A stretch of DNA of 64,000 nucleotides from an uncultured Ligilactobacillus sp. (lineage in GTDB: Bacteria > Bacillota > Bacilli > Lactobacillales > Lactobacillaceae), in the NCBI GenBank assembly GCA_934201845.1, contig CAKPXA010000002.1:1-64000 (forward strand). The letters are read 5' to 3'. The position numbers were made by a program, and so were the translations under genes. Positions 1 to 64,000 of this stretch are shown here, in pieces (the first letter of the stretch is position 1; each line of letters starts with the position of its first letter). A model generated the notes under the pieces. That model did no database searches. It saw only the letters and a program-made list of their open reading frames with translations, and had not been told where the DNA came from.

Positions 1-76
1 GGGCAATGTTGTCCTTACGAAGCGTGTCAGGTCCGGAAGGAAGCAGCACTAAGTTTGGTTCGGCATGTGCTCCTTG
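1..76 (+). ncRNA. ffs: SRP RNA (4.5S-like), 3' part
   Basis: The stretch at about 27-48 contains GTCAGGTCCGGAAGGAAGCA, the near-invariant Ffh-binding domain IV loop region of bacterial signal recognition particle RNA. The 5' strand of the long helix lies outside the window, so the gene is partial and its 3' end is estimated. A strong hairpin with a T-run follows immediately. In Bacillota ffs commonly precedes dnaX, as here. Confidence 0.85.
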
Positions 77-92
77 TATGATGAAATCGAGA

Positions 93-121
93 CCCGGTCC
101 AGCAGAGGACCGGGATTTTTA
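93..121 (+). terminator. intrinsic terminator of ffs
   Basis: A perfect 8-bp stem CCCGGTCC/GGACCGGG with a six-base loop is followed by ATTTTTA. It separates the SRP RNA from dnaX. Confidence 0.85.
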
Positions 122-145
122 TTATCATGGAAAGGAAGCACTTCG

Positions 146-1897
146 ATGAGTTATCAAGCATTATACCGTGTCTGGCGTCCGCAGACGTTTGAAGACCTTG
201 TCGGACAGGACATGATTGTCAGAACATTGAAGAATGCCCTGGCGACGGGACAGACGTCTCATGCCTATCTGTTTGCGGGACCGCGCGGAACGGGCAAGAC
301 GTCCTGTGCCAAGCTGTTTGCGAAGGCTCTGAACTGTCCGAATCAGAAGGACGGCGACCCGTGCAACGAGTGCGAGATCTGCCGGGCAATCACCGAGGGA
401 CGCCTGAACGACGTGATCGAGATCGATGCTGCTTCCAACAACGGCGTCGAGGAGATCCGCGACATCAGGGACAAGGTCAAGTATGCGCCTACGCAGGCTG
501 ACTACAAGGTCTACATCATCGACGAAGTCCACATGCTGTCGACGAGCGCGTTCAACGCGCTGCTCAAGACGCTTGAGGAGCCGCCGGCAAACGTTGTCTT
601 CATTCTGGCGACGACCGACCCGCACAAGATTCCGGCGACGATCATCTCGAGGACGCAGCGTTTCGACTTCCGGCGGATCACCGCCGGCGTCATTCTCGAA
701 CGGATGGAATACATCCTGAAGCAGAAGGACCTCGAGTACGACGAGGCAGCTCTGAAGGTGATTGCCACGGCCGCTGAAGGCGGGATGCGCGATGCGCTCA
801 GCATTCTTGACCAGGTTCTGTCATTCGGTGACAACAAGGTGACGCTGGACAATGCGCTGCTTGTGACGGGCAGCGTGACAAGAGAGAACCTGATCAGGTA
901 TCTGAGCCAGGTGCAGGAGCACGAGACGGTTGCGGCGCTGAAGACGGTTCATGAAATCCTCGACGAGGGCAAGGACGCAAGGCGGCTCATCGAAGACCTC
1001 GTCAGCTGCTGCCGGGACCTGCTGCTTTACGGCCAGGCGCCGGAGATGCTCGAGGAGAAGGGAGCTGCACTTCTTGACGACGGCTTCAGGGAGCTGGCGG
1101 AAAAGAGCAACCCGGAAACGCTCTACCACTTCATCGACATCCTGAACGAGCAGCAGGAGAACATGCGCTACTCGATGCATGAGTCGGTGTATCTGGAAGT
1201 GCTGACAATCAGGCTGTCCCGGGCGGATGAGGTCGTCCGGGCAGAAAAGGTCCCGGCTTCTTCTTCCGCCCCCGCTCCCGAGTCTGCACTGAGGGAGCTT
1301 GACGAACTGAGAAGTCAGGTGAAGGCATTGCAAGACGAAGTGCAGAGCCTTGCCCGCGGTGGGAATGCCGCCCCGGCTCCGACGCAGCAGAAACGTCAGG
1401 CCGTGCGCATGAATGCCGACAAGGCCGAAATCCGCGTCGACGTCAACAGGGTCTACCAGATTCTCCGCGAGGCCACGAAGGGCGACAAGATGCGCTTTAC
1501 AACCTGCTGGACGGATATTCTGAACAAGATTGACTCGACTTCGACCAGGGCCATGATGAATCTGGCTTCGGTCGAGGCCGTCGGACCCGAGGGCGTGGTT
1601 ATCAGCTTTCAGAACGAGTTCGTCTGCGGTCGCGTCATCAGTGACGACAGGGTCAGGGACGAGTTCGAGAACAGCGTGAGTGCCATTTACGGCGACGTGA
1701 AGGATTTCGAGTACCTGCCGCTGAACCGCTGGCTGAACATCAGGCAGGAGTACATCAGGCAGATGAGGGAGGGAACGCTTCCCCGGGCCGAGGAACTGAA
1801 GGACGTCGAACCCGAACCGGAGAAGGACGGGGAGGACATTGTGAGAAAGGCCGAGGACCTCTTCGGCAGTGACATAGTTGAAGTCAAGGAAGATTGA
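146..1897 (+). CDS. dnaX: DNA polymerase III subunits gamma/tau
   Basis: Clamp-loader ATPase of the replisome, 583 aa. The start at 146 (MSYQALYRVWRP) is chosen because it gives the family N-terminus and has AAAGGAAG just upstream; an in-frame upstream start at 65 would run through the SRP RNA and its terminator. Visible motifs: Walker A GPRGTGKTS at about 45-53, a zinc module C64/C73/C76/C79, Walker B IIDEVH near 125, and the sensor segment SRTQRFDF, where most homologues have SRC. The C-terminal third holds a variable linker and the tau-specific region. It heads a four-gene run with ybaB, recR and yaaL, the standard Bacillota order. Confidence 0.97.
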   Translation: MSYQALYRVWRPQTFEDLVGQDMIVRTLKNALATGQTSHAYLFAGPRGTGKTSCAKLFAKALNCPNQKDGDPCNECEICRAITEGRLNDVIEIDAASNNGVEEIRDIRDKVKYAPTQADYKVYIIDEVHMLSTSAFNALLKTLEEPPANVVFILATTDPHKIPATIISRTQRFDFRRITAGVILERMEYILKQKDLEYDEAALKVIATAAEGGMRDALSILDQVLSFGDNKVTLDNALLVTGSVTRENLIRYLSQVQEHETVAALKTVHEILDEGKDARRLIEDLVSCCRDLLLYGQAPEMLEEKGAALLDDGFRELAEKSNPETLYHFIDILNEQQENMRYSMHESVYLEVLTIRLSRADEVVRAEKVPASSSAPAPESALRELDELRSQVKALQDEVQSLARGGNAAPAPTQQKRQAVRMNADKAEIRVDVNRVYQILREATKGDKMRFTTCWTDILNKIDSTSTRAMMNLASVEAVGPEGVVISFQNEFVCGRVISDDRVRDEFENSVSAIYGDVKDFEYLPLNRWLNIRQEYIRQMREGTLPRAEELKDVEPEPEKDGEDIVRKAEDLFGSDIVEVKED

Positions 1898-1911
1898 AAG
1901 GATGATTTGAA

Positions 1912-2223
1912 ATGATGCGTGGAATGAACATGCAGGGTATGATGAAGCAGATGCAGAAGATGCAGAAGAACATGCAGAAGGACCAGGAGGAACTCCAGAA
2001 GACGGTGTTCGAGGGACATGCCCCTGATGACGCCGTCGTCGTGAAGTTCACGGGCGACCACAGGATGACGGACATCACCATCAAGGAGGAGGCCGTTGAT
2101 CCGGACGACGTCGACATGCTCCAGGACCTCGTGATTGCCGCAGTCAATGAGGCGATGAAGAAGATTGACGACGAGACGCAGCGGACGATGGGCAAGTATT
2201 CACGCGGCATCCCGGGACTTTAG
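1912..2223 (+). CDS. ybaB: nucleoid-associated protein, YbaB/EbfC family
   Basis: Small DNA-binding protein of 103 aa with the usual Met/Gln-rich N-terminal helix (repeats of MQKMQK) and the family core around [17 protein letters not shown]. Members bind DNA as tweezers-shaped dimers and are linked to nucleoid organisation and recombination. It lies 14 bp after dnaX and 20 bp before recR, so it is almost certainly cotranscribed. GAAAGGATG precedes the double ATG; the first ATG is used here, and the second is possible. Confidence 0.95.
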
Positions 2224-2243
2224 GATAAAGGGGTCCAGATCAG

Positions 2244-2843
2244 ATGCAGTATCCAGAACCAATTGCAAAGCTGATTGACAGCTACATGCGCCTGCCGAAC
2301 ATCGGCGAGAAGACGGCAGTCAGGCTGGCGTTCTTCACGATTGACATGGATGAGGCGGATGTCAGGGACTTTGCTGACGCGCTCGTGGCTGCCAAGCGCG
2401 ACCTGCACTACTGCAGCGTGTGCGGCAACATCACGGAAAACGACCCGTGTGTGATCTGCGCCGACAGGACGCGCGACCGGGAGAAGCTGATCGTCGTCGA
2501 GCAGGTCAAGGACGTCATGGCGTTTGAGAAGCTCCGCGACTATCACGGACTCTATCATGTGCTTCACGGTGTGCTTTCGCCGAGCGAGGGCATCGGACCG
2601 GAGGACATCAACGTCAAGGGCCTGATCAGACGCCTGCAGGAGAATCCCGACATCAAGGAGGTCATTCTGGCAACGAACGCCACGCCGGAGGGCGAGGCCA
2701 CGGCGATGTACATCTCGCGGCTGATCAGGCCCGCAGGCATCAGGACGACGCGCCTTGCTCACGGACTTGCCGTCGGAAGCGACATCGAGTACGCCGACGA
2801 GATGACTCTGTTCAAGGCAGTCGAAGGAAGACAGGAAATCTGA
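2244..2843 (+). CDS. recR: recombination mediator protein RecR
   Basis: 199 aa, normal length for RecR, which loads RecA at ssDNA gaps together with RecF and RecO. Visible parts: the N-terminal helix-hairpin-helix ([17 protein letters not shown]), the four-cysteine zinc finger [16 protein letters not shown] at about residues 57-72, and the Toprim region beginning [15 protein letters not shown], with an acidic loop near [14 protein letters not shown]. It follows ybaB with a spacer containing AAAGGGG. Confidence 0.97.
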
Positions 2844-2858
2844 TTAGAGGTGAGTTTC

Positions 2859-3098
2859 ATGTTTGGAAGAAGGAGCCATGAGCTTCGCAGCACGTATGAC
2901 GGATTCCTGCTGGATGCGATTGACGATGCCAAGAGAGGCTGGGACCATGCCCGTCAGACTGAAGAGGCCGTTTATGACGCCGACGAGGAGCTGACGGCTG
3001 AGACGCAGTTTGCCCGCGCGAAGTACGAGTTCCTGTACCGCGAGGCCAAGCGCCGCAAGGTTCACGGCCGCATCCAGTCTTCCGTCTTCGGAAGATGA
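2859..3098 (+). CDS. yaaL: YaaL-like protein (DUF2508)
   Basis: 79-aa hydrophilic protein starting MFGRRSHELR and ending in a basic tail. Length, the aromatic/Arg pattern (DAKRGWDHARQ, EFLYREAKRRK) and its place directly after recR all fit the YaaL/DUF2508 family, whose function is unknown. ATG 2859 is preferred because AGAGGTG lies six bases upstream; an in-frame GTG at 2850 would overlap that ribosome-binding site. It ends the dnaX operon, with a terminator about 30 bp downstream. Confidence 0.85.
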   Translation: MFGRRSHELRSTYDGFLLDAIDDAKRGWDHARQTEEAVYDADEELTAETQFARAKYEFLYREAKRRKVHGRIQSSVFGR

Positions 3099-3126
3099 GA
3101 GCCTCCGCAATTCAGATGATTCAGGA

Positions 3127-3153
3127 GATGCCGGATTATCGGCATCTTTTTTT
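3127..3153 (+). terminator. terminator of the dnaX-yaaL operon
   Basis: Stem GATGCCG/CGGCATC with a six-base loop, followed by seven T. Confidence 0.85.
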
Positions 3154-3181
3154 GGAATTGCCGCCGTTTTGGCTTCATCCA

Positions 3182-3203
3182 CTGCATTTTCCGGAAAATG
3201 CAG
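3182..3203. repeat. head-to-head pair of the CTGCATTT/AAATGCAG octamer
   Basis: CTGCATTT at 3182-3189 and AAATGCAG at 3196-3203 form a nearly continuous perfect palindrome of 22 bp or more, centred on CCGG, just downstream of the yaaL terminator. It is the tightest inverted pair of the over-represented octamer described in the findings. Confidence 0.8.
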
Positions 3204-3264
3204 TGTTGGCTTTTATAATTGAGGAAAATAAAGTAGAATAGTATTTAAAGTGAGGTCGTGAAAA

Positions 3265-3906
3265 GTGAGTGGAATGTTCATAACGTTTGAGGGAACGGAC
3301 GGATCCGGGAAGACAAGCGTAATAAGAGAAGTTGTCAGAGAACTTGAGGAAGGCGGCAGAACGGACTTCATTCTGACCAGGGAGCCCGGCGGAAACCGGA
3401 TTTCCGAGGCAATCAGGGACGTCATCCTGGATGACCGCTTCACCGAAATGGATGCGAGGACGGAGGCTCTGCTCTATGCAGCGGCCAGAAGGCAGCATCT
3501 TGTCGAGACGATTGTTCCTGCGCTTGAAGCGGGGAAGCTTGTCCTCTGCGACCGGTTCGTCGACAGTTCGATTGCCTATCAGGGCGCGGGCAGAAGCATC
3601 GGGGCAGCCGATGTCCATGAGATGAACCGATTCGCAACGGACGGGATTGAGCCGGACCTGACGATTCTTCTCGACATTGAGCCGGAACTTGGTCTTGAAC
3701 GGATCAGAAGCAGCCGTCAGGACGAGGTGAACAGGCTGGATCACGAGAAGATGTCGTTCTATCACCGGGTTCACGACGCATACAGGAAGCTGGCACAGGA
3801 AAACGGGCAGAGAATTGTCACAGTCGACGCCTCGGGGACGCCTGAGGAAGTGACTGACGAGGTCAGGGCGGTTCTGAGAAGACGCGCCGGGGAGTTCTTC
3901 GCCTGA
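3265..3906 (+). CDS. tmk: thymidylate kinase
   Basis: Phosphorylates dTMP to dTDP. 213 aa, normal length. The P-loop GTDGSGKTS is at about residues 10-18, the TREPGG loop follows near 37, and the DRFVDSSIAYQG segment (DR motif) near 93. GTG 3265 is preferred, with TGAGGT eight bases upstream; ATG 3274 is the alternative. It begins a second block in the order tmk-darA-holB-yabA-rsmI seen in Bacillus. Confidence 0.97.
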   Translation: MSGMFITFEGTDGSGKTSVIREVVRELEEGGRTDFILTREPGGNRISEAIRDVILDDRFTEMDARTEALLYAAARRQHLVETIVPALEAGKLVLCDRFVDSSIAYQGAGRSIGAADVHEMNRFATDGIEPDLTILLDIEPELGLERIRSSRQDEVNRLDHEKMSFYHRVHDAYRKLAQENGQRIVTVDASGTPEEVTDEVRAVLRRRAGEFFA

Positions 3907-3937
3907 CAATTCCAATCTGAAAGGCAGGGAGATTATA

Positions 3938-4264
3938 ATGAAGTTAATTGTTACCATCGTCCAGGACAAGGACAGCGGCAGGCTGAGCAGCGCGTTCATC
4001 GACGCCGACATCAGGGCGACGAAGCTGTCGTCGACGGGCGGATTCCTTCGTTCCGGCAACACGACGTTTCTGATCGGCATTGATGATGAGAGGGTCGATG
4101 AAGTGCTCGCCATCATCAAGGACGTTTCAAGGAAGCGTCAGGAGTACATGAATCCGTCCGTGAATGCGGACAGCCCGATTGAGGCGGCGACGTATCCGAT
4201 TGAGGTCGAAGTCGGCGGGGCCACCGTGTTCGTCCTTCCAGTCGAGCGTTTTCTGCATTTTTAG
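3938..4264 (+). CDS. darA: PII-like cyclic-di-AMP receptor DarA/PstA (YaaQ)
   Basis: 108-aa trimeric PII-like protein. The start MKLIVTIVQDKD, the segment STGGFLRSGNTTFLIGI and the terminal VFVLPVERFLHF match the DarA/PstA family, which binds c-di-AMP. Its position between tmk and holB is the conserved one. The downstream target is unknown in most species. A KimA-type potassium importer, another c-di-AMP-linked protein, is encoded at 22.2 kb. The last codons contain one copy of the CTGCATTT octamer. Confidence 0.94.
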   Translation: MKLIVTIVQDKDSGRLSSAFIDADIRATKLSSTGGFLRSGNTTFLIGIDDERVDEVLAIIKDVSRKRQEYMNPSVNADSPIEAATYPIEVEVGGATVFVLPVERFLHF

Positions 4265-4266
4265 CC

Positions 4267-5259
4267 ATGAAGCAGGAAATAACGGAACTTCAGCCGCTTT
4301 TGACGAAGCACTTCGCCGCGCTTGTCAGCAGGGGTGAGCTGTCACATGCCTACCTGTTCTCCGGACCGGCGGGAACCGGCCGGCTTGAGCTTGCGCTTTG
4401 GACTGCGCAGGCGGCATTCTGCGAGGACCGCCGGGACGGCCGTCCCTGTGGCAAATGCAGTGCCTGCCGCAGGATAGGTGAACATGTCTTTCCGGACGTC
4501 GTTGAAGTGGCTCCCGACGGCGCTTCCATCAAGGTCGACCAGATTCGCTTTCTCAAGTCAGAGTTCAGCAGGAGCGGGGTTGAGGGGACGAAGAAGTTCT
4601 TCATCATCTCGGATGCGGAGAAGATGACCGCCGGTGCGGCCAACAGCCTGCTGAAGTTTCTCGAGGAACCGAGCGGGGATGTCTGCGCCTTTCTGCTGAC
4701 GGAAAACGCCGGGCTGATTCTGCCGACAATCGTCTCGCGCTGCCAGGAGTTCGAGCTTCAGGCACCGGGATTCGACGATCTGGTCGCAGAACTTGAGAAG
4801 GACGGCATTTCCCGTGACCGGGCCGTCTTTCTGGTCAGCCTGACTGACAGCCTGGAAGCTGCGCGCCGTCTTGCCGCAGACGAGGAGTTTGCGGCGATGT
4901 CTTCTGACGTCAGGGAATGGTTCAGACTCGTCATGGCCGGTGACCTGCGTGCCTTCGTCAATGTGACGACGCGGCTCAGACAGTACATGACGGACCGGGA
5001 GAGACAGAACATGATGCTTGACATGATTGTTCTTCTGACCCGCGATGTCATGCTGCTCGGCCTTGACGAAGAAAGCAGGGTCTCGGTCGAGGCGCTTCGC
5101 GGCGAGATGACTGCATTTTCCATGCGGACCGGTTCCGACCGGACCTGCCGCGCGGTTGAACTGGTTCTGGACGCAAGAAAGCTCATGGCGGTCAACGTCT
5201 CGTTTCAGAACATTGTGGAATCATTGACGCTGAAACTTGTAAGCTGTTATCATGAGTAG
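4267..5259 (+). CDS. holB: DNA polymerase III subunit delta'
   Basis: 330-aa clamp-loader subunit related to DnaX. It has the RFC-like N-terminus (SHAYLFSGPAGTGR), a zinc module built from the cysteines in CEDRRDGRPCGKCSAC, and the SRCQEFEL sensor segment. The Walker A lysine position is GTGRLE, lacking the GKT of an active ATPase, as expected for delta'. It starts two bases after the darA stop without an obvious ribosome-binding site, suggesting translational coupling. It contains two copies of the AAATGCAG/CTGCATTT octamer. Confidence 0.95.
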   Translation: MKQEITELQPLLTKHFAALVSRGELSHAYLFSGPAGTGRLELALWTAQAAFCEDRRDGRPCGKCSACRRIGEHVFPDVVEVAPDGASIKVDQIRFLKSEFSRSGVEGTKKFFIISDAEKMTAGAANSLLKFLEEPSGDVCAFLLTENAGLILPTIVSRCQEFELQAPGFDDLVAELEKDGISRDRAVFLVSLTDSLEAARRLAADEEFAAMSSDVREWFRLVMAGDLRAFVNVTTRLRQYMTDRERQNMMLDMIVLLTRDVMLLGLDEESRVSVEALRGEMTAFSMRTGSDRTCRAVELVLDARKLMAVNVSFQNIVESLTLKLVSCYHE

Positions 5260-5273
5260 TTGAGGGTGATATT

Positions 5274-5627
5274 TTGAAGAAAAACGAACTTCTGGAAAGC
5301 TTCGAGAGCATGGAGAAGCTTTCCCGGCAGATGCTGAAGACGGTTGCTGACGTCAAGGCTGAGATGGACAGAATCGCCGAAAAGAACGCCGAACTTGAAA
5401 TCGAGAACATCCACCTGCGCGAGCGGCTTGACGAGATAGTCAGAAGCAAGGACGGAAACGGCGGCAAGTCCGGGAGCGAAGGCCTCTCCCAGTCGCGCAA
5501 GAACCTGGAGAAGCTCTATGACGAGGGCTTTCACGTCTGCAACGTGGACAACATGTACGGTTCACGCCGCGTCAATGACGAGCCGTGTGTATTCTGCCAG
5601 GATGTAATATACGGAGACAGACACTGA
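5274..5627 (+). CDS. yabA: replication initiation control protein YabA
   Basis: 117 aa. YabA binds DnaA and the clamp DnaN to limit initiation. The N-terminal half is a coiled coil (about 1-65) and the C-terminal half has the zinc-binding pattern HVCNVDN..CVFC. TTG 5274 is the start, with GAGGGTGAT upstream. The overlapping rsmI start (TGATG) implies coupling. The ricT gene that often sits between holB and yabA is absent here. Confidence 0.93.
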   Translation: MKKNELLESFESMEKLSRQMLKTVADVKAEMDRIAEKNAELEIENIHLRERLDEIVRSKDGNGGKSGSEGLSQSRKNLEKLYDEGFHVCNVDNMYGSRRVNDEPCVFCQDVIYGDRH

Positions 5628-6508
5628 TGAGCATAGACAAGATGAGCAGCTTTGCCGGCGTGCACGAGACGGGCACGCTCTACCTCGTTCCGACGCCGAT
5701 TGGCAACCTGGGAGACATGACGGCCCGCGCCGTCCGGACGCTCGGGGACGTTGACCTGATCTGCGCCGAGGACACGAGGAACACGCAGAAGCTCCTGAAC
5801 CACTTTGAAATAGAAACGCCGCAGATCAGCTTTCACGAGCACAATACAAGGGAGAGAATTCCGCAGCTCGTCGACAGGCTGCTTTCCGGCCAGAACCTGG
5901 CACAGGTCAGCGACGCGGGGATGCCGTCAATCAGCGACCCCGGCCACGAACTGGTTGAGGCCTGCATCGAAAACGGCATTCCGGTGGCGCCCCTTCCAGG
6001 TCCGAATGCGGCCCTGACGGCGCTTATTGCCTCTGGTCTTGCCCCGCAGCCCTTCCTCTTCTACGGTTTCCTGCCGAGAAAGGCAAAGGATTTAAAGGAG
6101 GAGCTTGCACGGCTCAATGCGCAGACCGTGACGCTGATTTTCTATGAAGCTCCGCACCGCCTGAGGAAGACCCTTCAGGCAATGAAGGAGGCCTTCGGAC
6201 CGGACCGCCGCGTCGTGCTCTGCCGCGAGCTCACGAAGCGCTACGAGGAATTCCTGCGCGGAACAATGGACGAAGCTCTGGATTTTGCATCTGAAGACGA
6301 GGTCAGGGGCGAGTTCGTCGTGATTGTGGAAGGAAACAGCTGCGCCGCGAAGCCGGAGGAGACGGACAGCGGTCTGACGATTGAGGAGGAGGTCGACCGG
6401 CTCGTTGAAGGCGGAATGAAGCCGAACGCCGCCATCAAGGAAACGGCCTCCCGCCGCGGAATGAAGAAGCAGGAAGTCTATGCCGTCTATCACCATCTGA
6501 ACGACTAA
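5627..6508 (+). CDS. rsmI: 16S rRNA 2'-O-methyltransferase RsmI
   Basis: 293-aa tetrapyrrole-methylase-fold enzyme that methylates C1402 of 16S rRNA. Signature stretches are LYLVPTPIGNLGDMT, ICAEDTRNTQKLL, QVSDAGMPSISDPG and PLPGPNAALTALI. ATG 5627 overlaps the yabA stop and has GGAG ten bases upstream; an in-frame upstream ATG at 5585 lies inside yabA and is not preferred. Confidence 0.96.
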   Translation: MSIDKMSSFAGVHETGTLYLVPTPIGNLGDMTARAVRTLGDVDLICAEDTRNTQKLLNHFEIETPQISFHEHNTRERIPQLVDRLLSGQNLAQVSDAGMPSISDPGHELVEACIENGIPVAPLPGPNAALTALIASGLAPQPFLFYGFLPRKAKDLKEELARLNAQTVTLIFYEAPHRLRKTLQAMKEAFGPDRRVVLCRELTKRYEEFLRGTMDEALDFASEDEVRGEFVVIVEGNSCAAKPEETDSGLTIEEEVDRLVEGGMKPNAAIKETASRRGMKKQEVYAVYHHLND

Positions 6509-6523
6509 TCAGGAGGAACTGAC

Positions 6524-7279
6524 TTGGAAAGCAAAGGATACAGCGAAAAGCACCGCATAACCTACTATGAAACCGACCTGACCGGCACCGTCGGCATCGG
6601 CCGGCTGGTTGACCTCATGATGCTTTCATGCAATGACCAGAGCGACGAACTCGGCCTTTCGAGCGAGAAGATCAACCAGATGGGACTTGGCTGGATTGTC
6701 ACGCAGAATATGATTGACATCAAGCGCCCGCCGCGCCGCGGTGAGACAATCTACATCACGACGCACGCACAGAGCTACAACCGCTACTTCTGCTACCGCG
6801 ACTTCTGGATTCACGACATCAGAAAGCAGGAACTCGCGCACATGCACACCATCTTCGCCCTGATGGACCAGAATGCAAGAAAGATTGCGCGGATCCCCGA
6901 AGAGATTGTCGCCCCGTACAATTCCGAGTACACCACGAAAATCGAGCGCCTGCCGCTGCCGAAGGAACCCGAGCGGATTGACCGTCAGAAGGAATACGAA
7001 GTCCGCTTCTGGGACATCGATGTCAACCGTCACGTCAACAACGTCCACTACTTCGAGTGGATGCTCGACGCCCTTGACCTCGACTTCCTTCTGAAGTACC
7101 AGCCGGTAAGCATGAACATCGAGTACAAGAAGGAAATCCGCTACGGTCAGAAGGCCGTAAGTCAGGCACAGATCACGATGACCGGCGTCGACACCGTCAC
7201 GACCCGTCATGAAATCAAGGTCGGTGACGAACTCTCCTGCCGCGCCGTCTGTGACTGGAAGGAACGCCACAACGAATGA
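6524..7279 (+). CDS. acyl-ACP thioesterase
   Basis: 251-aa double-hotdog protein that would release free fatty acids from acyl-carrier protein. The two repeats are visible: the first begins HRITYYETDLTGTVGIGRLVDLMMLS, the second EVRFWDIDVNRHVNNVHYFEWMLDAL. The N-x-H-x-N-N segment is typical of FatA-like bacterial enzymes. TTG start with AGGAGGAAC upstream, 15 bp after rsmI, and followed by a terminator, so it probably closes the tmk operon. Confidence 0.9.
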   Translation: MESKGYSEKHRITYYETDLTGTVGIGRLVDLMMLSCNDQSDELGLSSEKINQMGLGWIVTQNMIDIKRPPRRGETIYITTHAQSYNRYFCYRDFWIHDIRKQELAHMHTIFALMDQNARKIARIPEEIVAPYNSEYTTKIERLPLPKEPERIDRQKEYEVRFWDIDVNRHVNNVHYFEWMLDALDLDFLLKYQPVSMNIEYKKEIRYGQKAVSQAQITMTGVDTVTTRHEIKVGDELSCRAVCDWKERHNE

Positions 7280-7286
7280 CAGTATT

Positions 7287-7313
7287 CCGGAGCGCCCGCG
7301 TTCCGGTTTTTTG
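7287..7313 (+). terminator. terminator after the thioesterase gene
   Basis: CCGGA/TCCGG outer stem with a GC inner pair, followed by TTTTTTT. Confidence 0.75.
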
Positions 7314-7315
7314 TT

Positions 7316-7420
7316 CTCTCAGACAATTGAGGATAAGACTTCGCTTCAAGAATGGAGCGAGGTCTTTTTATTTGTTCAGACAGGAAAATGCAGAGCCGTC
7401 AACACCGCTGTATTTTTCAT
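7316..7420 (+). repeat. interspersed repeat R1 (hairpin family)
   Basis: Diverged member of a family with copies at 15.7, 25.4 and 35.9 kb. It holds the characteristic hairpin AAGACTTCGCT...AGCGAGGTCTT (7335-7366) with a T-run, then one AAATGCAG octamer (7386) and the shared tail GTCAACACCGCTG (7397-7409). The ISL3-like left end is degraded in this copy. Confidence 0.6.
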
Positions 7421-7512
7421 GGCTGAGCAGCAGGTTCCATTCACGGCCTGGCGGCTCGCTTGAGCCGGTGACCATGGGCATATGGCAGATTCTGTTGAAT
7501 TTGCCAACGGTC

Positions 7513-7575
7513 TACGGGCAAATGGCTCGAAACCGCCGAAATGCCCGTAACGGCTACGGGCAAATCGCCCGAAAA
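7513..7575. repeat. short alternating repeats with TACGGGCA
   Basis: TACGGGCA occurs at 7513 and 7555 and inverted (TGCCCGTA) at 7542 and again at 7861. Around them CAAATsGCyCGAAA is repeated at 7518, 7560 and 7838. Units A (7518-7550) and C (7838-7869) are 32-bp direct repeats with a few differences. No coding capacity is recognised here. Confidence 0.6.
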
Positions 7576-7721
7576 TGCTCAAATGGAGCTGAGATGAAAT
7601 GTGAAATCTGCAGAAAATGGTCAGCCAAACGAAAAAAGCAGGTGTAAATGAGTATGCAATCGATGCTTCTGAATTCAATCTTGTCTTCCAGAGACTGAAT
7701 TTGGCATGAAAACCAGGATTG

Positions 7722-7804
7722 GTATATACAGATTACATCAGAAAACGGAAAACTGATGTAAAATTACATCAAAAACGCCAAAACTGATGTAATTAGTATA
7801 TACA
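7722..7804. repeat. 65-bp tandem palindrome block flanked by 9-bp direct repeats
   Basis: Two hairpins lie in tandem: TTACATCAG/CTGATGTAA (7733-7761) and ATTACATCA/TGATGTAAT (7763-7793), each with an A-rich 11-13 base loop. The block is flanked by perfect direct repeats GTATATACA at 7722-7730 and 7796-7804. The shape fits a very small mobile element with a target duplication, or an operator array. Confidence 0.6.
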
Positions 7805-7953
7805 ATCTCTTTTAATTCCAATATTTCGTCCCAGCCCCAAATCGCCCGAAAAACACAAAATGCCCGTAAACCCGGCCGCAATCATGAGACAAATTCCGGG
7901 TCATGATTCGCTCGGATGAATACGCAATGATATATGAAAAAATTCTTTGGCGT

Positions 7954-7968
7954 TGACATGTCATGTCA
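7954..7968. promoter_or_regulatory. perfect palindrome upstream of acnA
   Basis: TGACATGTCATGTCA is a perfect 15-bp palindrome about 190 bp before acnA. A near copy lies at 8044. This suggests a binding site for a dimeric regulator of the acnA-citZ-icd genes. The regulator is unknown. Confidence 0.5.
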
Positions 7969-8043
7969 GGCGCAGACACTGAGAAAACAGTTAGAGCCAC
8001 CGGCTTTACGTACGTTTCCGGTAAGCGGTTGAAATGTTGATGC

Positions 8044-8058
8044 TGACATGAGATGTCA
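8044..8058. promoter_or_regulatory. second TGACATG palindrome upstream of acnA
   Basis: TGACATGAGATGTCA differs from the palindrome at 7954 at two positions and sits about 30 bp upstream of the predicted -35 box of acnA. Confidence 0.5.
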
Positions 8059-8087
8059 TTAAATCGAACACGACATGGAACATGAAA

Positions 8088-8117
8088 TTGGCGCTTTAAT
8101 TAAAAATGTGTTAGAAT
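8088..8117 (+). promoter_or_regulatory. predicted promoter of acnA-citZ-icd
   Basis: -35 TTGGCG and -10 TAGAAT with an 18-bp spacer, 36 bp before the acnA start. Confidence 0.5.
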
Positions 8118-8153
8118 GGATTAATAATACTTAAAAGAGGGTCGGTGCATGCT

Positions 8154-10757
8154 ATGTTAGATGGAAAGTATCGCAGGGAACTGTCCGTTGACGGAAGAAA
8201 ATATGAATACTGTGATTTCGCGGAATTTCTGAGGGACAACGGTCAGAAGGTCAGTGAGATGCCGTATACAATCCGGATTCTGCTGGAACTTGCGTTGAGA
8301 AGGAGTGCGGACAAGCCGTATATCGCAAAGTACCTGGAGGACTTCATTGACTGGGACGGAAAACACGACCATGATGTCGTCTTCAAGCCGGAGCGCGTCG
8401 TGCTGCAGGACCTCACCGGTGTTCCGGCCATGGTCGACCTTGCGTCCATGCGTGACGAGATGAAGCGCAGGGGCGGCGACGTCGAGGCAATCAATCCGGA
8501 CGTTCCGGTTCACATGGTCGTTGACCACTCCGTCCAGGTTGACCGCGCGGGCAGCGACGACGCCTTCGACTTCAATGTCAGGCGCGAGTTCGAGCGCAAC
8601 AACGAGCGCTATACGTTCCTGAAGTGGGCGCAGGACAGCTTTGACAACTTCAAGATCATTCCGCCGGACACGGGCATCATCCATCAGGTCAACCTGGAAT
8701 ACCTGTCGCCTGTCATCAGTCAGCGCGACGGCGTTCTGTTCCCGGACACGCTTGTCGGAACCGACTCGCATACGACGATGATCAACGGCCTCGGCGTCCT
8801 CGGCTGGGGCGTCGGCGGCATCGAGGCCGAAGCCGGCATGCTCGGACAGGAATCGTACTTCCCGCTGCCGAAGGTCGTGGGTGTGAAGCTGACGGGCAGG
8901 AAGCACCCGGGCGTCACGGCCACGGACGTTGCGCTGACGCTGACGAACCTGCTGAGAAGGCATGATGTCGTCGGCAAGTTCGTTGAATACTACGGTGAGG
9001 GTCTGAAGAACCTGCCGCTGGCGGACCGCGCGACGATTGCCAACATGGCACCGGAGTACGGCGCAACGTGCGGCTACTTCCCGATTGACGAACAGACGAT
9101 TGACTATCTGAAGCTGACGGACCGTCCGCAGGAGACGATTGACATCGTCAGGGCATATTCGGAAAGGACGCAGCTGTTCTATAACGAGGATGAGGATGAT
9201 GTCCGTCACTACTCCGAGTACCTTGAACTCGACCTTTCGACGGTCAGACCGAGCGTTGCCGGGCCAAGCCGCCCGCAGGACCTCGTCACCCTGGACAGGC
9301 TGCCGGAGAACTTCAGGTACTATGACACCGAGATTCCGGAAAATCTCGAGTTCGACATGGGCGACGAGCACTTCAGCCTTCGTCCCGGTGCCCTCGGTCT
9401 TGCCGCAATCACGAGCTGCACGAACACGTCCAATCCGGAGGTTCTGATCTGTGCCGGACTTCTCGCCAGGAGAGCCGTCGAACGCGGACTGAAGGTTCCG
9501 TCATACGTCAAGACGTCGCTTTCGCCGGGCTCGCGCGTGGTCACGGAATATCTGAAGGCTTCCGGACTTCAGACGTACATGGACCGTCTCGGCTTCAACC
9601 TGACCGGCTACGGATGCATGACGTGCATCGGCAATTCCGGTCGTCTCAAGGAAGAGGTCGCCGTGGCCGTGGAAAATGCAGGGTATCCGCTCGCTGCAGT
9701 GGAAAGCGGCAACCGTAACTTCGAAGGCCGCGTCAATCCGCTCATCAAGGACACGTATCTGGCAGCACCGCCGCTTGTCGTGGCGTACGCGCTGGCCGGG
9801 ACGCTTGACATCGACCTCGAGCATGAGCCTCTTGGCCGCGACGGCGAGGGCAGGGACGTCTTCTTGAAGGACATCTGGCCGGAACCGGAGGAAATTACGG
9901 AATGCATTCACAACTACGTCAAGCCGGAGCTCTTCTCCGAGAACTACAACGGCATTTTCAGGCAAAACGAGGTCTGGAACAGTCTGGTTCCGCCTGAAGG
10001 TGAGACGTATGAATGGGATAGGGACTCAACGTATCTTGCCTCCGCACCGTTCTTCGACGACAAGGGCGGACAGTCCCGTCTCGGGGGGCTGCGCGTGCTG
10101 GCCGACCTCGGTGACACGATCACGACGGACCACATCTCGCCTGCCGGGTTCATCGGACCCGACACGCCTGCCGGCAGGTACCTGAAGGAGCATGGCGTTG
10201 CCGTGCGCGACTTCAACTCATACGGTTCCCGCCGCGGCAACCACGAGGTCATGGTGCGCGGCACCCTGGCCAACATCCGGCTGCAGAACCGCCTTGCGCC
10301 GGGAAAGCGCGGCGGTTTCACACATGACTGGCTTGACGGAAGCGAGACCACCATTTACGAGGCTGCGATGAACTACCGCAGTCATGGTGTCGGTTCGGTC
10401 ATTCTGGCCGGAAGGGACTACGGCATGGGATCTTCCCGTGACTGGGCCGCAAAGGGCGTCAAGCTTCTTGGCGTCAAGGCCGTCATTGCCGAGAGCTTCG
10501 AGCGCATCCACCGCTCGAACCTCGTCATGATGGGCGTGCTGCCGCTGCAGTATCTGCCTGGTGACAGCACGGAAAGTCTCGGACTGGACGGTTCGGAGAC
10601 GTTTGAAATTGAAATTGAAGGAAAGACTGCACATGTGACGGCGGCAAATGACAGTCACAGGGTCGAGTTCGACGCGAAGGTCCGCTTCGATGCGCCGATT
10701 GACGAGAAGTACTACCGCACAGGCGGCATTCTGCAGTATGTTCTGGAGGAAAAGTAG
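8154..10757 (+). CDS. acnA: aconitate hydratase (AcnA type)
   Basis: 867-aa 4Fe-4S enzyme converting citrate to isocitrate. Cluster ligands are visible as SCTNTS (about residue 420) and GYGCMTCIGNSG (about 488-491). The swivel domain near the end contains YGSRRGNHEVM and GMGSSRDWAAKG. The start is uncertain: ATG 8154 (MLDGKYRREL) is chosen because it leaves a workable distance from AGAGGG, while GTG 8145 lies too close. First gene of a three-gene set with citrate synthase and isocitrate dehydrogenase. It contains one AAATGCAG octamer. Confidence 0.96.
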   Translation: MLDGKYRRELSVDGRKYEYCDFAEFLRDNGQKVSEMPYTIRILLELALRRSADKPYIAKYLEDFIDWDGKHDHDVVFKPERVVLQDLTGVPAMVDLASMRDEMKRRGGDVEAINPDVPVHMVVDHSVQVDRAGSDDAFDFNVRREFERNNERYTFLKWAQDSFDNFKIIPPDTGIIHQVNLEYLSPVISQRDGVLFPDTLVGTDSHTTMINGLGVLGWGVGGIEAEAGMLGQESYFPLPKVVGVKLTGRKHPGVTATDVALTLTNLLRRHDVVGKFVEYYGEGLKNLPLADRATIANMAPEYGATCGYFPIDEQTIDYLKLTDRPQETIDIVRAYSERTQLFYNEDEDDVRHYSEYLELDLSTVRPSVAGPSRPQDLVTLDRLPENFRYYDTEIPENLEFDMGDEHFSLRPGALGLAAITSCTNTSNPEVLICAGLLARRAVERGLKVPSYVKTSLSPGSRVVTEYLKASGLQTYMDRLGFNLTGYGCMTCIGNSGRLKEEVAVAVENAGYPLAAVESGNRNFEGRVNPLIKDTYLAAPPLVVAYALAGTLDIDLEHEPLGRDGEGRDVFLKDIWPEPEEITECIHNYVKPELFSENYNGIFRQNEVWNSLVPPEGETYEWDRDSTYLASAPFFDDKGGQSRLGGLRVLADLGDTITTDHISPAGFIGPDTPAGRYLKEHGVAVRDFNSYGSRRGNHEVMVRGTLANIRLQNRLAPGKRGGFTHDWLDGSETTIYEAAMNYRSHGVGSVILAGRDYGMGSSRDWAAKGVKLLGVKAVIAESFERIHRSNLVMMGVLPLQYLPGDSTESLGLDGSETFEIEIEGKTAHVTAANDSHRVEFDAKVRFDAPIDEKYYRTGGILQYVLEEK

Positions 10758-10800
10758 CTCATCAGCTCATTGCGGATGAGGTGCTCACAGGAGGGATTAC

Positions 10801-11892
10801 ATGGATTTACCAAGAGGATTGGCCGGAGTGGTCATTGACCAGACAAGCATCAGCTCGACGAAGGATGCGAAGCTGACTTACAGCGGATATCCAATCGAGG
10901 AAATATGTCACGCAGCTTTTGAGGAAGTCGTCTATCTGCTTTGGTACGGGCGCCTGCCCGAAAAGGAGGAGCTGGAGAAGTTCCGCAGGCTGCTCGTGCG
11001 CAAGATGGTTCTGCCGGCGGAAACGGTCAGGCTGCTGCTTTACATTGCCCGTGAACCGCAGCACCCGATGAGCATTCTCCGTACGACGACTTCGCTGCTC
11101 GGCACGACGAATGACGTTGAGCACGACGAGCCGCCGCGCATCCTGGCGAAGATGCTGACGGTCATCGCCGCAATTGTCAGAATCAGGAACAACGAGCCGC
11201 TGATTGACGTTGACGAGAACATCGGCGTCGTCGAGAACTTCCTGTACATGCTGACGGGAAGCAAGCCGGACGAGGAGCTGACGAAGATGTTCTCGACGGT
11301 CATGATTCTCCAGGCTGACCATGAGTTCAATGCCTCGACGTTTACGGCCAGGGTCGTGGCCTCGACGTTCTCCGACTACTACTCATGTCTGACGGCCGCG
11401 GTCTGCGCCCTGAAGGGACCGCTTCACGGCGGCGCCAACGAGCGCGTCTTCGAGATGCTTGAGAAGATCTGCGACCATGACATGGACCCGATTGACTATG
11501 TCAGGGATGCCTTCAAGCGCGGCAGAAAGATCATGGGCTTCGGTCACCGCATCTACAAGCACGGCGATCCGAGGGCGAAGATTCTGCGGCCGATTGCTGA
11601 GAAGATGGCGAAGCGCACGGGCAACATGTACTACTTCGAGGTACAGACGGAAATTGCGGACTACATGCTGAAGGAAAAGGGTCTGTATCCGAACGTCGAC
11701 TACTACACGGCGCTCATCTATCACTGCGTCGGATTGAAGAAGGACGTCTTCACGACCATCTTCGCGGCCTGCAGGACTTCCGGCTGGCTGGCGCACGTGA
11801 TGGAGCAGCGCAGGGAGAAGACCCTGATCCGTCCGTGCTCGGAGTACGTCGGACCGACGGAGCGCCACTATCTGCCTGATGTCAAGGAATAG
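10801..11892 (+). CDS. citZ: citrate synthase
   Basis: 363-aa enzyme condensing acetyl-CoA with oxaloacetate. Catalytic regions are [15 protein letters not shown] (active-site His) and [14 protein letters not shown] (second His). The length matches the short dimeric class of Gram-positives. ATG 10801 has CAGGAGGG nine bases upstream. It is 43 bp after acnA and 16 bp before icd, so the three form one operon feeding 2-oxoglutarate for glutamate synthesis. No 2-oxoglutarate dehydrogenase or succinate genes are seen in the window. Confidence 0.96.
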
Positions 11893-11908
11893 CAAGGAGA
11901 AGTTTCGA

Positions 11909-13159
11909 ATGAGTGAAAAGATTACAATGCAAGACGGCACGCTGAACGTGCCTGACAATCCGCAGATCCCGTTCATTGCAGGGGATGGAATCGGACCTGA
12001 AATCTGGTCGGCGGCAAGGGAGGTCTTCGACGCCGCCGTGGAGAAGGCGTATGCGGGCAGAAGAAGGGTTGACTGGCTCAGGCTTCAGGCCGGGCAGGCT
12101 GCATTTGACAGCACGGGCCAGTGGCTCCCGGATGAAACGCTTGAGACGCTGCGCGAGAATCTCGTCGCAATCAAGGGACCGCTGACGACGCCCGTCGGCA
12201 AGGGGCATCGTTCAATCAACGTGACGCTGCGTCAGAAGCTTGACCTCTATGCCTGCTTCAGGCCGGTCAGGTACTACGAAGGCACGCCTTCACCGGTCAG
12301 GGAACCGGAAAAGGTCGACATTGCCATCTTCCGTGAAAATACAGAGGACATCTACGCGGGCATTGACTTCGCTGCGGGAAGTGAGGGCGCTGAAAAGCTC
12401 AAGGCCCTGCTGGAGGAGGAAGGACAGCTTGACAAGGTCCGCTTCCCGGAGACCTCGTCGTTTGCCATCAAGCCGGTTTCACGGGAAGGAAGCACGCGCC
12501 TCGTCAGGGCTGCGCTTGACTATGCGCTCAGTCACGGTAAGAAGAACGTGGCGCTCGTGCACAAGGGCAACATCATGAAGAAGACGGAGGGCTCGTTCAA
12601 GCAGTGGGGCTACGAGGCCTGCCGCGAATACGGCAGCGACGTGTTCACGCAGCTCGAGTACGATGAGGTGAAGAAGAAAGAAGGCACGGAGGCGGCAGAG
12701 GCAGGAAAGGCCGCCGCAAGGGTCTTTGTCAGCGACGTCATCTGCGACAACTTCTTCCAGCAGACACTGCTTTATCCCGAGAAGTTCGACGTGGCGGCAA
12801 CGATGAACCTCAACGGTGACTACATCTCCGACGCCCTGGCCGCCCAGGTCGGCGGCATCGGCATTGCGCCCGGGGCAAACATCAACTACCAGACCGGCCG
12901 CGCCATCTTCGAGGCAACGCACGGCACGGCGCCGCAGTTTGCAGGGCAGGACAGGCTCAACCCGACGTCGATCATTCTCTCCGGTGCGATGATGTTCGAT
13001 TATCTCGGCTGGACGGAAGCTGCTGAGCTGATTGAGAATGCCATCGCCGCAGCAATCGCCGGCGGGCACGTCACGGCCGACTTCGCCGAGAAGATGGACG
13101 GTGCAGTGACATTGAAGACAAGCGAGTTCGGACACTATGTCGCAGGACTCCTGAAATAG
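11909..13159 (+). CDS. icd: isocitrate dehydrogenase
   Basis: 416-aa prokaryotic-type enzyme giving 2-oxoglutarate and CO2. [13 protein letters not shown] carries the substrate-binding Ser102, equivalent to the regulatory serine of the E. coli enzyme. RPVRYYEG and [10 protein letters not shown] are family blocks. The coenzyme segment reads [10 protein letters not shown], with Gln343/Phe344 where the E. coli NADP enzyme has Lys/Tyr, so coenzyme choice is uncertain. ATG 11909 is used because AAGGAG lies nine bases upstream; an earlier in-frame ATG at 11879 is inside citZ. Confidence 0.95.
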
Positions 13160-13173
13160 TTCTCCGCAGCAGG

Positions 13174-13216
13174 CGGCCGGTGGTCCGGAAAACGGACTGC
13201 CGGCCGTTTTCTGCAT
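13174..13216 (+). terminator. terminator of the acnA-citZ-icd operon
   Basis: GC-rich stem CGGCCGG/CCGGCCG with an inner TCCG/CGGA pair, followed by a TTTT-containing run that carries the CTGCATTT octamer at 13212. Confidence 0.75.
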
Positions 13217-13332
13217 TTTTCATGTGCACATTAAAAGGTCTTTTGCGAATCCTTATCAGATTTTCCCCTTCAGTCGCCGGTTATTTATGTTAAGATATGA
13301 TATGGAAGATTACAGACAAAAAGGACGATATT

Positions 13333-14058
13333 ATGAGAATTTTAGCAATTGATACCTCCAACAGGCCGCTGAGCGTGGCCGTGCTGGAGGACGGCAATTT
13401 GCTCAGCCAGGCGACATGCACAAAATCAAAGAATCACAGCGTCAACCTGCTGCCGCTCATCGACCGGCTCATGAAGGACGCCGGACTTGAGCCCGCAGAC
13501 CTTGACCGCATCGTGGTGGCGAAGGGTCCCGGCTCCTACACCGGCCTCAGAATCGGCGTGGCCACCGCAAAGACCCTGGCCTATACGCTGGGAAGGGAAC
13601 TTGCCGGCGTTTCCAGTCTTGAGGTTCTGGCCGCTGCATTTCCGCAGACGGAAAGGCGCGTGCTGGTGCCGCTGTTCGACGCGCGTCGCGGCAACGTCTT
13701 CGCCGGCGCATACCGTTATGACGATGCCGGCAGGCTCACGGTCGTGATTCCCGACTGCCACGTCGCAGTCACTGACCTCTGCGACCGTCTTGCTTCGGAG
13801 GACGTCATCTTCATCGGCACCGACACCGCCGTCTATGCGGATGTTCTCCGTGAAAAATGCAGAGGCTGCATCCTGGCTGATGCAGGATTCAACTATCCGC
13901 GTGCCGACGTGCTGGGGATGCTCGGGGCTTCGGCCGAACCCGCCGACGTCAACGAATTCGTACCCGACTATCTCAGAATCACCCAGGCAGAGGCACAATG
14001 GCTTGAAAAACATCCGGAGGGGAAAGATGAACATGGCTCCTATGTTGAAAAGGTTTAA
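13333..14058 (+). CDS. tsaB: tRNA threonylcarbamoyladenosine biosynthesis protein TsaB
   Basis: 241-aa partner of TsaD in t6A37 tRNA modification. The N-terminus MRILAIDTSNRPLSVAV and the segment KGPGSYTGLRIGVATAKTLAY are diagnostic. The start is ATG 13333 with AAAGGAC upstream, rather than the in-frame ATG at 13297. It overlaps rimI by 32 bp. The ATPase partner TsaE is not in this window. It contains two octamer copies (13634, 13855). Confidence 0.95.
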   Translation: MRILAIDTSNRPLSVAVLEDGNLLSQATCTKSKNHSVNLLPLIDRLMKDAGLEPADLDRIVVAKGPGSYTGLRIGVATAKTLAYTLGRELAGVSSLEVLAAAFPQTERRVLVPLFDARRGNVFAGAYRYDDAGRLTVVIPDCHVAVTDLCDRLASEDVIFIGTDTAVYADVLREKCRGCILADAGFNYPRADVLGMLGASAEPADVNEFVPDYLRITQAEAQWLEKHPEGKDEHGSYVEKV

Positions 14059-14632
14059 GACAGGTCTGAGCAGGCTGTTCGGCGAGGGAAGGAACGGTCA
14101 GCTGGAATTCCGTTCAAGGAACGTGAAGATAAAGGGATACGAGTATCTTTTCGTACGCGCGGTCGTTCCGGACATCCCGGAGATTCTTGACATCGAGCGT
14201 GCGGTCTATCAGGGACAGACGCCCTGGAACTTTGAGAACTTCGAATCCCAGATCAGGAACCAGGAACGCACGCTGTACCTGGTGGTAAGGCACAATGACG
14301 AGATGGTGGCCTTCGCCGGCTGCGACATGCAGTACGGCAAGTATGAGGCGCACATCACGAACATCGCGGTGCTGCCGACATACCAGAAGCTCGGGCTGGG
14401 ACAGATGCTGATCAGGATTCTGATTGACGAGGCCGACAGGCGCGGTCTGCGCAAGGTCAGTCTTGAAGTCAGGCAGAGCAATGAGGTTGCGCATGAGGCG
14501 TACCGCTTCGCAGGCTTTGTCGACAAGATCGTCAAGAAGGACTACTACACTGACATCCCCGAGGAAGATGCAATCGAAATGGTGTACAGCATCAACGCGA
14601 ACAAGAGAAAGGAACGCATGACAAATGTCTGA
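14027..14632 (+). CDS. rimI: ribosomal protein bS18-alanine N-acetyltransferase RimI-like (GNAT)
   Basis: 201-aa GNAT acetyltransferase. The acetyl-CoA motif is in [27 protein letters not shown], followed by [20 protein letters not shown], both typical of RimI. It is longer than the usual 150 aa because of a basic N-terminal extension of about 40 residues. ATG 14027 has GGAGGGG at a good distance. The position between tsaB and tsaD is the standard one. Substrate identity is inferred from context. Confidence 0.88.
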
Positions 14633-15650
14633 AGACAGAAATCTAATCCTCGCCTTTGAGTCAAGCTGCGACGAGACGAGCGTGGCTGTGATTGAGAACG
14701 GGAGCAGGATTCTCTCGAACATCGTGGCGACACAGATCAAGAGTCACAAGCGCTTCGGCGGCGTGGTGCCGGAAGTCGCCAGCCGTCACCACATCGAGCA
14801 GATCACCTACTGCATCGACGACGCACTGTGCGAGGCGCAGGTGGGCTATGACGACCTTGATGCCGTCGCCGTGACGTACGGACCGGGACTTGTCGGCTCG
14901 CTTCTCGTCGGCGTCACCGCCGCCAAGACCGTGGCCTATGCCCACAGCCTTCCGCTTGTTCCCGTCAACCATATGGCAGGACACATCTACGCCGCCCGCT
15001 TTGCCGGTGAATTGAAGTTCCCGGCCCTGGCCCTGCTTGTCTCCGGCGGTCATACCGAACTCGTCTTCATGAAGGGACCGTATGACTTCAGAATCATCGG
15101 CGAAACGCGTGATGATGCCTGCGGCGAGGCCTATGACAAGGTCGGCCGCGTCCTCGGTCTGTCATATCCGGCCGGAAAGCAGATTGACGAGATGGCGCAC
15201 AAGGGTCATGACACGTTCAACTTCCCGCGTGCAATGGAGAAGGAGGACAACTTCGACTTCAGCTTCAGCGGACTCAAGAGTGCCTTCATCAACACCGTGC
15301 ACCACGCCGACCAGATCGGCGAGAAGCTTGACGCAAACGACCTTGCCGCAAGTTTCCAGCAAAGCGTCGTCGACGTCCTCGCCGAGAAGACAGTGCGCTG
15401 TCTGCATGAATTTCCGGCAAGGCAGCTCATCCTGGCCGGCGGCGTTGCAGCCAACAGCGGCCTGCGCGAGCGTCTTGACCGGGAGCTTGAGGCCTTCCCT
15501 GACACCGAGCTGATCAAGGCTCCGCTCAGGCTCTGCGGTGACAACGCCGCCATGATCGGCGCAGCCGGCTACGAGGCCTTCAAGGCCGGACACCGTGCCG
15601 GTCTTGACCTCAATGCCAATCCCGGCCTGGAATTTGAATGGATGGAATAA
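14625..15650 (+). CDS. tsaD: tRNA N6-adenosine threonylcarbamoyltransferase TsaD
   Basis: 341-aa ASKHA-fold metalloenzyme that transfers threonylcarbamoyl to A37 of tRNA. Metal-binding His116 and His120 are in [28 protein letters not shown] and LVSGGHTEL are also conserved. It overlaps rimI by 8 bp, so tsaB-rimI-tsaD are translationally linked. Confidence 0.97.
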
Positions 15651-15667
15651 TTGCATGACAAGTGCAG

Positions 15668-15692
15668 ATCCGCGGTCTTCCGCGGATTTTTT
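15668..15692 (+). terminator. terminator of tsaD
   Basis: Perfect 8-bp stem ATCCGCGG/CCGCGGAT with a four-base loop, then TTTTTT. Confidence 0.85.
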
Positions 15693-15790
15693 GTGGGTCT
15701 TTGTCAAATGGTGTTGATGGCCTCGAAGACTTCGCTCCGGGAATGGAGTGGAGTTTTTTTGTTTACGGCGGTTTCTCAAATCGGCGGCGG
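15693..15790 (+). repeat. interspersed repeat R2
   Basis: The best-preserved left end: GGGTCTTTGTCAAATGG then TGTTGATGGCC (15695-15722), followed by a hairpin built from GACTTCGCTCC and GGAGTGGAG and seven T. The end resembles ISL3-family terminal repeats. No transposase is present. Confidence 0.65.
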
Positions 15791-15842
15791 ATGTCACGCA
15801 ACGCAGACGGAAGCGGCTCTGCATTTACGGGATCACAGGCTG

Positions 15843-15871
15843 AAAAAACCTCTCAGCATTCGGCTGAGAGG
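15843..15871 (-). terminator. terminator of the ABC-F gene
   Basis: On the minus strand, the stem CCTCTCAG/CTGAGAGG with a seven-base loop is followed by TTTTTTC. Confidence 0.85.
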
Positions 15872-15883
15872 CGGAAAATACGA

Positions 15884-17839
15884 TTATTCACCGAGGAATT
15901 CCTCGAGTTCCATGCTGGCGGTTTCCCAGTTTTCCTCTGCTTCGTCAAGTTTGGCGGATACATCCTCGAGTTTGGTCTGGAGTTCGGCCATCCGGCTCTG
16001 GTCATTGAAGTTTTCGGGGGAGGCCATCTGTGTCTCGAGTTCGGTCTTCTTCGCATCGAGGTCCTCAACGAGCTGCTCGAATTCCTCGACGGAGCGGCGG
16101 AGCTTTCTTTCCTGCTTCTGCTGTTCCTTGCTCTGCTGATAGCTGGCCCTTCCGGCGGAGACTTCGGGCTGTGCTGCTTCGGCAGGGGACTCACTGGCCT
16201 TTCTTGCAGCGGCGATTTCCTCCTGTTCCTCCTTCTTTTCAATGTAGTAGTCGTAGTCGCCGAGATAGAGCGTTGATCCCTTTGGCGCAATCTCGAGCAC
16301 GCAGGTTGCGACCTTGTTGATGAAGTAGCGGTCGTGCGAAACGAAGAGAACCGTGCCGTTGAAGTCCATGACGGCGTTTTCGAGCACTTCCTTGCTGTCG
16401 ATGTCGAGGTGGTTCGTCGGTTCGTCGAGGATGAGGAAGTTGTTATGCTTCATGGCGAGCTTCGTCAGCAGCAGGCGGGCCTTTTCGCCGCCGGAGAGGT
16501 TGTGGACGACCTTGGCGACGTCATCGCCGGTGAAGAGGAAGCTGCCGAGAATCGAGCGGATGTCCTTTTCGGGCGTCGTCGGATGGTCATCCCAGAGCTC
16601 GTTCAGAACGGTCTTTTCGCCATGCAGGTTGTGCTGTTCCTGGTCATAGTATCCGACCTGGACGTTCGTGCCAAATGCAGAGGTGCCTCTGACAAACGGA
16701 ATCTGACCGAGAATGCTCTTCAGAAGCGTCGACTTGCCGATGCCGTTCGGGCCGACGATGGCCATTACCTGGTTCTTCTTCAGGTCGATGTTGATGGGTT
16801 CGGCGATGACGTGACCGTCGTAGCCGATGGCTGCATCCCTGACGGTCAGGACGACGTTTCCGCTCTGGCTGTCAGCGGTGAATCTGAAGTGCGGTCCCTT
16901 TTCGTCACCTTCAGGCCGCTCGATTCTGTCCATCTTCTCGAGCTGCTTGCGGCGGCTCTGAGCACGCTTCGTCGTCGAGGCGCGCACGAGATTTTTGTTC
17001 ACGAAGTCCTCCAGCTTGGCAATCTCTCCCTGCTGCTTTTCGTAGTTCTTCCATTCCTGGCGCAGCCGCTCGGCCTTCTGATCGATGTAGTCGGAATAGT
17101 TGCCCTTGTACCAGCTGCTGTGGTGGTGGCTGATTTCATAGACCTCATTGACGATTCTGTCGAGGAAGTAGCGGTCGTGGGAGACGATCAGCAGGGCGCC
17201 CCTGTAGGTCTGGATGTAGCCTTCAAGCCATGTCAGGGTGTCGATGTCGAGATGGTTCGTCGGTTCGTCCAGGATGAGCAGGTCACGGCGTTCAAGAAGC
17301 AGCTTGGCCAGGGCAAGACGGGTCTTCTGACCTCCGGAAAGGGATGACACCGTGCGTTCGAAGTCCTCCTGCTCGAAGTGGAAGCCGTGGAGGACGGAGC
17401 GGATTTCGGCCTCATAGCCGTAGCCGTTTGACTCCTTGAAGTCATGAAGCAGCTGATCGTACTGGTTGAGAAGCTGCTGGTATTCGGAGGAGGAATGGTC
17501 GGCGCCGGGGTCTGCGATGGCTTCCTCCATCTCATGCAGCTTTCCTTCCATTTTCTGCAGCTTCTCGAAGACGATGAGCATTTCATCGTAGATCGTGCGG
17601 TCGGATTCAAGACCGGTGTTCTGGGCGAGATAGCCGATGGTAAGGCCCTTCTTCTTCGTGATCTGACCTGCGTCCGGTTCCTGGTCGCCGATGATCATCT
17701 TGATCAGGGTCGACTTGCCGACGCCGTTTCTGCCGACGAGGGCAATGCGCGAATTGTCGGAAATGTCCAGACTGACGTTTTCAAACAGCGTGTCGGCGCC
17801 GAAGTAGCGTGCGACCTGCTGTACCTGTAAAAGTATCAT
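15884..17839 (-). CDS. ABC-F family ATP-binding protein (YdiF-like)
   Basis: 651-aa soluble protein with two ABC domains in one chain and no membrane segments, so it acts on the ribosome rather than as a transporter. Walker A motifs are GRNGVGKST and GPNGIGKST; signatures are LSGGQKTRLALA and LSGGEKARLLLT; both Walker B regions read LDEPTNHLDID. The linker between domains is highly charged and the C-terminus (about 545-640) is a long coiled coil, as in YdiF-type members. Whether it is a housekeeping translation factor or a resistance protein cannot be decided from sequence alone. Confidence 0.92.
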   Translation of the reverse strand: MILLQVQQVARYFGADTLFENVSLDISDNSRIALVGRNGVGKSTLIKMIIGDQEPDAGQITKKKGLTIGYLAQNTGLESDRTIYDEMLIVFEKLQKMEGKLHEMEEAIADPGADHSSSEYQQLLNQYDQLLHDFKESNGYGYEAEIRSVLHGFHFEQEDFERTVSSLSGGQKTRLALAKLLLERRDLLILDEPTNHLDIDTLTWLEGYIQTYRGALLIVSHDRYFLDRIVNEVYEISHHHSSWYKGNYSDYIDQKAERLRQEWKNYEKQQGEIAKLEDFVNKNLVRASTTKRAQSRRKQLEKMDRIERPEGDEKGPHFRFTADSQSGNVVLTVRDAAIGYDGHVIAEPINIDLKKNQVMAIVGPNGIGKSTLLKSILGQIPFVRGTSAFGTNVQVGYYDQEQHNLHGEKTVLNELWDDHPTTPEKDIRSILGSFLFTGDDVAKVVHNLSGGEKARLLLTKLAMKHNNFLILDEPTNHLDIDSKEVLENAVMDFNGTVLFVSHDRYFINKVATCVLEIAPKGSTLYLGDYDYYIEKKEEQEEIAAARKASESPAEAAQPEVSAGRASYQQSKEQQKQERKLRRSVEEFEQLVEDLDAKKTELETQMASPENFNDQSRMAELQTKLEDVSAKLDEAEENWETASMELEEFLGE

Positions 17840-17963
17840 GTTGGTTCACCTTTTCATTGAGTAATTGTTGACATTCTTCACAAGTGAAGTGGCACATGAG
17901 CCGAAGATCCACTCATATCAAATGCAGGTTGTATAGAACTTTGTGAATTAAGTAACTTTCTGT

Positions 17964-17991
17964 TTTAAAGCCCTGAATTTTATGCTAAAAT
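17964..17991 (+). promoter_or_regulatory. predicted promoter of rex
   Basis: -35 TTTAAA and -10 TAAAAT with a 16-bp spacer, 34 bp before the rex start. GTGAATTAAGTAAC just upstream (17943-17956) is a possible operator but does not match the usual Rex consensus well. The 17840-17963 stretch also holds one AAATGCAG octamer (17920). Confidence 0.45.
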
Positions 17992-18025
17992 CTAAGAGTA
18001 AGCATGACAGACAGGGGGACTATCA

Positions 18026-18661
18026 ATGACATCCCGGAACATACCGAAGGCCACGGCCAGACGGCTGCCAATCTACTGCCGTTATCTGAACATGCTGTCA
18101 GATTCCGGCAAGGAGCGCGTCAGTTCGACGGAGCTGGCGGAAGCGGTCAAGGTTGACTCTGCAACCATCCGCCGGGACTTCTCGTACTTCGGAGCGCTTG
18201 GCAAGCGCGGCTACGGCTATGACGTCGAGGACCTGCTGAAGTTCTTCAGGAAGACGCTCAACCAGGACAAGCTGACGAACGTTGCACTGATCGGCGTCGG
18301 CAACCTCGGGCATGCGCTGCTGAACTTCAACTTCCACAAGGGCAACAACGTGAGGATCAACGCTGCATTTGACATCAACCGGGAGATAACCGGAACGATT
18401 CAGAGCGGAGTGCCGGTCTATCCGATGGAGGACATGAAGGAGCAGCTCAGGATTCAGCAGATTGAAATCGCCATTCTGACGGTGCCGGCATCTTCTGCCC
18501 AGAACGTCACGGACGATCTGGTCGACGTCGGCATCAAGGGCATCCTGAACTTCACACCGCTCAGGATTTCCGTGCCGGACACCGTGCGCGTGCAGAACGT
18601 CGACCTTACAAACGAGCTGCAGACGCTGATATACTTCCTCGATCTCGACAGGAAGTCATAG
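18026..18661 (+). CDS. rex: redox-sensing transcriptional repressor Rex
   Basis: 211-aa NADH/NAD+ sensor that represses fermentation and anaerobic genes. The N-terminal winged helix contains [23 protein letters not shown]; the Rossmann domain starts with [13 protein letters not shown] (GVGNLG at 90-95). The C-terminal domain-swapped helix is present ([15 protein letters not shown]). A monocistronic unit with its own terminator. Confidence 0.96.
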
Positions 18662-18690
18662 GCTGGGAAGGGTTCTTCCCGGCCTTTTTT
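18661..18690 (+). terminator. terminator of rex
   Basis: Ten-base-pair stem GGCTGGGAAG/CTTCCCGGCC with one G-T pair, then TTTTTT. It starts at the last base of the rex stop codon. Confidence 0.8.
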
Positions 18691-18696
18691 GCGTCT

Positions 18697-19338
18697 TCAG
18701 AGCAGCCAGGTGGCAACTGCGACCGTGTTCATCAGCATGTGCGCCGCCATGCTCGTCCTGATTCTGCCGCTCAGGGCATAGATGCTGCAGAAGATGAGAC
18801 CCTGGATGCCGTAGACGAGCAGGTGCCCGTCCATGTGACTGAGAGAAAACAGGGCGCTTGAGAGCAGCGCGCATAACGTCTTCGGAAGCAGTGCCGACAG
18901 GTTGCCGAAGATGACCTTCCTGTACACCAGCTCCTCGAATATCGGCCCGGCGATGCAGATGGACAGGAAGAAGCCTGCACCCTGCCGAAGCTCGCCTGCA
19001 AGCCTCGCGGAGTTTGCTGACACTGCCGGAAGATGGAGCATGGCGGTCTCGAAGAACCGCGTCAGAAACTGGGCGGCAATGAGGATGACGGCGCCGAGCA
19101 CTGCGACAAGGGCTTCCTGTCCCTTCCGGAGGCTTCTTCCGGAAGACTCGACGGGATTTTCGAACGGAAGCTTCCTGTTGAGAAACAGGGTCAAAACGGC
19201 GGCCGCCAGCCAGATGAAGCCGGTCAGCGTAAACACCCGGGAGTCGCTGATGCGGTACATGAGAAAGGCGGTTCCCGTCATCACGGCACCATAGCAGAAT
19301 AACATTGCCATGGTGTTCATGGCATTCTTTTCGAACAT
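18697..19338 (-). CDS. CPBP family intramembrane metalloprotease
   Basis: 213-aa membrane protein with about seven hydrophobic segments and the CAAX-protease/Abi signature: EE-x3-R at E135, E136 and R140 (EELVYRK), a histidine at 168 (FSLSHMDGH) and H200-x3-N204 near the C-terminus. Members act in peptide maturation or bacteriocin self-immunity; the substrate here is unknown. It is convergent with rex and divergent from groESL. Weak ribosome-binding site on the minus strand. Confidence 0.85.
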   Translation of the reverse strand: MFEKNAMNTMAMLFCYGAVMTGTAFLMYRISDSRVFTLTGFIWLAAAVLTLFLNRKLPFENPVESSGRSLRKGQEALVAVLGAVILIAAQFLTRFFETAMLHLPAVSANSARLAGELRQGAGFFLSICIAGPIFEELVYRKVIFGNLSALLPKTLCALLSSALFSLSHMDGHLLVYGIQGLIFCSIYALSGRIRTSMAAHMLMNTVAVATWLL

Positions 19339-19471
19339 GAAATTTCCCCCCTCGGCATTGAGCTTTCTCTATTATATCACACGAATGTTTTCTGCAGTGC
19401 CTTTAACAAACCTTAAAAACTTTAATTTTCTGCCGTAAAAACGCGGGGTGACGCGGTTTTTATCTTAAGTT

Positions 19472-19498
19472 TTAGCACTCGGCACCTAAGAGTGATAA
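19472..19498. promoter_or_regulatory. CIRCE element 1 (HrcA operator)
   Basis: TTAGCACTC-N9-GAGTGATAA, one mismatch from the consensus GAGTGCTAA arm. It lies just upstream of the groESL -35 box. Confidence 0.9.
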
Positions 19499-19505
19499 AA
19501 AACTC

Positions 19506-19534
19506 TTGCAATTGCCGTGAAAAGTGTTTATAGT
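19506..19534 (+). promoter_or_regulatory. sigma-A promoter of groESL
   Basis: -35 TTGCAA, 17-bp spacer, -10 TATAGT, bracketed by the two CIRCE elements. Confidence 0.8.
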
Positions 19535-19549
19535 AGGAAATGTAATCAG

Positions 19550-19576
19550 TTAGCACTTGAACAGCAAGAGTGCTAA
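19550..19576. promoter_or_regulatory. CIRCE element 2 (HrcA operator)
   Basis: TTAGCACTT-N9-GAGTGCTAA, in the transcribed leader of groES. Two CIRCE boxes on one promoter imply tight HrcA repression. No hrcA gene is in the window. Confidence 0.9.
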
Positions 19577-19599
19577 AAAAGACTTTGGAGGGATATAAC

Positions 19600-19884
19600 G
19601 TGCTTAAACCATTAGGAGATCGTGTCATTTTAGAGGTTCAAAAGGAAGAGGAACAGACAGTCGGCGGAATCGTCCTGGCAAGCAACGCCAAGGAAAAGCC
19701 GCAGACGGGCAAGGTTCTGGCTGTTGGTGCAGGACGTGTCCTTGACAACGGTGAAAGGATCGCTCCATCCGTCAAGGAAGGCGATGTTGTCGTGTTCGAC
19801 AAGTACGCCGGAACGGAAGTCAGCTACGAGGGCGGAAAGTACCTGGTAGTTCACGAGAATGATATTGTTGCCGTCGTTGAATAG
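19600..19884 (+). CDS. groES: co-chaperonin GroES
   Basis: 94-aa 10-kDa chaperonin cap. The N-terminus [25 protein letters not shown] and the end [10 protein letters not shown] are canonical. The start is GTG 19600 with TGGAGGG seven bases upstream; the in-frame ATG at 19570 lies inside the CIRCE element and is rejected. Cotranscribed with groEL, 56 bp downstream. Confidence 0.97.
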
Positions 19885-19910
19885 TGACGGAATCGGGACT
19901 GGATTTTTAA

Positions 19911-21557
<1,647 letters not shown>

Positions 21558-21578
21558 TTCAACCGGAACAAGACTTTG

Positions 21579-21615
21579 GTTCCGGGGACTCCCAGGAGTC
21601 TCCGGAACTTTTTTT
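21579..21615 (+). terminator. terminator of groESL
   Basis: 14-bp stem GTTCCGGGGACTCC/GGAGTCTCCGGAAC with a two-base loop, then TTTTTTT. Confidence 0.9.
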
Positions 21616-21708
21616 GAAAGCGTGCAAGGAAACACGCTCTTTTAAGGACGTGATGAATTGCCTGTTTTTTTGTCCTTATGACATACGAATGCGAACATAT
21701 GTGTTATA

Positions 21709-21855
21709 ATGGTTGATATAAAAGATATAAACAGACTTACGTATGGTAGAACATCGTTTTACAATCCTGATTATCATCTCATCTGGGGCACTAAGTATCG
21801 CAATAAAGTGCTGAAAGGACACGTCGAAACAGTGAAGCGAACCTTAAAGGTTTAA
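21709..21855 (+). pseudogene. tnpA 5' fragment (IS200/IS605 Y1 transposase)
   Basis: Open frame of 48 codons whose middle reads FYNPDYHLIWGTKYRNKVL, matching the conserved start of IS200-type transposases (HLVWVTKYR). It stops at TAA 21853 before the HUH and catalytic tyrosine motifs, so it cannot be active. A TATAAT box overlaps the ATG. Confidence 0.75.
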
Positions 21856-21879
21856 AAGCCATTGGCCAGGGACTGGCCC

Positions 21880-21989
21880 TGGTAAAATAACGGAGTTCTG
21901 TAAGTCAGGTGGCTGGAATACCAGCGCAACATCCTGAATACTACTTCGTGTTCCCAGAAGCTCGGTCATTTATGGCCGAGTAGTTCACG
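21880..21989 (+). ncRNA. possible orphan right-end/omega-RNA-like segment
   Basis: In IS605-family elements the transposon right end doubles as the scaffold of the TnpB guide RNA. Here the terminal hairpin and the GTTCAC-like end are kept while the nuclease gene is gone. Expression is unknown; this is a structural resemblance only. Confidence 0.35.
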
Positions 21990-22139
21990 TACCGTCAAAT
22001 CTTGAAAAATCATGAAAAAGGTCATAATATATAATGGAACATGTTACACGGGATGTATTATTCGTGAAAGTTGGGTGTGCAATAATTCATCAGTTGGTGT
22101 AAAATGTTAGAATACAGCGCAATTATGCATTGATAATCT

Positions 22140-22175
22140 GCAGCTTTCGGATTGAGGTATGCCGGGCTGCTTTTT
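22140..22175 (+). terminator. terminator-like hairpin in the kimA leader
   Basis: GCAGC/GCTGC stem with an inner CGG/CCG pair followed by TTTTT, ending about 18 bases before the kimA start. It may end upstream transcription or act as an attenuator. A c-di-AMP (ydaO) riboswitch, common on kimA, is not apparent in the short leader. Confidence 0.5.
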
Positions 22176-22193
22176 ACAAAGGAGAAAATCGCT

Positions 22194-24023
22194 ATGTATC
22201 GTTATTTAAAGAGGCTGCTGATCGGGGAACCCCTGAAGACAGCCGATGAGGGAGGCCAGTCCCTGACGAAGTTCAAGGCGCTGGCTCTGTTGTCGTCTGA
22301 CGCCCTGTCGTCAGTTGCATATGGTACTGAACAGATTACGGCGGCATTGTTCGTGCTGTCTGCTGCAGCTACCTGGTATGCGCTGCCGGCAGCCGGCATC
22401 GTGCTCATTCTGCTCTTTGCAATCACGATGTCCTACCGTCAGATCATCAACGCATATCCGTCAGGTGGCGGCGCATACGTCGTTGCCACGAAGAACTGGG
22501 GAACGAACGCCGGCCTTCTTGCCGGCGGCTCGCTTCTGGTCGACTACATGCTGACCGTGGCCGTTTCCGTGACTTCGGGCACCGAGGCCATCACGTCGGC
22601 GATTCCCGCCCTCAGCAAATACAGTGTTGTCATTTCGGTGATCATTGTTCTCTTCATCATGACGCTGAATCTGCGCGGGATGCGCGAGTCGGCATCATTC
22701 CTGACGGTTCCGGTCTACTTCTTCGTCGTGATGATCGTAGCGATGATCGGATGGGGGATGTTCAACATCCTGACCGGCAGGATTCACTACAATGCCTGCG
22801 CCCATGTCGGACAGGCCGTTCCGGGCATGACGCTTCTCCTGTTCCTGAAGGCATTTTCAGCCGGTTCGTCATCGCTGACGGGCGTCGAGGCCATCAGCAA
22901 CGCCGTACCTAACTTCAAGGAACCGAAGCGGAAGAACGCTGCCAATACGCTGGGCATCATGGCCATCATTCTCGGCGTGTTCTTCGGCGGCATCACATTC
23001 CTCAGCTACTATCTCGGCATCCTTCCAAACGGCAGGCAGACCGTTCTCTCGCAGATCGGCATCGCGGTCTTCGGTCACGGCGTGTTCTTCTACCTGCTGC
23101 AGCTGGCGACGGCCATGATTCTTGCCGTTGCCGCCAACACGGGCTTTTCGGCCTTCCCGATCCTGGCATACAACCTTGCCAAGGACAAGTTCATGCCGCA
23201 CATGTTCATGGACAAGGGCGACCGTCTCGGCTACTCCAACGGCATCATCTCGCTTGCCGTCGGTGCCGTCGTGCTGATCCTTATCTTTCACGGTCAGACA
23301 AGCCTGCTGATTCCGCTTTATGCCGTCGGCGTCTTCGTTCCGTTCACACTGTCCCAGTCGGGCATGATCATTCACTGGTATCGTGAACGCGGGAAGCACT
23401 GGGTCCTGAACTCGTTCTTCAACCTGCTCGGTGCGCTCATTTCGCTTGCGCTGGTTGTGTTCCTGTTCTTCCTGCACTTCGAGAACGTATGGCCATATCT
23501 TGTAATCATGCCGCTTCTGCTGTTTGCATTCTACAAGATTCATGCCCACTATACGGCCGTTGCCGCCCAGCTGCGCCTGAGCGAGGAGCAGCAGCTGCAC
23601 GACTACAGCGGCTCGACCGTCATCGTGCTCGTCAGCTCGGTGACGCACGTGACGACAGGCGCCATCAACTACGCCCGCTCAATCAGCGAAAACGTCGTTG
23701 CCATGCACGTTTCGTTTGACACGAATCCGAAGAAGGAACACGAGACGGCCAACGAGTTCAAGGTGGCCTTTCCTGACGTCCGCTTCGTCGACCTGCACTC
23801 GTCGTACCGCTCCGTCGTGGCACCCGTGCTCAGGTTCTGCGACGTCATCTCCAAGGACGCCGTCAAGCGCAACTACTCAGTGACCGTGCTTGTTCCGCAG
23901 TTCGTTCCGAAGAAGCCATGGCAGAACATCCTGCACAACCAGACGAGCTTCCGTCTGCGTCAGTCTCTCGGTGCGCGCGAGAACATCATCGTGGCAACAT
24001 ACAGCTACCATCTGAAGAAGTAG
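22194..24023 (+). CDS. kimA: KimA-type potassium importer (APC superfamily)
   Basis: 609 aa, matching Bacillus KimA in length. MYRYLKRLLIGEPLKT, LSSDALSSVAYGTEQI, SYRQIINAYPSGGGAYVV and LTGVEAISNAVPNFKEPKRKNAA closely resemble KimA, a proton-coupled K+ symporter of the plasma membrane. About 12 membrane helices span residues 30-455, followed by a soluble C-terminal domain. KimA is inhibited by c-di-AMP in Bacillus, which ties it to the DarA receptor at 3.9 kb. ATG 22194 has AAAGGAG nine bases upstream. Confidence 0.88.
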   Translation: MYRYLKRLLIGEPLKTADEGGQSLTKFKALALLSSDALSSVAYGTEQITAALFVLSAAATWYALPAAGIVLILLFAITMSYRQIINAYPSGGGAYVVATKNWGTNAGLLAGGSLLVDYMLTVAVSVTSGTEAITSAIPALSKYSVVISVIIVLFIMTLNLRGMRESASFLTVPVYFFVVMIVAMIGWGMFNILTGRIHYNACAHVGQAVPGMTLLLFLKAFSAGSSSLTGVEAISNAVPNFKEPKRKNAANTLGIMAIILGVFFGGITFLSYYLGILPNGRQTVLSQIGIAVFGHGVFFYLLQLATAMILAVAANTGFSAFPILAYNLAKDKFMPHMFMDKGDRLGYSNGIISLAVGAVVLILIFHGQTSLLIPLYAVGVFVPFTLSQSGMIIHWYRERGKHWVLNSFFNLLGALISLALVVFLFFLHFENVWPYLVIMPLLLFAFYKIHAHYTAVAAQLRLSEEQQLHDYSGSTVIVLVSSVTHVTTGAINYARSISENVVAMHVSFDTNPKKEHETANEFKVAFPDVRFVDLHSSYRSVVAPVLRFCDVISKDAVKRNYSVTVLVPQFVPKKPWQNILHNQTSFRLRQSLGARENIIVATYSYHLKK

Positions 24024-24047
24024 CGTACAACAACTGAAATCATGACG

Positions 24048-24086
24048 TGAATCCCGCGACCTCCGTGTCACGGGATTCATTTTTTC
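24048..24086 (+). terminator. terminator of kimA
   Basis: Stem TGAATCCCG/CGGGATTCA with an inner GAC/GTG-type pairing, then seven T. Confidence 0.85.
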
Positions 24087-24095
24087 CGCGTGCCG

Positions 24096-24146
24096 GCAAA
24101 TGCAGTGTCCGCTCAGTGCATTGCGGCCTTCAGCCCTGCATTTGCC
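24096..24146. repeat. inverted pair of the octamer between kimA and tagO
   Basis: GGCAAATGCAG (24096) and CTGCATTTGCC (24136) are perfect 11-bp inverted arms around 29 bases. The arms are extended copies of the octamer. They sit behind the kimA terminator and ahead of the tagO promoter. Confidence 0.75.
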
Positions 24147-24167
24147 CGAAAGGTCACCATCTTTCAA

Positions 24168-24195
24168 TTGACCGGTACTTATGTTAAAATATACT
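24168..24195 (+). promoter_or_regulatory. predicted promoter of tagO
   Basis: -35 TTGACC, 16-bp spacer, -10 TATACT. The transcript would have a leader of about 80 bases. Confidence 0.65.
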
Positions 24196-24282
24196 CTGTT
24201 AACTACGGGCTTGAAGCCCGTGACCCGTTGTGCGGAATCGGCCGTGTTTGCGCACATTTAATTAACAGAAAGAGGACGGCAT

Positions 24283-25386
24283 ATGTATAAGGTTCTATTG
24301 TCAATGGTCGTGACGTTTCTGCTGTCACTGATCCTGACACCCCTGATTCGGGGACTGGCGCTCAAGCTGGGCGCGGTCGACAACCCGAATGCCAGACGTG
24401 TAAACAAGGTGCCCATGCCGACAATGGGCGGTCTTGCGATTTTCATCGCATTCAACATTGCAAATTTCGTGATCCTCAGGGACCAGTATCCGACAGACCA
24501 GCTCTGGCCGCTCTTTGCGGCGGAAGTCGTGATCATCCTGACGGGCATCATCGATGACATCTACGAACTGCGGCCGTCGCAGAAGATGGCCGGCATCCTG
24601 GTTGCGTCGCTCGTCGTCTACTTTGCGGCAGGCATCAGGATGACGACGCTGACGATACCGTTTGTCGGTACCGTCCAGCTCGGCTGGCTCAGCCTGCCGA
24701 TCACGCTGCTCTGGATCGCGGCCATCACGAACGCCGTCAACCTGATCGACGGCCTGGACGGGCTGGCCTGCGGGGTGGCCATCATCGCGCTGACCACGAG
24801 CGCCGTGACCGGCTACTTCTTCCTGAACGTGACGAACACGTTCGTTTCAATCATGATGTTCACGATGGTGGCGGCGCTTGCGGGCTTTCTGCCGTACAAC
24901 TTCCATCCGGCGAAGATCTACCTCGGCGATACCGGTTCGCTGTTCATAGGCTTCATGATCTCCGTCTTCTCTCTTTACGGTCTCAAGAACGCAACGTTCA
25001 TCACCATCATCATTCCGGTGATCATCCTCGGTGTTCCGATTACCGACACGGTATATGCCATCCTGCGCCGCAAGCTGAACAACCGCCCGATTTCCCAGGC
25101 CGACCGGCATCATCTTCATCACCGTCTGATGCAGATGGGCCTGAGCCACACGCAGACCGTGCTCGTAATCTACGGCATTGCGTTCATCTTCTCATGCATC
25201 TCGCTTCTGTATTCGTTCTCGAATCTCTGGGGCTCTCTGCTTCTGACGGTGGCGACCCTGTTCGGACTCGAGATCTTCGTCGAGGTCATCGGCCTTGTCG
25301 GCGACACTAGACAGCCGCTTCTGAACTTCATCAGAAACCTGGTGCTGAAGCTTGCAGGGGCTGACAATGACAGAAAGAAACAATGA
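24283..25386 (+). CDS. tagO: undecaprenyl-phosphate GlcNAc-1-phosphate transferase
   Basis: 367-aa polytopic membrane enzyme of the MraY/WecA/TagO superfamily, starting lipid-linked synthesis of wall teichoic acid or a related glycopolymer. Motifs: TMGG near residue 47, IIDDIYEL (Asp pair, about 88-95), NAVNLIDGLDGLACG (about 146-160), GDTGS and the basic HHLHHRLMQMG segment. About 10-11 helices. Position next to yigZ and comFA matches the Bacillus region. AGAGGACG precedes the ATG. Confidence 0.92.
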   Translation: MYKVLLSMVVTFLLSLILTPLIRGLALKLGAVDNPNARRVNKVPMPTMGGLAIFIAFNIANFVILRDQYPTDQLWPLFAAEVVIILTGIIDDIYELRPSQKMAGILVASLVVYFAAGIRMTTLTIPFVGTVQLGWLSLPITLLWIAAITNAVNLIDGLDGLACGVAIIALTTSAVTGYFFLNVTNTFVSIMMFTMVAALAGFLPYNFHPAKIYLGDTGSLFIGFMISVFSLYGLKNATFITIIIPVIILGVPITDTVYAILRRKLNNRPISQADRHHLHHRLMQMGLSHTQTVLVIYGIAFIFSCISLLYSFSNLWGSLLLTVATLFGLEIFVEVIGLVGDTRQPLLNFIRNLVLKLAGADNDRKKQ

Positions 25387-25421
25387 AAAACGCCCGTTCC
25401 CGAAAAGGGGGACGGGCGTTT
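25387..25421 (+). terminator. terminator of tagO
   Basis: Stem AAAAACGCCCGT/ACGGGCGTTTTT, overlapping the end of tagO. Confidence 0.85.
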
Positions 25422-25424
25422 TTC

Positions 25425-25550
25425 GGGTTCTTCGTCAAATGGTGCTGACGGCCTCGAAAACTTCACTTCAGAAATGGAGTGGAGTTTTTTGTTCCCATCG
25501 GTTTCTCCTGTGTTTTTTCAAATTGGTACAGTTACGTATCAACACCGCCT
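25425..25550 (+). repeat. interspersed repeat R3, probably a near-complete copy
   Basis: Left end GTCAAATGGTGCTGACGGCC (25434-25453), hairpin AACTTCACT...AGTGGAGTT plus T-run (25460-25490), and an inverted right end ATCAACACCGCC (25538-25549) complementary to the GGTGTTGAT of the left end of R2 and R4. Immediately beyond lies a glycosidase gene fragment cut off at this point, so R3 behaves like an inserted element of about 125 bp. Confidence 0.6.
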
Positions 25551-25714
25551 GCGTTTCCTCTGACGTGACCGGGACGTTTTTTCTGTAGTCCAGTCCCTTA
25601 GCTTGTACGTTGCCACGTCGGCAACCGGGATGCCTTGCCGTCAACGTTCCATGCTCCCTGGACCTGATTTGCGGCGACTGCGCCGCCTCATGGAAAGTCC
25701 TTGCGTAATACCAT
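25551..25714 (-). pseudogene. 6-phospho-beta-glucosidase (GH1) 5' fragment
   Basis: On the minus strand a strong AAGGAGGT and an ATG (25714) open a frame reading MVLRKDFP, then TGA where GH1 enzymes have Trp, then GGAVAANQVQGAWNVDGK. A frameshift leads into IPVADVATYK and then a further frame shift. This is the conserved GH1 N-terminus (K-D-F-L-W-G-G-A-x-A-A-N-Q-x-E-G-A). The gene is broken by a nonsense codon and two frameshifts and is truncated at repeat R3. It lies directly behind yigZ. Confidence 0.75.
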
Positions 25715-25724
25715 GCGGACCTCC

Positions 25725-26363
25725 TTAGTTATTGATTTCGATTTCATTGAAGACGTCCTCGCCTGTCTCGAATTCGACCTGGCCGGCAAGCAGGTTCGTG
25801 ACCTGTTCCCTGAATCCGGCCAGGTCTGCAGCATCGATGCAGACGAGGACCTTGATTCTGTCGGTGTAAACCGTGTCGAGCAGGGCGACCTGTCCGTTGG
25901 TCAGAAAGTTCTGCAGCCTGCCCCAGAGAGGATAGTCGATGGTCATCTCGACCTTGGTCTGCACGACTCTTCTGACGATGCCGACGGCTTCGACGGCGCC
26001 GGAGCAAGATCCGCTGTAGGCCCTGATCAGCCCGCCTGCTCCGAGCTTGATGCCGCCGAAGTAGCGGATGACCACGGCCAGGACGTCATGAAGTCCGTTT
26101 GCCTTCAGCACTTCGAGAATCGGAACGCCGGCCGTGCCCTGCGGCTCGCCGTTGTCCGACTCGCGCTGGATGGAGTCAGAATCCCCAAGCATGTAGGCGA
26201 AGCAGACGTGAGTCGCCTTTCTGTGCAGTGCCCGCTGGTCCTCGAGGATTTCCCGGGCCTGTTCCTCGTCTTCTATCCGGAAGACGTTGCAGATGAACCG
26301 GGATTTTTTAATTGTCTGCTCGAACGTGCCGTCTTCCTTGATTGTCAGGTATGGTTGTGACAT
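25725..26363 (-). CDS. yigZ: YigZ/IMPACT family protein
   Basis: 212-aa member of UPF0029 (YvyE in Bacillus). The N-terminal IMPACT domain shows KKSRFICNVFRI, ATHVCFAYMLG, NGEPQGTAGVPILEVL and VIRYFGGIKLGAGGLIRAY; a smaller C-terminal alpha/beta domain follows (about 135-205). Cellular role not settled; a ribosome- or proteolysis-related regulator has been suggested for the family. Divergent from comFA, with AAAGGAAG as ribosome-binding site. A remnant gene lies downstream. Confidence 0.92.
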   Translation of the reverse strand: MSQPYLTIKEDGTFEQTIKKSRFICNVFRIEDEEQAREILEDQRALHRKATHVCFAYMLGDSDSIQRESDNGEPQGTAGVPILEVLKANGLHDVLAVVIRYFGGIKLGAGGLIRAYSGSCSGAVEAVGIVRRVVQTKVEMTIDYPLWGRLQNFLTNGQVALLDTVYTDRIKVLVCIDAADLAGFREQVTNLLAGQVEFETGEDVFNEIEINN

Positions 26364-26429
26364 TTTTTCTTCCTTTCATGCATGATTTTTCCTCTTTTCC
26401 GCGTACTTATACAGTTAGAGGTGATTTTA

Positions 26430-27773
26430 ATGATTGATGCAAGCATGCTGTACGGCCGCCAGCTGACGGCCCTTGCCTGCCATGCCGATCCCGCCGGGCT
26501 TGCCGGCCTGTCGCTTGTTGAGAAGCGGCCATCAGCCAGAATCGAGGGTGGAAGACTGGTGTGTCTCCGCTGCGGCAGCAGAACCCCCGTCAGGGAAGTG
26601 ACGCTGCCGAACGGCGACTGCTACTGTCCTCACTGCATCATGCTCGGCCGGATGTCGGTCTCAACTACATTATACAGTATCCGCGAACCCAATGCCTTTG
26701 AAAAATGCAGTGCCGCGGTCCTGACATGGAGCGGGAAGCTGTCCGCAAGGCAGCAGGCGGCTTCGGACAGCCTGGTGAAGGCGTCGGAAGTGCCCGGGGA
26801 CCATCTGCTGTGGGCCGTGACAGGTGCCGGCAAGACGGAGATGACGTTCGCGACGCTGCAGAATGCGCTCGTCAGGGGAAGACGAATCTGCTTTTCCGCT
26901 CCCAGAATCGACGTCATCAACGAGCTCTTTCCAAGACTCAAGCAGGCCTTCTCCTCAGTCGACATCGTCTGTCTTCACAGCCGCTCGGACGCAAGGTACC
27001 GCTACACTCCGCTTGTCCTCTGCACGACGCATCAGCTGATGCGCTTCTACCATGCCTTCGACCTGATGATTATCGATGAGGTCGATTCGTTTCCGTTTCT
27101 CGGCAACGGCATGCTCGAGTACGCGGCTGAGAACGCGCTGAAGGAAGGGGGAACCCGCATTCTGCTGACGGCGACGCCTGATGAGAAGCTGCAGAAGAAG
27201 ATCAGGAGAAGGGAGATTGACGTCATCTACCTGCCGATGAGGTTTCACGGTCATCCGCTGCCGGTTCCGCGCATCAGACGCTGCTCCGGTCTGCGCGAGA
27301 AGATTTCGTCCGGACGGATTCCGGGGGCGGTCAGAGAAATTCTCACTGCATTTTACAGGGAAGGCCATCCCTTTCTCGTCTTCGTACCGGTGATTGATCT
27401 GCTTCATCCGGTGCTTTTTGCCCTGAGGAGAATTCTGCCGGATGACTGCGTTGCGGAATCCGTTCATGCGGCGGACCAGAATCGCGTCGAGAAGGTGCAG
27501 GCCATGCGCGACGGCAGATATCGCTGCCTTGTCACGACGACGATTCTCGAGCGCGGCGTGACGTTTCCGAAGCTGAACGTGGCCGTGCTCTGCGCAGACG
27601 CCGCCGAGTTCTCGCTGCCGTCCCTTGTTCAGATTGCGGGCCGCGCCGGCAGAAGCAGCGAGCGTCCGGACGGGCGCGTCGAATTTCTCTGCGGCAACTG
27701 CACGAGACGCGTCAGGGGCGCCGTCAGGCAGATCAGGGACGTCAACCGGAAGGCGGTGAAGGGCAGTGAATGA
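26430..27773 (+). CDS. comFA: late competence helicase ComFA
   Basis: 447-aa DEAD-like ATPase that helps drive transformation DNA across the membrane. A four-cysteine zinc finger (CLRCGS ... CYCPHC, about 45-69) is followed by helicase motifs: Walker A TGAGKTEM, IIDEVDSFP, LLTATP and, in the second half, TTTILERGVTFP and QIAGRAGRS. ATG 26430 has AGAGGTG upstream. It carries two octamer copies. Together with comFC this suggests natural competence potential, although the comG and comE genes are outside the window. Confidence 0.93.
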   Translation: MIDASMLYGRQLTALACHADPAGLAGLSLVEKRPSARIEGGRLVCLRCGSRTPVREVTLPNGDCYCPHCIMLGRMSVSTTLYSIREPNAFEKCSAAVLTWSGKLSARQQAASDSLVKASEVPGDHLLWAVTGAGKTEMTFATLQNALVRGRRICFSAPRIDVINELFPRLKQAFSSVDIVCLHSRSDARYRYTPLVLCTTHQLMRFYHAFDLMIIDEVDSFPFLGNGMLEYAAENALKEGGTRILLTATPDEKLQKKIRRREIDVIYLPMRFHGHPLPVPRIRRCSGLREKISSGRIPGAVREILTAFYREGHPFLVFVPVIDLLHPVLFALRRILPDDCVAESVHAADQNRVEKVQAMRDGRYRCLVTTTILERGVTFPKLNVAVLCADAAEFSLPSLVQIAGRAGRSSERPDGRVEFLCGNCTRRVRGAVRQIRDVNRKAVKGSE

Positions 27774-28458
27774 ATGCCTGATGTGCGGAAGAAGGCTCGG
27801 GCAGAAGGTCACCTGGGACTGGCTGCTGTCTTTTGCCTCCATTGACAGGTCCTGCGTCTGCGACAAGTGCATGGGCCGGTTCAGGCGGATTGACCCTGGC
27901 ACAGCCTGTCCCGGCTGCGGGCGCAGCATGCCCGGGAGACGTCTTTGCGACGACTGCGTGCGCTGGAAGAATTCCGGCTGCAGTCTCATCTGCAACCGGG
28001 CGCTTTACGAGTATGACGTGAACATGAAGGAGTACATCACACGCTACAAGTTCATGGGCGACTACCGCTACCGGCTGGTGTTCTCGAATCTGATGAGGCA
28101 GTTCGTCTCTGCAGCTGCCGGGGAAGGACGCGTCGTGGTTGCCGTTCCGGTTGATCAGGAGACGTTTGACCGGACGCGCGGCTTCAATCAGGTCGAGGGC
28201 TGGCTTGAGGGGATGCAATTCGCCGAATGGCTGGAGATGCGGCAGAGGAAGGGCAGGCTCAAGCAGTCGCACAAGAACCGTGCAATGCGGATGCAGACGA
28301 AGCAGCCCTTTTTGTATACCGGGCCGGAAAGCCTTGACGGACAGCGGATACTGCTTGTCGACGACATCTATACCACCGGCCGGACGCTTTACCATGCGAA
28401 GGCGCTTTTCGAGGCAGCGGGGGCGGAAAGTGTGATTTCTGTGACTCTTGCAAGGTGA
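27766..28458 (+). CDS. comFC: competence protein ComFC (phosphoribosyltransferase-like)
   Basis: 230 aa. The N-terminal zinc ribbons (CLMCGRRL, CVCDKC, CPGCGRSM, CDDC) are followed by a phosphoribosyltransferase-like domain with the PRPP-binding motif ILLVDDIYTTGRTL near residues 193-206. GTG 27766 overlaps the comFA stop, so the two are translationally coupled. comFB is absent between them. A partner of ComFA in DNA uptake in Bacillus and Streptococcus. Confidence 0.93.
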   Translation: MNECLMCGRRLGQKVTWDWLLSFASIDRSCVCDKCMGRFRRIDPGTACPGCGRSMPGRRLCDDCVRWKNSGCSLICNRALYEYDVNMKEYITRYKFMGDYRYRLVFSNLMRQFVSAAAGEGRVVVAVPVDQETFDRTRGFNQVEGWLEGMQFAEWLEMRQRKGRLKQSHKNRAMRMQTKQPFLYTGPESLDGQRILLVDDIYTTGRTLYHAKALFEAAGAESVISVTLAR

Positions 28459-28503
28459 AATTGTGAATACTATTTATTTTTTTGGATATTTCAGAGCTTG
28501 TCA

Positions 28504-28532
28504 TTGTTATTTAAAGCGTTTTCTATTATAAT
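28504..28532 (+). promoter_or_regulatory. predicted promoter of hpf
   Basis: -35 TTGTTA, 17-bp spacer, -10 TATAAT; 79 bp before the start codon. Confidence 0.7.
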
Positions 28533-28610
28533 GTAATTGTAGATGAGATATGAGACATCATATCAAACCCGTTGGACAATGATGTTCAGGGGCGAAAGGA
28601 GAGGTTTACC

Positions 28611-29171
28611 ATGTTAAAAATCAATGTTCGTGGTGAAAATATCGAAGTTACTGGTTCAATTCGCGAATACGTCGAAAAGAAGCTTGCAAAGCTCGAGAAG
28701 TATTTCGAAGACACATCCAGTTCAACGGCTCACGTAAATCTTAAGGTTTACTCAAACAAGGACTGCAAGGTTGAAGTCACGATTCCACTTCCGTACCTTG
28801 TGCTCAGAGCCGAAGAGACCTCACCTGATATGTATGCAAGCATTGACCTGGTAACCGACAAGCTTGAACGCCAGATCAGGAAGCACAAGACAAAGCTCAA
28901 CCGCAAGTCACGTGAAAAGGGCTTCAAGACGGTTGAATTCGTGCCGACGGAAGATCCGAAGCAGGCAGCAGAGGAAGACAAGAAGTTTGAAGTCGTCCGC
29001 ACAAAGAGCGTTGCGCTGAAGCCAATGGACGTCGAAGAGGCAATCTTGCAGATGGACATGTTGGGTCATGATTTCTTCATCTATGAAGATGCCGAGACAT
29101 CAGGCATTGACATTGTCTATCGCCGCCGTGACGGCCGTTACGGTCTGATTGAGGCAAGCGAAGGAGAATAA
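28611..29171 (+). CDS. hpf: ribosome hibernation-promoting factor, long form
   Basis: 186-aa long HPF that dimerises 70S ribosomes into 100S particles. The N-terminal beta-alpha-beta domain (MLKINVRGENIEVTGSIREYVEKKLAKLEKYF) and the C-terminal dimerisation domain (KPMDVEEAILQMDMLGHDFFIYED ... IDIVYRRRDGRYGLI) are both present. ATG 28611 with GGAGAGG upstream. It is monocistronic, with its own promoter and terminator, before secA as in Bacillus. Confidence 0.96.
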   Translation: MLKINVRGENIEVTGSIREYVEKKLAKLEKYFEDTSSSTAHVNLKVYSNKDCKVEVTIPLPYLVLRAEETSPDMYASIDLVTDKLERQIRKHKTKLNRKSREKGFKTVEFVPTEDPKQAAEEDKKFEVVRTKSVALKPMDVEEAILQMDMLGHDFFIYEDAETSGIDIVYRRRDGRYGLIEASEGE

Positions 29172-29188
29172 GACAGACCTGCTCTTCG

Positions 29189-29217
29189 GGAGCCCGGATT
29201 TCCGGGCTCCCTTTTTG
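29189..29217 (+). terminator. terminator of hpf
   Basis: Perfect stem GGGAGCCCGGA/TCCGGGCTCCC, then TTTTT. Confidence 0.9.
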
Positions 29218-29368
29218 GCTCTGCAGCGGGCGGCAAATCGGTATTCTCATAATTTTACCTTTCACTTTAATTTATCCGGGAATAATGATAGAATGTAAAA
29301 TGGTATACTGAATAATAAGAATAACCATTATAAATGTTAGAAGCAGTTAGAAAGGATTTATGAAGTAA

Positions 29369-31732
29369 ATGGCTAATATCCTTAAGAAGTGGGTTGAAAG
29401 CGACAAGCGCGAACTCAAGCGCCTGGACAAGATCGCTGACAAGGTCGAAGCATATGCTCAGGACATGGCCGCAATGTCAGACGACGAACTCAAGGCTAAG
29501 ACTCCGGAATTCAAGAAACGCTATCAGGAGGGGGCGACGCTCGATGACCTTCTTCCCGAAGCATTTGCGGTTGCCCGCGAAGGCGCCAAGCGCGTTCTCG
29601 GACTTTATCCGTATCATGTCCAGATTATCGGCGGCATCGTGCTGCATGAAGGCAACATCGCCGAAATGAAGACCGGTGAAGGCAAGACGCTGACGGCCAC
29701 GATGCCGGTCTATCTCAATGCCCTTGCCGGCGAAGGCGTTCACGTCGTCACGGTCAACGAATACCTGTCATCACGTGACGCAACCGAAATGGGCGAGCTC
29801 TACAACTGGCTCGGACTCACCGTCGGCCTGAACATCGCAAGCAAGACACCGGAGGAAAAGCGCGAGGCCTACAACTGTGACATCACATACTCGACGAACA
29901 GTGAGCTCGGCTTCGACTATCTCCGTGACAACATGGTCGTCTACCGCGAGGACATGGTGCAGCGTCCGCTGAACTTCTGCATCGTCGATGAAGTCGACTC
30001 CATCCTGATTGACGAGGCCCGCACGCCTCTGATCATTTCGGGCCAGGCAACGGGCACGACGATTCTCTACACGAGAACGGACCGCTTTGCCAAGACTTTG
30101 ACGAAGGACGAGGACTTCAAGATTGACCTCGAGTCGAAGACGGTCTCCCTGACTGAACAGGGCATCCGCAAGGGCGAGAAGTATTTCGGACTGAGCAACC
30201 TGTTCGATCCGGACAACACGGCCCTCAACCATCATCTTGACAATGCCCTGCGCGCCAACTACATCATGATTCGCGACAAGGACTACGTCGTCCAGGACGG
30301 CGAGGTTCTGATCGTCGATCAGTTCACCGGCCGCATCATGGACGGCCGCCGCTACTCCGACGGCCTTCATCAGGCCATCGAGGCGAAGGAGCACGTCGAG
30401 ATTGAAGAGGAAACGAAGACGATGGCCAACATCACGTACCAGAACTTCTTCAGAATGTACAAGAAGCTCTCCGGCATGACCGGTACGGCCAAGACGGAAG
30501 ACGAGGAATTCCGTGAAATCTACAACATGGAAGTCATCTCCATTCCGACGAACAAGCCCGTCATCCGCGACGATCGTCCGGATATTCTCTACCCTAATCT
30601 CAAGAGCAAATTCAGAGCCGTCGTCGAGGACATCAAGGAACGCCACGAAAAGGGTCAGCCGATTCTGGTCGGTACCGTTGCCGTCGAGACCAGTGAGCTT
30701 CTTTCCGCAATGCTTGACAAGGAAGGCATTCCCCATGCCGTCCTGAACGCCAAGAACCATGCGAAGGAAGCCGAAATCATCATGAACGCCGGTCAGCGCG
30801 GCGCCGTTACGATTGCGACGAACATGGCCGGTCGTGGTACCGACATCAAGCTCGGACCGGGCGTCCGCGAACTCGGCGGTCTGGCCGTCATCGGCACGGA
30901 ACGTCACGAGTCACGCCGAATCGACAACCAGCTGCGCGGCCGTTCCGGTCGTCAGGGCGATCCCGGCATGTCACAGTTCTATCTGTCCCTTGAAGATGAC
31001 CTGATGCTCCGCTTCGGAACAGAACGCGTCAAGAACTTCCTTGAGACAATGAATCTTGACGAAGAGGATGCGGTCATCCAGTCCAGGATGATCACGAAGC
31101 AGGTCGAATCAGCCCAGAAGCGCGTTGAAGGCAACAACTACGACACGCGCAAGCAGGTTCTTCAGTACGACGACGTCATGAGAGCCCAGCGCGAGGTCAT
31201 CTACAGGCAGCGTCAGCAGGTCATCATGGAGGAGAAGTCCCTGAAGCCGGTCATCATGCCGATGATCAGGCGCACGGTCGACCATGTCATTCAGATGCAC
31301 ACGGTCGGCGAGCAGAAGGACTGGAACCTGCAGGGCATCGTCGACTTCGCGGTTTCCGCGATGGTTCCTGAAGGAAGCATTTCCGTGAGCGACCTTGAAG
31401 GCAAGTCTGCCGATGAAATGGCTGCTTGCCTGATGGACCGCGCCGAAGCCAACTACAAGACGAAGGAAAAGCAGCTCTATGATGCAAGTCAGATGCTTGA
31501 ATTCGAGAAGGTCGTCATCCTGCGTGTCGTTGACTCGCACTGGACGGACCACATCGACGAGATGGACCAGCTGCGCCAGTCAATCGGTCTTCGCGGCTAC
31601 GGCCAGCTCAATCCGCTCGTCGAATATCAGTCCGACGGCTTCAAGATGTTCGAGCAGATGATCGGCGACATTGAATATGAAGTCACACGTCTGTTCCTGA
31701 AGGCTGAAATCCGTCAGAACATCAGACGTTAG
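29369..31732 (+). CDS. secA: preprotein translocase motor SecA
   Basis: 787-aa ATPase that pushes preproteins through SecYEG. Walker A is in [13 protein letters not shown], Walker B in [12 protein letters not shown], and helicase motifs include [10 protein letters not shown] and [11 protein letters not shown]. The C-terminal zinc-binding tail of many SecA proteins is missing: the chain ends [14 protein letters not shown] lies 12 bases before the ATG. No SecB-dependent function is expected. Confidence 0.97.
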
Positions 31733-31742
31733 AAACAAAGTA

Positions 31743-31818
31743 GAAGGCGGTTAACCAACGTACGACACCGGCTGCCGGTCAGGGCACTGGATTTGGCACG
31801 AGTCAGCCGCCTTTTGCT
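31743..31818 (+). terminator. terminator-like structure between secA and prfB
   Basis: AAGGCGG (31743) pairs with CCGCCTT (31808), followed by TTGCTTT. The long loop contains an ACCGG/CCGGT stem. It may be a weak terminator or attenuator between the two genes. Confidence 0.45.
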
Positions 31819-31847
31819 TTAAAATCCGTTACCAGGAGGAGTAAAAC

Positions 31848-32964
31848 ATGGAATACAGTGAATACAAGAAAGAAATCGAGGGCATGAGCGCCCGGATTTC
31901 GGACTTTAGGGGGTCTCTTTGACTTGGACGGTCTGCAGGAGGCAATTGCCGACAACGAGTCAAGGATGGCCGATCCTGATTTCTGGAACAATCAGGAGGA
32001 AGCCCAGAAGATAATCAATGAAAACAATGAACTGAAGAACAAGTACGACAACTTCAACCAGCTTGAGGAGGCGGTCGAGGAACTCGAGATTCTGCTTGAG
32101 ATGGCGCAGGAGGAAGGCGACGATGAGCTTGATTCCGAGCTGGAGGGGAAGTTCGGTCTTGCGCAGAAGAAGATGCAGGAATATCAGCTTTCCCTGCTGC
32201 TCAACGGCAAGTACGACAAGGACAATGCCATTCTCGAACTTCATCCCGGCGCCGGCGGCACCGAATCGCAGGACTGGGGCTCGATGCTTCTGCGCATGTA
32301 CACGCGCTGGGCGGAACAGCACGGCTTTTCCGTCGAGACCGATGACTATCAGGCCGGTGACGAGGCCGGCATCAAGTCGGTCACGCTGACGATTTCCGGC
32401 CACAATGCCTATGGCTATCTGAGAAGCGAGAAGGGCGTCCACAGGCTGGTCCGCATCTCGCCGTTCGATTCGGCCGGCAGACGTCACACGTCGTTTTGCT
32501 CCGTGAACGTCATGCCCGAACTTGACGATGACGTCGAAGTCGACCTGCGTCCGGAAGACATCAAGATGGAAGTCTTCCGCTCATCAGGTGCCGGCGGTCA
32601 GCACATCAACAAGACGTCGTCGGCCGTCCGTCTTATTCACATTCCAACGGGCATCGTCGTTTCGAGTCAGGCTCAGCGTTCGCAGTTCCAGAACCGCGCA
32701 ACTGCCGAGAAGATGCTTCGTTCGAAGCTGTATCAGATGGAACTTGAGGAACAGGAGAAGAAGCGTGCCGCCATTCAGGGCGAACAGCTCGACATCGGCT
32801 GGGGATCGCAGATAAGGTCCTATGTCTTCCATCCCTATTCCATGGTCAAGGACCACCGCACGAACTACGAGACGGGAAACATCTCGAGCGTGATGGACGG
32901 AGAACTTGACGGATTCATCAACGCATATCTGCAGTGGAATCTCAAGAAGGAAAACCCCCGTTGA
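31848..32964 (+). CDS. prfB: peptide chain release factor 2 (programmed +1 frameshift)
   Basis: RF2 reads UGA and UAA stops. Translation starts at ATG 31848 with AGGAGGAG upstream. After 24 codons it meets CTT-TGA (31917-31922), preceded by the internal Shine-Dalgarno-like AGGGGG, the classic autoregulatory frameshift. After a +1 shift the frame continues [12 protein letters not shown] to 32964, about 371 aa. The anticodon-like SPF is in [11 protein letters not shown] and the GGQ loop in [16 protein letters not shown] simple ORF call would miss the first 25 residues. Confidence 0.95.
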
Positions 32965-33027
32965 CGGAATACGCGAAAATGACACCTAAATGTAACAACT
33001 GTGAAAAAAACGTTACTTTCTAAATGG

Positions 33028-33033
33028 TATAAT
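33028..33033 (+). promoter_or_regulatory. -10 box for ftsEX
   Basis: TATAAT 40 bp before the ftsE start. No convincing -35; TGTAAC-N5-TGAAAA upstream (32994) is a weak WalR/PhoP-like match. Confidence 0.4.
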
Positions 33034-33072
33034 GTATAGTGTTGTTAACGAATTAGGAAGGGAGCATTTCCT

Positions 33073-33768
33073 TTGATTGAATACAAGAATGTTGTCAAAG
33101 AATATCCAAACGGCGTCCTGGCGACGGACCACATTTCCCTGAAGATTGAACAGGGTGAGTTTGTCTACGTCGTTGGTCCGAGCGGCGCCGGTAAGTCGAC
33201 CTTCATCAAGATGATGTACCGTCAGGAAGTACCGACTTCCGGTGAGATAAAGGTCAATGAATACGAACTTGAGAAGATGAAGAACGGCGAAGTTCCTTAT
33301 CTGCGGCGTGAGCTTGGAGTTGTCTTCCAGGACTTCAAGCTTCTGCCTCGTCTGACGGTGTTTGAGAACATCGCCTACGCCCTGCAGGTAATCGAGAAGG
33401 AACCGGATGAAGTGCAGAAGCGCGTCATCCGCGTTCTTGACCTCGTCGGGCTTTCGGACAAGGCCGACAGCTTCCCGAACGAGCTTTCAGGCGGCGAGCA
33501 GCAGCGCATTGCCATTGCGCGTGCCATTGCCAACAAGCCGAGCATTCTGATTGCCGATGAACCTACCGGCAACCTCGACCCCGAGACGGCGGAAGGCATC
33601 ATGGACATCATCGAGCGCATCAACGGCGACGGAACGACCGTCGTCATGGCCACGCACAACAGCTACATTGTCAACGAGTACAAGCACCGCGTCATCGAGA
33701 TTTCCGGCGGACGCATCATCCGTGACCAGGAAGGAGGAGACTACGAAGATGAAATCAGTAACGATTAA
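33073..33768 (+). CDS. ftsE: cell division ATP-binding protein FtsE
   Basis: 231-aa ABC ATPase that, with FtsX, controls peptidoglycan hydrolases at division. Walker A GPSGAGKST (35-43), signature LSGGEQQRIAIARA and Walker B ILIADEPTGNLDP. TTG 33073 is the start, with GGAAGGGAGC upstream. It overlaps ftsX by 20 bp. Confidence 0.96.
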   Translation: MIEYKNVVKEYPNGVLATDHISLKIEQGEFVYVVGPSGAGKSTFIKMMYRQEVPTSGEIKVNEYELEKMKNGEVPYLRRELGVVFQDFKLLPRLTVFENIAYALQVIEKEPDEVQKRVIRVLDLVGLSDKADSFPNELSGGEQQRIAIARAIANKPSILIADEPTGNLDPETAEGIMDIIERINGDGTTVVMATHNSYIVNEYKHRVIEISGGRIIRDQEGGDYEDEISND

Positions 33769-34636
33769 AAGGCATCTGAGGGAAAGCTTCAAGAGTCTCA
33801 AGCGTAACGGCTGGATGTCCGTTGCGGCCGTCAGCGCCGTCACGGTCACTCTTCTCCTGGTGGGTGTCCTGCTTTCAATCCTTCTCAACGTCAACAAGGT
33901 TGCAACGGACATTGAAAACGACGTTCAGGTCCGTGTGATCATCGACCGCGGAACGACGAAGAAGCAGGAAAGGACCCTGAAGAACAAGCTCAGCAGAATC
34001 GACGGCGTGAAGAAGATTGAATTTTCAAGCAAGAAGAAGGAGCTGGACAACGTCGTCGGCGTCTACGGCAAGGAGTTCAACCTGTTCAAGGGCGATGAGA
34101 ACCCGCTTTCCGACGTCTATGTCGTCAGCGCGTCCTCGCCGAAGAAGACGATCACCGTGGCGAAGAAGGCGAAGAAGCTCCGTCATGTTTCCGACGCCAA
34201 GTACGGCGGCGCATCGGCCAAGAAGCTCTTCAATGTTGTTGCAAGCATTCAGCGCTGGGGCATCACAATCAGTCTTCTGCTCCTGTTCGTGGCCGTGTTC
34301 CTGATTTCAAACACAATCAGAATCACGATTCTGTCACGAAAGAACGAAATCGCCATCATGCGTCTTGTCGGCGCGACAAACAGCTACATCCGCTGGCCCT
34401 TCATTCTTGAAGGCGCATGGACCGGACTTCTCGGCGCCATTCTGCCGATTGTAATCGTCGATGGCCTCTATGTCTGGATGTACGGCGTGATTTCAGCCTC
34501 TCTTGCCGGAACAAGCTATGCACTGCTTGCTCCGGGCACGTTCCTTTGGGAAATCGACCTTCTTCTGGCCGCCACCGGCGTCTTCATCGGCGCCCTTGGC
34601 TCCGGACTTTCAATGAGCCGCTTCCTCAAGATCTGA
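33749..34636 (+). CDS. ftsX: cell division permease FtsX
   Basis: 295-aa membrane partner of FtsE. A cytoplasmic N-terminus and first helix (about 24-46, VAAVSAVTVTLLLVGVLLSILL) precede the extracellular loop; three C-terminal helices follow, with the family motif MRLVGATNSYIRWPF. The extracellular domain is unusually lysine-rich (repeated KK pairs at 75-150). ATG 33749 has AGGAGGAG upstream. Confidence 0.95.
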   Translation: MKSVTIKRHLRESFKSLKRNGWMSVAAVSAVTVTLLLVGVLLSILLNVNKVATDIENDVQVRVIIDRGTTKKQERTLKNKLSRIDGVKKIEFSSKKKELDNVVGVYGKEFNLFKGDENPLSDVYVVSASSPKKTITVAKKAKKLRHVSDAKYGGASAKKLFNVVASIQRWGITISLLLLFVAVFLISNTIRITILSRKNEIAIMRLVGATNSYIRWPFILEGAWTGLLGAILPIVIVDGLYVWMYGVISASLAGTSYALLAPGTFLWEIDLLLAATGVFIGALGSGLSMSRFLKI

Positions 34637-34673
34637 CCCGGACTTTGCACTGCATTTTACGAAAATGACAGCA

Positions 34674-34707
34674 GACGCTTCGCGCAGCAATGCGCGGGGC
34701 GTTTTTT
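34674..34707 (+). terminator. terminator of ftsEX
   Basis: ACGC/GCGT outer and CGCGCA/TGCGCG inner stem followed by TTTTTT. A CTGCATTT octamer is just upstream (34650). Confidence 0.8.
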
Positions 34708-34725
34708 GCTTTCGCTGCCGGTATG

Positions 34726-34752
34726 TAAAACTTACTCAAATATAGCCGATAT
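34726..34752 (+). promoter_or_regulatory. sigma-28 (SigD/FliA) promoter of flagellin
   Basis: TAAA-N15-GCCGATAT matches the sigma-28 consensus TAAA-N15-GCCGATAA at all but the last base. It is well placed, 35 bp before the flagellin start. Confidence 0.85.
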
Positions 34753-34786
34753 AGAGGGTGAACGGGCAGTAAGGAGGTAAATCGAC

Positions 34787-35839
34787 ATGAGAATCAACAC
34801 GAACGTTGACGCAATGCGTGCATATTCCAGCTATTCGATGTGGAACGCCGCGAAGAGCCAGTCGCTGGCCCGGCTGTCTTCCGGCAGACGCATCAATTCA
34901 TTTGCCGACGATCCCGCGGGAGCATGCATCGCGGTCAAGATGGGAGCACAGGTCAGCGGGATGAAGGTTGCCAAGCGCAATGCCCAGGACGGCATCTCTC
35001 TGATTCAGACTGCCGAGGGGTCGCTGAACGAGACACACAGCATTCTGGGTCGGATGCGCGACCTTGCCGTCCAGGCCGCCAACGGGACGCTGACGTACGA
35101 GGACCGTGCCGCAATCGACATGGAATTCCAGGCGCTGCGCCAGGAAATAGACCGGATTGGCGGCAACACCCAGTTCAACACGATGAACCTGCTTGACGGT
35201 TCGCACAACACGATTACGCTTCAGGTCGGAGCCAACGTCGGCCAGACGATGGACGTCGAACTCGGCGACATGCGCTTCGACGCCATCTTCGGAACGAAGA
35301 ACGGCAAGCTGAGCGTGACTGATGCCAACGGTCAGGCGGTCGACGTCGAGATGGGACTCTGCGGAAGCAGCGAAACAATCAAGGCCTACAATGACGCCAG
35401 GGATGCGTACACGGCGGCGTCTAACAGCCTGGCCGCCGCCAAGGCGCAGGGTCAGAACACCACCGCCCTGGAGCAGGATCTCGCAACAAAGAAGGCGGCG
35501 TTTGAGGCTGCCGGCGAGAAGCTCAACCGCGAGGGCCAGAACTATTCGACAATCGTCATGAACCAGGTTGACAAGGCAATCAGCGCCGTTTCTCTTCAGC
35601 GCGCCGGACTTGGTGCAACGCAGAATGCGCTGCAGCATACAATCAACTACCTTGACACGAGCGTAATCAATCTGTCCGATGCCCGGTCGAGAATCGAGGA
35701 CTGCGACATGGCAGAGGAGATGATGTCGTTCACGAAGGCCAGCCTGATGTCCCAGGTTGCGGCCGCAATGCTCGCGCAGGCCAATGCCGAGCCGAACACC
35801 GTCCTGCAGCTGCTGCAGAGCCTGCCCAAGGCAGGTTAG
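34787..35839 (+). CDS. hag: flagellin
   Basis: 350-aa filament protein. The D0/D1 N-terminus (MRINTNVDAMRAYSSYSMW, LSSGRRINSFADDPAG, NAQDGISLIQTAEGSLNETHSILGRMRDLAVQAANG) and C-terminus (ARSRIEDCDMAEEMMSFTKASLMSQVAAAMLAQAN) are conserved. The middle (about 165-255) is short and contains an Ala/Lys/Glu-rich helical stretch instead of a large variable domain. It has a free-standing position with its own sigma-28 promoter and AAGGAGG; no other flagellar genes are in the window. Confidence 0.95.
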   Translation: MRINTNVDAMRAYSSYSMWNAAKSQSLARLSSGRRINSFADDPAGACIAVKMGAQVSGMKVAKRNAQDGISLIQTAEGSLNETHSILGRMRDLAVQAANGTLTYEDRAAIDMEFQALRQEIDRIGGNTQFNTMNLLDGSHNTITLQVGANVGQTMDVELGDMRFDAIFGTKNGKLSVTDANGQAVDVEMGLCGSSETIKAYNDARDAYTAASNSLAAAKAQGQNTTALEQDLATKKAAFEAAGEKLNREGQNYSTIVMNQVDKAISAVSLQRAGLGATQNALQHTINYLDTSVINLSDARSRIEDCDMAEEMMSFTKASLMSQVAAAMLAQANAEPNTVLQLLQSLPKAG

Positions 35840-35862
35840 CCCGACGTTTGGGCATCAGGGAT

Positions 35863-35972
35863 GAGGGACTTTGTCAAATGGTGTTGATGCACCCCAAAAA
35901 CATCGCTTTGGAAATGGAGCGATGTTTTTTTACGTGGTTCTTCGGCGGGCTTTCAAATTGTTACAGGTACGC
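35863..35972 (+). repeat. interspersed repeat R4
   Basis: GTCAAATGGTGTTGATG (35873-35889) followed by a perfect hairpin ACATCGCT...AGCGATGT with a seven-T run (35899-35931). Compared with R1-R3, both arms of the hairpin have changed in a compensatory way. It probably also serves as the flagellin terminator, since no other strong one is seen. Confidence 0.65.
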
Positions 35973-35997
35973 ATATGGGATGGCGGCCGCGTACAAA

Positions 35998-36096
35998 GTG
36001 GTAGTAAAACGCGAAAATCGGTCTTAAACTACCATTTTGAGAGAATTTGCAAAAGGCCGAAATTCGAAAGGTGGTAGTGAATCGTCAAGATCAGTC
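35998..36096. repeat. GTGGTAGT repeats upstream of minJ
   Basis: Two direct repeats of about 26 bp begin GTGGTAGT at 35998 and 36071, with an inverted ACTACCA at 36028 between them. The rest of 35973-36185 shows no gene. Confidence 0.5.
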
Positions 36097-36185
36097 ATTA
36101 ACATTGTCTAGCATGGAACATGCTTTGGTATGAACGGATGTGACGGACATGATGCAACCTTTTTGTGTATTTGCCCATGCTAATT

Positions 36186-36194
36186 TGTTATAAT
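36186..36194 (+). promoter_or_regulatory. extended -10 promoter of minJ operon
   Basis: TGTTATAAT (TG-N-TATAAT) 32 bp before the minJ start; no clear -35 at normal spacing. Confidence 0.5.
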
Positions 36195-36226
36195 TGGGTT
36201 AAACGTTAAAAAGAGGGGATCATCGC

Positions 36227-37360
36227 ATGGGTCTGTTGGAAAGCTTTCTGAAATATTTCGTCCAGCCGCTGCTGTGGGCGGGAGTCATTGCAGTGGTGCT
36301 GCAGTATTCTGCAAGAGTCAGGTATGAAAGGAAGACGTTCCGGATTGCGGTCAACCGCGACTTCTACGAGGGCAGGCACTTTCTGAAGCATGCCGCCGGC
36401 TGGTTCCTGGTTGCGGCGGTCATCACGTTTCTTCTCGGCGTGACGGTTCCGGAAAGGACAATCTGGCTGTATCAGGTTTTGGGTGTAATCGCCCTGCTGT
36501 TCTGCCGGAGGGCCGACCTGAGCCTGGAAGCCTTGCTCGTGACAGGTGCGTTGACGCTTCTTGGCAGTCAGTCCGGAGTTCATTCCGCGCTTCTGCCCGC
36601 AAACCTGAGCCGGACGTTCAGCGCGTCGGTTCTGGTCATTGCGGCGATGTGCGCCGGATTCCAGGTGATGCTTGCAGGAGAGAACCGGACGGAATGGTTT
36701 GCGCCGAGAATCAGGGAAGGAAGAAGGGGCCGCAGGATTGTCGGGTACTACTTCAATGAGATGACGGTGCTGCCGCTTGTTCTGTTCCTGCCTTCTTCGG
36801 ATGGGACACAGACTGCGTTTCTCTGGCCGTTTTCCGGAGGCAGCGGCATGCATTTCACGGTGGTGTTCGCGCCGCTGCTGGTCATGGCGGGAACGCGGGT
36901 GTTCAAGCGCAGCCTGAAGGCGGGTCTTGCATACTATCGCCGGATGCGGGCGGTTCAGTGCGGGCTTTGCGCAGTTTCGGCCATGATTGCCTTCCTCGTT
37001 CCGCAGGCCGGGCTGCCGCTCATGCTGCTCCTGCTTGTGGTCGGGGGCTTCCTTGCGTTCAGGTGCAGGAAGTTTGACGAAAAGGGCGGATTCTGGTACG
37101 TTGAAACAGGCGACGGTGCGCGCGTGGTTGCTGTCAAGGCCGGAACCCCGGCGGCAAGGATGAGACTCGTGCCCGGGGATGTCATTCTCGAGTGCAACAA
37201 GGTTCACGTGAGAAATGCAGAGGAGCTGTACCAGGCGCTGCAGATGAACTCGGCCTACTGCCACCTTCTTGTGAGAACGATTGATGATGAACTGAAGATA
37301 TGCGAGAGCGCGCTTTATGCTGATGCGCCACATGAGATAGGAATTATTTTATTTGATTAG
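36227..37360 (+). CDS. minJ: MinJ-like PDZ-domain membrane protein (division topology)
   Basis: 377-aa protein with about six to seven membrane helices (first at about 12-26, others between 57 and 285) and a C-terminal PDZ domain (about 300-375; VVAVKAGTPAARMRLVPGDVILECNKVHVRNAEELYQAL region). In Bacillus, MinJ bridges DivIVA and MinCD at poles and septa. Overall architecture, the RYERKTFRIAVNRDFYEG stretch after helix 1 and the location downstream of ftsEX match MinJ. Orthology is inferred from synteny and layout, as sequence similarity in this family is low. Confidence 0.72.
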   Translation: MGLLESFLKYFVQPLLWAGVIAVVLQYSARVRYERKTFRIAVNRDFYEGRHFLKHAAGWFLVAAVITFLLGVTVPERTIWLYQVLGVIALLFCRRADLSLEALLVTGALTLLGSQSGVHSALLPANLSRTFSASVLVIAAMCAGFQVMLAGENRTEWFAPRIREGRRGRRIVGYYFNEMTVLPLVLFLPSSDGTQTAFLWPFSGGSGMHFTVVFAPLLVMAGTRVFKRSLKAGLAYYRRMRAVQCGLCAVSAMIAFLVPQAGLPLMLLLLVVGGFLAFRCRKFDEKGGFWYVETGDGARVVAVKAGTPAARMRLVPGDVILECNKVHVRNAEELYQALQMNSAYCHLLVRTIDDELKICESALYADAPHEIGIILFD

Positions 37361-37371
37361 AGGGTGTTGTT

Positions 37372-38091
37372 TTGAAGAAGATCCTGGTTGTAGACGATGA
37401 AAAGGCAATTGTTACGCTTCTGGAGTACAATTTGAAGAAGGCGGGATACAGTGTCGACACGGTTTCCGAAGGTGTCAGTGCATATAACATGGCGGTGACG
37501 GGAAAGTATGACTTCATTCTGCTTGATTTGATGCTTCCCGGAATGGACGGAATAGAGATAACGAGGCGCCTGCGCCAGGAGAAGGTCGAGACGCCGATCA
37601 TCATTCTCACTGCGCGCGATCAGGAGTACGACAAGATCATCGGACTTGAGCTCGGCGCTGACGACTATCTGACGAAGCCCTTCTCGCCCAGGGAGGTCAT
37701 CGCAAGAATCAAGGCAATCGGCAGGCGCATGGCGCCCGTTGCCGACGAGCCCGGCGGCGTGCAGCCTGCCAAGGTCGAAAGGGAAATCTACGAATACGAC
37801 GGCTTCACCGTTGACCTGGCCAGGGTTGCGGTGACGAGAAACGGCGGGCGTGTGAAGCTGACGCCGAAGGAATTCGAGCTTCTGGCATACTTCATCAAGC
37901 GGCCCGGCCGCGTGCTCAGCAGGGAGAAGCTCCTGAACGGCGTCTGGGGCTATGACTACGTCGGGCAGACGCGGATGGTGGACATGCATGTCAGCCATCT
38001 GAGGGAGAAGCTCGAGGACGATCCGAAGCATCCCGTCTACATCCAGACGGCAAGGGGCTTCGGCTACAGATTCAATGGTGATGCAAAATGA
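37372..38091 (+). CDS. phoP: response regulator, OmpR/PhoP family
   Basis: 239 aa. Receiver domain with the acidic pair D8/D9, phosphoacceptor D52 (FILLDLMLPG) and K102 (LTKPF); the C-terminal winged-helix DNA-binding domain begins near KLTPKEFELLAYFIKRPGRVLSREKLL. TTG start. It overlaps the kinase gene by 4 bp. The position after ftsX and minJ and the sensor's PAS-HisKA layout fit PhoP/PnpR phosphate regulators, but no pst genes follow, so the signal is not certain. Confidence 0.85.
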   Translation: MKKILVVDDEKAIVTLLEYNLKKAGYSVDTVSEGVSAYNMAVTGKYDFILLDLMLPGMDGIEITRRLRQEKVETPIIILTARDQEYDKIIGLELGADDYLTKPFSPREVIARIKAIGRRMAPVADEPGGVQPAKVEREIYEYDGFTVDLARVAVTRNGGRVKLTPKEFELLAYFIKRPGRVLSREKLLNGVWGYDYVGQTRMVDMHVSHLREKLEDDPKHPVYIQTARGFGYRFNGDAK

Positions 38092-39476
38092 AGGGCTTCA
38101 AGGTCATTGGCTGGAATGCACTGATCTGCTTTTCGGCCATTCTGCTGAACCGGCTCATTTCACAGGTGTTCTTCGACGGCGACCTGCTGGAAGTCGATAC
38201 GGTCTGGGGCATCGTCCTCTGGTGCTTCGTCCTTGAGTGCGTCTTTCAGTATATACGGCACGTGCAGCATGTGAAGATGCTCAAGATTCTGACGCAGAAG
38301 CTGATTGAGGTTGCAGACCAGAAGCCGACGGGACACATCCTGCTTGAACAGGACAGTGACTATGTGGAACTGGCCCGGGCCATCAATGCGGTTCAGAGCA
38401 GTTCCAGGCGCTTCTTCAAGCTGTTCCGGCAGCAGACGCGGGATTATCTGGCTCTGCTGGAGTCGATGACATCGGGTGTGATCGTCTTCGACCGCAACAA
38501 GGAGATAACGCTGTACAACCATCTGCTGGAGGAAATCATGACGCTTCCCCAGAATCCGAAGAGCCGTCCGTTCTACACGGTCTTTCATGATGCCCGGCTT
38601 GTCAGCATGGTTCAGAAGGCCTACGAGACGAAGGAGGACCAGCATCTGGTCTGGGAGGACCAGACTGACAGCGGCATCATGTACTATGACGTCCATGCGG
38701 TCTACGTGCCGCTGTCACGGCACCACTACTCGGTGATGTGCCTGTTCAACGACATCACGCAGGACAGGAAGGTTGCGCAGATGCAGCGCGACTTCGTGGC
38801 AAACGTCGGACATGAGCTGAAGACGCCCGTCACGGCGATTCAGGGCTTCAGCGAGACGCTGCTCGACGGCGCCCTGGACGACAGGGAAACGGCCACTGAA
38901 TTTGTCGGCATCATCCTGGAGCAGAGCAGGCAGCTGACGGATCTGATCAACGACATTCTGTCCCTGTCGAAGGTTGACTCGACGGTGGGGGACAAGTTTG
39001 TCAGAATCGGGCTCAGAAAGTTCGTCGAAAGGATTGCCCGGCAGTTCACGCCGGCGATGAGGGAGCAGAAGATCAGGTTTGACAACAGGATTGCGCCTGA
39101 CGTCTCGGTCGTCTGCGATGAGAAGAAGCTGCAGCACATCATCGGCAATCTCATGCAGAATGCAGTCCGCTACAACAGAAGGGGCGGTCTGATTGAGGTT
39201 TCGGTCGTGATGTTTGACAATGAGTGGTGCTTTCTGATCAGGGATACCGGTCAGGGCATCAGAAGAGAGGACCTCGGCAGGATCTTCGAGCGCTTCTACC
39301 GCGGTGACAAGTCAAGGTCGCAGGAAGGAACGGGTCTGGGCCTGTCAATCGTCAAGGAATACGTCGAGTCTCTTTCTGGAATGATTGACGTGACGAGCAC
39401 GCCGAACGTCGGCACGGAGTTCATGGTGACCCTGCCGGAGTTTGAGGAAAACAAAGTTAGTGAGGTAGGAAAATGA
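38088..39476 (+). CDS. phoR: sensor histidine kinase, PhoR-like
   Basis: 462 aa. Two N-terminal helices (about 9-29 and 40-56) with almost no extracellular loop, a PAS-type region (about 120-225), HisKA with H242 in NVGHELKTPVTAIQGFSE, and the ATPase domain (NLMQNAVRYN, DTGQGIRREDLGRIFERFYRGD, GTGLGLSIVKEYVE). The tiny outer loop suggests intramembrane or cytoplasmic sensing, as in PhoR/PnpS of lactobacilli and streptococci. Confidence 0.87.
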   Translation: MKGFKVIGWNALICFSAILLNRLISQVFFDGDLLEVDTVWGIVLWCFVLECVFQYIRHVQHVKMLKILTQKLIEVADQKPTGHILLEQDSDYVELARAINAVQSSSRRFFKLFRQQTRDYLALLESMTSGVIVFDRNKEITLYNHLLEEIMTLPQNPKSRPFYTVFHDARLVSMVQKAYETKEDQHLVWEDQTDSGIMYYDVHAVYVPLSRHHYSVMCLFNDITQDRKVAQMQRDFVANVGHELKTPVTAIQGFSETLLDGALDDRETATEFVGIILEQSRQLTDLINDILSLSKVDSTVGDKFVRIGLRKFVERIARQFTPAMREQKIRFDNRIAPDVSVVCDEKKLQHIIGNLMQNAVRYNRRGGLIEVSVVMFDNEWCFLIRDTGQGIRREDLGRIFERFYRGDKSRSQEGTGLGLSIVKEYVESLSGMIDVTSTPNVGTEFMVTLPEFEENKVSEVGK

Positions 39477-39820
39477 AAAAGAAGTTGTATCGTTCAAACC
39501 ACGGGCTCATCTGTGGGGTATGCACGGGTTTTGCGGAGTACCTCGGGGTCAGTCCGTGGCTGGTCAGGGGAATCCTGCTGGTGATTGCGGTGATTGCGGA
39601 GTTCTTCCCGCCGATGGTCTATGTGGTGATTCTGGCCTATCTGATTGCGGCGCTTGTGATGCCGAAGAAGCCCGAGCCGTACAAGGACGTCTTCACGCTG
39701 TTGAAGAGCATCTTCACGGGTCAGGATTCCCGGCAGTCCTCACATTCGCAGAAGCAGGGAAGAAAGATTGTCACAGACGCCAGGGAACGGGACGTCAAGG
39801 ACGGAAAGGACGACAAGTGA
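39473..39820 (+). CDS. PspC-domain membrane protein
   Basis: 115 aa. MKKKLYRSNHGLICGVCTGFAEYLGVSPWLVR is the PspC domain hallmark, followed by one hydrophobic hairpin (about 33-62) and a charged cytoplasmic tail. Linked to envelope stress in many Bacillota. ATGA overlap with the kinase gene and TGATG overlap with the next gene mean tight coupling. Confidence 0.9.
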   Translation: MKKKLYRSNHGLICGVCTGFAEYLGVSPWLVRGILLVIAVIAEFFPPMVYVVILAYLIAALVMPKKPEPYKDVFTLLKSIFTGQDSRQSSHSQKQGRKIVTDARERDVKDGKDDK

Positions 39821-40161
39821 TGGGATTCTGGCAGCGTTGTCTTGTAAATGCACTGGTCTTTCTCTCGGCGGCGGGCTTCTTTCCGGATGCCCTGCACGTG
39901 GCAAGCGTTCCGACGGCCTTTCTTGCGGCCATCATTCTCGGTCTACTGAACATGTCCGTCAAGCCGGTCCTGATTGTGCTTTCAATGCCGATAACGGTCG
40001 TGACGCTTGGAATATTCTATCTGATCATCAACGGTCTGATGCTTGAGCTGACGAGCGTCGTGATGGGCGACCTCTTCCAGTTCTCGAGCTTTGCCTCGGC
40101 GTTTGTGGTCGCAATTGTCCTGAGCGTCGTGAACGTGATCATTACGGATCATTTAGCATAA
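39820..40161 (+). CDS. yvlD: phage holin family 4 / YvlD-like membrane protein
   Basis: 113 aa with four hydrophobic segments (MGFWQRCLVNALVFLSAAG; FLAAIILGLLNMSVKPVLIVL; VVTLGIFYLIINGLMLEL; FASAFVVAIVLSVVNVII). Matches the YvlD/DUF360 family, often found with PspC-domain genes in envelope-stress operons. ATG 39820 overlaps the pspC stop. Function unknown; not phage-borne here. Confidence 0.88.
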   Translation: MGFWQRCLVNALVFLSAAGFFPDALHVASVPTAFLAAIILGLLNMSVKPVLIVLSMPITVVTLGIFYLIINGLMLELTSVVMGDLFQFSSFASAFVVAIVLSVVNVIITDHLA

Positions 40162-40180
40162 ATTTCTGAAATAACAGTGA

Positions 40181-40222
40181 TGAAAGCGCTTGAAAATGTT
40201 ACAATGGAGTCAGATGTATAAT
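40181..40222 (+). promoter_or_regulatory. cre-like site and -10 box upstream of hprK
   Basis: TGAAAGCGCTTGAA (40181-40194) matches 12 of 14 positions of a catabolite-responsive element; TATAAT is at 40217-40222. CcpA control of HPr kinase would close a loop, but the match is imperfect. Confidence 0.4.
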
Positions 40223-40258
40223 TTGATTTCGATAATGAAATGACGGGGGGTTATTCCT

Positions 40259-41191
40259 ATGAACAGCGTAACGGTAAAGGAACTCGTCGATGCAGTGGGA
40301 TTGACGGTTTATTCTGGTGAGGATCACCTTGTGGAAAGGCTGATTGCAACTGATGACATTTCACGTCCGGGTCTTGAACTGACCGGATACTTTGACTATT
40401 ATCCCGCCGAACGCGTTCAGCTGTTCGGCATGACGGAGATTTCGTACGCACACAAGATGGATCCGGAGGAAAGGCTTGAAGTGATGGAGAAGATGTGCGG
40501 CGAGAAGACGCCGTGCTTTGTCGTTTCAAGATACCTGTCCATTCCGATTGAAATGGAGAAGGCTGCCGAGGCGCATGACATTCCGATTCTGCGTTCGAAG
40601 CTTCCGACAACAAGGCTTTCGGCCAAGATGACCGATTATCTCGGCGGACGCCTTGCCGAGCGCAAGTCGCTTCACGGCGTCCTGGTCGATATCTACAGTC
40701 TCGGTGTACTGATCACCGGCGACTCCGGCGTCGGCAAGTCCGAAACGGCGCTTGACCTGATCAAGCGCGGACACCGCCTCATTGCGGACGACCGCGTCGA
40801 GGTCTATCAGCAGGACGAACAGACGCTTGTCGGCGAAGCACCGGCGATTCTGCGTCACATGCTCGAGATCCGCGGCGTCGGCATCATTGACGTCATGAAT
40901 CTCTTCGGCGCCGGCGCCGTCCGTTCAAAGACGGACATTTCGCTGATCATTCATCTTGAGAACTGGGACAAGGACAAGAAGTTCGACCGTCTCGGCAATG
41001 GTGAGCAGAAGGTCCAGATCTTCGACGTAGAGATTCCGAAGATCACGATACCTGTCAAGGTCGGCCGTAACCTGGCCATCATCATCGAGGCGGCCGCAAT
41101 GAACTTCAGGGCGAAGACCATGGGCTTTGATGCCACGAAGGCATTCGAGGACAATCTGAATGCCCTGATTCAGCAGAACTCGGTCAAGTGA
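40259..41191 (+). CDS. hprK: HPr kinase/phosphorylase
   Basis: 310-aa bifunctional enzyme that phosphorylates HPr on Ser46 and reverses it, controlling carbon catabolite repression in Bacillota. P-loop GDSGVGKS at 154-161, catalytic His139, and the family signature LEIRGVGIIDV near 205. Directly followed by lgt, 15 bp apart, as in Bacillus. Confidence 0.96.
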   Translation: MNSVTVKELVDAVGLTVYSGEDHLVERLIATDDISRPGLELTGYFDYYPAERVQLFGMTEISYAHKMDPEERLEVMEKMCGEKTPCFVVSRYLSIPIEMEKAAEAHDIPILRSKLPTTRLSAKMTDYLGGRLAERKSLHGVLVDIYSLGVLITGDSGVGKSETALDLIKRGHRLIADDRVEVYQQDEQTLVGEAPAILRHMLEIRGVGIIDVMNLFGAGAVRSKTDISLIIHLENWDKDKKFDRLGNGEQKVQIFDVEIPKITIPVKVGRNLAIIIEAAAMNFRAKTMGFDATKAFEDNLNALIQQNSVK

Positions 41192-41206
41192 GACGGATAG
41201 TGAGGA

Positions 41207-42046
41207 ATGAGAGAATTGAATTTGTTTTTTGGAAGCATTGACCCGATTGCACTGAGACTCGGACCGATTGCGGTGCACTGGTATGGTGTCATCATCGGCT
41301 CTGCGGTGCTGCTTGCCCTGTATTTGTCAGTCAGGGAAGGAAAGAAGAGGGGAATCATCGAGGACTACTTCTATGACTTCCTGGTCGTGGCACTGCCGGT
41401 GGCGATAATCTGCGCCAGAATCTACTATGTGGTCTTTCAGTGGCCGTACTACTCCGCCCGTCCGGACGAGATCATCCGGATCTGGGACGGCGGCATCGCC
41501 ATTTACGGCGGGCTGATCGGCGCAATTATGACGCTTGTCGTCTTCTGCCACGTCAGAAACCTCTCGCCGTGGCTGTTCATGGACGTCATGGCGCCGACGG
41601 TCATCATGGCCCAGGGCATCGGCCGCTGGGGCAACTTCATCAACCAGGAGGCGCACGGCCTGCCGACTACGCGGGCCTTTCTCAGCAATCTCCACCTGCC
41701 TGACTTCATCGTCAACCAGATGAACATCGGTGGCACGTACTATCAGCCGACGTTTTTCTACGAGTCGGTCTGGGACATCCTGGGGTTCGTCCTGCTGATG
41801 AGTCTCAGACACAGGGAGCATCTGTTCAGACGCGGCGAAGTCGTTTTGAGCTACATTGTCTGGTACTCGTTCGGACGCTTCTTCATCGAGGGGATGCGCA
41901 CGGACAGTCTGATGCTCGGACCGCTGCGCGTTTCGCAGTGGCTGTCCGTCATCCTGTTCTTCGGCGGCATCGGTCTGATCTGCTGGCGCAGGTACTGGCA
42001 GCCGCACAATCCGTGGTATCTTGACGGCAATGTCGACTGCAATTGA
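41207..42046 (+). CDS. lgt: prolipoprotein diacylglyceryl transferase
   Basis: 279-aa membrane enzyme attaching diacylglycerol to the lipobox cysteine. The signature GRWGNFINQEAHG and the Y-G-G-L motif IAIYGGLIGA are present; about seven helices. It is cotranscribed with hprK. Confidence 0.96.
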   Translation: MRELNLFFGSIDPIALRLGPIAVHWYGVIIGSAVLLALYLSVREGKKRGIIEDYFYDFLVVALPVAIICARIYYVVFQWPYYSARPDEIIRIWDGGIAIYGGLIGAIMTLVVFCHVRNLSPWLFMDVMAPTVIMAQGIGRWGNFINQEAHGLPTTRAFLSNLHLPDFIVNQMNIGGTYYQPTFFYESVWDILGFVLLMSLRHREHLFRRGEVVLSYIVWYSFGRFFIEGMRTDSLMLGPLRVSQWLSVILFFGGIGLICWRRYWQPHNPWYLDGNVDCN

Positions 42047-42086
42047 TTTACTTAATTTTTGTTGAATTAAGTAAAAATTAAGTAAA
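42047..42086. repeat. TTTACTTAATT/AATTAAGTAAA inverted and direct repeats
   Basis: TTTACTTAATT (42047) faces AATTAAGTAAA (42065), and a second direct copy follows (42076). The inverted pair could be a weak lgt terminator, and the triple arrangement could be an operator for pgcA. A related ATTAAGTAA sits before rex (17946). Confidence 0.5.
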
Positions 42087-42160
42087 GTGTACAATGCATA
42101 CAAGCTATGTGGTAGAATAAGGATATAAGCAACGAAAGCAAAATTATCAGGGGTGATTTT

Positions 42161-43885
42161 ATGAGTTGGAAGGAAAACTACAATACTTGGAAGAACTATC
42201 AGGACCTTGAACCTGATCTGAAGAAGGAACTTGCGGACCTTGAAGGAAACGACGAGGCTCTGGAGGATGCGTTCTACGCTCCGATGGAGTTCGGTACGGC
42301 CGGCATGCGCGGCGTCATCGGCGCCGGCATCAACCGCATGAACGTCTACACGGTCCGTCAGGCAACAGAAGGACTGGCTTCGCTGATGGACACTCTTGAC
42401 GAACAGACAAGGCGCCGCGGCGTTGCCATCAGTTATGACTCACGTCACAAGTCACAGGAATTCGCCTTTGAATCCGCACGCGTCCTCGGCGCACACGGCA
42501 TCCCGAGCTTTGTTTTCGAAAGCCTGCGCCCGACGCCGGAACTTTCATTTACCGTCCGTCACCTGCACACATACGCAGGCATCATGATTACGGCCAGCCA
42601 CAACCCGAAGCAGTACAACGGCTACAAGATCTACGGTGAGGACGGCGCCCAGATGCCACCGAAGGAATCCGACCTGATCACGAAGTACATCCGTGATGTC
42701 GACGACATCTTCGCCGTCAAGGCAGCCGACAGGGAAGAACTGATCAGCGACGGCACGCTCAAGGTCATCGGTTCTGAAATCGATCAGGCCTACCTTGCCG
42801 AAGTGAAGAACGTCACGGTCGATCCGGAACTCGTCGCCGAAGAAGGCAAGACGATGAAGCTCATCTTCACACCTCTTCACGGCACGGGCGCGATGCTTGG
42901 CGAGAAGGCCCTGCGTCAGGCCGGCTTCGAGGACTTCACGATGGTTCCGGAACAGGCAACTCCGGATCCGGACTTCTCGACCGTTGAGCATCCGAACCCT
43001 GAATTCCCGGAGGCGTTTGACCTTGCCATCAAGCTCGGCAAGCGCGACAACGCCGACCTGCTTGTCGCGGTCGATCCCGATGCCGACCGCCTCGGCGCAG
43101 CCGTACGTCAGCCGGACGGCGAGTACAAGCTGCTGACCGGCAACCAGATTGCGGCAATCATGCTCAACTACATTCTTACGGCAAGGAAGAACGCCGGCAC
43201 GCTGCCTGAAAACGGCGCGCTGGTCAAGTCAATCGTCTCCAGCGAATTCGCAGCAAGCATCGCCAGGGACTTCGGCTGCGACACCGTCAACGTCCTGACG
43301 GGATTCAAGTTCATCGCCGAACAGATCCAGCACTTCGAGGAAACTCATGAGCACACGTTCATGATGGGCTTCGAGGAAAGCTACGGCTACCTGATCCGTC
43401 CGTTCGTCCGTGACAAGGACGCCATTCAGTCGCTGGTTCTCCTGGCGGAAGTTGCGGCATACTATCGCAAGCAGGGCAGAAACCTGTACGACGGACTGCA
43501 GGAGCTCTTTGAAAAGTACGGCTACTTTGCCGAAAAGACGACGGCGCTTACGTTTGACGGCGTTGAAGGCGCTCAGAAGATCAAGGACCTCATGGCAAGG
43601 CTTCGTGACGAGGCACCCGCTGAATTTGCCGGCGTCAGGGTTGTCTGCGCCGAGGACTTCGCATCGGGCGAGAAGCACTTCGCCGACGGCAGGGAGGAGA
43701 AGATGGACATGCCGAGCTCGAACGTGCTGAAGTACATCCTCGAGGACGGCACATGGATTGCCGTCCGTCCTTCCGGCACGGAACCGAAGATCAAGTTCTA
43801 CATCGGAACGAAGGGCGCTTCCCTTGATGAATCGAAGGCAAATGTTGCCAAGTTCGAAAAGGTCATCGGGGAATACGTAGACTAG
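42161..43885 (+). CDS. pgcA: phosphoglucomutase / phosphomannomutase (PgcA type)
   Basis: 574-aa alpha-D-phosphohexomutase that interconverts glucose-6-P and glucose-1-P for UDP-glucose and envelope synthesis. Active-site serine loop TASHNPKQYNGYK, Mg loop DPDADRLGA, sugar-binding GFEESYGYL and phosphate-binding RPSGTEPKIKFY are all present. The start ATG 42161 follows GGGGTG. Confidence 0.95.
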   Translation: MSWKENYNTWKNYQDLEPDLKKELADLEGNDEALEDAFYAPMEFGTAGMRGVIGAGINRMNVYTVRQATEGLASLMDTLDEQTRRRGVAISYDSRHKSQEFAFESARVLGAHGIPSFVFESLRPTPELSFTVRHLHTYAGIMITASHNPKQYNGYKIYGEDGAQMPPKESDLITKYIRDVDDIFAVKAADREELISDGTLKVIGSEIDQAYLAEVKNVTVDPELVAEEGKTMKLIFTPLHGTGAMLGEKALRQAGFEDFTMVPEQATPDPDFSTVEHPNPEFPEAFDLAIKLGKRDNADLLVAVDPDADRLGAAVRQPDGEYKLLTGNQIAAIMLNYILTARKNAGTLPENGALVKSIVSSEFAASIARDFGCDTVNVLTGFKFIAEQIQHFEETHEHTFMMGFEESYGYLIRPFVRDKDAIQSLVLLAEVAAYYRKQGRNLYDGLQELFEKYGYFAEKTTALTFDGVEGAQKIKDLMARLRDEAPAEFAGVRVVCAEDFASGEKHFADGREEKMDMPSSNVLKYILEDGTWIAVRPSGTEPKIKFYIGTKGASLDESKANVAKFEKVIGEYVD

Positions 43886-43896
43886 AAAGAACAGAA

Positions 43897-43933
43897 GGGC
43901 GGTGCCGGAGTGTTCCGGCGCCGTCCTTTTTCA
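43897..43933 (+). terminator. terminator of pgcA
   Basis: Stem GGGCGGTGCCGGA/TCCGGCGCCGTCC, then TTTTT. Confidence 0.85.
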
Positions 43934-43951
43934 TTTTTTCAGGCGTTTCTT

Positions 43952-43980
43952 TTGCGAAACTTTGTTCGCGGTGGTACAAT
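43952..43980 (+). promoter_or_regulatory. uvrBA promoter with LexA/DinR-type box
   Basis: -35 TTGCGA, 17-bp spacer, -10 TACAAT. CGAAACTTTGTTCG (43955-43968), one base from CGAAC-N4-GTTCG, lies across the -35 and spacer, where LexA would block polymerase. Confidence 0.75.
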
Positions 43981-44023
43981 ATGACTGTATATTGGCAACG
44001 AGAAAAATGGGGGGCGATTCAGC

Positions 44024-46024
44024 ATGATTGAACGACAACCGGACCGGGACTTCGAGCTTTGCGCGCCGTACAGTCCGACAGGCGACCAGCCGGAGGCGAT
44101 AGCGGAACTCACGAAAGGCGTGAAGGACGGAGAGCATGCTCAGATCCTGCTTGGAGCAACGGGAACGGGCAAGACATTCACGATTTCAAACGTCATTGCC
44201 AACGTCGGCAAGCCGACGCTGGTCCTGGCGCACAACAAGACGCTGGCCGGCCAGCTGTACGGAGAGTTCAAGGAGTTCTTTCCGAACAACGCCGTCGAGT
44301 ACTTTGTTTCATATTACGACTACTATCAGCCGGAGGCGTACGTGCCTTCAAGCGACACCTACATCGAGAAGGATTCCAGCATCAATGACGAGATTGACAA
44401 GCTGCGTCACGCTGCCACGAGCGCACTGCTCGAGCGAAACGACGTCATCGTGGTGGCCTCCGTCTCGTGCATCTTCGGACTGGGTGACCCGGGCGAATAC
44501 CGGCAGCAGGCGCTTTCGCTTCATGTTGATCAGGAATACGGCCGGGACCGGCTGCTCAGGGAACTCATTGAAATACAGTTTGAACGCAATGACATTGACT
44601 TTCAGCGCGGCCGCTTCCGCGTGCGCGGTGACGTCGTCGACATCTTCCCGGCATCCAGTGATTCATCGGCGCTTCGCATCGAGTTCTTCGGTGACGACGT
44701 TGACCGGATTTGCGAGTTCAATCCGGTTACGGGCGAAGTCATCACGGACACGGACAGGGTGACGATCTTCCCGGCAACGCACTTTCTGACAAGCGATGAC
44801 CGGATGCAGAAGGCCCTGGAGGGAATCGAGGCCGAGCTGAAGGACAGACTTGCCGAACTGCGAGCGCAGGGCAAGCTTCTTGAGGCACAGCGACTGGAGC
44901 AGAGGACGACGTACGACATTGAGATGATGCGGGAGATGGGTTACTGCTCCGGCATCGAGAACTACTCGAAGTACATGGACAACCGTCAGTCGGACCGTCC
45001 GTTCACGCTGCTTGACTTCTTCCCGAAGGATTTTCTTCTGGTCGTTGACGAGTCTCACGTCACGATGCCGCAGGTCAGGGGCATGTACAACGGCGACCAG
45101 GCCAGAAAGCAGATGCTGGTGGACTACGGCTTCAGGCTGCCGAGCGCCCTTGACAACCGTCCGCTCAGGCTGGAGGAGTTCGAGCAGCTGACGAATCAGG
45201 TCATCTACATGTCGGCGACGCCCGGCGACTACGAGAAGAAGCAGACGAAGCACGTCGTCCAGCAGATCATCAGGCCAACCGGACTGCTTGATCCGGAAAT
45301 AGAGGTCCGTCCCGTCATGGGTCAGATGGATGATCTCGTCGGCGAGATAAACATGCGCGTCGAGCGGAACGAGCGCGTCTTCGTCACGACGCTGACGAAG
45401 AAGATGGCAGAGGATCTGACGGATTACTTCAAGGAACTTGGAATCAAGGTCAAGTACCTTCATTCCGACATCAAGACGCTTGAGAGAACACGGATCGTCC
45501 GCGACCTGCGTCTCGGCAAGTTCGACGTCCTGATTGGAATCAATCTGCTGAGGGAAGGCATTGACGTTCCGGAAGTCTCCCTGGTTGCGATTCTCGACGC
45601 TGACAAGGAAGGATTCCTGCGCAATGAGCGCTCGCTGATTCAGACCATCGGGCGCGCCGCCAGGAATGCCAACGGACATGTCATTATGTATGCCGACGAA
45701 GTGACTGACTCCATGAAGGCTGCGATTGAGGAGACAAGGCGCCGTCGTGAGATTCAGATGAAGTACAATGAAGAGCATGGAATCACGCCGCAGACGGTCA
45801 GAAAGGAAATCAGGGCCGCCATCTCCTACGGCAGCAGCAAGAAGAAGGGTGCGGCCGAAAGGAAGGAAGACGACTTCGACTTCAATGACCTGAGCGCAGC
45901 TGACCAGCAGGAGATGATTGCCGGACTCGAAGAGCAGATGAGAGAGGCGGCAAGGAAACTGGATTTCGAGGAAGCGGCGCGGCTGCGTGACACGATACTT
46001 GAGCTGAAGGCCGAAATCGAGTAG
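44024..46024 (+). CDS. uvrB: excinuclease ABC subunit B
   Basis: 666-aa helicase-like damage-verification subunit of nucleotide excision repair. Walker A GATGTGKT (44-51), beta-hairpin region [24 protein letters not shown] split around the aromatic residues, helicase motifs through [14 protein letters not shown], and a C-terminal UVR domain ([29 protein letters not shown]) for UvrC contact. Expected to be SOS-induced from the box at 43955. Confidence 0.97.
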
Positions 46025-46038
46025 AAAAGAGGAAGACA

Positions 46039-48873
46039 ATGAGTGTAGACAAAATAGTCATACATGGTGCAAGGGAACATAACCTTAAGAACATCGACGT
46101 TGAGATACCAAGGGACAAGCTCGTCGTCATAACGGGACTTTCCGGCTCCGGCAAGAGCTCGCTTGCCTTCGACACGCTTTACGCCGAAGGGCAGCGGCGC
46201 TATGTCGAAAGTCTGTCCTCATACGCCAGGCAGTTTCTGGGTCAGATGGACAAGACGGACGTGGATTCAATCGAGGGACTTTCACCGGCAATTTCAATCG
46301 ACCAGAAGACGACTTCGAAGAATCCCCGCTCGACGGTCGGTACGGTCACTGAGATAAACGACTACCTGCGTCTTCTGTGGGCCCGCGTCGGAACACCGGT
46401 CTGCCCGAAGGACGGAAGCGAGATCACAAGCCAGTCGCCGGAACAGATGGTTGACCGCATTCTTCAGTTCCCCGAAAGAACAAAGGTCATCATCATGGCT
46501 CCGGTTGTCCGCGGCAAGAAGGGACAGCACCGGAAGCTTCTTGAGAAGATCAGGCAGGAGGGGTTCATCCGTCTGCTGATTGACGGGGAGACCAGGGAAA
46601 CAGACGAGGACATCGAGCTTGAAAAGAACAGGAAGCACGACATTTCCGTGATTGTCGACCGCATTGTCATCAAGGATGGCATCAGGACACGTCTGTTTGA
46701 CTCGTTCGAGGCGGCGCTGCGCCTCTCGGGAGGATATGCCTCCGCTGAAATCGTCGGCCAGGAGACGCTGCAGTTTTCGGAAAGCTTCGCCTGCCCGTAC
46801 TGCGGCTTTACAATCGGCGAGCTTGAACCGCGTCTCTTCTCGTTCAACGCTCCGTTCGGCGCCTGTCCCGAGTGCGACGGCCTTGGCGCAAAGCTTGAAG
46901 TGGACGTCGACCTGGTCGTTCCCGACCGGACGAAGACGCTTCGTGAAGGCGCCGTCGAGCCGTGGAACCCGATCAGTTCCAACTACTATCCGAATCTGCT
47001 GGAGCAGGCCTGCAGGGCATTCGGCGTTGACATGGACACGCCGTTCGAGAAGCTGTCGGAAGAAGACAGGAAGCTCGTCCTGTACGGGTCAGGTGACCGC
47101 GAATTTCATTTTCACCACGAAAACGACTTCGGCGGTGTCAGGGATGTGGACACTGCATTTGAAGGGGTAGTCAACAACATTGAGCGCCGTTACCGTGAAA
47201 CGAACAGCGACTTCACCCGTGACGTGATGAGAAGGTACATGACGAGCCTGCCGTGCAGCGCCTGTCACGGCTACCGTCTGAACGAGCGCGCGCTGGCGGT
47301 GAAGATTGCCGGCAGGCACATCGGCGAGGTGTCGGACATGTCAATCGGGGACGCCCTGCCGTTCTTCAGGAGCCTGAAGTTCTCCGAGCAAAATGAGCAG
47401 ATTGCGCGTCCGATTCTGAAGGAAATCTGCGACCGTCTGAGCTTTCTCGTCAATGTCGGCCTGTCGTATCTGACGCTCAGCCGGTCCGCCCGGACGCTTT
47501 CCGGTGGCGAGGCCCAGCGCATCAGGCTGGCGACGCAGATCGGCTCCAACCTGTCCGGTGTGCTCTATATTCTGGACGAGCCGTCAATCGGACTTCATCA
47601 GCGTGACAACGACAGGCTGATCAATTCTCTGAAGAAGATGAGGGACCTCGGCAACACGCTGATTGTCGTCGAACATGACGAGGACACGATGCGTGCGGCT
47701 GATTATCTCATTGACATCGGTCCCGGCGCAGGAAGCAGGGGCGGCGAGGTGATGGCTGCCGGCACGCCGAAGCAGGTGGCGCGGTCGGCCAAGTCGCTGA
47801 CCGGTCAGTACCTGTCCGGAAAGAAGTACATTCCGGTGCCGCGGGAACGCCGCCAGGGCAACGGACACGTGCTTGAGCTCTACGGTGCCTGCGAGAACAA
47901 CCTGAAGGACATCGACGTCAAGTTCCCGCTGGGCAGGTTCATAGCGGTCACCGGCGTTTCCGGATCCGGCAAGTCAACGCTCGTCAACATGATACTGAAG
48001 AAGGCCCTGGCTGCCAGGCTCAATCACAGCACCGAGAAGCCGGGCAGGTTCAGGAAGCTTGAGGGAACAGAAAATCTCGAAAAGGTCATCTGCATCGACC
48101 AGAGTCCGATCGGCCGGACGCCGCGCAGCAATCCCGCCACCTACACCGGTGTCTTCGACGACATCCGCGACCTCTTTGCGAAGACGAATCAGGCAAAGGT
48201 CAGAGGCTACGGCAAGGGCCGCTTCAGCTTCAACGTCAAGGGCGGGCGCTGCGAGTCGTGCCGGGGTGACGGAATCATCAAGATTGAAATGAACTTCCTG
48301 CCGGATGTCTATGTCCCATGCGAGGTCTGCCACGGCGCAAGATACAATTCCGAAACGCTTGAGATAGAGTACAAGGGCAGAAACATCTCCGAAGTGCTGA
48401 ACATGACCGTGGAGGAGGCGCTGGACTTCTTCTCCGCAATCCCGAAGATCAGGCGCAAGCTGCAGACCATCGTCGATGTCGGTCTGGGATATGTCGCCCT
48501 CGGTCAGCCGGCGACGACCCTTTCCGGCGGCGAGGCGCAGCGGATGAAGCTAGCAAGCGAACTGCACAGAAAGTCCAATGGCAGGACGTTCTACATCCTT
48601 GACGAACCGACGACCGGTCTGCACACGGATGACATCAGGCGCCTGCTCGAAGTCCTGCAGCGTCTGGTCGACAAGGGAAATACAGTGCTTGTGATCGAAC
48701 ACAACCTTGACGTCATCAAGTCCGCCGACTATTTGATTGACCTTGGACCCGAAGGCGGCGAAGGCGGTGGAACAGTCGTCGGCTGCGGCACGCCTGAGGA
48801 GCTGTGCGAAAACGGGCGGAGCTACACAGGCCGGTATCTGAAGGAAGTCATCGAAAGAGGTCACTACGAGTGA
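46039..48873 (+). CDS. uvrA: excinuclease ABC subunit A
   Basis: 944-aa damage sensor with two ABC modules. Walker [10 protein letters not shown] (33-41) and GVSGSGKST in the second half; zinc fingers [17 protein letters not shown] and [14 protein letters not shown]. Both signatures read LSGGEAQR. It starts 14 bp after uvrB with AAAGAGGAAG, so the two are one operon. Confidence 0.98.
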
Positions 48874-48884
48874 GCCGAATCCGC

Positions 48885-48912
48885 TTGATTTTCAGGAATA
48901 AAATGCTATAGT
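48885..48912 (+). promoter_or_regulatory. predicted promoter of luxS
   Basis: -35 TTGATT, 16-bp spacer, -10 TATAGT. Confidence 0.6.
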
Positions 48913-48945
48913 CATTAGTATAATAATGTTTTGGAGGGATTCATC

Positions 48946-49419
48946 TTGGCAAAAGTTGAAAGTTTCACATTGGACCACACAGCAGTCAAGGCGCCTTATG
49001 TCCGCCTGATCACGGTTGAGGAGGGACCGAAGGGAGACAAGATTTCCAACTTCGATCTCCGTCTTGTTCAGCCGAATGAAAATGCAATTCCGACGGCAGG
49101 CCTGCACACGATTGAACACATGCTGGCCGGTTATCTGCGCGACCATATGGACGGCGTCATCGACTGCTCGCCGTTCGGCTGCCGGACAGGCTTCCACCTG
49201 ATCATGTGGGGCGAGCACGACACCGTTGAAGTAGGCAGGGCCCTCAAGGCCTCGCTTCAGGACATCGTCAACGCCAGCTGGGAAGACGTTCAGGGCACGG
49301 ACATCAAGAGCTGCGGCAACTACCGCGACCACTCCCTCTTCTCCGCCCGGGAATGGTGCCGCAAGATTCTCGCCGAAGGCATCTCGTCGGATCCGTTTGA
49401 GAGAAGGGTTATTAAGTAA
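48946..49419 (+). CDS. luxS: S-ribosylhomocysteine lyase
   Basis: 157-aa enzyme of the activated methyl cycle that makes homocysteine and the AI-2 precursor. Metal ligands H54 and H58 (HTIEHML) and C123 (SCGNYRDH), plus catalytic C79 (GCRTGFH). TTG 48946 is the start, with TTGGAGGG upstream. A structured non-coding segment follows one base after the stop codon. Confidence 0.96.
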
Positions 49420-49420
49420 G

Positions 49421-49597
49421 GTGTGGAGCCGGGCGGTTAGCCCGTGAGCACCAGTTCTGCTCGAACGCCGGCAGGTGAGCCTGCCAAGTGAGAGTACCTG
49501 GGCGGAACGGGCTGCGAGGCGAAACCCGATTATCAAGGTGTGGAGCCGAGCTGAGTCCGTGCTTGTGACAGGGCGAATGTGAGGCTTGGACGAAATA
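49421..49597 (+). ncRNA. structured segment, possible group II intron 5' fragment
   Basis: It begins GTGTG, as group II introns do (GUGYG), directly after the luxS stop. It contains nested GC stems (GGCAGG-tgag-CCTGCC at 49470-49485, CGGGC/GCCCG arms) and ends in GTGACAGGGCGAATGTGAGG..TTGGACGAAAT, a stretch reminiscent of intron domain I. GTGTGGAGCCG occurs twice (49421, 49538). No reverse transcriptase or domain V is seen. Confidence 0.4.
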
Positions 49598-49610
49598 TGA
49601 ATTTTACAAG

Positions 49611-49650
49611 GAACGCTTCATGCATTGAGGAAATGTGTGGGGCGTTTTCT
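49611..49650 (+). terminator. probable luxS terminator, R-repeat-like
   Basis: AACGC/GCGTT outer stem with a CATGCAT/ATGTGTG inner stem, then TTTTCTTT. The sequence GAGGAAATGtGTGGGGcGTTTT resembles the hairpin of the R repeats. Confidence 0.5.
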
Positions 49651-50047
49651 TTCGGGCAGGCTCCCGGTCATCAGAGTGGACGCTGGAATACCGCATCAGC
49701 GCCTGTCAGTTGAACGGGCGCTGCAATTGCTGTTTTCAATTCAGGCAGAAGGTAAAGTGAAGTACAATGAGCGGAAACGGCATGTCCTGCTTCAGCGGCA
49801 GCGGGGATGTTTATGACGGAAAACTGCAGTCGAGACGACCGGGGCTTCTGTCCGTTGGGATGTCATGGTGACATTCCGGCGTGACGTTTTGAACGGTATT
49901 CTGTGTTACATCACTGCATTTGGCGTGTAAGGCGGGGGCTTATAAGAGCTAGATGAAAAGAATTAAATTTCTCACATATTTATTTTTGCAGGGACGATAA
50001 GTGTTAAATTTAATGTATTAAAATAATTCTTGTTGAGGAAAATGAAG
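49651..50047. other. intergenic region luxS-sdaAB without recognisable gene
   Basis: A 63-codon open frame (49625-49816) and a 33-codon frame from 49769 have no recognised family. ATGTCA-N3-TGACAT (49859-49873) is a palindrome and CTGCATTT lies at 49914. The last 100 bp are AT-rich and probably hold the sdaAB promoter. With the adjoining intron-like segment, the area looks like degraded inserted DNA. Confidence 0.4.
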
Positions 50048-50707
50048 ATGAGTGGAAATTACAAGAGCGTTTTCGACATTATCGGACCGGTGATGGTCGG
50101 ACCTTCCAGCTCGCATACTGCGGGGGCAGTTGCCATCGGTCGGGCAGCCCATAAGCTTTTTTCTCAAGAAATCACACAGGTCACGGTTGACTACTATGAG
50201 TCGTTTGCCAGGACCCATCGCGGACACGGTACGGACTTTGCAATCATTGCCGGGGTTCTCGGGATGGAGACCGACGACCTGCGTGTTCCGGATGCAGTTG
50301 AGATTGCAAGGTCAAGGGGTATTGGCGTCAGATTCGTTGAACATGAGGGGAAGAGTCCCGTGGGTCATCCGAATACGGCGGTCGTCACGCTCAGAAACGG
50401 TGGGAAGGAAGTCCGGGTTGCCGGCTGTTCCATTGGCGGCGGGACGATTGAAATCCGCGGCATTCAGATTGACGGACACGAGTTCACGCCGGCAGGTCCG
50501 CTGCCGATCATCGTCTGCTGGGCGAGGGACGGCAAGCAGAACAGCATTCTTGAAAGCCTCGCTGACGGGGAGGACTTCATCGTCAGGAAGGCTGAGCGAA
50601 GCGACAGGGCCGGGAAGTGCCTGCTGGAGTTCGATCTGGACAAGAAGCCGGACAGGCGTGTACTTGACCGGATTGCCTCGATGAGCAGGGAACTCGTCTG
50701 CCTGTAG
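50048..50707 (+). CDS. sdaAB: L-serine dehydratase, beta subunit
   Basis: 219-aa subunit of the two-part iron-sulfur L-serine deaminase (serine to pyruvate and ammonia). FDIIGPVMVGPSSSHTAGAVAIGRAA is the hallmark; an ACT-like C-terminal region follows (about 145-215). ATG 50048 is chosen, seven bases after GAGGAA; earlier in-frame starts (TTG 50030, ATG 50042) are poorly spaced. Confidence 0.94.
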   Translation: MSGNYKSVFDIIGPVMVGPSSSHTAGAVAIGRAAHKLFSQEITQVTVDYYESFARTHRGHGTDFAIIAGVLGMETDDLRVPDAVEIARSRGIGVRFVEHEGKSPVGHPNTAVVTLRNGGKEVRVAGCSIGGGTIEIRGIQIDGHEFTPAGPLPIIVCWARDGKQNSILESLADGEDFIVRKAERSDRAGKCLLEFDLDKKPDRRVLDRIASMSRELVCL

Positions 50708-50718
50708 GAGGGATGGTC

Positions 50719-51603
50719 ATGTACGGAAGTGTTTCCTCCCTGATCAGGGCATGTGATGAGCTCAGGCTGCCGGTCTGGGAGCTGATGGTCCGTTCGGAGA
50801 TGAAGTACGAGCGCGCCTCGAGACAGGAAGTCTGGGACAAGATGAAAAACCAGCTCGGGGTCATGGAAAATGCAGCGTTCCGGGGCGCCGAGGGGAATGG
50901 CGTTCATTCGCCGACCGGTCTGACCGGTGGTGAGGCTGCCATGATGCGCAGGTACCGTGAGAGCGGCAGGGGGCTTTCGGGCGACCTGGTTCTGTCGGCC
51001 GTTCAGAACTCGCTTGCGACAAACGAGGTCAATGCGGCAATGGGGCTGATTTGCGCGACGCCTACCGCCGGTTCGTCGGGAACGATTCCCGGCGTGCTCT
51101 TCTCGATTGACGAGAAGAGGCATCTGACGGAGGAGCAGAAGGTGCAGTTCCTGTTCACTGCCAGCGCATTCGGGCTGGTGACTGCAAACAATGCCATGAT
51201 TGCGGGTGCCGTCGGCGGCTGTCAGGCTGAAGTCGGGAGCGCGTCCGCCATGGCTGCGGCCGCCGCGGTTGAAGTCTGCGGCGGAACTCCGCAGCAGGCG
51301 GCGGAGGCCTTTGCCATGTCCCTGAGCAATCTGCTGGGGCTTGTCTGCGATCCCGTTGCCGGGCTGGTCGAGATTCCGTGCGTCAAGCGCAACGTGGTCG
51401 GGTCCGTCAATGCCCTGGCCTGCGCCGACATGGCGCTGGCGGGACTTACGAACAAGATTCCCGCCGACGAAGTGATCGGTGCGATGAAGAGCATCGGTGA
51501 GAAGATGCCGGTGCAGCTGCGCGAAACGGGGCTTGGCGGTCTTGCGGCGACGCCGACCGGTCAGAAAATGAAAATCAGAATCTTCGGCGAGGACATGGAT
51601 TAG
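50719..51603 (+). CDS. sdaAA: L-serine dehydratase, alpha subunit
   Basis: 294-aa catalytic subunit carrying the 4Fe-4S cluster. Conserved cysteines are in GLICATPTAGSSGT, GAVGGCQAEVGSA and GLVCDPVAGLVEIPC. ATG 50719 has TAGGAGGG seven bases upstream; ATG 50713 would be too close. It is 11 bp after sdaAB in one operon. It contains one AAATGCAG octamer. Confidence 0.95.
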   Translation: MYGSVSSLIRACDELRLPVWELMVRSEMKYERASRQEVWDKMKNQLGVMENAAFRGAEGNGVHSPTGLTGGEAAMMRRYRESGRGLSGDLVLSAVQNSLATNEVNAAMGLICATPTAGSSGTIPGVLFSIDEKRHLTEEQKVQFLFTASAFGLVTANNAMIAGAVGGCQAEVGSASAMAAAAAVEVCGGTPQQAAEAFAMSLSNLLGLVCDPVAGLVEIPCVKRNVVGSVNALACADMALAGLTNKIPADEVIGAMKSIGEKMPVQLRETGLGGLAATPTGQKMKIRIFGEDMD

Positions 51604-51653
51604 GGTCATGCGGGTGCGAAAGACGCCCGGATGGCCTTTTTGCATGTCATGTA

Positions 51654-51662
51654 TGTTATAAT
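51654..51662 (+). promoter_or_regulatory. extended -10 promoter of rapZ-yvcK-whiA
   Basis: TGTTATAAT (TG-N-TATAAT), 33 bp before rapZ. A GC hairpin CGGGTGCG/CGCCCG with a distant TTTTT run (51611-51641) just before it may terminate sdaAA. Confidence 0.5.
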
Positions 51663-51695
51663 GAAGGCAGTATTATTTTGAGAGGATGAGGTCTG

Positions 51696-52583
51696 ATGCA
51701 TGACTCAATGCAGTTGGTGATCGTTACCGGAATGAGCGGCGCCGGCAAGACAGTTGCGATGCAGAGCTTTGAAGATCTTGGCTATTTCTGCGTCGACAAC
51801 ATGCCGCCTGCCCTGATGGGAAAATTCTGGGAACTGATCAAGGAATCGGGAAAAATCAAGAAGGTTGCGCTGGTGATTGACCTGCGCTCGCGGGCATTCT
51901 ACGAAGAGGTCGTCGAGATGATCCGCAGTCTGGAGGACGAAAACGGCATCAGTGCCAGAATCGTCTTCCTGGATGCCTCAAACGAGGAACTGGTGGCCCG
52001 CTACAAGGAGACCAGGCGCTCGCATCCGCTTGCAATGGATGGCCGCGTGCTTGACGGCATCATGCGCGAACGCGAGATTCTGAAGGAAATAAAGTCGAAG
52101 GCCACGCTTCTGATTGACACGACGCGTCTTTCACCGCGTCAGCTGCGCGAGGAGATCTTCCACAACTTCGAGACGAGCGAGAACACGACATTCCACATCA
52201 ACGTGATGTCATTTGGCTTCAAGTACGGCATTCCGATTGACGCCGACGTCGTGATGGACGTCAGGTTTTTGCCGAACCCGTACTACGTGGCGGAACTGAA
52301 GGAAAAGACCGGACTCGATCCGGCCGTCTGCGACTACGTCATGAACTCGGAGAAGACGGCAACATTTTACAGTCAGTATATTTCGATGCTGCGCTATGTG
52401 ATTCCGGGCTACATTGACGAGGGCAAGACGAGCCTGACCATCGCCATCGGCTGTACGGGCGGTCAGCACCGCTCCGTGGCGATTGCGCAGCGCATCGGCG
52501 ATGACCTGTCAGGCGACGGATACACCGTCAACATCAAGCATCGGGACATGAAGAAGAGAAAGGAAACGGTCAACCGCTCATGA
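51696..52583 (+). CDS. rapZ: RNase adapter / nucleotide-binding protein RapZ (YvcJ)
   Basis: 295 aa. P-loop GMSGAGKT (12-19), then [17 protein letters not shown], and the conserved C-terminal [16 protein letters not shown]. In enterics it regulates GlmS synthesis through small RNAs; in Bacillota (YvcJ) its role is less clear. rapZ-yvcK-whiA is a conserved trio and overlaps yvcK by 4 bp. Confidence 0.95.
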
Positions 52584-53596
52584 TGAATTTGAAGAACAGA
52601 CACCGTCCGAAGATCGTCGTGATTGGCGGGGGAACGGGGCTTCCCGTCGTTCTGGACGGACTGCACAGAAGAAACGCCGACATCACGGCCGTTGTCACCG
52701 TTGCCGACGACGGCGGGTCGTCCGGCATCATCAGGGACTACATCAACGTCGTGCCCCCCGGAGACATCAGGAACGTCCTCGCGGCACTTTCGGACCTGCC
52801 GGAACTTTACAAGGACATCTTTCAGTACCGCTTTGCCTCGAATGACCAGTTCTTTTCCGGTCACGCCATCGGCAACCTGGTCATCGCGGCCCTGACGGAA
52901 ATGGACGGCCGCGGCATTTTCGAGGCGGTCCAGGACCTGAGCAGGATGATGAAGGTCGACGGTCACGTCTATCCCGCTTCCGACCGCCCGCTGACTCTGA
53001 ACGCTGCATTTACCGACGGAACGATCATGGCCGGTGAATCCGAGATTTCTGCCGCCGGCAAGACGATTGACCATGTCTGGGTGACGTCTGCCGACGGTTC
53101 GAAGCCCGAGGCGAAGCCGGAAGTCATCGACGCCATCATGAGCGCCGACCAGATTGTGCTCGGACCGGGCAGCCTGTTCACGAGCATCCTGCCGAACCTG
53201 ATGATTGAAAACGTCGGGGAAGCGGTCCGCAGCACCGAGGCTGAGGTCGTCTACATCTGCAACATCATGACGCAGAAGGGCGAAACGGAGCACTTCACGG
53301 ACGCCGACCACGTGCGCGTCCTGAACCGCCATCTGAAGAAGGACTTCATTGACACCGTCCTGGTAAATACAGAGCCCGTTCCGAAGAACTACATGGACCG
53401 TCAGAAGTACGATGAATACCTGTATCAGGTCAAGTATGACTTCAAGGGTCTCAGGGAACAGGGATGCCGGGTCATTTCCGACAATTTCCTGAAGCTGAGG
53501 GATCAGGGCGTCTTTCATAACGGCGACCAGGTCGTCGAAGAGCTGCTGCGCCTTGCCGGACGTCCGAGGTCATGGTGTGCGGACGAGTCCAACTAG
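52580..53596 (+). CDS. yvcK: gluconeogenesis/UDP-sugar factor YvcK (GlmR)
   Basis: 338 aa of the CofD-like family. [31 protein letters not shown] and PPGDIRNVL are diagnostic. In Bacillus GlmR binds UDP-GlcNAc and stimulates GlmS, linking carbon flow to wall synthesis. Two adjacent in-frame ATG codons open it. One CTGCATTT octamer (53004). Confidence 0.95.
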
Positions 53597-53610
53597 AGGG
53601 AGGAATATCT

Positions 53611-54543
53611 TTGTCATACGCAAGCGAGGTAAAAAAGGAACTCACGACGCTGGAGGTTCATTTCGGCAATGCCAAGGCGGAACTGATGGCGCTGATCCGC
53701 ATGAACGGATCGCTCGGACTTTCCAATCATCGTTTCATTCTGAACGTCCAGACTGAGAACCCCGCCACCGCACGCCGGATATACAGCCTGCTGAAGCAGT
53801 TCTACGATGTTGAAAGCGAGCTGCTTGTCAGAAGGAAGATGAAGCTCAAGAAGAACAACCTCTACATCGTGCGACTGAACAGCGGAAGCGAGCATGTGCT
53901 GAAGGACCTGGACATTCTTGACGGATTCCAGCTGAAGGAAACCGTTCCGCTGGATTTTCTGGACGATGACGCCAAGGTCCGTTCATATCTACGCGGCGCC
54001 TTCCTGGCCACCGGCTCGGTCAACAATCCCGAAACGAGCAGCTATCATCTGGAAATCTACTCGCTTTACGAAGACCACAACAACACAATCTGTGAGATGA
54101 TGAACCGCTACGGCCTGAATGCACGCACGGCCAAGCGCCGCAGCGGCTACATCACCTATCTGAAGGAAGCGGAGAAGATTGCCGACTTCCTGTCCCTGAT
54201 CGGCGCGACAAGCTCAATGCTGAAATTCGAGGACATCCGCATCATGCGTGACATGAGAAATTCAGTGAATCGAATCGTCAACTGCGAGAACGCCAACTTC
54301 AACAAGGTTGCCGATGCTGCAAGCCGTCAGATTGAAAGCATCAGATACATCGATGGGAAGATCGGCCTGGACAGCCTGCCAGTCAAGCTGCAGGAAATTG
54401 CCATCGCCCGCATGTCACATCCGGAGGTCAGCCTGAAGGAACTCGGCGAACTCGTTCCCGGCGGTCCCATCTCCAAGTCAGGCGTCAACCACCGTCTGCG
54501 CAAGATCATGGAACAGGCGGTGAAACTGGGATTTGAGGGATGA
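53611..54543 (+). CDS. whiA: WhiA family DNA-binding protein
   Basis: 310 aa. LAGLIDADG-like N-terminal domain ([14 protein letters not shown] ... [24 protein letters not shown]) and a C-terminal helix-turn-helix ([30 protein letters not shown]). In Bacillota it influences division and chromosome segregation. TTG 53611 with GAGGGAGG seven bases upstream. Confidence 0.95.
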
Positions 54544-54605
54544 TGCTTGTCGAAAGTGCATGCAGAAGAACACCTGCCGCCGTCAGTTCAAGTGAATAGG
54601 CAATC

Positions 54606-54640
54606 AAACAGACCGCAGTCCGGATGGCTGCGGTCTGTTT
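54606..54640. terminator. bidirectional terminator, whiA / bacteriocin gene
   Basis: Perfect 13-bp stem AAACAGACCGCAG/CTGCGGTCTGTTT with a nine-base loop; the A/T runs serve both strands. Confidence 0.85.
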
Positions 54641-54658
54641 ATTCATGGAAACATCATT

Positions 54659-54952
54659 TTAATTGAATCTATAGAAAGTCTTGTTTCCGTGTGACGTCCG
54701 GCTGACTGTGGCAATGGAACTTCTGTTGCCTGAAACCAGGGGACCGTATTTCGTTGTTCTGCTGTTTTGTGCAACAGCTCTGACTTTTCTTCTGGTTGTT
54801 GTGTCAACTTCAGCCGTTACGCGGTTTTTTGTCATGACCGAGTAGAAGAATCCCCAGGAGTAACGACCAATCAATTCGGCATGTGCAATGGCGGGAGTAA
54901 GCATACCTGCACAGAAAACAACTACAAAGAATATTTTTTTCACCTTTTTCAT
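54659..54952 (-). CDS. lactococcin 972-like secreted bacteriocin precursor
   Basis: 97-aa precursor. The signal peptide is clear: MKKVKKIFFVVVFCAGMLTPAIAHA, predicted cut after residue 25, leaving about 72 residues. The mature part has the Lcn972-type features: an early aromatic W-G segment (GRYSWGFFYS), Thr/Arg/Lys-rich middle without cysteines and an aromatic C-terminus (NKTFYRFN). ATG 54952 has AAGGAGGAG upstream; a longer frame to 55018 lacks such a site. Divergent from two permease/ATPase pairs of the kind that accompany Lcn972 genes. Activity and target are unproven. Confidence 0.68.
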   Translation of the reverse strand: MKKVKKIFFVVVFCAGMLTPAIAHAELIGRYSWGFFYSVMTKNRVTAEVDTTTRRKVRAVAQNSRTTKYGPLVSGNRSSIATVSRTSHGNKTFYRFN

Positions 54953-55083
54953 ATTATCTCCTCCTTTTGCTGATATTATAAACTCTTTATTATTAATTAA
55001 CAATGATTTTTTTAGCAATTCCTTGACTTTTTAATGATTCAGTAAGAAAATTAAGTAAGTTCAAATCCAAGGGGGGGGTTATA

Positions 55084-57078
55084 TTGAGAAGAATAAAGAA
55101 GGCGATGATCTTTCTTGCCGGCACGGTCTGCGTGATTCTGGTGCTCCTGTTCGTCCATTCACTCGGTCCGGCATACATTGAACCGAACGGGATGTCGTAT
55201 GACATCGAAGGAATGCGTGGCGGAGCAGATTCATCCAGATTCAATAAGGTGGTTGAAGAATATGCGGAAGAGCATGATGCTTCGGTAATCAAGGTCTTCA
55301 ACGTTCCGGCGGTAAGCGGGGGTGACGGTCCGGTCATAAGGATTCACGTCTATGGCAGGAAGGCAGGACTGCCGAAGGGCGTGATGGCATCACATCGGGA
55401 ATTTATTACAAGCGACATCAGATATCCTCTGTATTTCACAGGGGGAGCCGATGCGGCGTCCATTGAGAAAATGTTTTCAAAAAACGGCATCAGGTACAGC
55501 AGACTTAATGAGAACAGGCTCTGGACTGTTGTCAACTTTCTTGAGGAAAATCAGGCACAGGCGCTTTTTCTGCTGATGCTCATGGTTCTTTTCATTTCAC
55601 TTCTGCTGACCAATCTCAGAGAACTCAGGAAAATGAATATCTGTGCGCTGCTTGGAATGTCAAACGTCAGGGAGGCACTGCGCGACTTTCTCGGAAATCA
55701 GAAGGACCTGCTTCTTGTTTATCTGCCGGGGATGACGGCAGCCCTTTTTTACATGGGAATGAAGTCATTCACGCACGCTTACGGCACGGTTCTGTATTTT
55801 GCGGCATTGCTGTATCTGGCCGTGACGGCCGTCATGCTTGCTGCGGCAGTCGCTCGCTGTGCGATGCATTCGCGAAGGACAATCAGTGCTGCCGTCAAGG
55901 GAAACAGTCATAGCAGATTCTCGTTTTACGTCAATATGACCTTCAAGGCCGTGACAGAGATCTTTGTCTGCACGACATGCGTGTCCCTGATCGGTGCTGT
56001 CAGGAACGGGTGTCAGATGGAGGCACAGCTGTCGACGTGGATGAAGGGAAGAACTTATTACACCGTCAATCTGGCACCGTATGCCAGTTCCGGGAAGGAA
56101 ACGCACATTCTGGAACAGAAGGCGGGAAAGTTCTTCTGCTATCTTGAAAAGCACGGCGGGATGCTTGTCAACTATCAGGGATTCGGCCGACCGGAGGCTT
56201 CCACAGGCGATTTGTTCAGCGGCAACGTCATGACCGTGACCGCCGGGTATCTTCAACGGAACAGGGTTATGGGAGCTGACGGCAGAAGAATTCTCCTGCC
56301 GGCGGATTCCGATACGACGTATGTTCTTGTTCCGTCAAGTCAGTTCGAAAACCGCAGACAGCTTGTGAGAAATTACCGCAATCAGCTGTGGCTGAACGAT
56401 GCCGGGAAAAGGATGAACGGAAAGCTTTCTGTCAGGACGCTGGAGACGGCAGATGACCAGAAGCTGTTTACATACAGCGCAGATGCGCTTGATCTTGGAT
56501 GTTACTCGGGAAATGCTGAAAATCCCGTGGTCGTCGTTCTGTCGGAAAAGTCACTTGGCGGAATCAGCCCGGAAAACGTCAATGCCAACAGCAGCTGGCT
56601 GACATTCATTTCAAATCAGTCGTTTCTCTGTCCGGATGTGTCGGCGATTCAGAATGGAATGGAGAAAGCTGGTCTTACGGGCTGGATCGGCAGCATCGTC
56701 AACACCAGAAGCCTTGCGTGCAGGAAGCTTGCTGCAACAAGGACCAGAGTCAGGGTGCTGACGGCAGTTCTGGTGATTGCACTGCTGGTTGCCGGCATTG
56801 AGACGTTTTCATTCACAGGCATCTACTTCAGCAACAACAGGAAGAAGATTGCGGTCAAGCGGCTGCTTGGGGCAGGTTCCGTGCAGATTTTCGGCAGGTT
56901 TGCAGCATTGCTTGTCTTTCTCAGTGTGCTCGAAGCGGGAATGTCTTTTCTGATTACGAAAAATGCAGTGGCTGCTGCGGCACTGTCCGTTGCATCCAGT
57001 TTCTGCGGAATTGTCATCCTGTCTGTACAGAGTCTGCTGGTCAGCAGGACAATTGCCATGACGCTCAAGGGGGAATGA
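55084..57078 (+). CDS. bacteriocin-associated integral membrane protein (DUF1430/MacB-like), copy 1
   Basis: 664-aa permease of the type found beside lactococcin 972 genes and thought to give export or immunity. One N-terminal helix (about 5-25), helices near 157-175, 208-225 and 233-255, a large outer region (about 290-555), and three C-terminal helices around the FtsX-like motif VKRLLGAGSVQIFGRFAALL. TTG start with GGGGGGGG upstream. It ends overlapping the ATPase start (ATGA). It uses more AT-rich codons than the flanking core genes, a sign of later acquisition. Confidence 0.72.
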   Translation: MRRIKKAMIFLAGTVCVILVLLFVHSLGPAYIEPNGMSYDIEGMRGGADSSRFNKVVEEYAEEHDASVIKVFNVPAVSGGDGPVIRIHVYGRKAGLPKGVMASHREFITSDIRYPLYFTGGADAASIEKMFSKNGIRYSRLNENRLWTVVNFLEENQAQALFLLMLMVLFISLLLTNLRELRKMNICALLGMSNVREALRDFLGNQKDLLLVYLPGMTAALFYMGMKSFTHAYGTVLYFAALLYLAVTAVMLAAAVARCAMHSRRTISAAVKGNSHSRFSFYVNMTFKAVTEIFVCTTCVSLIGAVRNGCQMEAQLSTWMKGRTYYTVNLAPYASSGKETHILEQKAGKFFCYLEKHGGMLVNYQGFGRPEASTGDLFSGNVMTVTAGYLQRNRVMGADGRRILLPADSDTTYVLVPSSQFENRRQLVRNYRNQLWLNDAGKRMNGKLSVRTLETADDQKLFTYSADALDLGCYSGNAENPVVVVLSEKSLGGISPENVNANSSWLTFISNQSFLCPDVSAIQNGMEKAGLTGWIGSIVNTRSLACRKLAATRTRVRVLTAVLVIALLVAGIETFSFTGIYFSNNRKKIAVKRLLGAGSVQIFGRFAALLVFLSVLEAGMSFLITKNAVAAAALSVASSFCGIVILSVQSLLVSRTIAMTLKGE

Positions 57079-57701
57079 TCATGAATGATACACTGGAAGT
57101 AAGGCATGGATGCAGGATGTTTGACGGACATGTCGTCTTCGGGGATGCGTGCTGCCGTTTTGAATCAGGCAGGGTATATGCGCTGACCGGACCGTCCGGC
57201 AGCGGAAAGACCACTTTACTGAACGGCATCGGACGCCTGGACGACCTGACGTCCGGTGAGATTGTGCTTAATGGAGAAAACATCGAAGACATCGGCATTC
57301 TGAAGTACCATCGTGAGGTTGTCGGCTATCTTTTTCAGAACTACGCTCTTGTTGATGAGGAAACGGTCATGCAGAACCTGAATATCGTCAGAAGGCATGA
57401 AAGGAGTGTGCTGACGGAAAAACTTGTCCGTTACGGCCTGGGCGAAGATTATCTGAACCGCAGGGTGTACACGCTTTCGGGCGGTGAGGCCCAGCGAGTT
57501 GCACTTGCGAGGCTTGCCCTCCGGAATCCGAGAATAGTGCTGGCGGACGAGCCGACAGGAGCGCTTGATTCCCTCAATCGGCGTCTGGTCATTGACAGCC
57601 TGCGTGAAATGGCGGAAGAGGGCAGGATTGTCATCATTGCAACACATGATGATGAGGTCATGAATGATGCAGATGAATGCATTAATGTGGCGGAAATGTA
57701 A
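57075..57701 (+). CDS. ABC transporter ATP-binding protein, bacteriocin type, copy 1
   Basis: 208-aa ABC ATPase. Walker A GPSGSGKTT (about 37-45), Q-loop LFQNYALVDEETVMQNL, signature [16 protein letters not shown] and Walker B RIVLADEPTGALDS. Q-N-Y-A-L-x-D-E-x-T-V is typical of the Lcn972-group and MacB-like exporters. Translationally coupled to the permease before it. Confidence 0.85.
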   Translation: MIMNDTLEVRHGCRMFDGHVVFGDACCRFESGRVYALTGPSGSGKTTLLNGIGRLDDLTSGEIVLNGENIEDIGILKYHREVVGYLFQNYALVDEETVMQNLNIVRRHERSVLTEKLVRYGLGEDYLNRRVYTLSGGEAQRVALARLALRNPRIVLADEPTGALDSLNRRLVIDSLREMAEEGRIVIIATHDDEVMNDADECINVAEM

Positions 57702-57733
57702 TTTTTGAAGAAGATATGATTTGCTGTTTGAAA

Positions 57734-57747
57734 AGCGCTTACATCAG
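57734..57747 (+). promoter_or_regulatory. cre-like palindrome upstream of permease copy 2
   Basis: AAAAGCGCTTACA-type sequence in GAAAAGCGCTTACA, 12 of 14 cre positions. The 115-bp gap suggests that the second pair has its own promoter. Confidence 0.35.
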
Positions 57748-57816
57748 GATACAATCGTTCTTGTCAGAATTGAATTATTTCATTTTCGAGTTGATTTACA
57801 GGGGGAGTGTTCTTAA

Positions 57817-59949
57817 TTGAAAAAGGTTTTTTCACTAAGTCTGCTGGTCTTTCTAGTCATCTCCGGGATATTTGTCATGAACACTTCCGTTGAAGGATAT
57901 GTTGCGCATGTTCTGTACAAGGGCAAGACGGAGGTTTCACTGGTCGTTCGTGATGACGCCGACCGTTCTGAACTGACGGAGGACATTGAGAGGGTGGCTG
58001 TGGGGGATACAAGCGTTTCGCAGTACTTTCTTACAGGTGAGAACAGGCTTGATATTTACAGTGCCAATCCGAGTTTTCCAGTCACCGGGGACATTCCGCA
58101 TGGCGGCTGCATTTCAAATCGCAGCAGAAGCGGTCCAAGGCTTCTTGTTCCGGATATCGGCTGCCGTGTGAGCCTTTTTTCCTTCGACCGGATACGCAAT
58201 GCCGGATTTAACGAGGTCTTTTATGTTTCAGGTGATGTTGAAAGGGTCTGCAGTGTCCTGAGAAGGTTTGGAAAGGTCCGCATACGGAATGATGTGGATG
58301 AGACACTTGTCAGGGATGATGATGGAACCCCGATACTTCTGATGACTGTTCCTGCTGCAGTTTCGCTGCTGTCCCTGGCCTTCATCCTGTTGAAGCAGGA
58401 ACGCCGGGTTGACCTTATGAAGCTGCTCGGGCGCAGGAGGTGTGAGGCCTTTACGGAGTCCGTCAGGGACGTCTTTTCTCCGCTTGCCTTTTCAGTATTG
58501 TCCAGCGGTGTTATTCTCGTAGCTTATGCGATTCAGCGCGACATGGTCGATTACTGCATGACGTTCACGCCTTCTCTTCTTGTCCTGTATGTCCTTGTCG
58601 TTCTTTTTGTCTTGTTGTTCTCCGGATTTTCCGGCGTCGTTCATTATGGAAGAAGGATGACGCTTGCGGGTAAGCCGGAATTTTCAAGGGCTGTTATGGT
58701 GGCAGGCTCTGTATTTTTCATCGCCGGTGTCCTGCTGACGACCGTTATGCTGCCGGAAGTTCATCGGAAGTACGATTGTCTGAGAAGTCAGGCTGCGGTT
58801 TTACGGCACTGGAGCTCGGCCGGGAATCTGTATCAGACCAACCTGACCAATCAGATTGACCGGTTGGATAATTCGGTCGAAGCTGAGTATGACTTGAGAG
58901 CAATGAAACTCTGGAAGAAGATGAGGACTGATTACCGGACATTCGTCGTCTTCTCGAACAATCTGCTCTGGACTTACGGAGAGGACGGACAGTATCGGCC
59001 GTGGTACCGGAATAATCCCGACAACAAGACCGAAGCTGACTATATCTGTTCGGTTTCCGGGCATTCAATGACTGCCGACGTCAACTATTTGCGTCTGTCC
59101 AAAGCGAAGCTTGCAGACGGCGGAAATTTGTCTGAACTCAGGCCGGGGCCGTCAGAGCGGATTCTGATAGTTCCGGAGAAGTACAGAAAGTATGAAACGA
59201 AGATTCGCCGCAACTATCGGAATGAGTTCCTGTTTCAGGCTGGAAGTGACTTTGTGCGTTGGAAGAAGGTGATGCATGTGCCTGAGTTGACTGGCAGAAA
59301 TCTGAAGATCAGGATTGTGTATGCAAGGGACAATCAGGATTATTTCACCTATAATCCCGATTCCGGAGACAGTCTGCTGACGAATCTGGTAAAGGACCCG
59401 GTCATAGTGCTGTTTGATGATCATCAGAACAGTCTTTCATACGGCAATCTGTTCTGCCTGAACGGCGGGTTCTTCTTTTTCGACGACCATGCCGGCAGTG
59501 TGTATGAACGTCTCAGGCCTTGTCTTGAACGGACGGGAATGGGGTCTGAAATAAACTTCGTAACGTCCGTATATTCCAGGAAGGCTGAAATCGTCGAAAG
59601 GGCAAGGCGTGACGCCATTACCGGCGCCGTCCGGCTTGTCTCCTGTGTTGCCTGCGTCTTTTTGTCACTGGTCCTTCTGGTCGGTCAGTATTATCTCATG
59701 CATGAGAGGGAGATTGTCATCAGAAGACTCATGGGACATTCCGTCTGGAAAATCATGTCCGGGCCGCTGCTGCTTGCGGCATTGACGTTTGCATTCGGGG
59801 ATGTCGTCTCAATCTGCCTGATGCGGGGAGTTGACGCGGCGAGCCTGCTTTCATCGGCCTTGATGCTTGCCGTCGTCGTCGTATCTTCACTTCTCATGGT
59901 CATGAATGACATCGGAAAGTATACAAGGAAAATGGGGAGGGATTCCTGA
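57817..59949 (+). CDS. bacteriocin-associated integral membrane protein (DUF1430/MacB-like), copy 2
   Basis: 710 aa with the same plan as the 664-aa protein: N-terminal helix (about 4-22), a helix cluster at 185-310, a large outer loop with many Tyr/Arg/Asn residues (about 320-590) and three C-terminal helices around VIRRLMGHSVWKIMSGPL. Sequence identity to copy 1 looks low, so the duplication is old or the two were acquired separately. TTG start after GGGGGAG. Confidence 0.7.
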   Translation: MKKVFSLSLLVFLVISGIFVMNTSVEGYVAHVLYKGKTEVSLVVRDDADRSELTEDIERVAVGDTSVSQYFLTGENRLDIYSANPSFPVTGDIPHGGCISNRSRSGPRLLVPDIGCRVSLFSFDRIRNAGFNEVFYVSGDVERVCSVLRRFGKVRIRNDVDETLVRDDDGTPILLMTVPAAVSLLSLAFILLKQERRVDLMKLLGRRRCEAFTESVRDVFSPLAFSVLSSGVILVAYAIQRDMVDYCMTFTPSLLVLYVLVVLFVLLFSGFSGVVHYGRRMTLAGKPEFSRAVMVAGSVFFIAGVLLTTVMLPEVHRKYDCLRSQAAVLRHWSSAGNLYQTNLTNQIDRLDNSVEAEYDLRAMKLWKKMRTDYRTFVVFSNNLLWTYGEDGQYRPWYRNNPDNKTEADYICSVSGHSMTADVNYLRLSKAKLADGGNLSELRPGPSERILIVPEKYRKYETKIRRNYRNEFLFQAGSDFVRWKKVMHVPELTGRNLKIRIVYARDNQDYFTYNPDSGDSLLTNLVKDPVIVLFDDHQNSLSYGNLFCLNGGFFFFDDHAGSVYERLRPCLERTGMGSEINFVTSVYSRKAEIVERARRDAITGAVRLVSCVACVFLSLVLLVGQYYLMHEREIVIRRLMGHSVWKIMSGPLLLAALTFAFGDVVSICLMRGVDAASLLSSALMLAVVVVSSLLMVMNDIGKYTRKMGRDS

Positions 59950-60578
59950 TGATCAAGTTGCAGAATGTCCATAAGAAGTACGGCAGTCAGCATGTCCTGA
60001 ACGGAATTGACCTGGAAGTGGACCGGGGCGTCTTCTGCGGCATCTCGGGCAGGAGCGGTGCCGGCAAGTCGACCCTGCTCAAGCTGATTTCCGGCATCGA
60101 GCGGCCCGACGAAGGCAGTGTGACCCTTGACGGTCGCAGTCTTGACAAATACAGTGTCCCTGACATTTGGGGAAGTCGTTTTTCGTTTGTTTTCCAGAAC
60201 TATTTTCTGCTGGATGACAGGAGCGTGGAAGGAAATCTGCGGCTTGCAGACAGGAGGGCTGACAGACGTAAAATGGCAGAGGTTCTTGAGAAGGTCGGAC
60301 TGGCAGAGGATGTCCTGAACAGGAAGGTGCCCGAGCTGAGCGGCGGAGAAAAGCAGCGTGCGGGAATTGCCCGCGCGCTGCTCAAGCCCTTTGACATACT
60401 GATTGCAGATGAGCCGACGGGCAATCTGGATCGTCAGAATGCCCGTGCAGTAAGGGAGATAATGAGAAGGTTGAGTGATGAGGGGAAGACCGTCATCGTC
60501 GTTTCACACGACGACGGCTTCCTGGACGTTGCCGACCGGAGACTGCTGCTTGAGGACGGGAGACTGAAGTCCGTCTGA
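59949..60578 (+). CDS. ABC transporter ATP-binding protein, bacteriocin type, copy 2
   Basis: 209 aa. Walker A GRSGAGKST (about 35-43), Q-loop VFQNYFLLDDRSVEGNLRL, signature LSGGEKQRAGIARALL, Walker B DILIADEPTGNLDR. Overlaps the permease stop (TGATG). The second complete ABC unit in the island. Confidence 0.86.
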   Translation: MIKLQNVHKKYGSQHVLNGIDLEVDRGVFCGISGRSGAGKSTLLKLISGIERPDEGSVTLDGRSLDKYSVPDIWGSRFSFVFQNYFLLDDRSVEGNLRLADRRADRRKMAEVLEKVGLAEDVLNRKVPELSGGEKQRAGIARALLKPFDILIADEPTGNLDRQNARAVREIMRRLSDEGKTVIVVSHDDGFLDVADRRLLLEDGRLKSV

Positions 60579-60587
60579 AGACATGAA

Positions 60588-60620
60588 AGGAGGCCATGCC
60601 CGGATGAGCATGGCCTCCTT
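60588..60620. terminator. bidirectional terminator, ABC island / clpP
   Basis: Perfect 12-bp stem AGGAGGCCATGC/GCATGGCCTCCT between convergent genes. T-runs are weak, so function is likely rather than certain. Confidence 0.65.
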
Positions 60621-60632
60621 GGTGTGTCTTGA

Positions 60633-61226
60633 CTACTTGAGCTTCTTCTTGTTCTTCATGATGCCGTCGATGAGGCCGTAGTCCACGGCCTGCTGAGCCG
60701 TCATAAAGTTGTCGCGTTCCGTATCCCTGTTGATTGTTTCGATGTCCTGACCGGAACCGTCCGCAAGAATCTGATTGATCAGCTTGCGCGTCTTCAGGAT
60801 GTGCTCTGCGGCAATCTGAATCTCGGTTGACTGGCCCTGTGCACCGCCAAGAGGCTGGTGAATCATGATTTCCGAGTTCGGAAGGGCGAAGCGCTTGCCT
60901 TTTGCGCCTGCCGTTGAAAGGACTGAGGCCATTGAAGCGGCCATGCCCATGACGATTGTCTGAACGTCGGCGTTGACGAAGTTCATCGTGTCATAGATGG
61001 CAAGACCGGCGGAAACCGATCCGCCCGGCGAGTTGATGTACATGTAGATGTCCTTTTCGGAATCCTGGGCATCAAGGAAGAGAAGCTGTGCGATGACGGC
61101 ATTTGCCATGTCGTCCGTTACTTCACCTGAAACCATGATGATGCGGTCCTTCAAAAGACGTGAATAGATGTCATAGGCGCGTTCGCCCTGCGCTGACTGC
61201 TCGATGACTGTAGGAACTAAATTCAT
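60633..61226 (-). CDS. clpP: ATP-dependent Clp protease proteolytic subunit
   Basis: 197-aa serine peptidase forming the 14-mer Clp chamber. Catalytic triad S98 (GMAASMAS), H123 (IMIHQPLGG) and D172 (ERDNF). [18 protein letters not shown] and the C-terminal [11 protein letters not shown] are canonical. On the minus strand, with its own CtsR-controlled promoter and AGGAGG. GroESL (HrcA) and ClpP (CtsR) thus show the usual two-class heat-shock control. Confidence 0.98.
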
Positions 61227-61290
61227 ATTGGAAGCCTCCTGATGGTTAAACTGACTACTAACAGTTTATCACTCAACTGTCTGCATTGCT

Positions 61291-61320
61291 AGTTTAACGC
61301 ATAGGTCAGAAATGGTCAAA
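61291..61320 (-). promoter_or_regulatory. clpP promoter with CtsR operator
   Basis: Read on the plus strand, GGTCAGA-AAT-GGTCAAA (61304-61320) is a CtsR heptad repeat. On the minus strand -35 TTGACC, 17-bp spacer and -10 TAAACT make the promoter, so the operator covers the -35 box. Confidence 0.85.
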
Positions 61321-61335
61321 TAATACGCTCCGGAC

Positions 61336-61367
61336 AAAAAAGGCGCCGGAAGTCAGTTTCCGGCGCC
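61336..61367 (-). terminator. terminator of tRNA-Arg
   Basis: GGCGCCGGAA/TTCCGGCGCC stem; on the minus strand it is followed by TTTTTTG. Confidence 0.8.
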
Positions 61368-61419
61368 GAAAGAACAAAACATTTGACATTTTGCGTTGAA
61401 AGCGGTCTAATAATAGTTA

Positions 61420-61491
61420 TGCACCACCTGGGAGTCGAACCCAGATTACAAGAACCGGAATCTTGCGTGCGATCCATTACACTAGCGGTGC
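61420..61491 (-). tRNA. tRNA-Arg (anticodon CCG)
   Basis: A full cloverleaf is visible on the minus strand: acceptor GCACCGC/GTGGTGC, D-stem GTGT-type/GCAC, anticodon stem CAAGA/TCTTG with loop TTCCGGT (anticodon CCG, reading CGG), T-arm CTGGG-TTCGACT-CCCAG, discriminator A. CCA is not encoded. Confidence 0.93.
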
Positions 61492-61557
61492 GTACTCTTA
61501 TTATTTTAATCTAACAGGCGATGAATTACAAGGATATTTTGAAGGAAGGTGTGTCTT

Positions 61558-62856
61558 TTGTCACTGCAGCAGGGATTGGGACAGCAGCAGAAGCAGATTC
61601 AGAAGCTGGCGATGACGCAGCAGATGCAGCAGTCAGTCAGGATTCTGAAGTACAGTTCCGAGGAACTTCATGACTTTCTGTCCGGGGCAGAGCTGGAAAA
61701 TCCGTTCATGACGGTCGGCTTCTCCAGTTCGTACGTTGCCGGAAGCATTGACCAGGGAGAAGCCGGCGCCGACGTTTCGGAGTTTGCGGTGGAGAGACGG
61801 TCGCAGTCGCTTTATGACTATCTGATGGATCAGGTCAGGCTCACGATGAGGAAGACGCCGATCCGGGACATGGTCGTCCATCTCGTCTCGCAGCTGGACC
61901 GGAACGGCTACCTGGAGGTTGACCTGAAGAAGCTGGCGGACGAAAGGCATGTTGACGAAATTCTCGTGCTTGATGCGTTGACTCTTCTGCAGCAGCTCGA
62001 TCCGCCGGGGGTCGGCGCAAGAAACCTGCAGGAATGCCTGGTTCTTCAGACGCAGTATGACGAGTCGGCACCGCCTCATGCAGAGGAGATACTCAGAAAT
62101 GACTTCGAGGACTTCACGGACCGCAACTGGCGCAAGGTTGCTTCACGGCACTGCATTTCAACGGAGGACGTGCAGAAGATCCTCGATTATGTGCAGACGC
62201 TGTCGCCTGCACCGGGTGCCGCATATGACCAGTCCGAGACCGGGTACATCGAGCCGGACCTGGTGGTTGAAAGGGGCGTTGACGGGACGCTTGAGGTCAG
62301 GCTGACCAGGGAGGCCAGCCCGGAAGTCAGGTTCAGGAATGAATATTATGAAAGCCTGCTGAACAATCCCGACAGCAGCGTACTGGAATATCTGAAGGAA
62401 AAGCGCGGCGAGTTCGAGAGAATCAGGGACGACATCATGATGCGCGGCAGCACGCTGCTTCGTCTCGGCAGGCTGATTGTCGAACGGCAGCATGACTTCT
62501 TCACTGAAAGCAGTCATCCCCTGAAGCCGTTTCTTCTCCGCGATGCCGCGCAGAAGCTGCAGCTGCATGAGTCCACGGTCAGCAGGGCGGTCAGCGGCAA
62601 GTACCTGCTGTGTGATGCGGGAGTGCTCGAGCTTCGGTCGTTCTTCTCGCAGGCCGTTTCCGAAAGCTTCAGCGCGGCTGACGTTCAGCGCATGATCAGG
62701 AAGATAATCGCCGGCGAGGACAAGAGACATCCGCTGTCGGATCAGAAGATTGCCGATGCACTGAAGGAGGAGGGGCTTGAAGTGTCCCGCCGGACGCTTG
62801 CCAAATACAGGGAACGGATGGGTATTCCGGCATTCGGGCTTCGCAGACGTTACTGA
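61558..62856 (+). CDS. rpoN: RNA polymerase sigma-54 factor
   Basis: 432 aa. Region I is Gln-rich (LQQGLGQQQKQIQKLAMTQQMQQSVRIL), the core-binding region follows, then the helix-turn-helix (LHESTVSRAVSGKYLL) and the RpoN box SRRTLAKYRERMGI. TTG 61558 is chosen, eight bases after GAAGGAAGG; GTG 61549 overlaps that site. It recognises -24/-12 promoters and needs enhancer-binding activators, none of which is seen here. The rpoN-cggR order is known from Listeria-type genomes. Confidence 0.93.
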   Translation: MSLQQGLGQQQKQIQKLAMTQQMQQSVRILKYSSEELHDFLSGAELENPFMTVGFSSSYVAGSIDQGEAGADVSEFAVERRSQSLYDYLMDQVRLTMRKTPIRDMVVHLVSQLDRNGYLEVDLKKLADERHVDEILVLDALTLLQQLDPPGVGARNLQECLVLQTQYDESAPPHAEEILRNDFEDFTDRNWRKVASRHCISTEDVQKILDYVQTLSPAPGAAYDQSETGYIEPDLVVERGVDGTLEVRLTREASPEVRFRNEYYESLLNNPDSSVLEYLKEKRGEFERIRDDIMMRGSTLLRLGRLIVERQHDFFTESSHPLKPFLLRDAAQKLQLHESTVSRAVSGKYLLCDAGVLELRSFFSQAVSESFSAADVQRMIRKIIAGEDKRHPLSDQKIADALKEEGLEVSRRTLAKYRERMGIPAFGLRRRY

Positions 62857-62867
62857 TAATGCAAAAA

Positions 62868-62957
62868 TATTCAATTGTTCCAATATAAGGCGATTTCGCG
62901 GCGATATTTCCGATGAAGTTCGATGATGGGCGGAAATAGGTCACATAATATTGAATA
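62868..62957. repeat. nested inverted repeats between rpoN and cggR
   Basis: Outer arms TATTCAAT (62868) and ATTGAATA (62950) enclose inner arms TATTTCCG (62905) and CGGAAATA (62931). It may be a small insertion or regulatory structure. Confidence 0.5.
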
Positions 62958-62966
62958 AAGTTCGTG

Positions 62967-63013
62967 AAAAACGGATGAAGTGCTTAAGCGAATAAGTGCT
63001 TTTCCGTTTTTTT
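62967..63013 (+). terminator. terminator of rpoN
   Basis: AAAAACGG/CCGTTTTTTT with internal AAGTGCTT repeats. Confidence 0.7.
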
Positions 63014-63037
63014 GTTTGATTCCTCCGGGTTTGATGC

Positions 63038-63066
63038 TTGCAAATCGCAGGGTTAACTGATATAAT
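63038..63066 (+). promoter_or_regulatory. predicted promoter of cggR
   Basis: -35 TTGCAA, 17-bp spacer, -10 TATAAT. The leader would be about 125 bases. Confidence 0.7.
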
Positions 63067-63141
63067 TCAAGGTGTGATAGGGTATGAGAACAATGTCAGA
63101 TAGATACGATTGTTGTTGTACTTTTTTTCTTTAATTCACTG

Positions 63142-63178
63142 GGTCGCGAATCGACACCATTGGACGTTACACGTCCCG
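63142..63178. promoter_or_regulatory. CggR-like operator
   Basis: GACG-N6-GTCCCG at the right matches the Bacillus half-site GACA-N6-GTCCCG except for one base. A weaker copy (GTCG-N6-GACACC) lies four bases to the left. It is in the transcribed leader just before cggR, which fits autorepression. Confidence 0.5.
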
Positions 63179-63197
63179 CAAGAAAGAGAGATTTGAA

Positions 63198-64000
63198 ATG
63201 CACCAAGAAATAGAATGGATCGAGACAATCGTTCCAGATATGATCGAGGTCATGAGCAGGCGTTACACGATATTGAAGAATGTTGCGTGGCAGGAGCCGG
63301 TCGGACGCAGGTCATTGGCACAGACCTTGGGCATGAGCGAAAGAGTCTTGCGGACGGAAACGGACCTTCTCCGCAAAAACGGGTTGATTTCCTCGACCAA
63401 GTCGGGAATGATTCTCACGGACAAGGGTCGCCAGACAATCCTCGGGTTGTCGGCGTTCATGGATTCGCTCCTCGGCATCCAGCAGATGGAAAGAGAGCTC
63501 AGTGCAAGGCTTGGCATCAGACGCTGTCTGATCGTTCCGGGAAACTGCGACGAAAACGACAAGGTCATCGATGCCATGGGAAAGATGGTCACAGATACTC
63601 TGCAGACTTTGCTTCCGCTTGGGAAGAACATCATTGCGGCAATGGGCGGCACTACAATGGCCCGCGTCGCAAAGTGCCTGACTCCGGATGTTTCGTCCGG
63701 ACGGGACTTGCTGTTCGTCCCTGCCAGAGGCGGTGTCGGCGAAAGGGTCGACATTCAGGCAAACAACGTCTGCGCTCAGATGGCACTGTGCACCGGTGGC
63801 AGTCACCGTTCGCTCTATGTGCCCGAGCAAGTAAGCGAGACGACCTTCAGGACTCTTCTGAAGGAACCGGCAGTCCAGGAAGTTGTCGGGCTGATTGAAC
63901 GTAGCAATGCCGTGGTTCACAGCATCGGCTCAGCCATGCACATGGCTGAGCGGCGTTCGATGAGTGAGGAGCAGGTGGGACTGTTGAGAAAGCGCAGAGC
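63198..64000 (+). CDS. cggR: central glycolytic genes regulator CggR (3' end outside window)
   Basis: At least 267 codons, cut by the window edge. The N-terminal winged helix (GRRSLAQTLGMSERVLRTETDLLRKNGLI) and the sugar-binding domain (LGKNIIAAMGGTTMARVAKCL, LLFVPARGGVGERVDIQANNVCAQMA, SIGSAMHMAERRSM) match CggR, which senses fructose-1,6-bisphosphate and represses gapA and lower glycolysis. gapA is expected just beyond the window. Confidence 0.93.
   Translation, partial: MHQEIEWIETIVPDMIEVMSRRYTILKNVAWQEPVGRRSLAQTLGMSERVLRTETDLLRKNGLISSTKSGMILTDKGRQTILGLSAFMDSLLGIQQMERELSARLGIRRCLIVPGNCDENDKVIDAMGKMVTDTLQTLLPLGKNIIAAMGGTTMARVAKCLTPDVSSGRDLLFVPARGGVGERVDIQANNVCAQMALCTGGSHRSLYVPEQVSETTFRTLLKEPAVQEVVGLIERSNAVVHSIGSAMHMAERRSMSEEQVGLLRKRR

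Follow-up and report, generated by a model that had tools for sequence, protein, structure and literature searches.

The octamer AAATGCAG is strongly over-represented in the 64,000-nt stretch of DNA analysed here (the window), and we give about an even chance to its being the core of a DNA-uptake-type signal, in which preferential uptake, a receptor and a drive by transformation would all play a part. As outlined in Table 1, the window carries 29 exact copies (AAATGCAG 13 times, CTGCATTT 16 times), whereas dinucleotide shuffles of the window gave a mean of 2.21 (sd 1.60) and reached at least 29 copies in 0 of 100 cases. The initial annotation (at least 29 copies, about two by chance, balanced orientation of 13:16) was thereby reproduced, and all of its positions were recovered except 13212, which is one base off and should read 13211. 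The variant AAATACAG, annotated about 11 times, was counted 12 times with 0.71 expected, and the annotated numbers of AAATGCAC (two) and AAATGCAA (one) matched. The resulting density is 0.45 per kb for AAATGCAG and 0.64 per kb with AAATACAG included.

Table 1 Octamer copies, AAATACAG variants and competence genes in the window.
Feature	Position	Strand	Remark
AAATGCAG site	3182..3189	-	left arm, inverted pair in terminator-like hairpin 3180-3205
AAATGCAG site	3196..3203	+	right arm of 3182/3196 pair; homologous place in G062 is AAATACAG
AAATGCAG site	4253..4260	-	within darA
AAATGCAG site	4453..4460	+	within holB
AAATGCAG site	5111..5118	-	within holB
AAATGCAG site	7386..7393	+	near AAATACAG at 7408, opposite orientation
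AAATACAG variant	7408..7415	-	
AAATGCAG site	9674..9681	+	within acnA
AAATGCAG site	12099..12106	-	within icd; G062 identical
AAATACAG variant	12337..12344	+	
AAATGCAG site	13211..13218	-	not in listed genes
AAATGCAG site	13634..13641	-	within tsaB; G062 identical
AAATGCAG site	13855..13862	+	overlap of tsaB and rimI ORFs
AAATGCAG site	15819..15826	-	not in listed genes
AAATGCAG site	16673..16680	+	within ABC-F gene of - strand
AAATGCAG site	17920..17927	+	not in listed genes
AAATGCAG site	18363..18370	-	within rex; G062 identical
AAATGCAG site	21299..21306	+	G062 identical
AAATACAG variant	22617..22624	+	
AAATGCAG site	24098..24105	+	not in listed genes; inverted pair with 24136
AAATGCAG site	24136..24143	-	not in listed genes; inverted pair with 24098
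AAATGCAG site	26703..26710	+	within comFA-like helicase gene
AAATGCAG site	27346..27353	-	within comFA-like helicase gene
AAATGCAG site	34650..34657	-	not in listed genes; G062 has CTGTATTT
AAATGCAG site	37213..37220	+	
AAATACAG variant	41318..41325	-	G062 identical
AAATACAG variant	44571..44578	+	within uvrB
AAATGCAG site	47153..47160	-	within uvrA; G062 has CTGTATTT
AAATACAG variant	48678..48685	+	within uvrA
AAATGCAG site	49914..49921	-	not in listed genes
AAATGCAG site	50868..50875	+	G062 identical
AAATGCAG site	53004..53011	-	G062 identical
AAATACAG variant	53365..53372	+	
AAATACAG variant	55429..55436	-	
AAATACAG variant	55792..55799	-	
AAATGCAG site	56961..56968	+	
AAATGCAG site	58107..58114	-	
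AAATACAG variant	58709..58716	-	G062 has CTGCATTT
AAATACAG variant	60147..60154	+	
AAATGCAG site	62151..62158	-	within rpoN; G062 identical
AAATACAG variant	62803..62810	+	within rpoN; G062 identical
ComFA-like DNA helicase, candidate machinery	26382..27773	+	PriA-like helicase matches
ComF family protein (ComFC)	27766..28458	+	TIGR00201, 84 bits, below cut-off 233.55

Synonymous shuffling of the called genes of the window left 1.7 copies where 18 are present (maximum of 100 shuffles, 6), in line with the annotated use of rare codons; the octamer stands 10.5 fold over expectation, compared with 1.7 to 2.8 fold for control words. Outside the listed genes lie 10 of the 29 copies (3.3 expected, P 0.001), close to the annotated third, one of them (7386) within an ORF without an NCBIfam match, and 1 of the 12 AAATACAG copies. 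Two inverted pairs had been placed next to terminators. The hairpin spanning the 3182/3196 pair indeed has a terminator-like score (1 found versus 0.6 in shuffles) and also folds, as does the 24098/24136 pair. Close pairs numbered 3 in the window with 1.0 expected, which are small numbers, and no flanks recur among the window copies.

In the window as well as in G062, the L. ruminis-like genome that is nearest to it, the octamer sits at the core of a longer, asymmetric motif that has a G at both -3 and +9 (the octamer's first base being position 0). Written out, the motif is G-n-n-AAAT(G>A>C/T)CAG-n-G, and a T frequently precedes the first G. Frequencies of G-3 and G+9 were 0.72 and 0.72 for the 18 coding copies of the window and 0.56 and 0.64 for G062 (216 coding copies free of repeats). 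When the fifth base is a different one, the flanking Gs are largely kept, in contrast to control variants such as AAATGCCG (0.22, 0.10). The annotated rarity of one-base variants did not hold for the bare octamer: the window contains 60 one-mismatch octamers apart from AAATACAG (101 in all, counted with the exact copies), and an excess of perfect over singly mismatched copies was absent there and in G062. It did hold once both Gs were required, leaving 18 perfect copies, 13 differing at the fifth base and 3 elsewhere in the window, with flanks derived from the same copies. The corresponding numbers for G062, whose flanks were likewise learnt from the same copies, are 150, 91 and 74 (repeat-free 115, 79 and 66). 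Furthermore, repeat-free G062 copies exhibit a T-rich stretch 5' of the core (T-4 0.50 coding, 0.68 non-coding), and no preference for C at +10 was observed in the window (8 of 29).

The genome-wide tests were run on G062, which holds 746 copies in about 2.0 Mb, compared with 51–239 in 25 congeners. For the count against a Markov model that the initial annotation had proposed, a sample of 931,904 bases gave 388 copies versus 78.6 (order 2). Part of this copy number spreads with repeats: repeated flanks (clusters up to 27) surround 89 of the 387 copies, 84 of them among the 166 non-coding copies, about half of these, and a TTTGCCCGTAA repeat lies within 60 bp of 31 of the 388. After the repeat-flanked copies were set aside 298 of 387 remained, still 3.8 times expectation. 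Within genes 218 copies compare with 53.9 after synonymous shuffling (4.0 fold; controls 1.5 to 2.2 fold). The non-coding share, 167 of 388 versus 88.2 expected with a rough gene caller, is matched by 23 of 1116 words of similar composition; among repeat-free copies it is 82 of 298 versus about 17% (a hand estimate), with three control words giving 57 of 344, so that the preference is modest once the repeat-flanked copies are removed. Two enrichments suggested in the initial annotation did not appear: there was no bias to gene ends, and G062 had no excess of close inverted pairs (gaps of at most 40 bp numbered 12, as against 12.0 expected). Copies in 20-kb pieces of G062 are over-dispersed (variance/mean 2.36, or 2.09 without two prophage pieces), and the prophage region C12:3471-29561 contains 4 AAATRCAG with 15.0 expected.

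Alignment of the 41 window sites to orthologous G062 DNA placed 29 without gaps, 4 beside gaps of 1-4 bases and 8 outside long alignments. While core, G-3 and G+9 are conserved in this sister species, individual sites have partly turned over: G062 has a site as well at 13 of the 29 places in the window, and 31 one-species-only sites have an ungapped counterpart (16 window-only, 15 G062-only). Sites arise by point mutation and not by insertion, repeat-borne G062 copies being the exception. The distant lactobacillus G256 has the same core with other flanks, a dialect-like case, and its genic copies are split unevenly between the strands (28:44; AAATACAG 6:18). Since neither the 25 congeners of G062 nor 14 congeners of G256 show comparable counts, the sharing is narrow.

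In the window, the annotated comFC has a sub-cut-off match (Table 1), and the neighboring helicase gene is presumably comFA, a name taken from gene order and the initial annotation; judged from the window alone, these are the only competence genes visible in its species. G062 encodes ComGA and ComEA (by NCBIfam) and ComEC (by Pfam), with ComGB and the pseudopilins assigned by gene order and signature, and an IS605-like element splits its comG operon. All 15 genomes tried, motif-rich and motif-poor alike, have ComGB, and no feature recognizable by eye separates the ComG pseudopilins of motif-rich genomes from the others. Among the papers listed in literature searches, none reports uptake or transformation for this group.

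If the octamer is an uptake signal, the competence machinery would have a DNA receptor at the cell surface that prefers motif-bearing double-stranded DNA; a minor pilin of the ComG pilus would be the simplest candidate. Fragments taken in would recombine into the chromosome, so that transformation would spread the better-binding sequences. Copies would build up by the hundreds in both orientations, genic and intergenic, while point mutation would drive their turnover. The uptake reading of the initial annotation, which listed it ahead of Chi, methyltransferase and chromosome-organising sites, stands in part, being supported by the abundance in G062, the persistence of repeat-free copies and the lack of skew to gene direction; the missing inverted-pair excess and a non-coding excess that is largely repeats speak against it. 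Tags that let cells recognise their own DNA for uptake occur in some Gram-negative bacteria and are not known from Gram-positive ones. With slightly less than even confidence we propose the first Gram-positive DNA uptake sequence: in the Ligilactobacillus ruminis group and, separately, in a distant lactobacillus, the ComG pilus may recognise G-n-n-AAAT(G/A)CAG-n-G as a mark of self, which would be a third origin of uptake specificity, outside Proteobacteria and on a pilus of cells that lack an outer membrane. If true, self-tagging would not depend on an outer membrane, the receptor would be sought among the few ComG pseudopilins, and the old question why tags spread could be tested in a narrow lineage whose close relatives are poor in the motif. 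The motif could also provide a handle for transforming lactobacilli.

The main rival, which we regard as rather unlikely, is a site of a chromosomal DNA-binding protein (a nucleoid organiser, segregation or self-marking defence factor) whose hundreds of copies are kept by selection on the chromosome, independent of uptake. The extended graded footprint, the prophage scarcity and the lineage-specific abundance fit such a protein as well as a receptor. Known chromosome organisers, however, use palindromes or strand-skewed sites, and the motif is neither; moreover, less than half of the window sites are shared with G062, and with individual positions turning over the chromosomal place seems of little weight. 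That a DNA methyltransferase or a restriction system recognises the octamer appears very improbable: targets of some modification systems are non-palindromic and lineage-specific as is the octamer, but graded flanks and a tolerant fifth base are atypical of them, and a 5 to 13 fold enrichment is unusual for restriction targets. Least probable of all is a by-product of dispersed repeats or codon usage. Repeats do explain part of the non-coding G062 copies; as a whole explanation this is unsupported, because the window flanks are not repeated there, most G062 copies persist without repeats, most window sites align ungapped with orthologous DNA and the genic excess is mostly lost on synonymous shuffling.

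A Chi site, which would switch AddAB (RexAB) from degradation to recombination, is improbable in our estimate and is disfavoured by strand symmetry. The motif resembles Chi of RecBCD/AddAB as a short over-represented word of Chi-range copy number that is scarce in prophage, and AddA, the subunit searched for, is present in G062 (1328 bits, above cut-off). With gene direction as a proxy for replication direction, however, AAATGCAG and AAATACAG together split 201:188 in 717,563 bases of G062 (AAATGCAG alone 156:126, P 0.08), so that leading-strand enrichment is lacking. E. coli Chi has a 75% orientation bias; tested against this value, P is 3e-23 for the G062 split and 0.0005 for the window (13 of 29). 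Skewed over-represented words do exist in G062, e.g. CGGTGCCG with 55:15. The graded flank preferences with tolerance at one base would be unusual for Chi, and comparable abundance is lacking in the 25 congeners. The initial annotation had held that a strong leading-strand skew, together with a lack of enrichment at inverted pairs, would favour Chi over uptake; in the absence of skew to gene direction and with counts above the Markov expectation, its own rule favours uptake.

Compared with known uptake sequences, several hallmarks of USS and DUS were found: copy number, orientation balance, a non-coding preference with many coding copies, point-mutation origin, sharing with dialects, and an uptake pilus plus ComEC in G062. 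The hallmarks that were not found are regular spacing, pairing of copies and a bias to gene ends. Spacing that is somewhat more regular and some close inverted pairs are named as traits shared by USS and DUS, not as function (PMC1626085), and a gene-end bias is reported for Pasteurellaceae (PMC2346458). Membership in the USS/DUS class is not claimed, as the function that defines it is preferential uptake. The USS of Pasteurellaceae (AAGTGCGGT / ACAAGCGGT) shares with the motif a short non-palindromic core that occurs on both strands in hundreds of copies, many of them genic, an AT-rich stretch on one side, and dialect-like variation (PMC1626085). The T-rich stretch of G062 recalls the AT-rich segments that belong to the USS (PMC1626085), although it lies on the opposite side of the core. 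The word differs as well, AAATGCAGT being two transitions from AAGTGCGGT, probably by coincidence; the host is Gram-positive, and G062 lacks regular spacing and inverted-pair excess. The density of the lactobacillus motif is about half that of USS and DUS, which is near one per kb (PMC1626085). DUS, unlike the lactobacillus motif, is described without flanking motifs (PMC1626085). The word of the Neisseriaceae DUS is unrelated, and its reader is the minor pilin ComP, while the candidate ComG pseudopilins show no separating feature by eye; what both systems share is genome-wide abundance on both strands together with an encoded competence pilus.

The octamer AAATGCAG and its reverse complement CTGCATTT were found in 29 copies in the window, compared with 2.2 expected from dinucleotide shuffles (none of 100 shuffles reached 29), corroborating the over-representation that the initial annotation had set against about two chance copies. 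The fifth-base variant AAATACAG/CTGTATTT was present in 12 copies (0.7 expected); both words together are written AAATRCAG. Counting from the first base of the octamer as position 0, 21 of the 29 copies carry G at -3, 22 carry G at +9 and 25 carry T or C at -4, while C at +10 showed no preference in the window (8/29). The same G's accompany the coding copies, both of the octamer (n = 18; G-3 0.72, G+9 0.72) and of AAATACAG (n = 11; 0.73 and 0.82). When both G's, which were learnt from these same copies, were required, 18 sites in the window were perfect, 13 differed at base five and 3 elsewhere; without the flanking G's, 4 perfect sites stood against 25 mismatched ones (base five excluded). 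No 18-mer in the flanks of any octamer copy was repeated within the window. Ten of the 29 copies are non-coding (3.3 expected), in agreement with the earlier estimate of about a third between genes; for AAATACAG it is only one of 12.

The window has the look of a piece of lactobacillus chromosome: its SecA matches Ligilactobacillus ruminis proteins at 95% identity, and its genes include dnaX, holB, tsaB, tsaD, secA, uvrB, uvrA and rpoN. The row of aconitase, citrate synthase and isocitrate dehydrogenase genes (see table) is unusual for such an organism. In a comparison with 397 genomes from the family and 26 from the genus of G062, the DnaX closest to that of the window (72%) was that of G062, an L. 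ruminis-like sister. The SecA of G062 shares 98.7% identity with an L. ruminis SecA and 94.0% with the window SecA, and most of the window aligns with this genome in long stretches at 61 to 79% DNA identity. Third-position GC is 0.73 in the window genes and 0.49 in G062; between these sisters base composition has shifted markedly despite 94% SecA identity and a largely kept gene order. Four short window stretches, mostly intergenic with respect to the listed genes, are 75 to 99% identical to several places in G062 and are listed in the table together with the other located features.

Location and nature of individual features in the window and in pieces of the sister genome G062
Location	Feature	Remark
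window:8145-13159	consecutive genes for aconitase, citrate synthase, isocitrate dehydrogenase	
window:21611-22005	dispersed repeat common to the window species and G062	
window:25420-25567	dispersed repeat common to the window species and G062	
window:35864-35974	dispersed repeat common to the window species and G062	
window:49411-49652	dispersed repeat common to the window species and G062	
window:55084-57078 and 57817-59949	two relatives of the bacteriocin-associated integral membrane family	TIGR01654, below cut-off
C12:3471-29561	prophage, span of phage-family genes	4 AAATRCAG vs 15.0 expected, P 0.0008
C12:5585-27320	longest site-free stretch, chosen post hoc	1 AAATRCAG vs 12.5 expected
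L162:7668-8189	example of the repeat with TTTGCCCGTAA	
L166:8900-10500	IS200/IS605-like transposase pair between comGD and comGE	translations read

The roughly 2.0 Mb of G062 contain 746 octamer copies (352 + 394 per strand); raw counts, uncorrected for composition, range from 51 to 239 in its 25 congeners. The Markov count of 8-mers that had been proposed as a check bore out the excess: in a sample of 931,904 bases (9,345 N) an order-2 model predicted 78.6 octamers and 34.2 copies of AAATACAG, and 388 and 144 were found, respectively, none of the remaining one-base variants exceeding 1.9 fold. Two 8-mers, both from one dispersed repeat, ranked above the octamer. GNNAAATRCAGNG occurs 336 times in G062 and its reversed word, a control that is weak for this octamer, 7 times; the next highest counts among the 396 other family genomes were 62 (the distant lactobacillus G256) and 30, and the maximum in 295 genomes drawn from the order was 37 (G631; reversed word 7). 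The Markov model was applied to two of the scanned genomes. One of them, the Enterococcus genome G002, had a high raw count (434 vs 57 for the reversed word), but 160 kb of it showed no Markov excess (23 vs 15.9; AAATACAG 15 vs 18.1), and it was dropped as a candidate motif-rich genome.

The other, G256, belongs to a different genus (DnaX 56%). It contains AAATGCAGT 185 times vs 14 to 55 in its 14 congeners, and in 640,000 bases none of the 8-mers counted had a higher z than AAATGCAG (97 vs 31.9); AAATACAG was in 2.6 fold excess, and the remaining one-base variants stayed at or below 1.5 fold. The flanks differ, with T or G at -3 and T at +8 and +9. With respect to the gene direction of the pieces the octamer was balanced (36:33) and AAATACAG unbalanced (10:21), genic copies leaned to the opposite strand (octamer 28:44, AAATACAG 6:18), and non-coding copies, repeat-borne ones included, amounted to 25/97 vs 16.2 and 23/47 vs 7.9, respectively. 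Judged from these words, G256 looks to have a dialect of the same motif.

Codon or amino-acid usage was rejected as the cause, since genes of the window hold 18 octamers vs 1.7 under synonymous shuffling (10.5 fold) and those of G062 218 vs 53.9 (4.0 fold), with control words at 1.7 to 2.8 and 1.5 to 2.2 fold, respectively; AAATACAG in window genes reached 11 vs 0.7. A signal at the RNA level was rejected on account of the nearly equal use of both gene strands in G062 (114:107). Comparison of the 41 AAATRCAG sites of the window with G062 placed 29 in ungapped alignment, 4 beside gaps of 1-4 bases and 8 outside long alignments. Since 13 sites were common to both, 16 window-only and 15 G062-only, at densities of 0.64 per kb in the window and 0.57 to 0.58 in G062, sites are evidently gained and lost while the density stays. 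Conservation in the sister, which the initial annotation had asked for, was also weighed site by site: 9/29 were exactly identical vs 17.8% (1579/8853) among composition-matched words (P 0.06).

Some of the octamers in G062 sit in dispersed repeats. Repeats were flagged by an 18-mer in the flanks, outside the motif, that was found again elsewhere, which flags 9% of random positions; 16-mers including the motif and 14-mers (79% of random positions) were unfit. Repeated flanks were thereby detected for 89 of 387 octamer copies, 84 of them non-coding, in clusters of up to 27; two clusters (27 and 25 copies) have common flanking 18-mers. TTTGCCCGTAA, found 169 times in 932 kb and 168 times outside called genes, belongs to a repeat some 52 bp long, sometimes tandem, which can contain CTGCATTT. 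A second repeat around the octamer (e.g. in L154, L155 and L178) has tgtccgtaaacggcagtgattttgcc before it and partly shared DNA after it. Even without the copies with repeated flanks, 298 are left (216 within called genes, 82 elsewhere), 3.8 times the Markov expectation. The flanks of these 298 were G-3 0.56, G+9 0.64, T-4 0.50 and a low C+10 (0.29) in genes, and T-7 0.65, T-4 0.68, G-3 0.52, G+9 0.78 and C+10 0.66 outside. The fifth base is tolerant: G-3 and G+9 were also found with AAATCCAG (0.58, 0.45), AAATACAG (0.38, 0.55) and AAATTCAG (0.35, 0.46), at intermediate levels with AAATGCAC (42 copies; 0.43, 0.38), and were not enriched in other G062 variants, e.g. AAATGCCG (0.22, 0.10). With both G's required, 150 sites were perfect, 91 differed at base five and 74 elsewhere (115, 79 and 66 when repeat-free); without them, 55 perfect sites stood vs 716 mismatched (base five excluded).

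Non-coding copies made up 167/388 in G062 (88.2 expected), about half of them repeat-borne, a share (0.43) that 23/1116 composition-matched words also reach, several of which come from repeats. Counts per 20 kb were over-dispersed and close pairs showed no excess (12 vs 12.0). The prophage on contig C12 (see table), where 8/8 searched proteins had phage-family hits (tape measure, head, portal, terminase, integrase, exonuclease, endolysin/tail), is poor in sites; long site-poor stretches elsewhere are not all foreign and include native DNA (ribosomal-protein genes with secY, suf genes, a dTDP-rhamnose/choline region). At 80 related viral contig loci AAATGCAG was not in excess (50 vs 71.6) and AAATACAG was (111 vs 61.2), the closest contig, L231, having 3 of either word in 19 kb. 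Phage records held no near match to a G062 prophage piece, nor plasmid records to a site-poor piece.

G062 encodes, in open frames, ComGA (NF041000), ComEA (TIGR00426) and ComEC (PF03772), all above cut-off, together with a ComGB-like protein and four pseudopilins. ComGB was found in 15/15 genomes tried, motif-rich or motif-poor, so that having the machinery does not account for where the motif abounds; that would call for a change of specificity. By signature, four pseudopilins were found in 6 of these genomes, three in 8 and one in 1; neither their charge nor their cysteines told the motif-rich genomes from the motif-poor ones.

Several genomic resemblances to uptake sequences suggest that the octamer may be a signal of the DNA-uptake type. 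We regard this as the most likely reading, yet with the copies in dispersed repeats weakening the evidence from non-coding location, T-tract and C+10, our belief in it is now evenly divided. That the ComG pilus of the L. ruminis group and, separately, of a distant lactobacillus reads the motif, which would make it the first Gram-positive DNA uptake sequence, is for the same reason put just on the doubtful side. Titles among the literature matches listed included none on a motif of this kind in lactobacilli, and those for the octamer as search term were unrelated.

The main rival is the site of a chromosomal binding protein; an unlikely DNA-modification reading would place the modified base in AAATNCAG. 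A Chi site, not our first choice, would need AddAB, which is probably present (AddA is encoded in G062), but the flanks are graded and the strands symmetric: in 38 G062 pieces (717,563 bases) whose coding bases run >75% in a single direction, AAATGCAG followed gene direction 156 times and opposed it 126 times (P 0.08), and AAATACAG did so 45 and 62 times, respectively, combined 201:188. With gene direction as proxy, the strand skew named by the initial annotation as pointing to Chi is hence missing for AAATRCAG. In the same pieces two other words, CGGTGCCG (55:15) and GGTGCCG (93:22), occur in excess with a skew to gene direction and are possible Chi candidates of G062.

According to PMC1626085, uptake sequences have a density close to one per kb, show no bias in orientation, are spaced a little more regularly than random and form some inverted pairs; they are commoner in non-coding DNA and have an unusually strict consensus common to relatives, and the Pasteurellaceae type has AT-rich flanks. 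Unlike these, the octamer has no regular spacing and, in G062, no excess of pairs, and the gene-end bias described in PMC2346458, an enrichment the initial annotation had proposed to look for, was not found. The non-coding preference is present, modest without repeats, and strictness depends on requiring the flanking G's. In its abundance, strand symmetry, turnover by substitution and dialect-like sharing the octamer resembles the uptake sequences so described, and in its T-rich side the Pasteurellaceae type.
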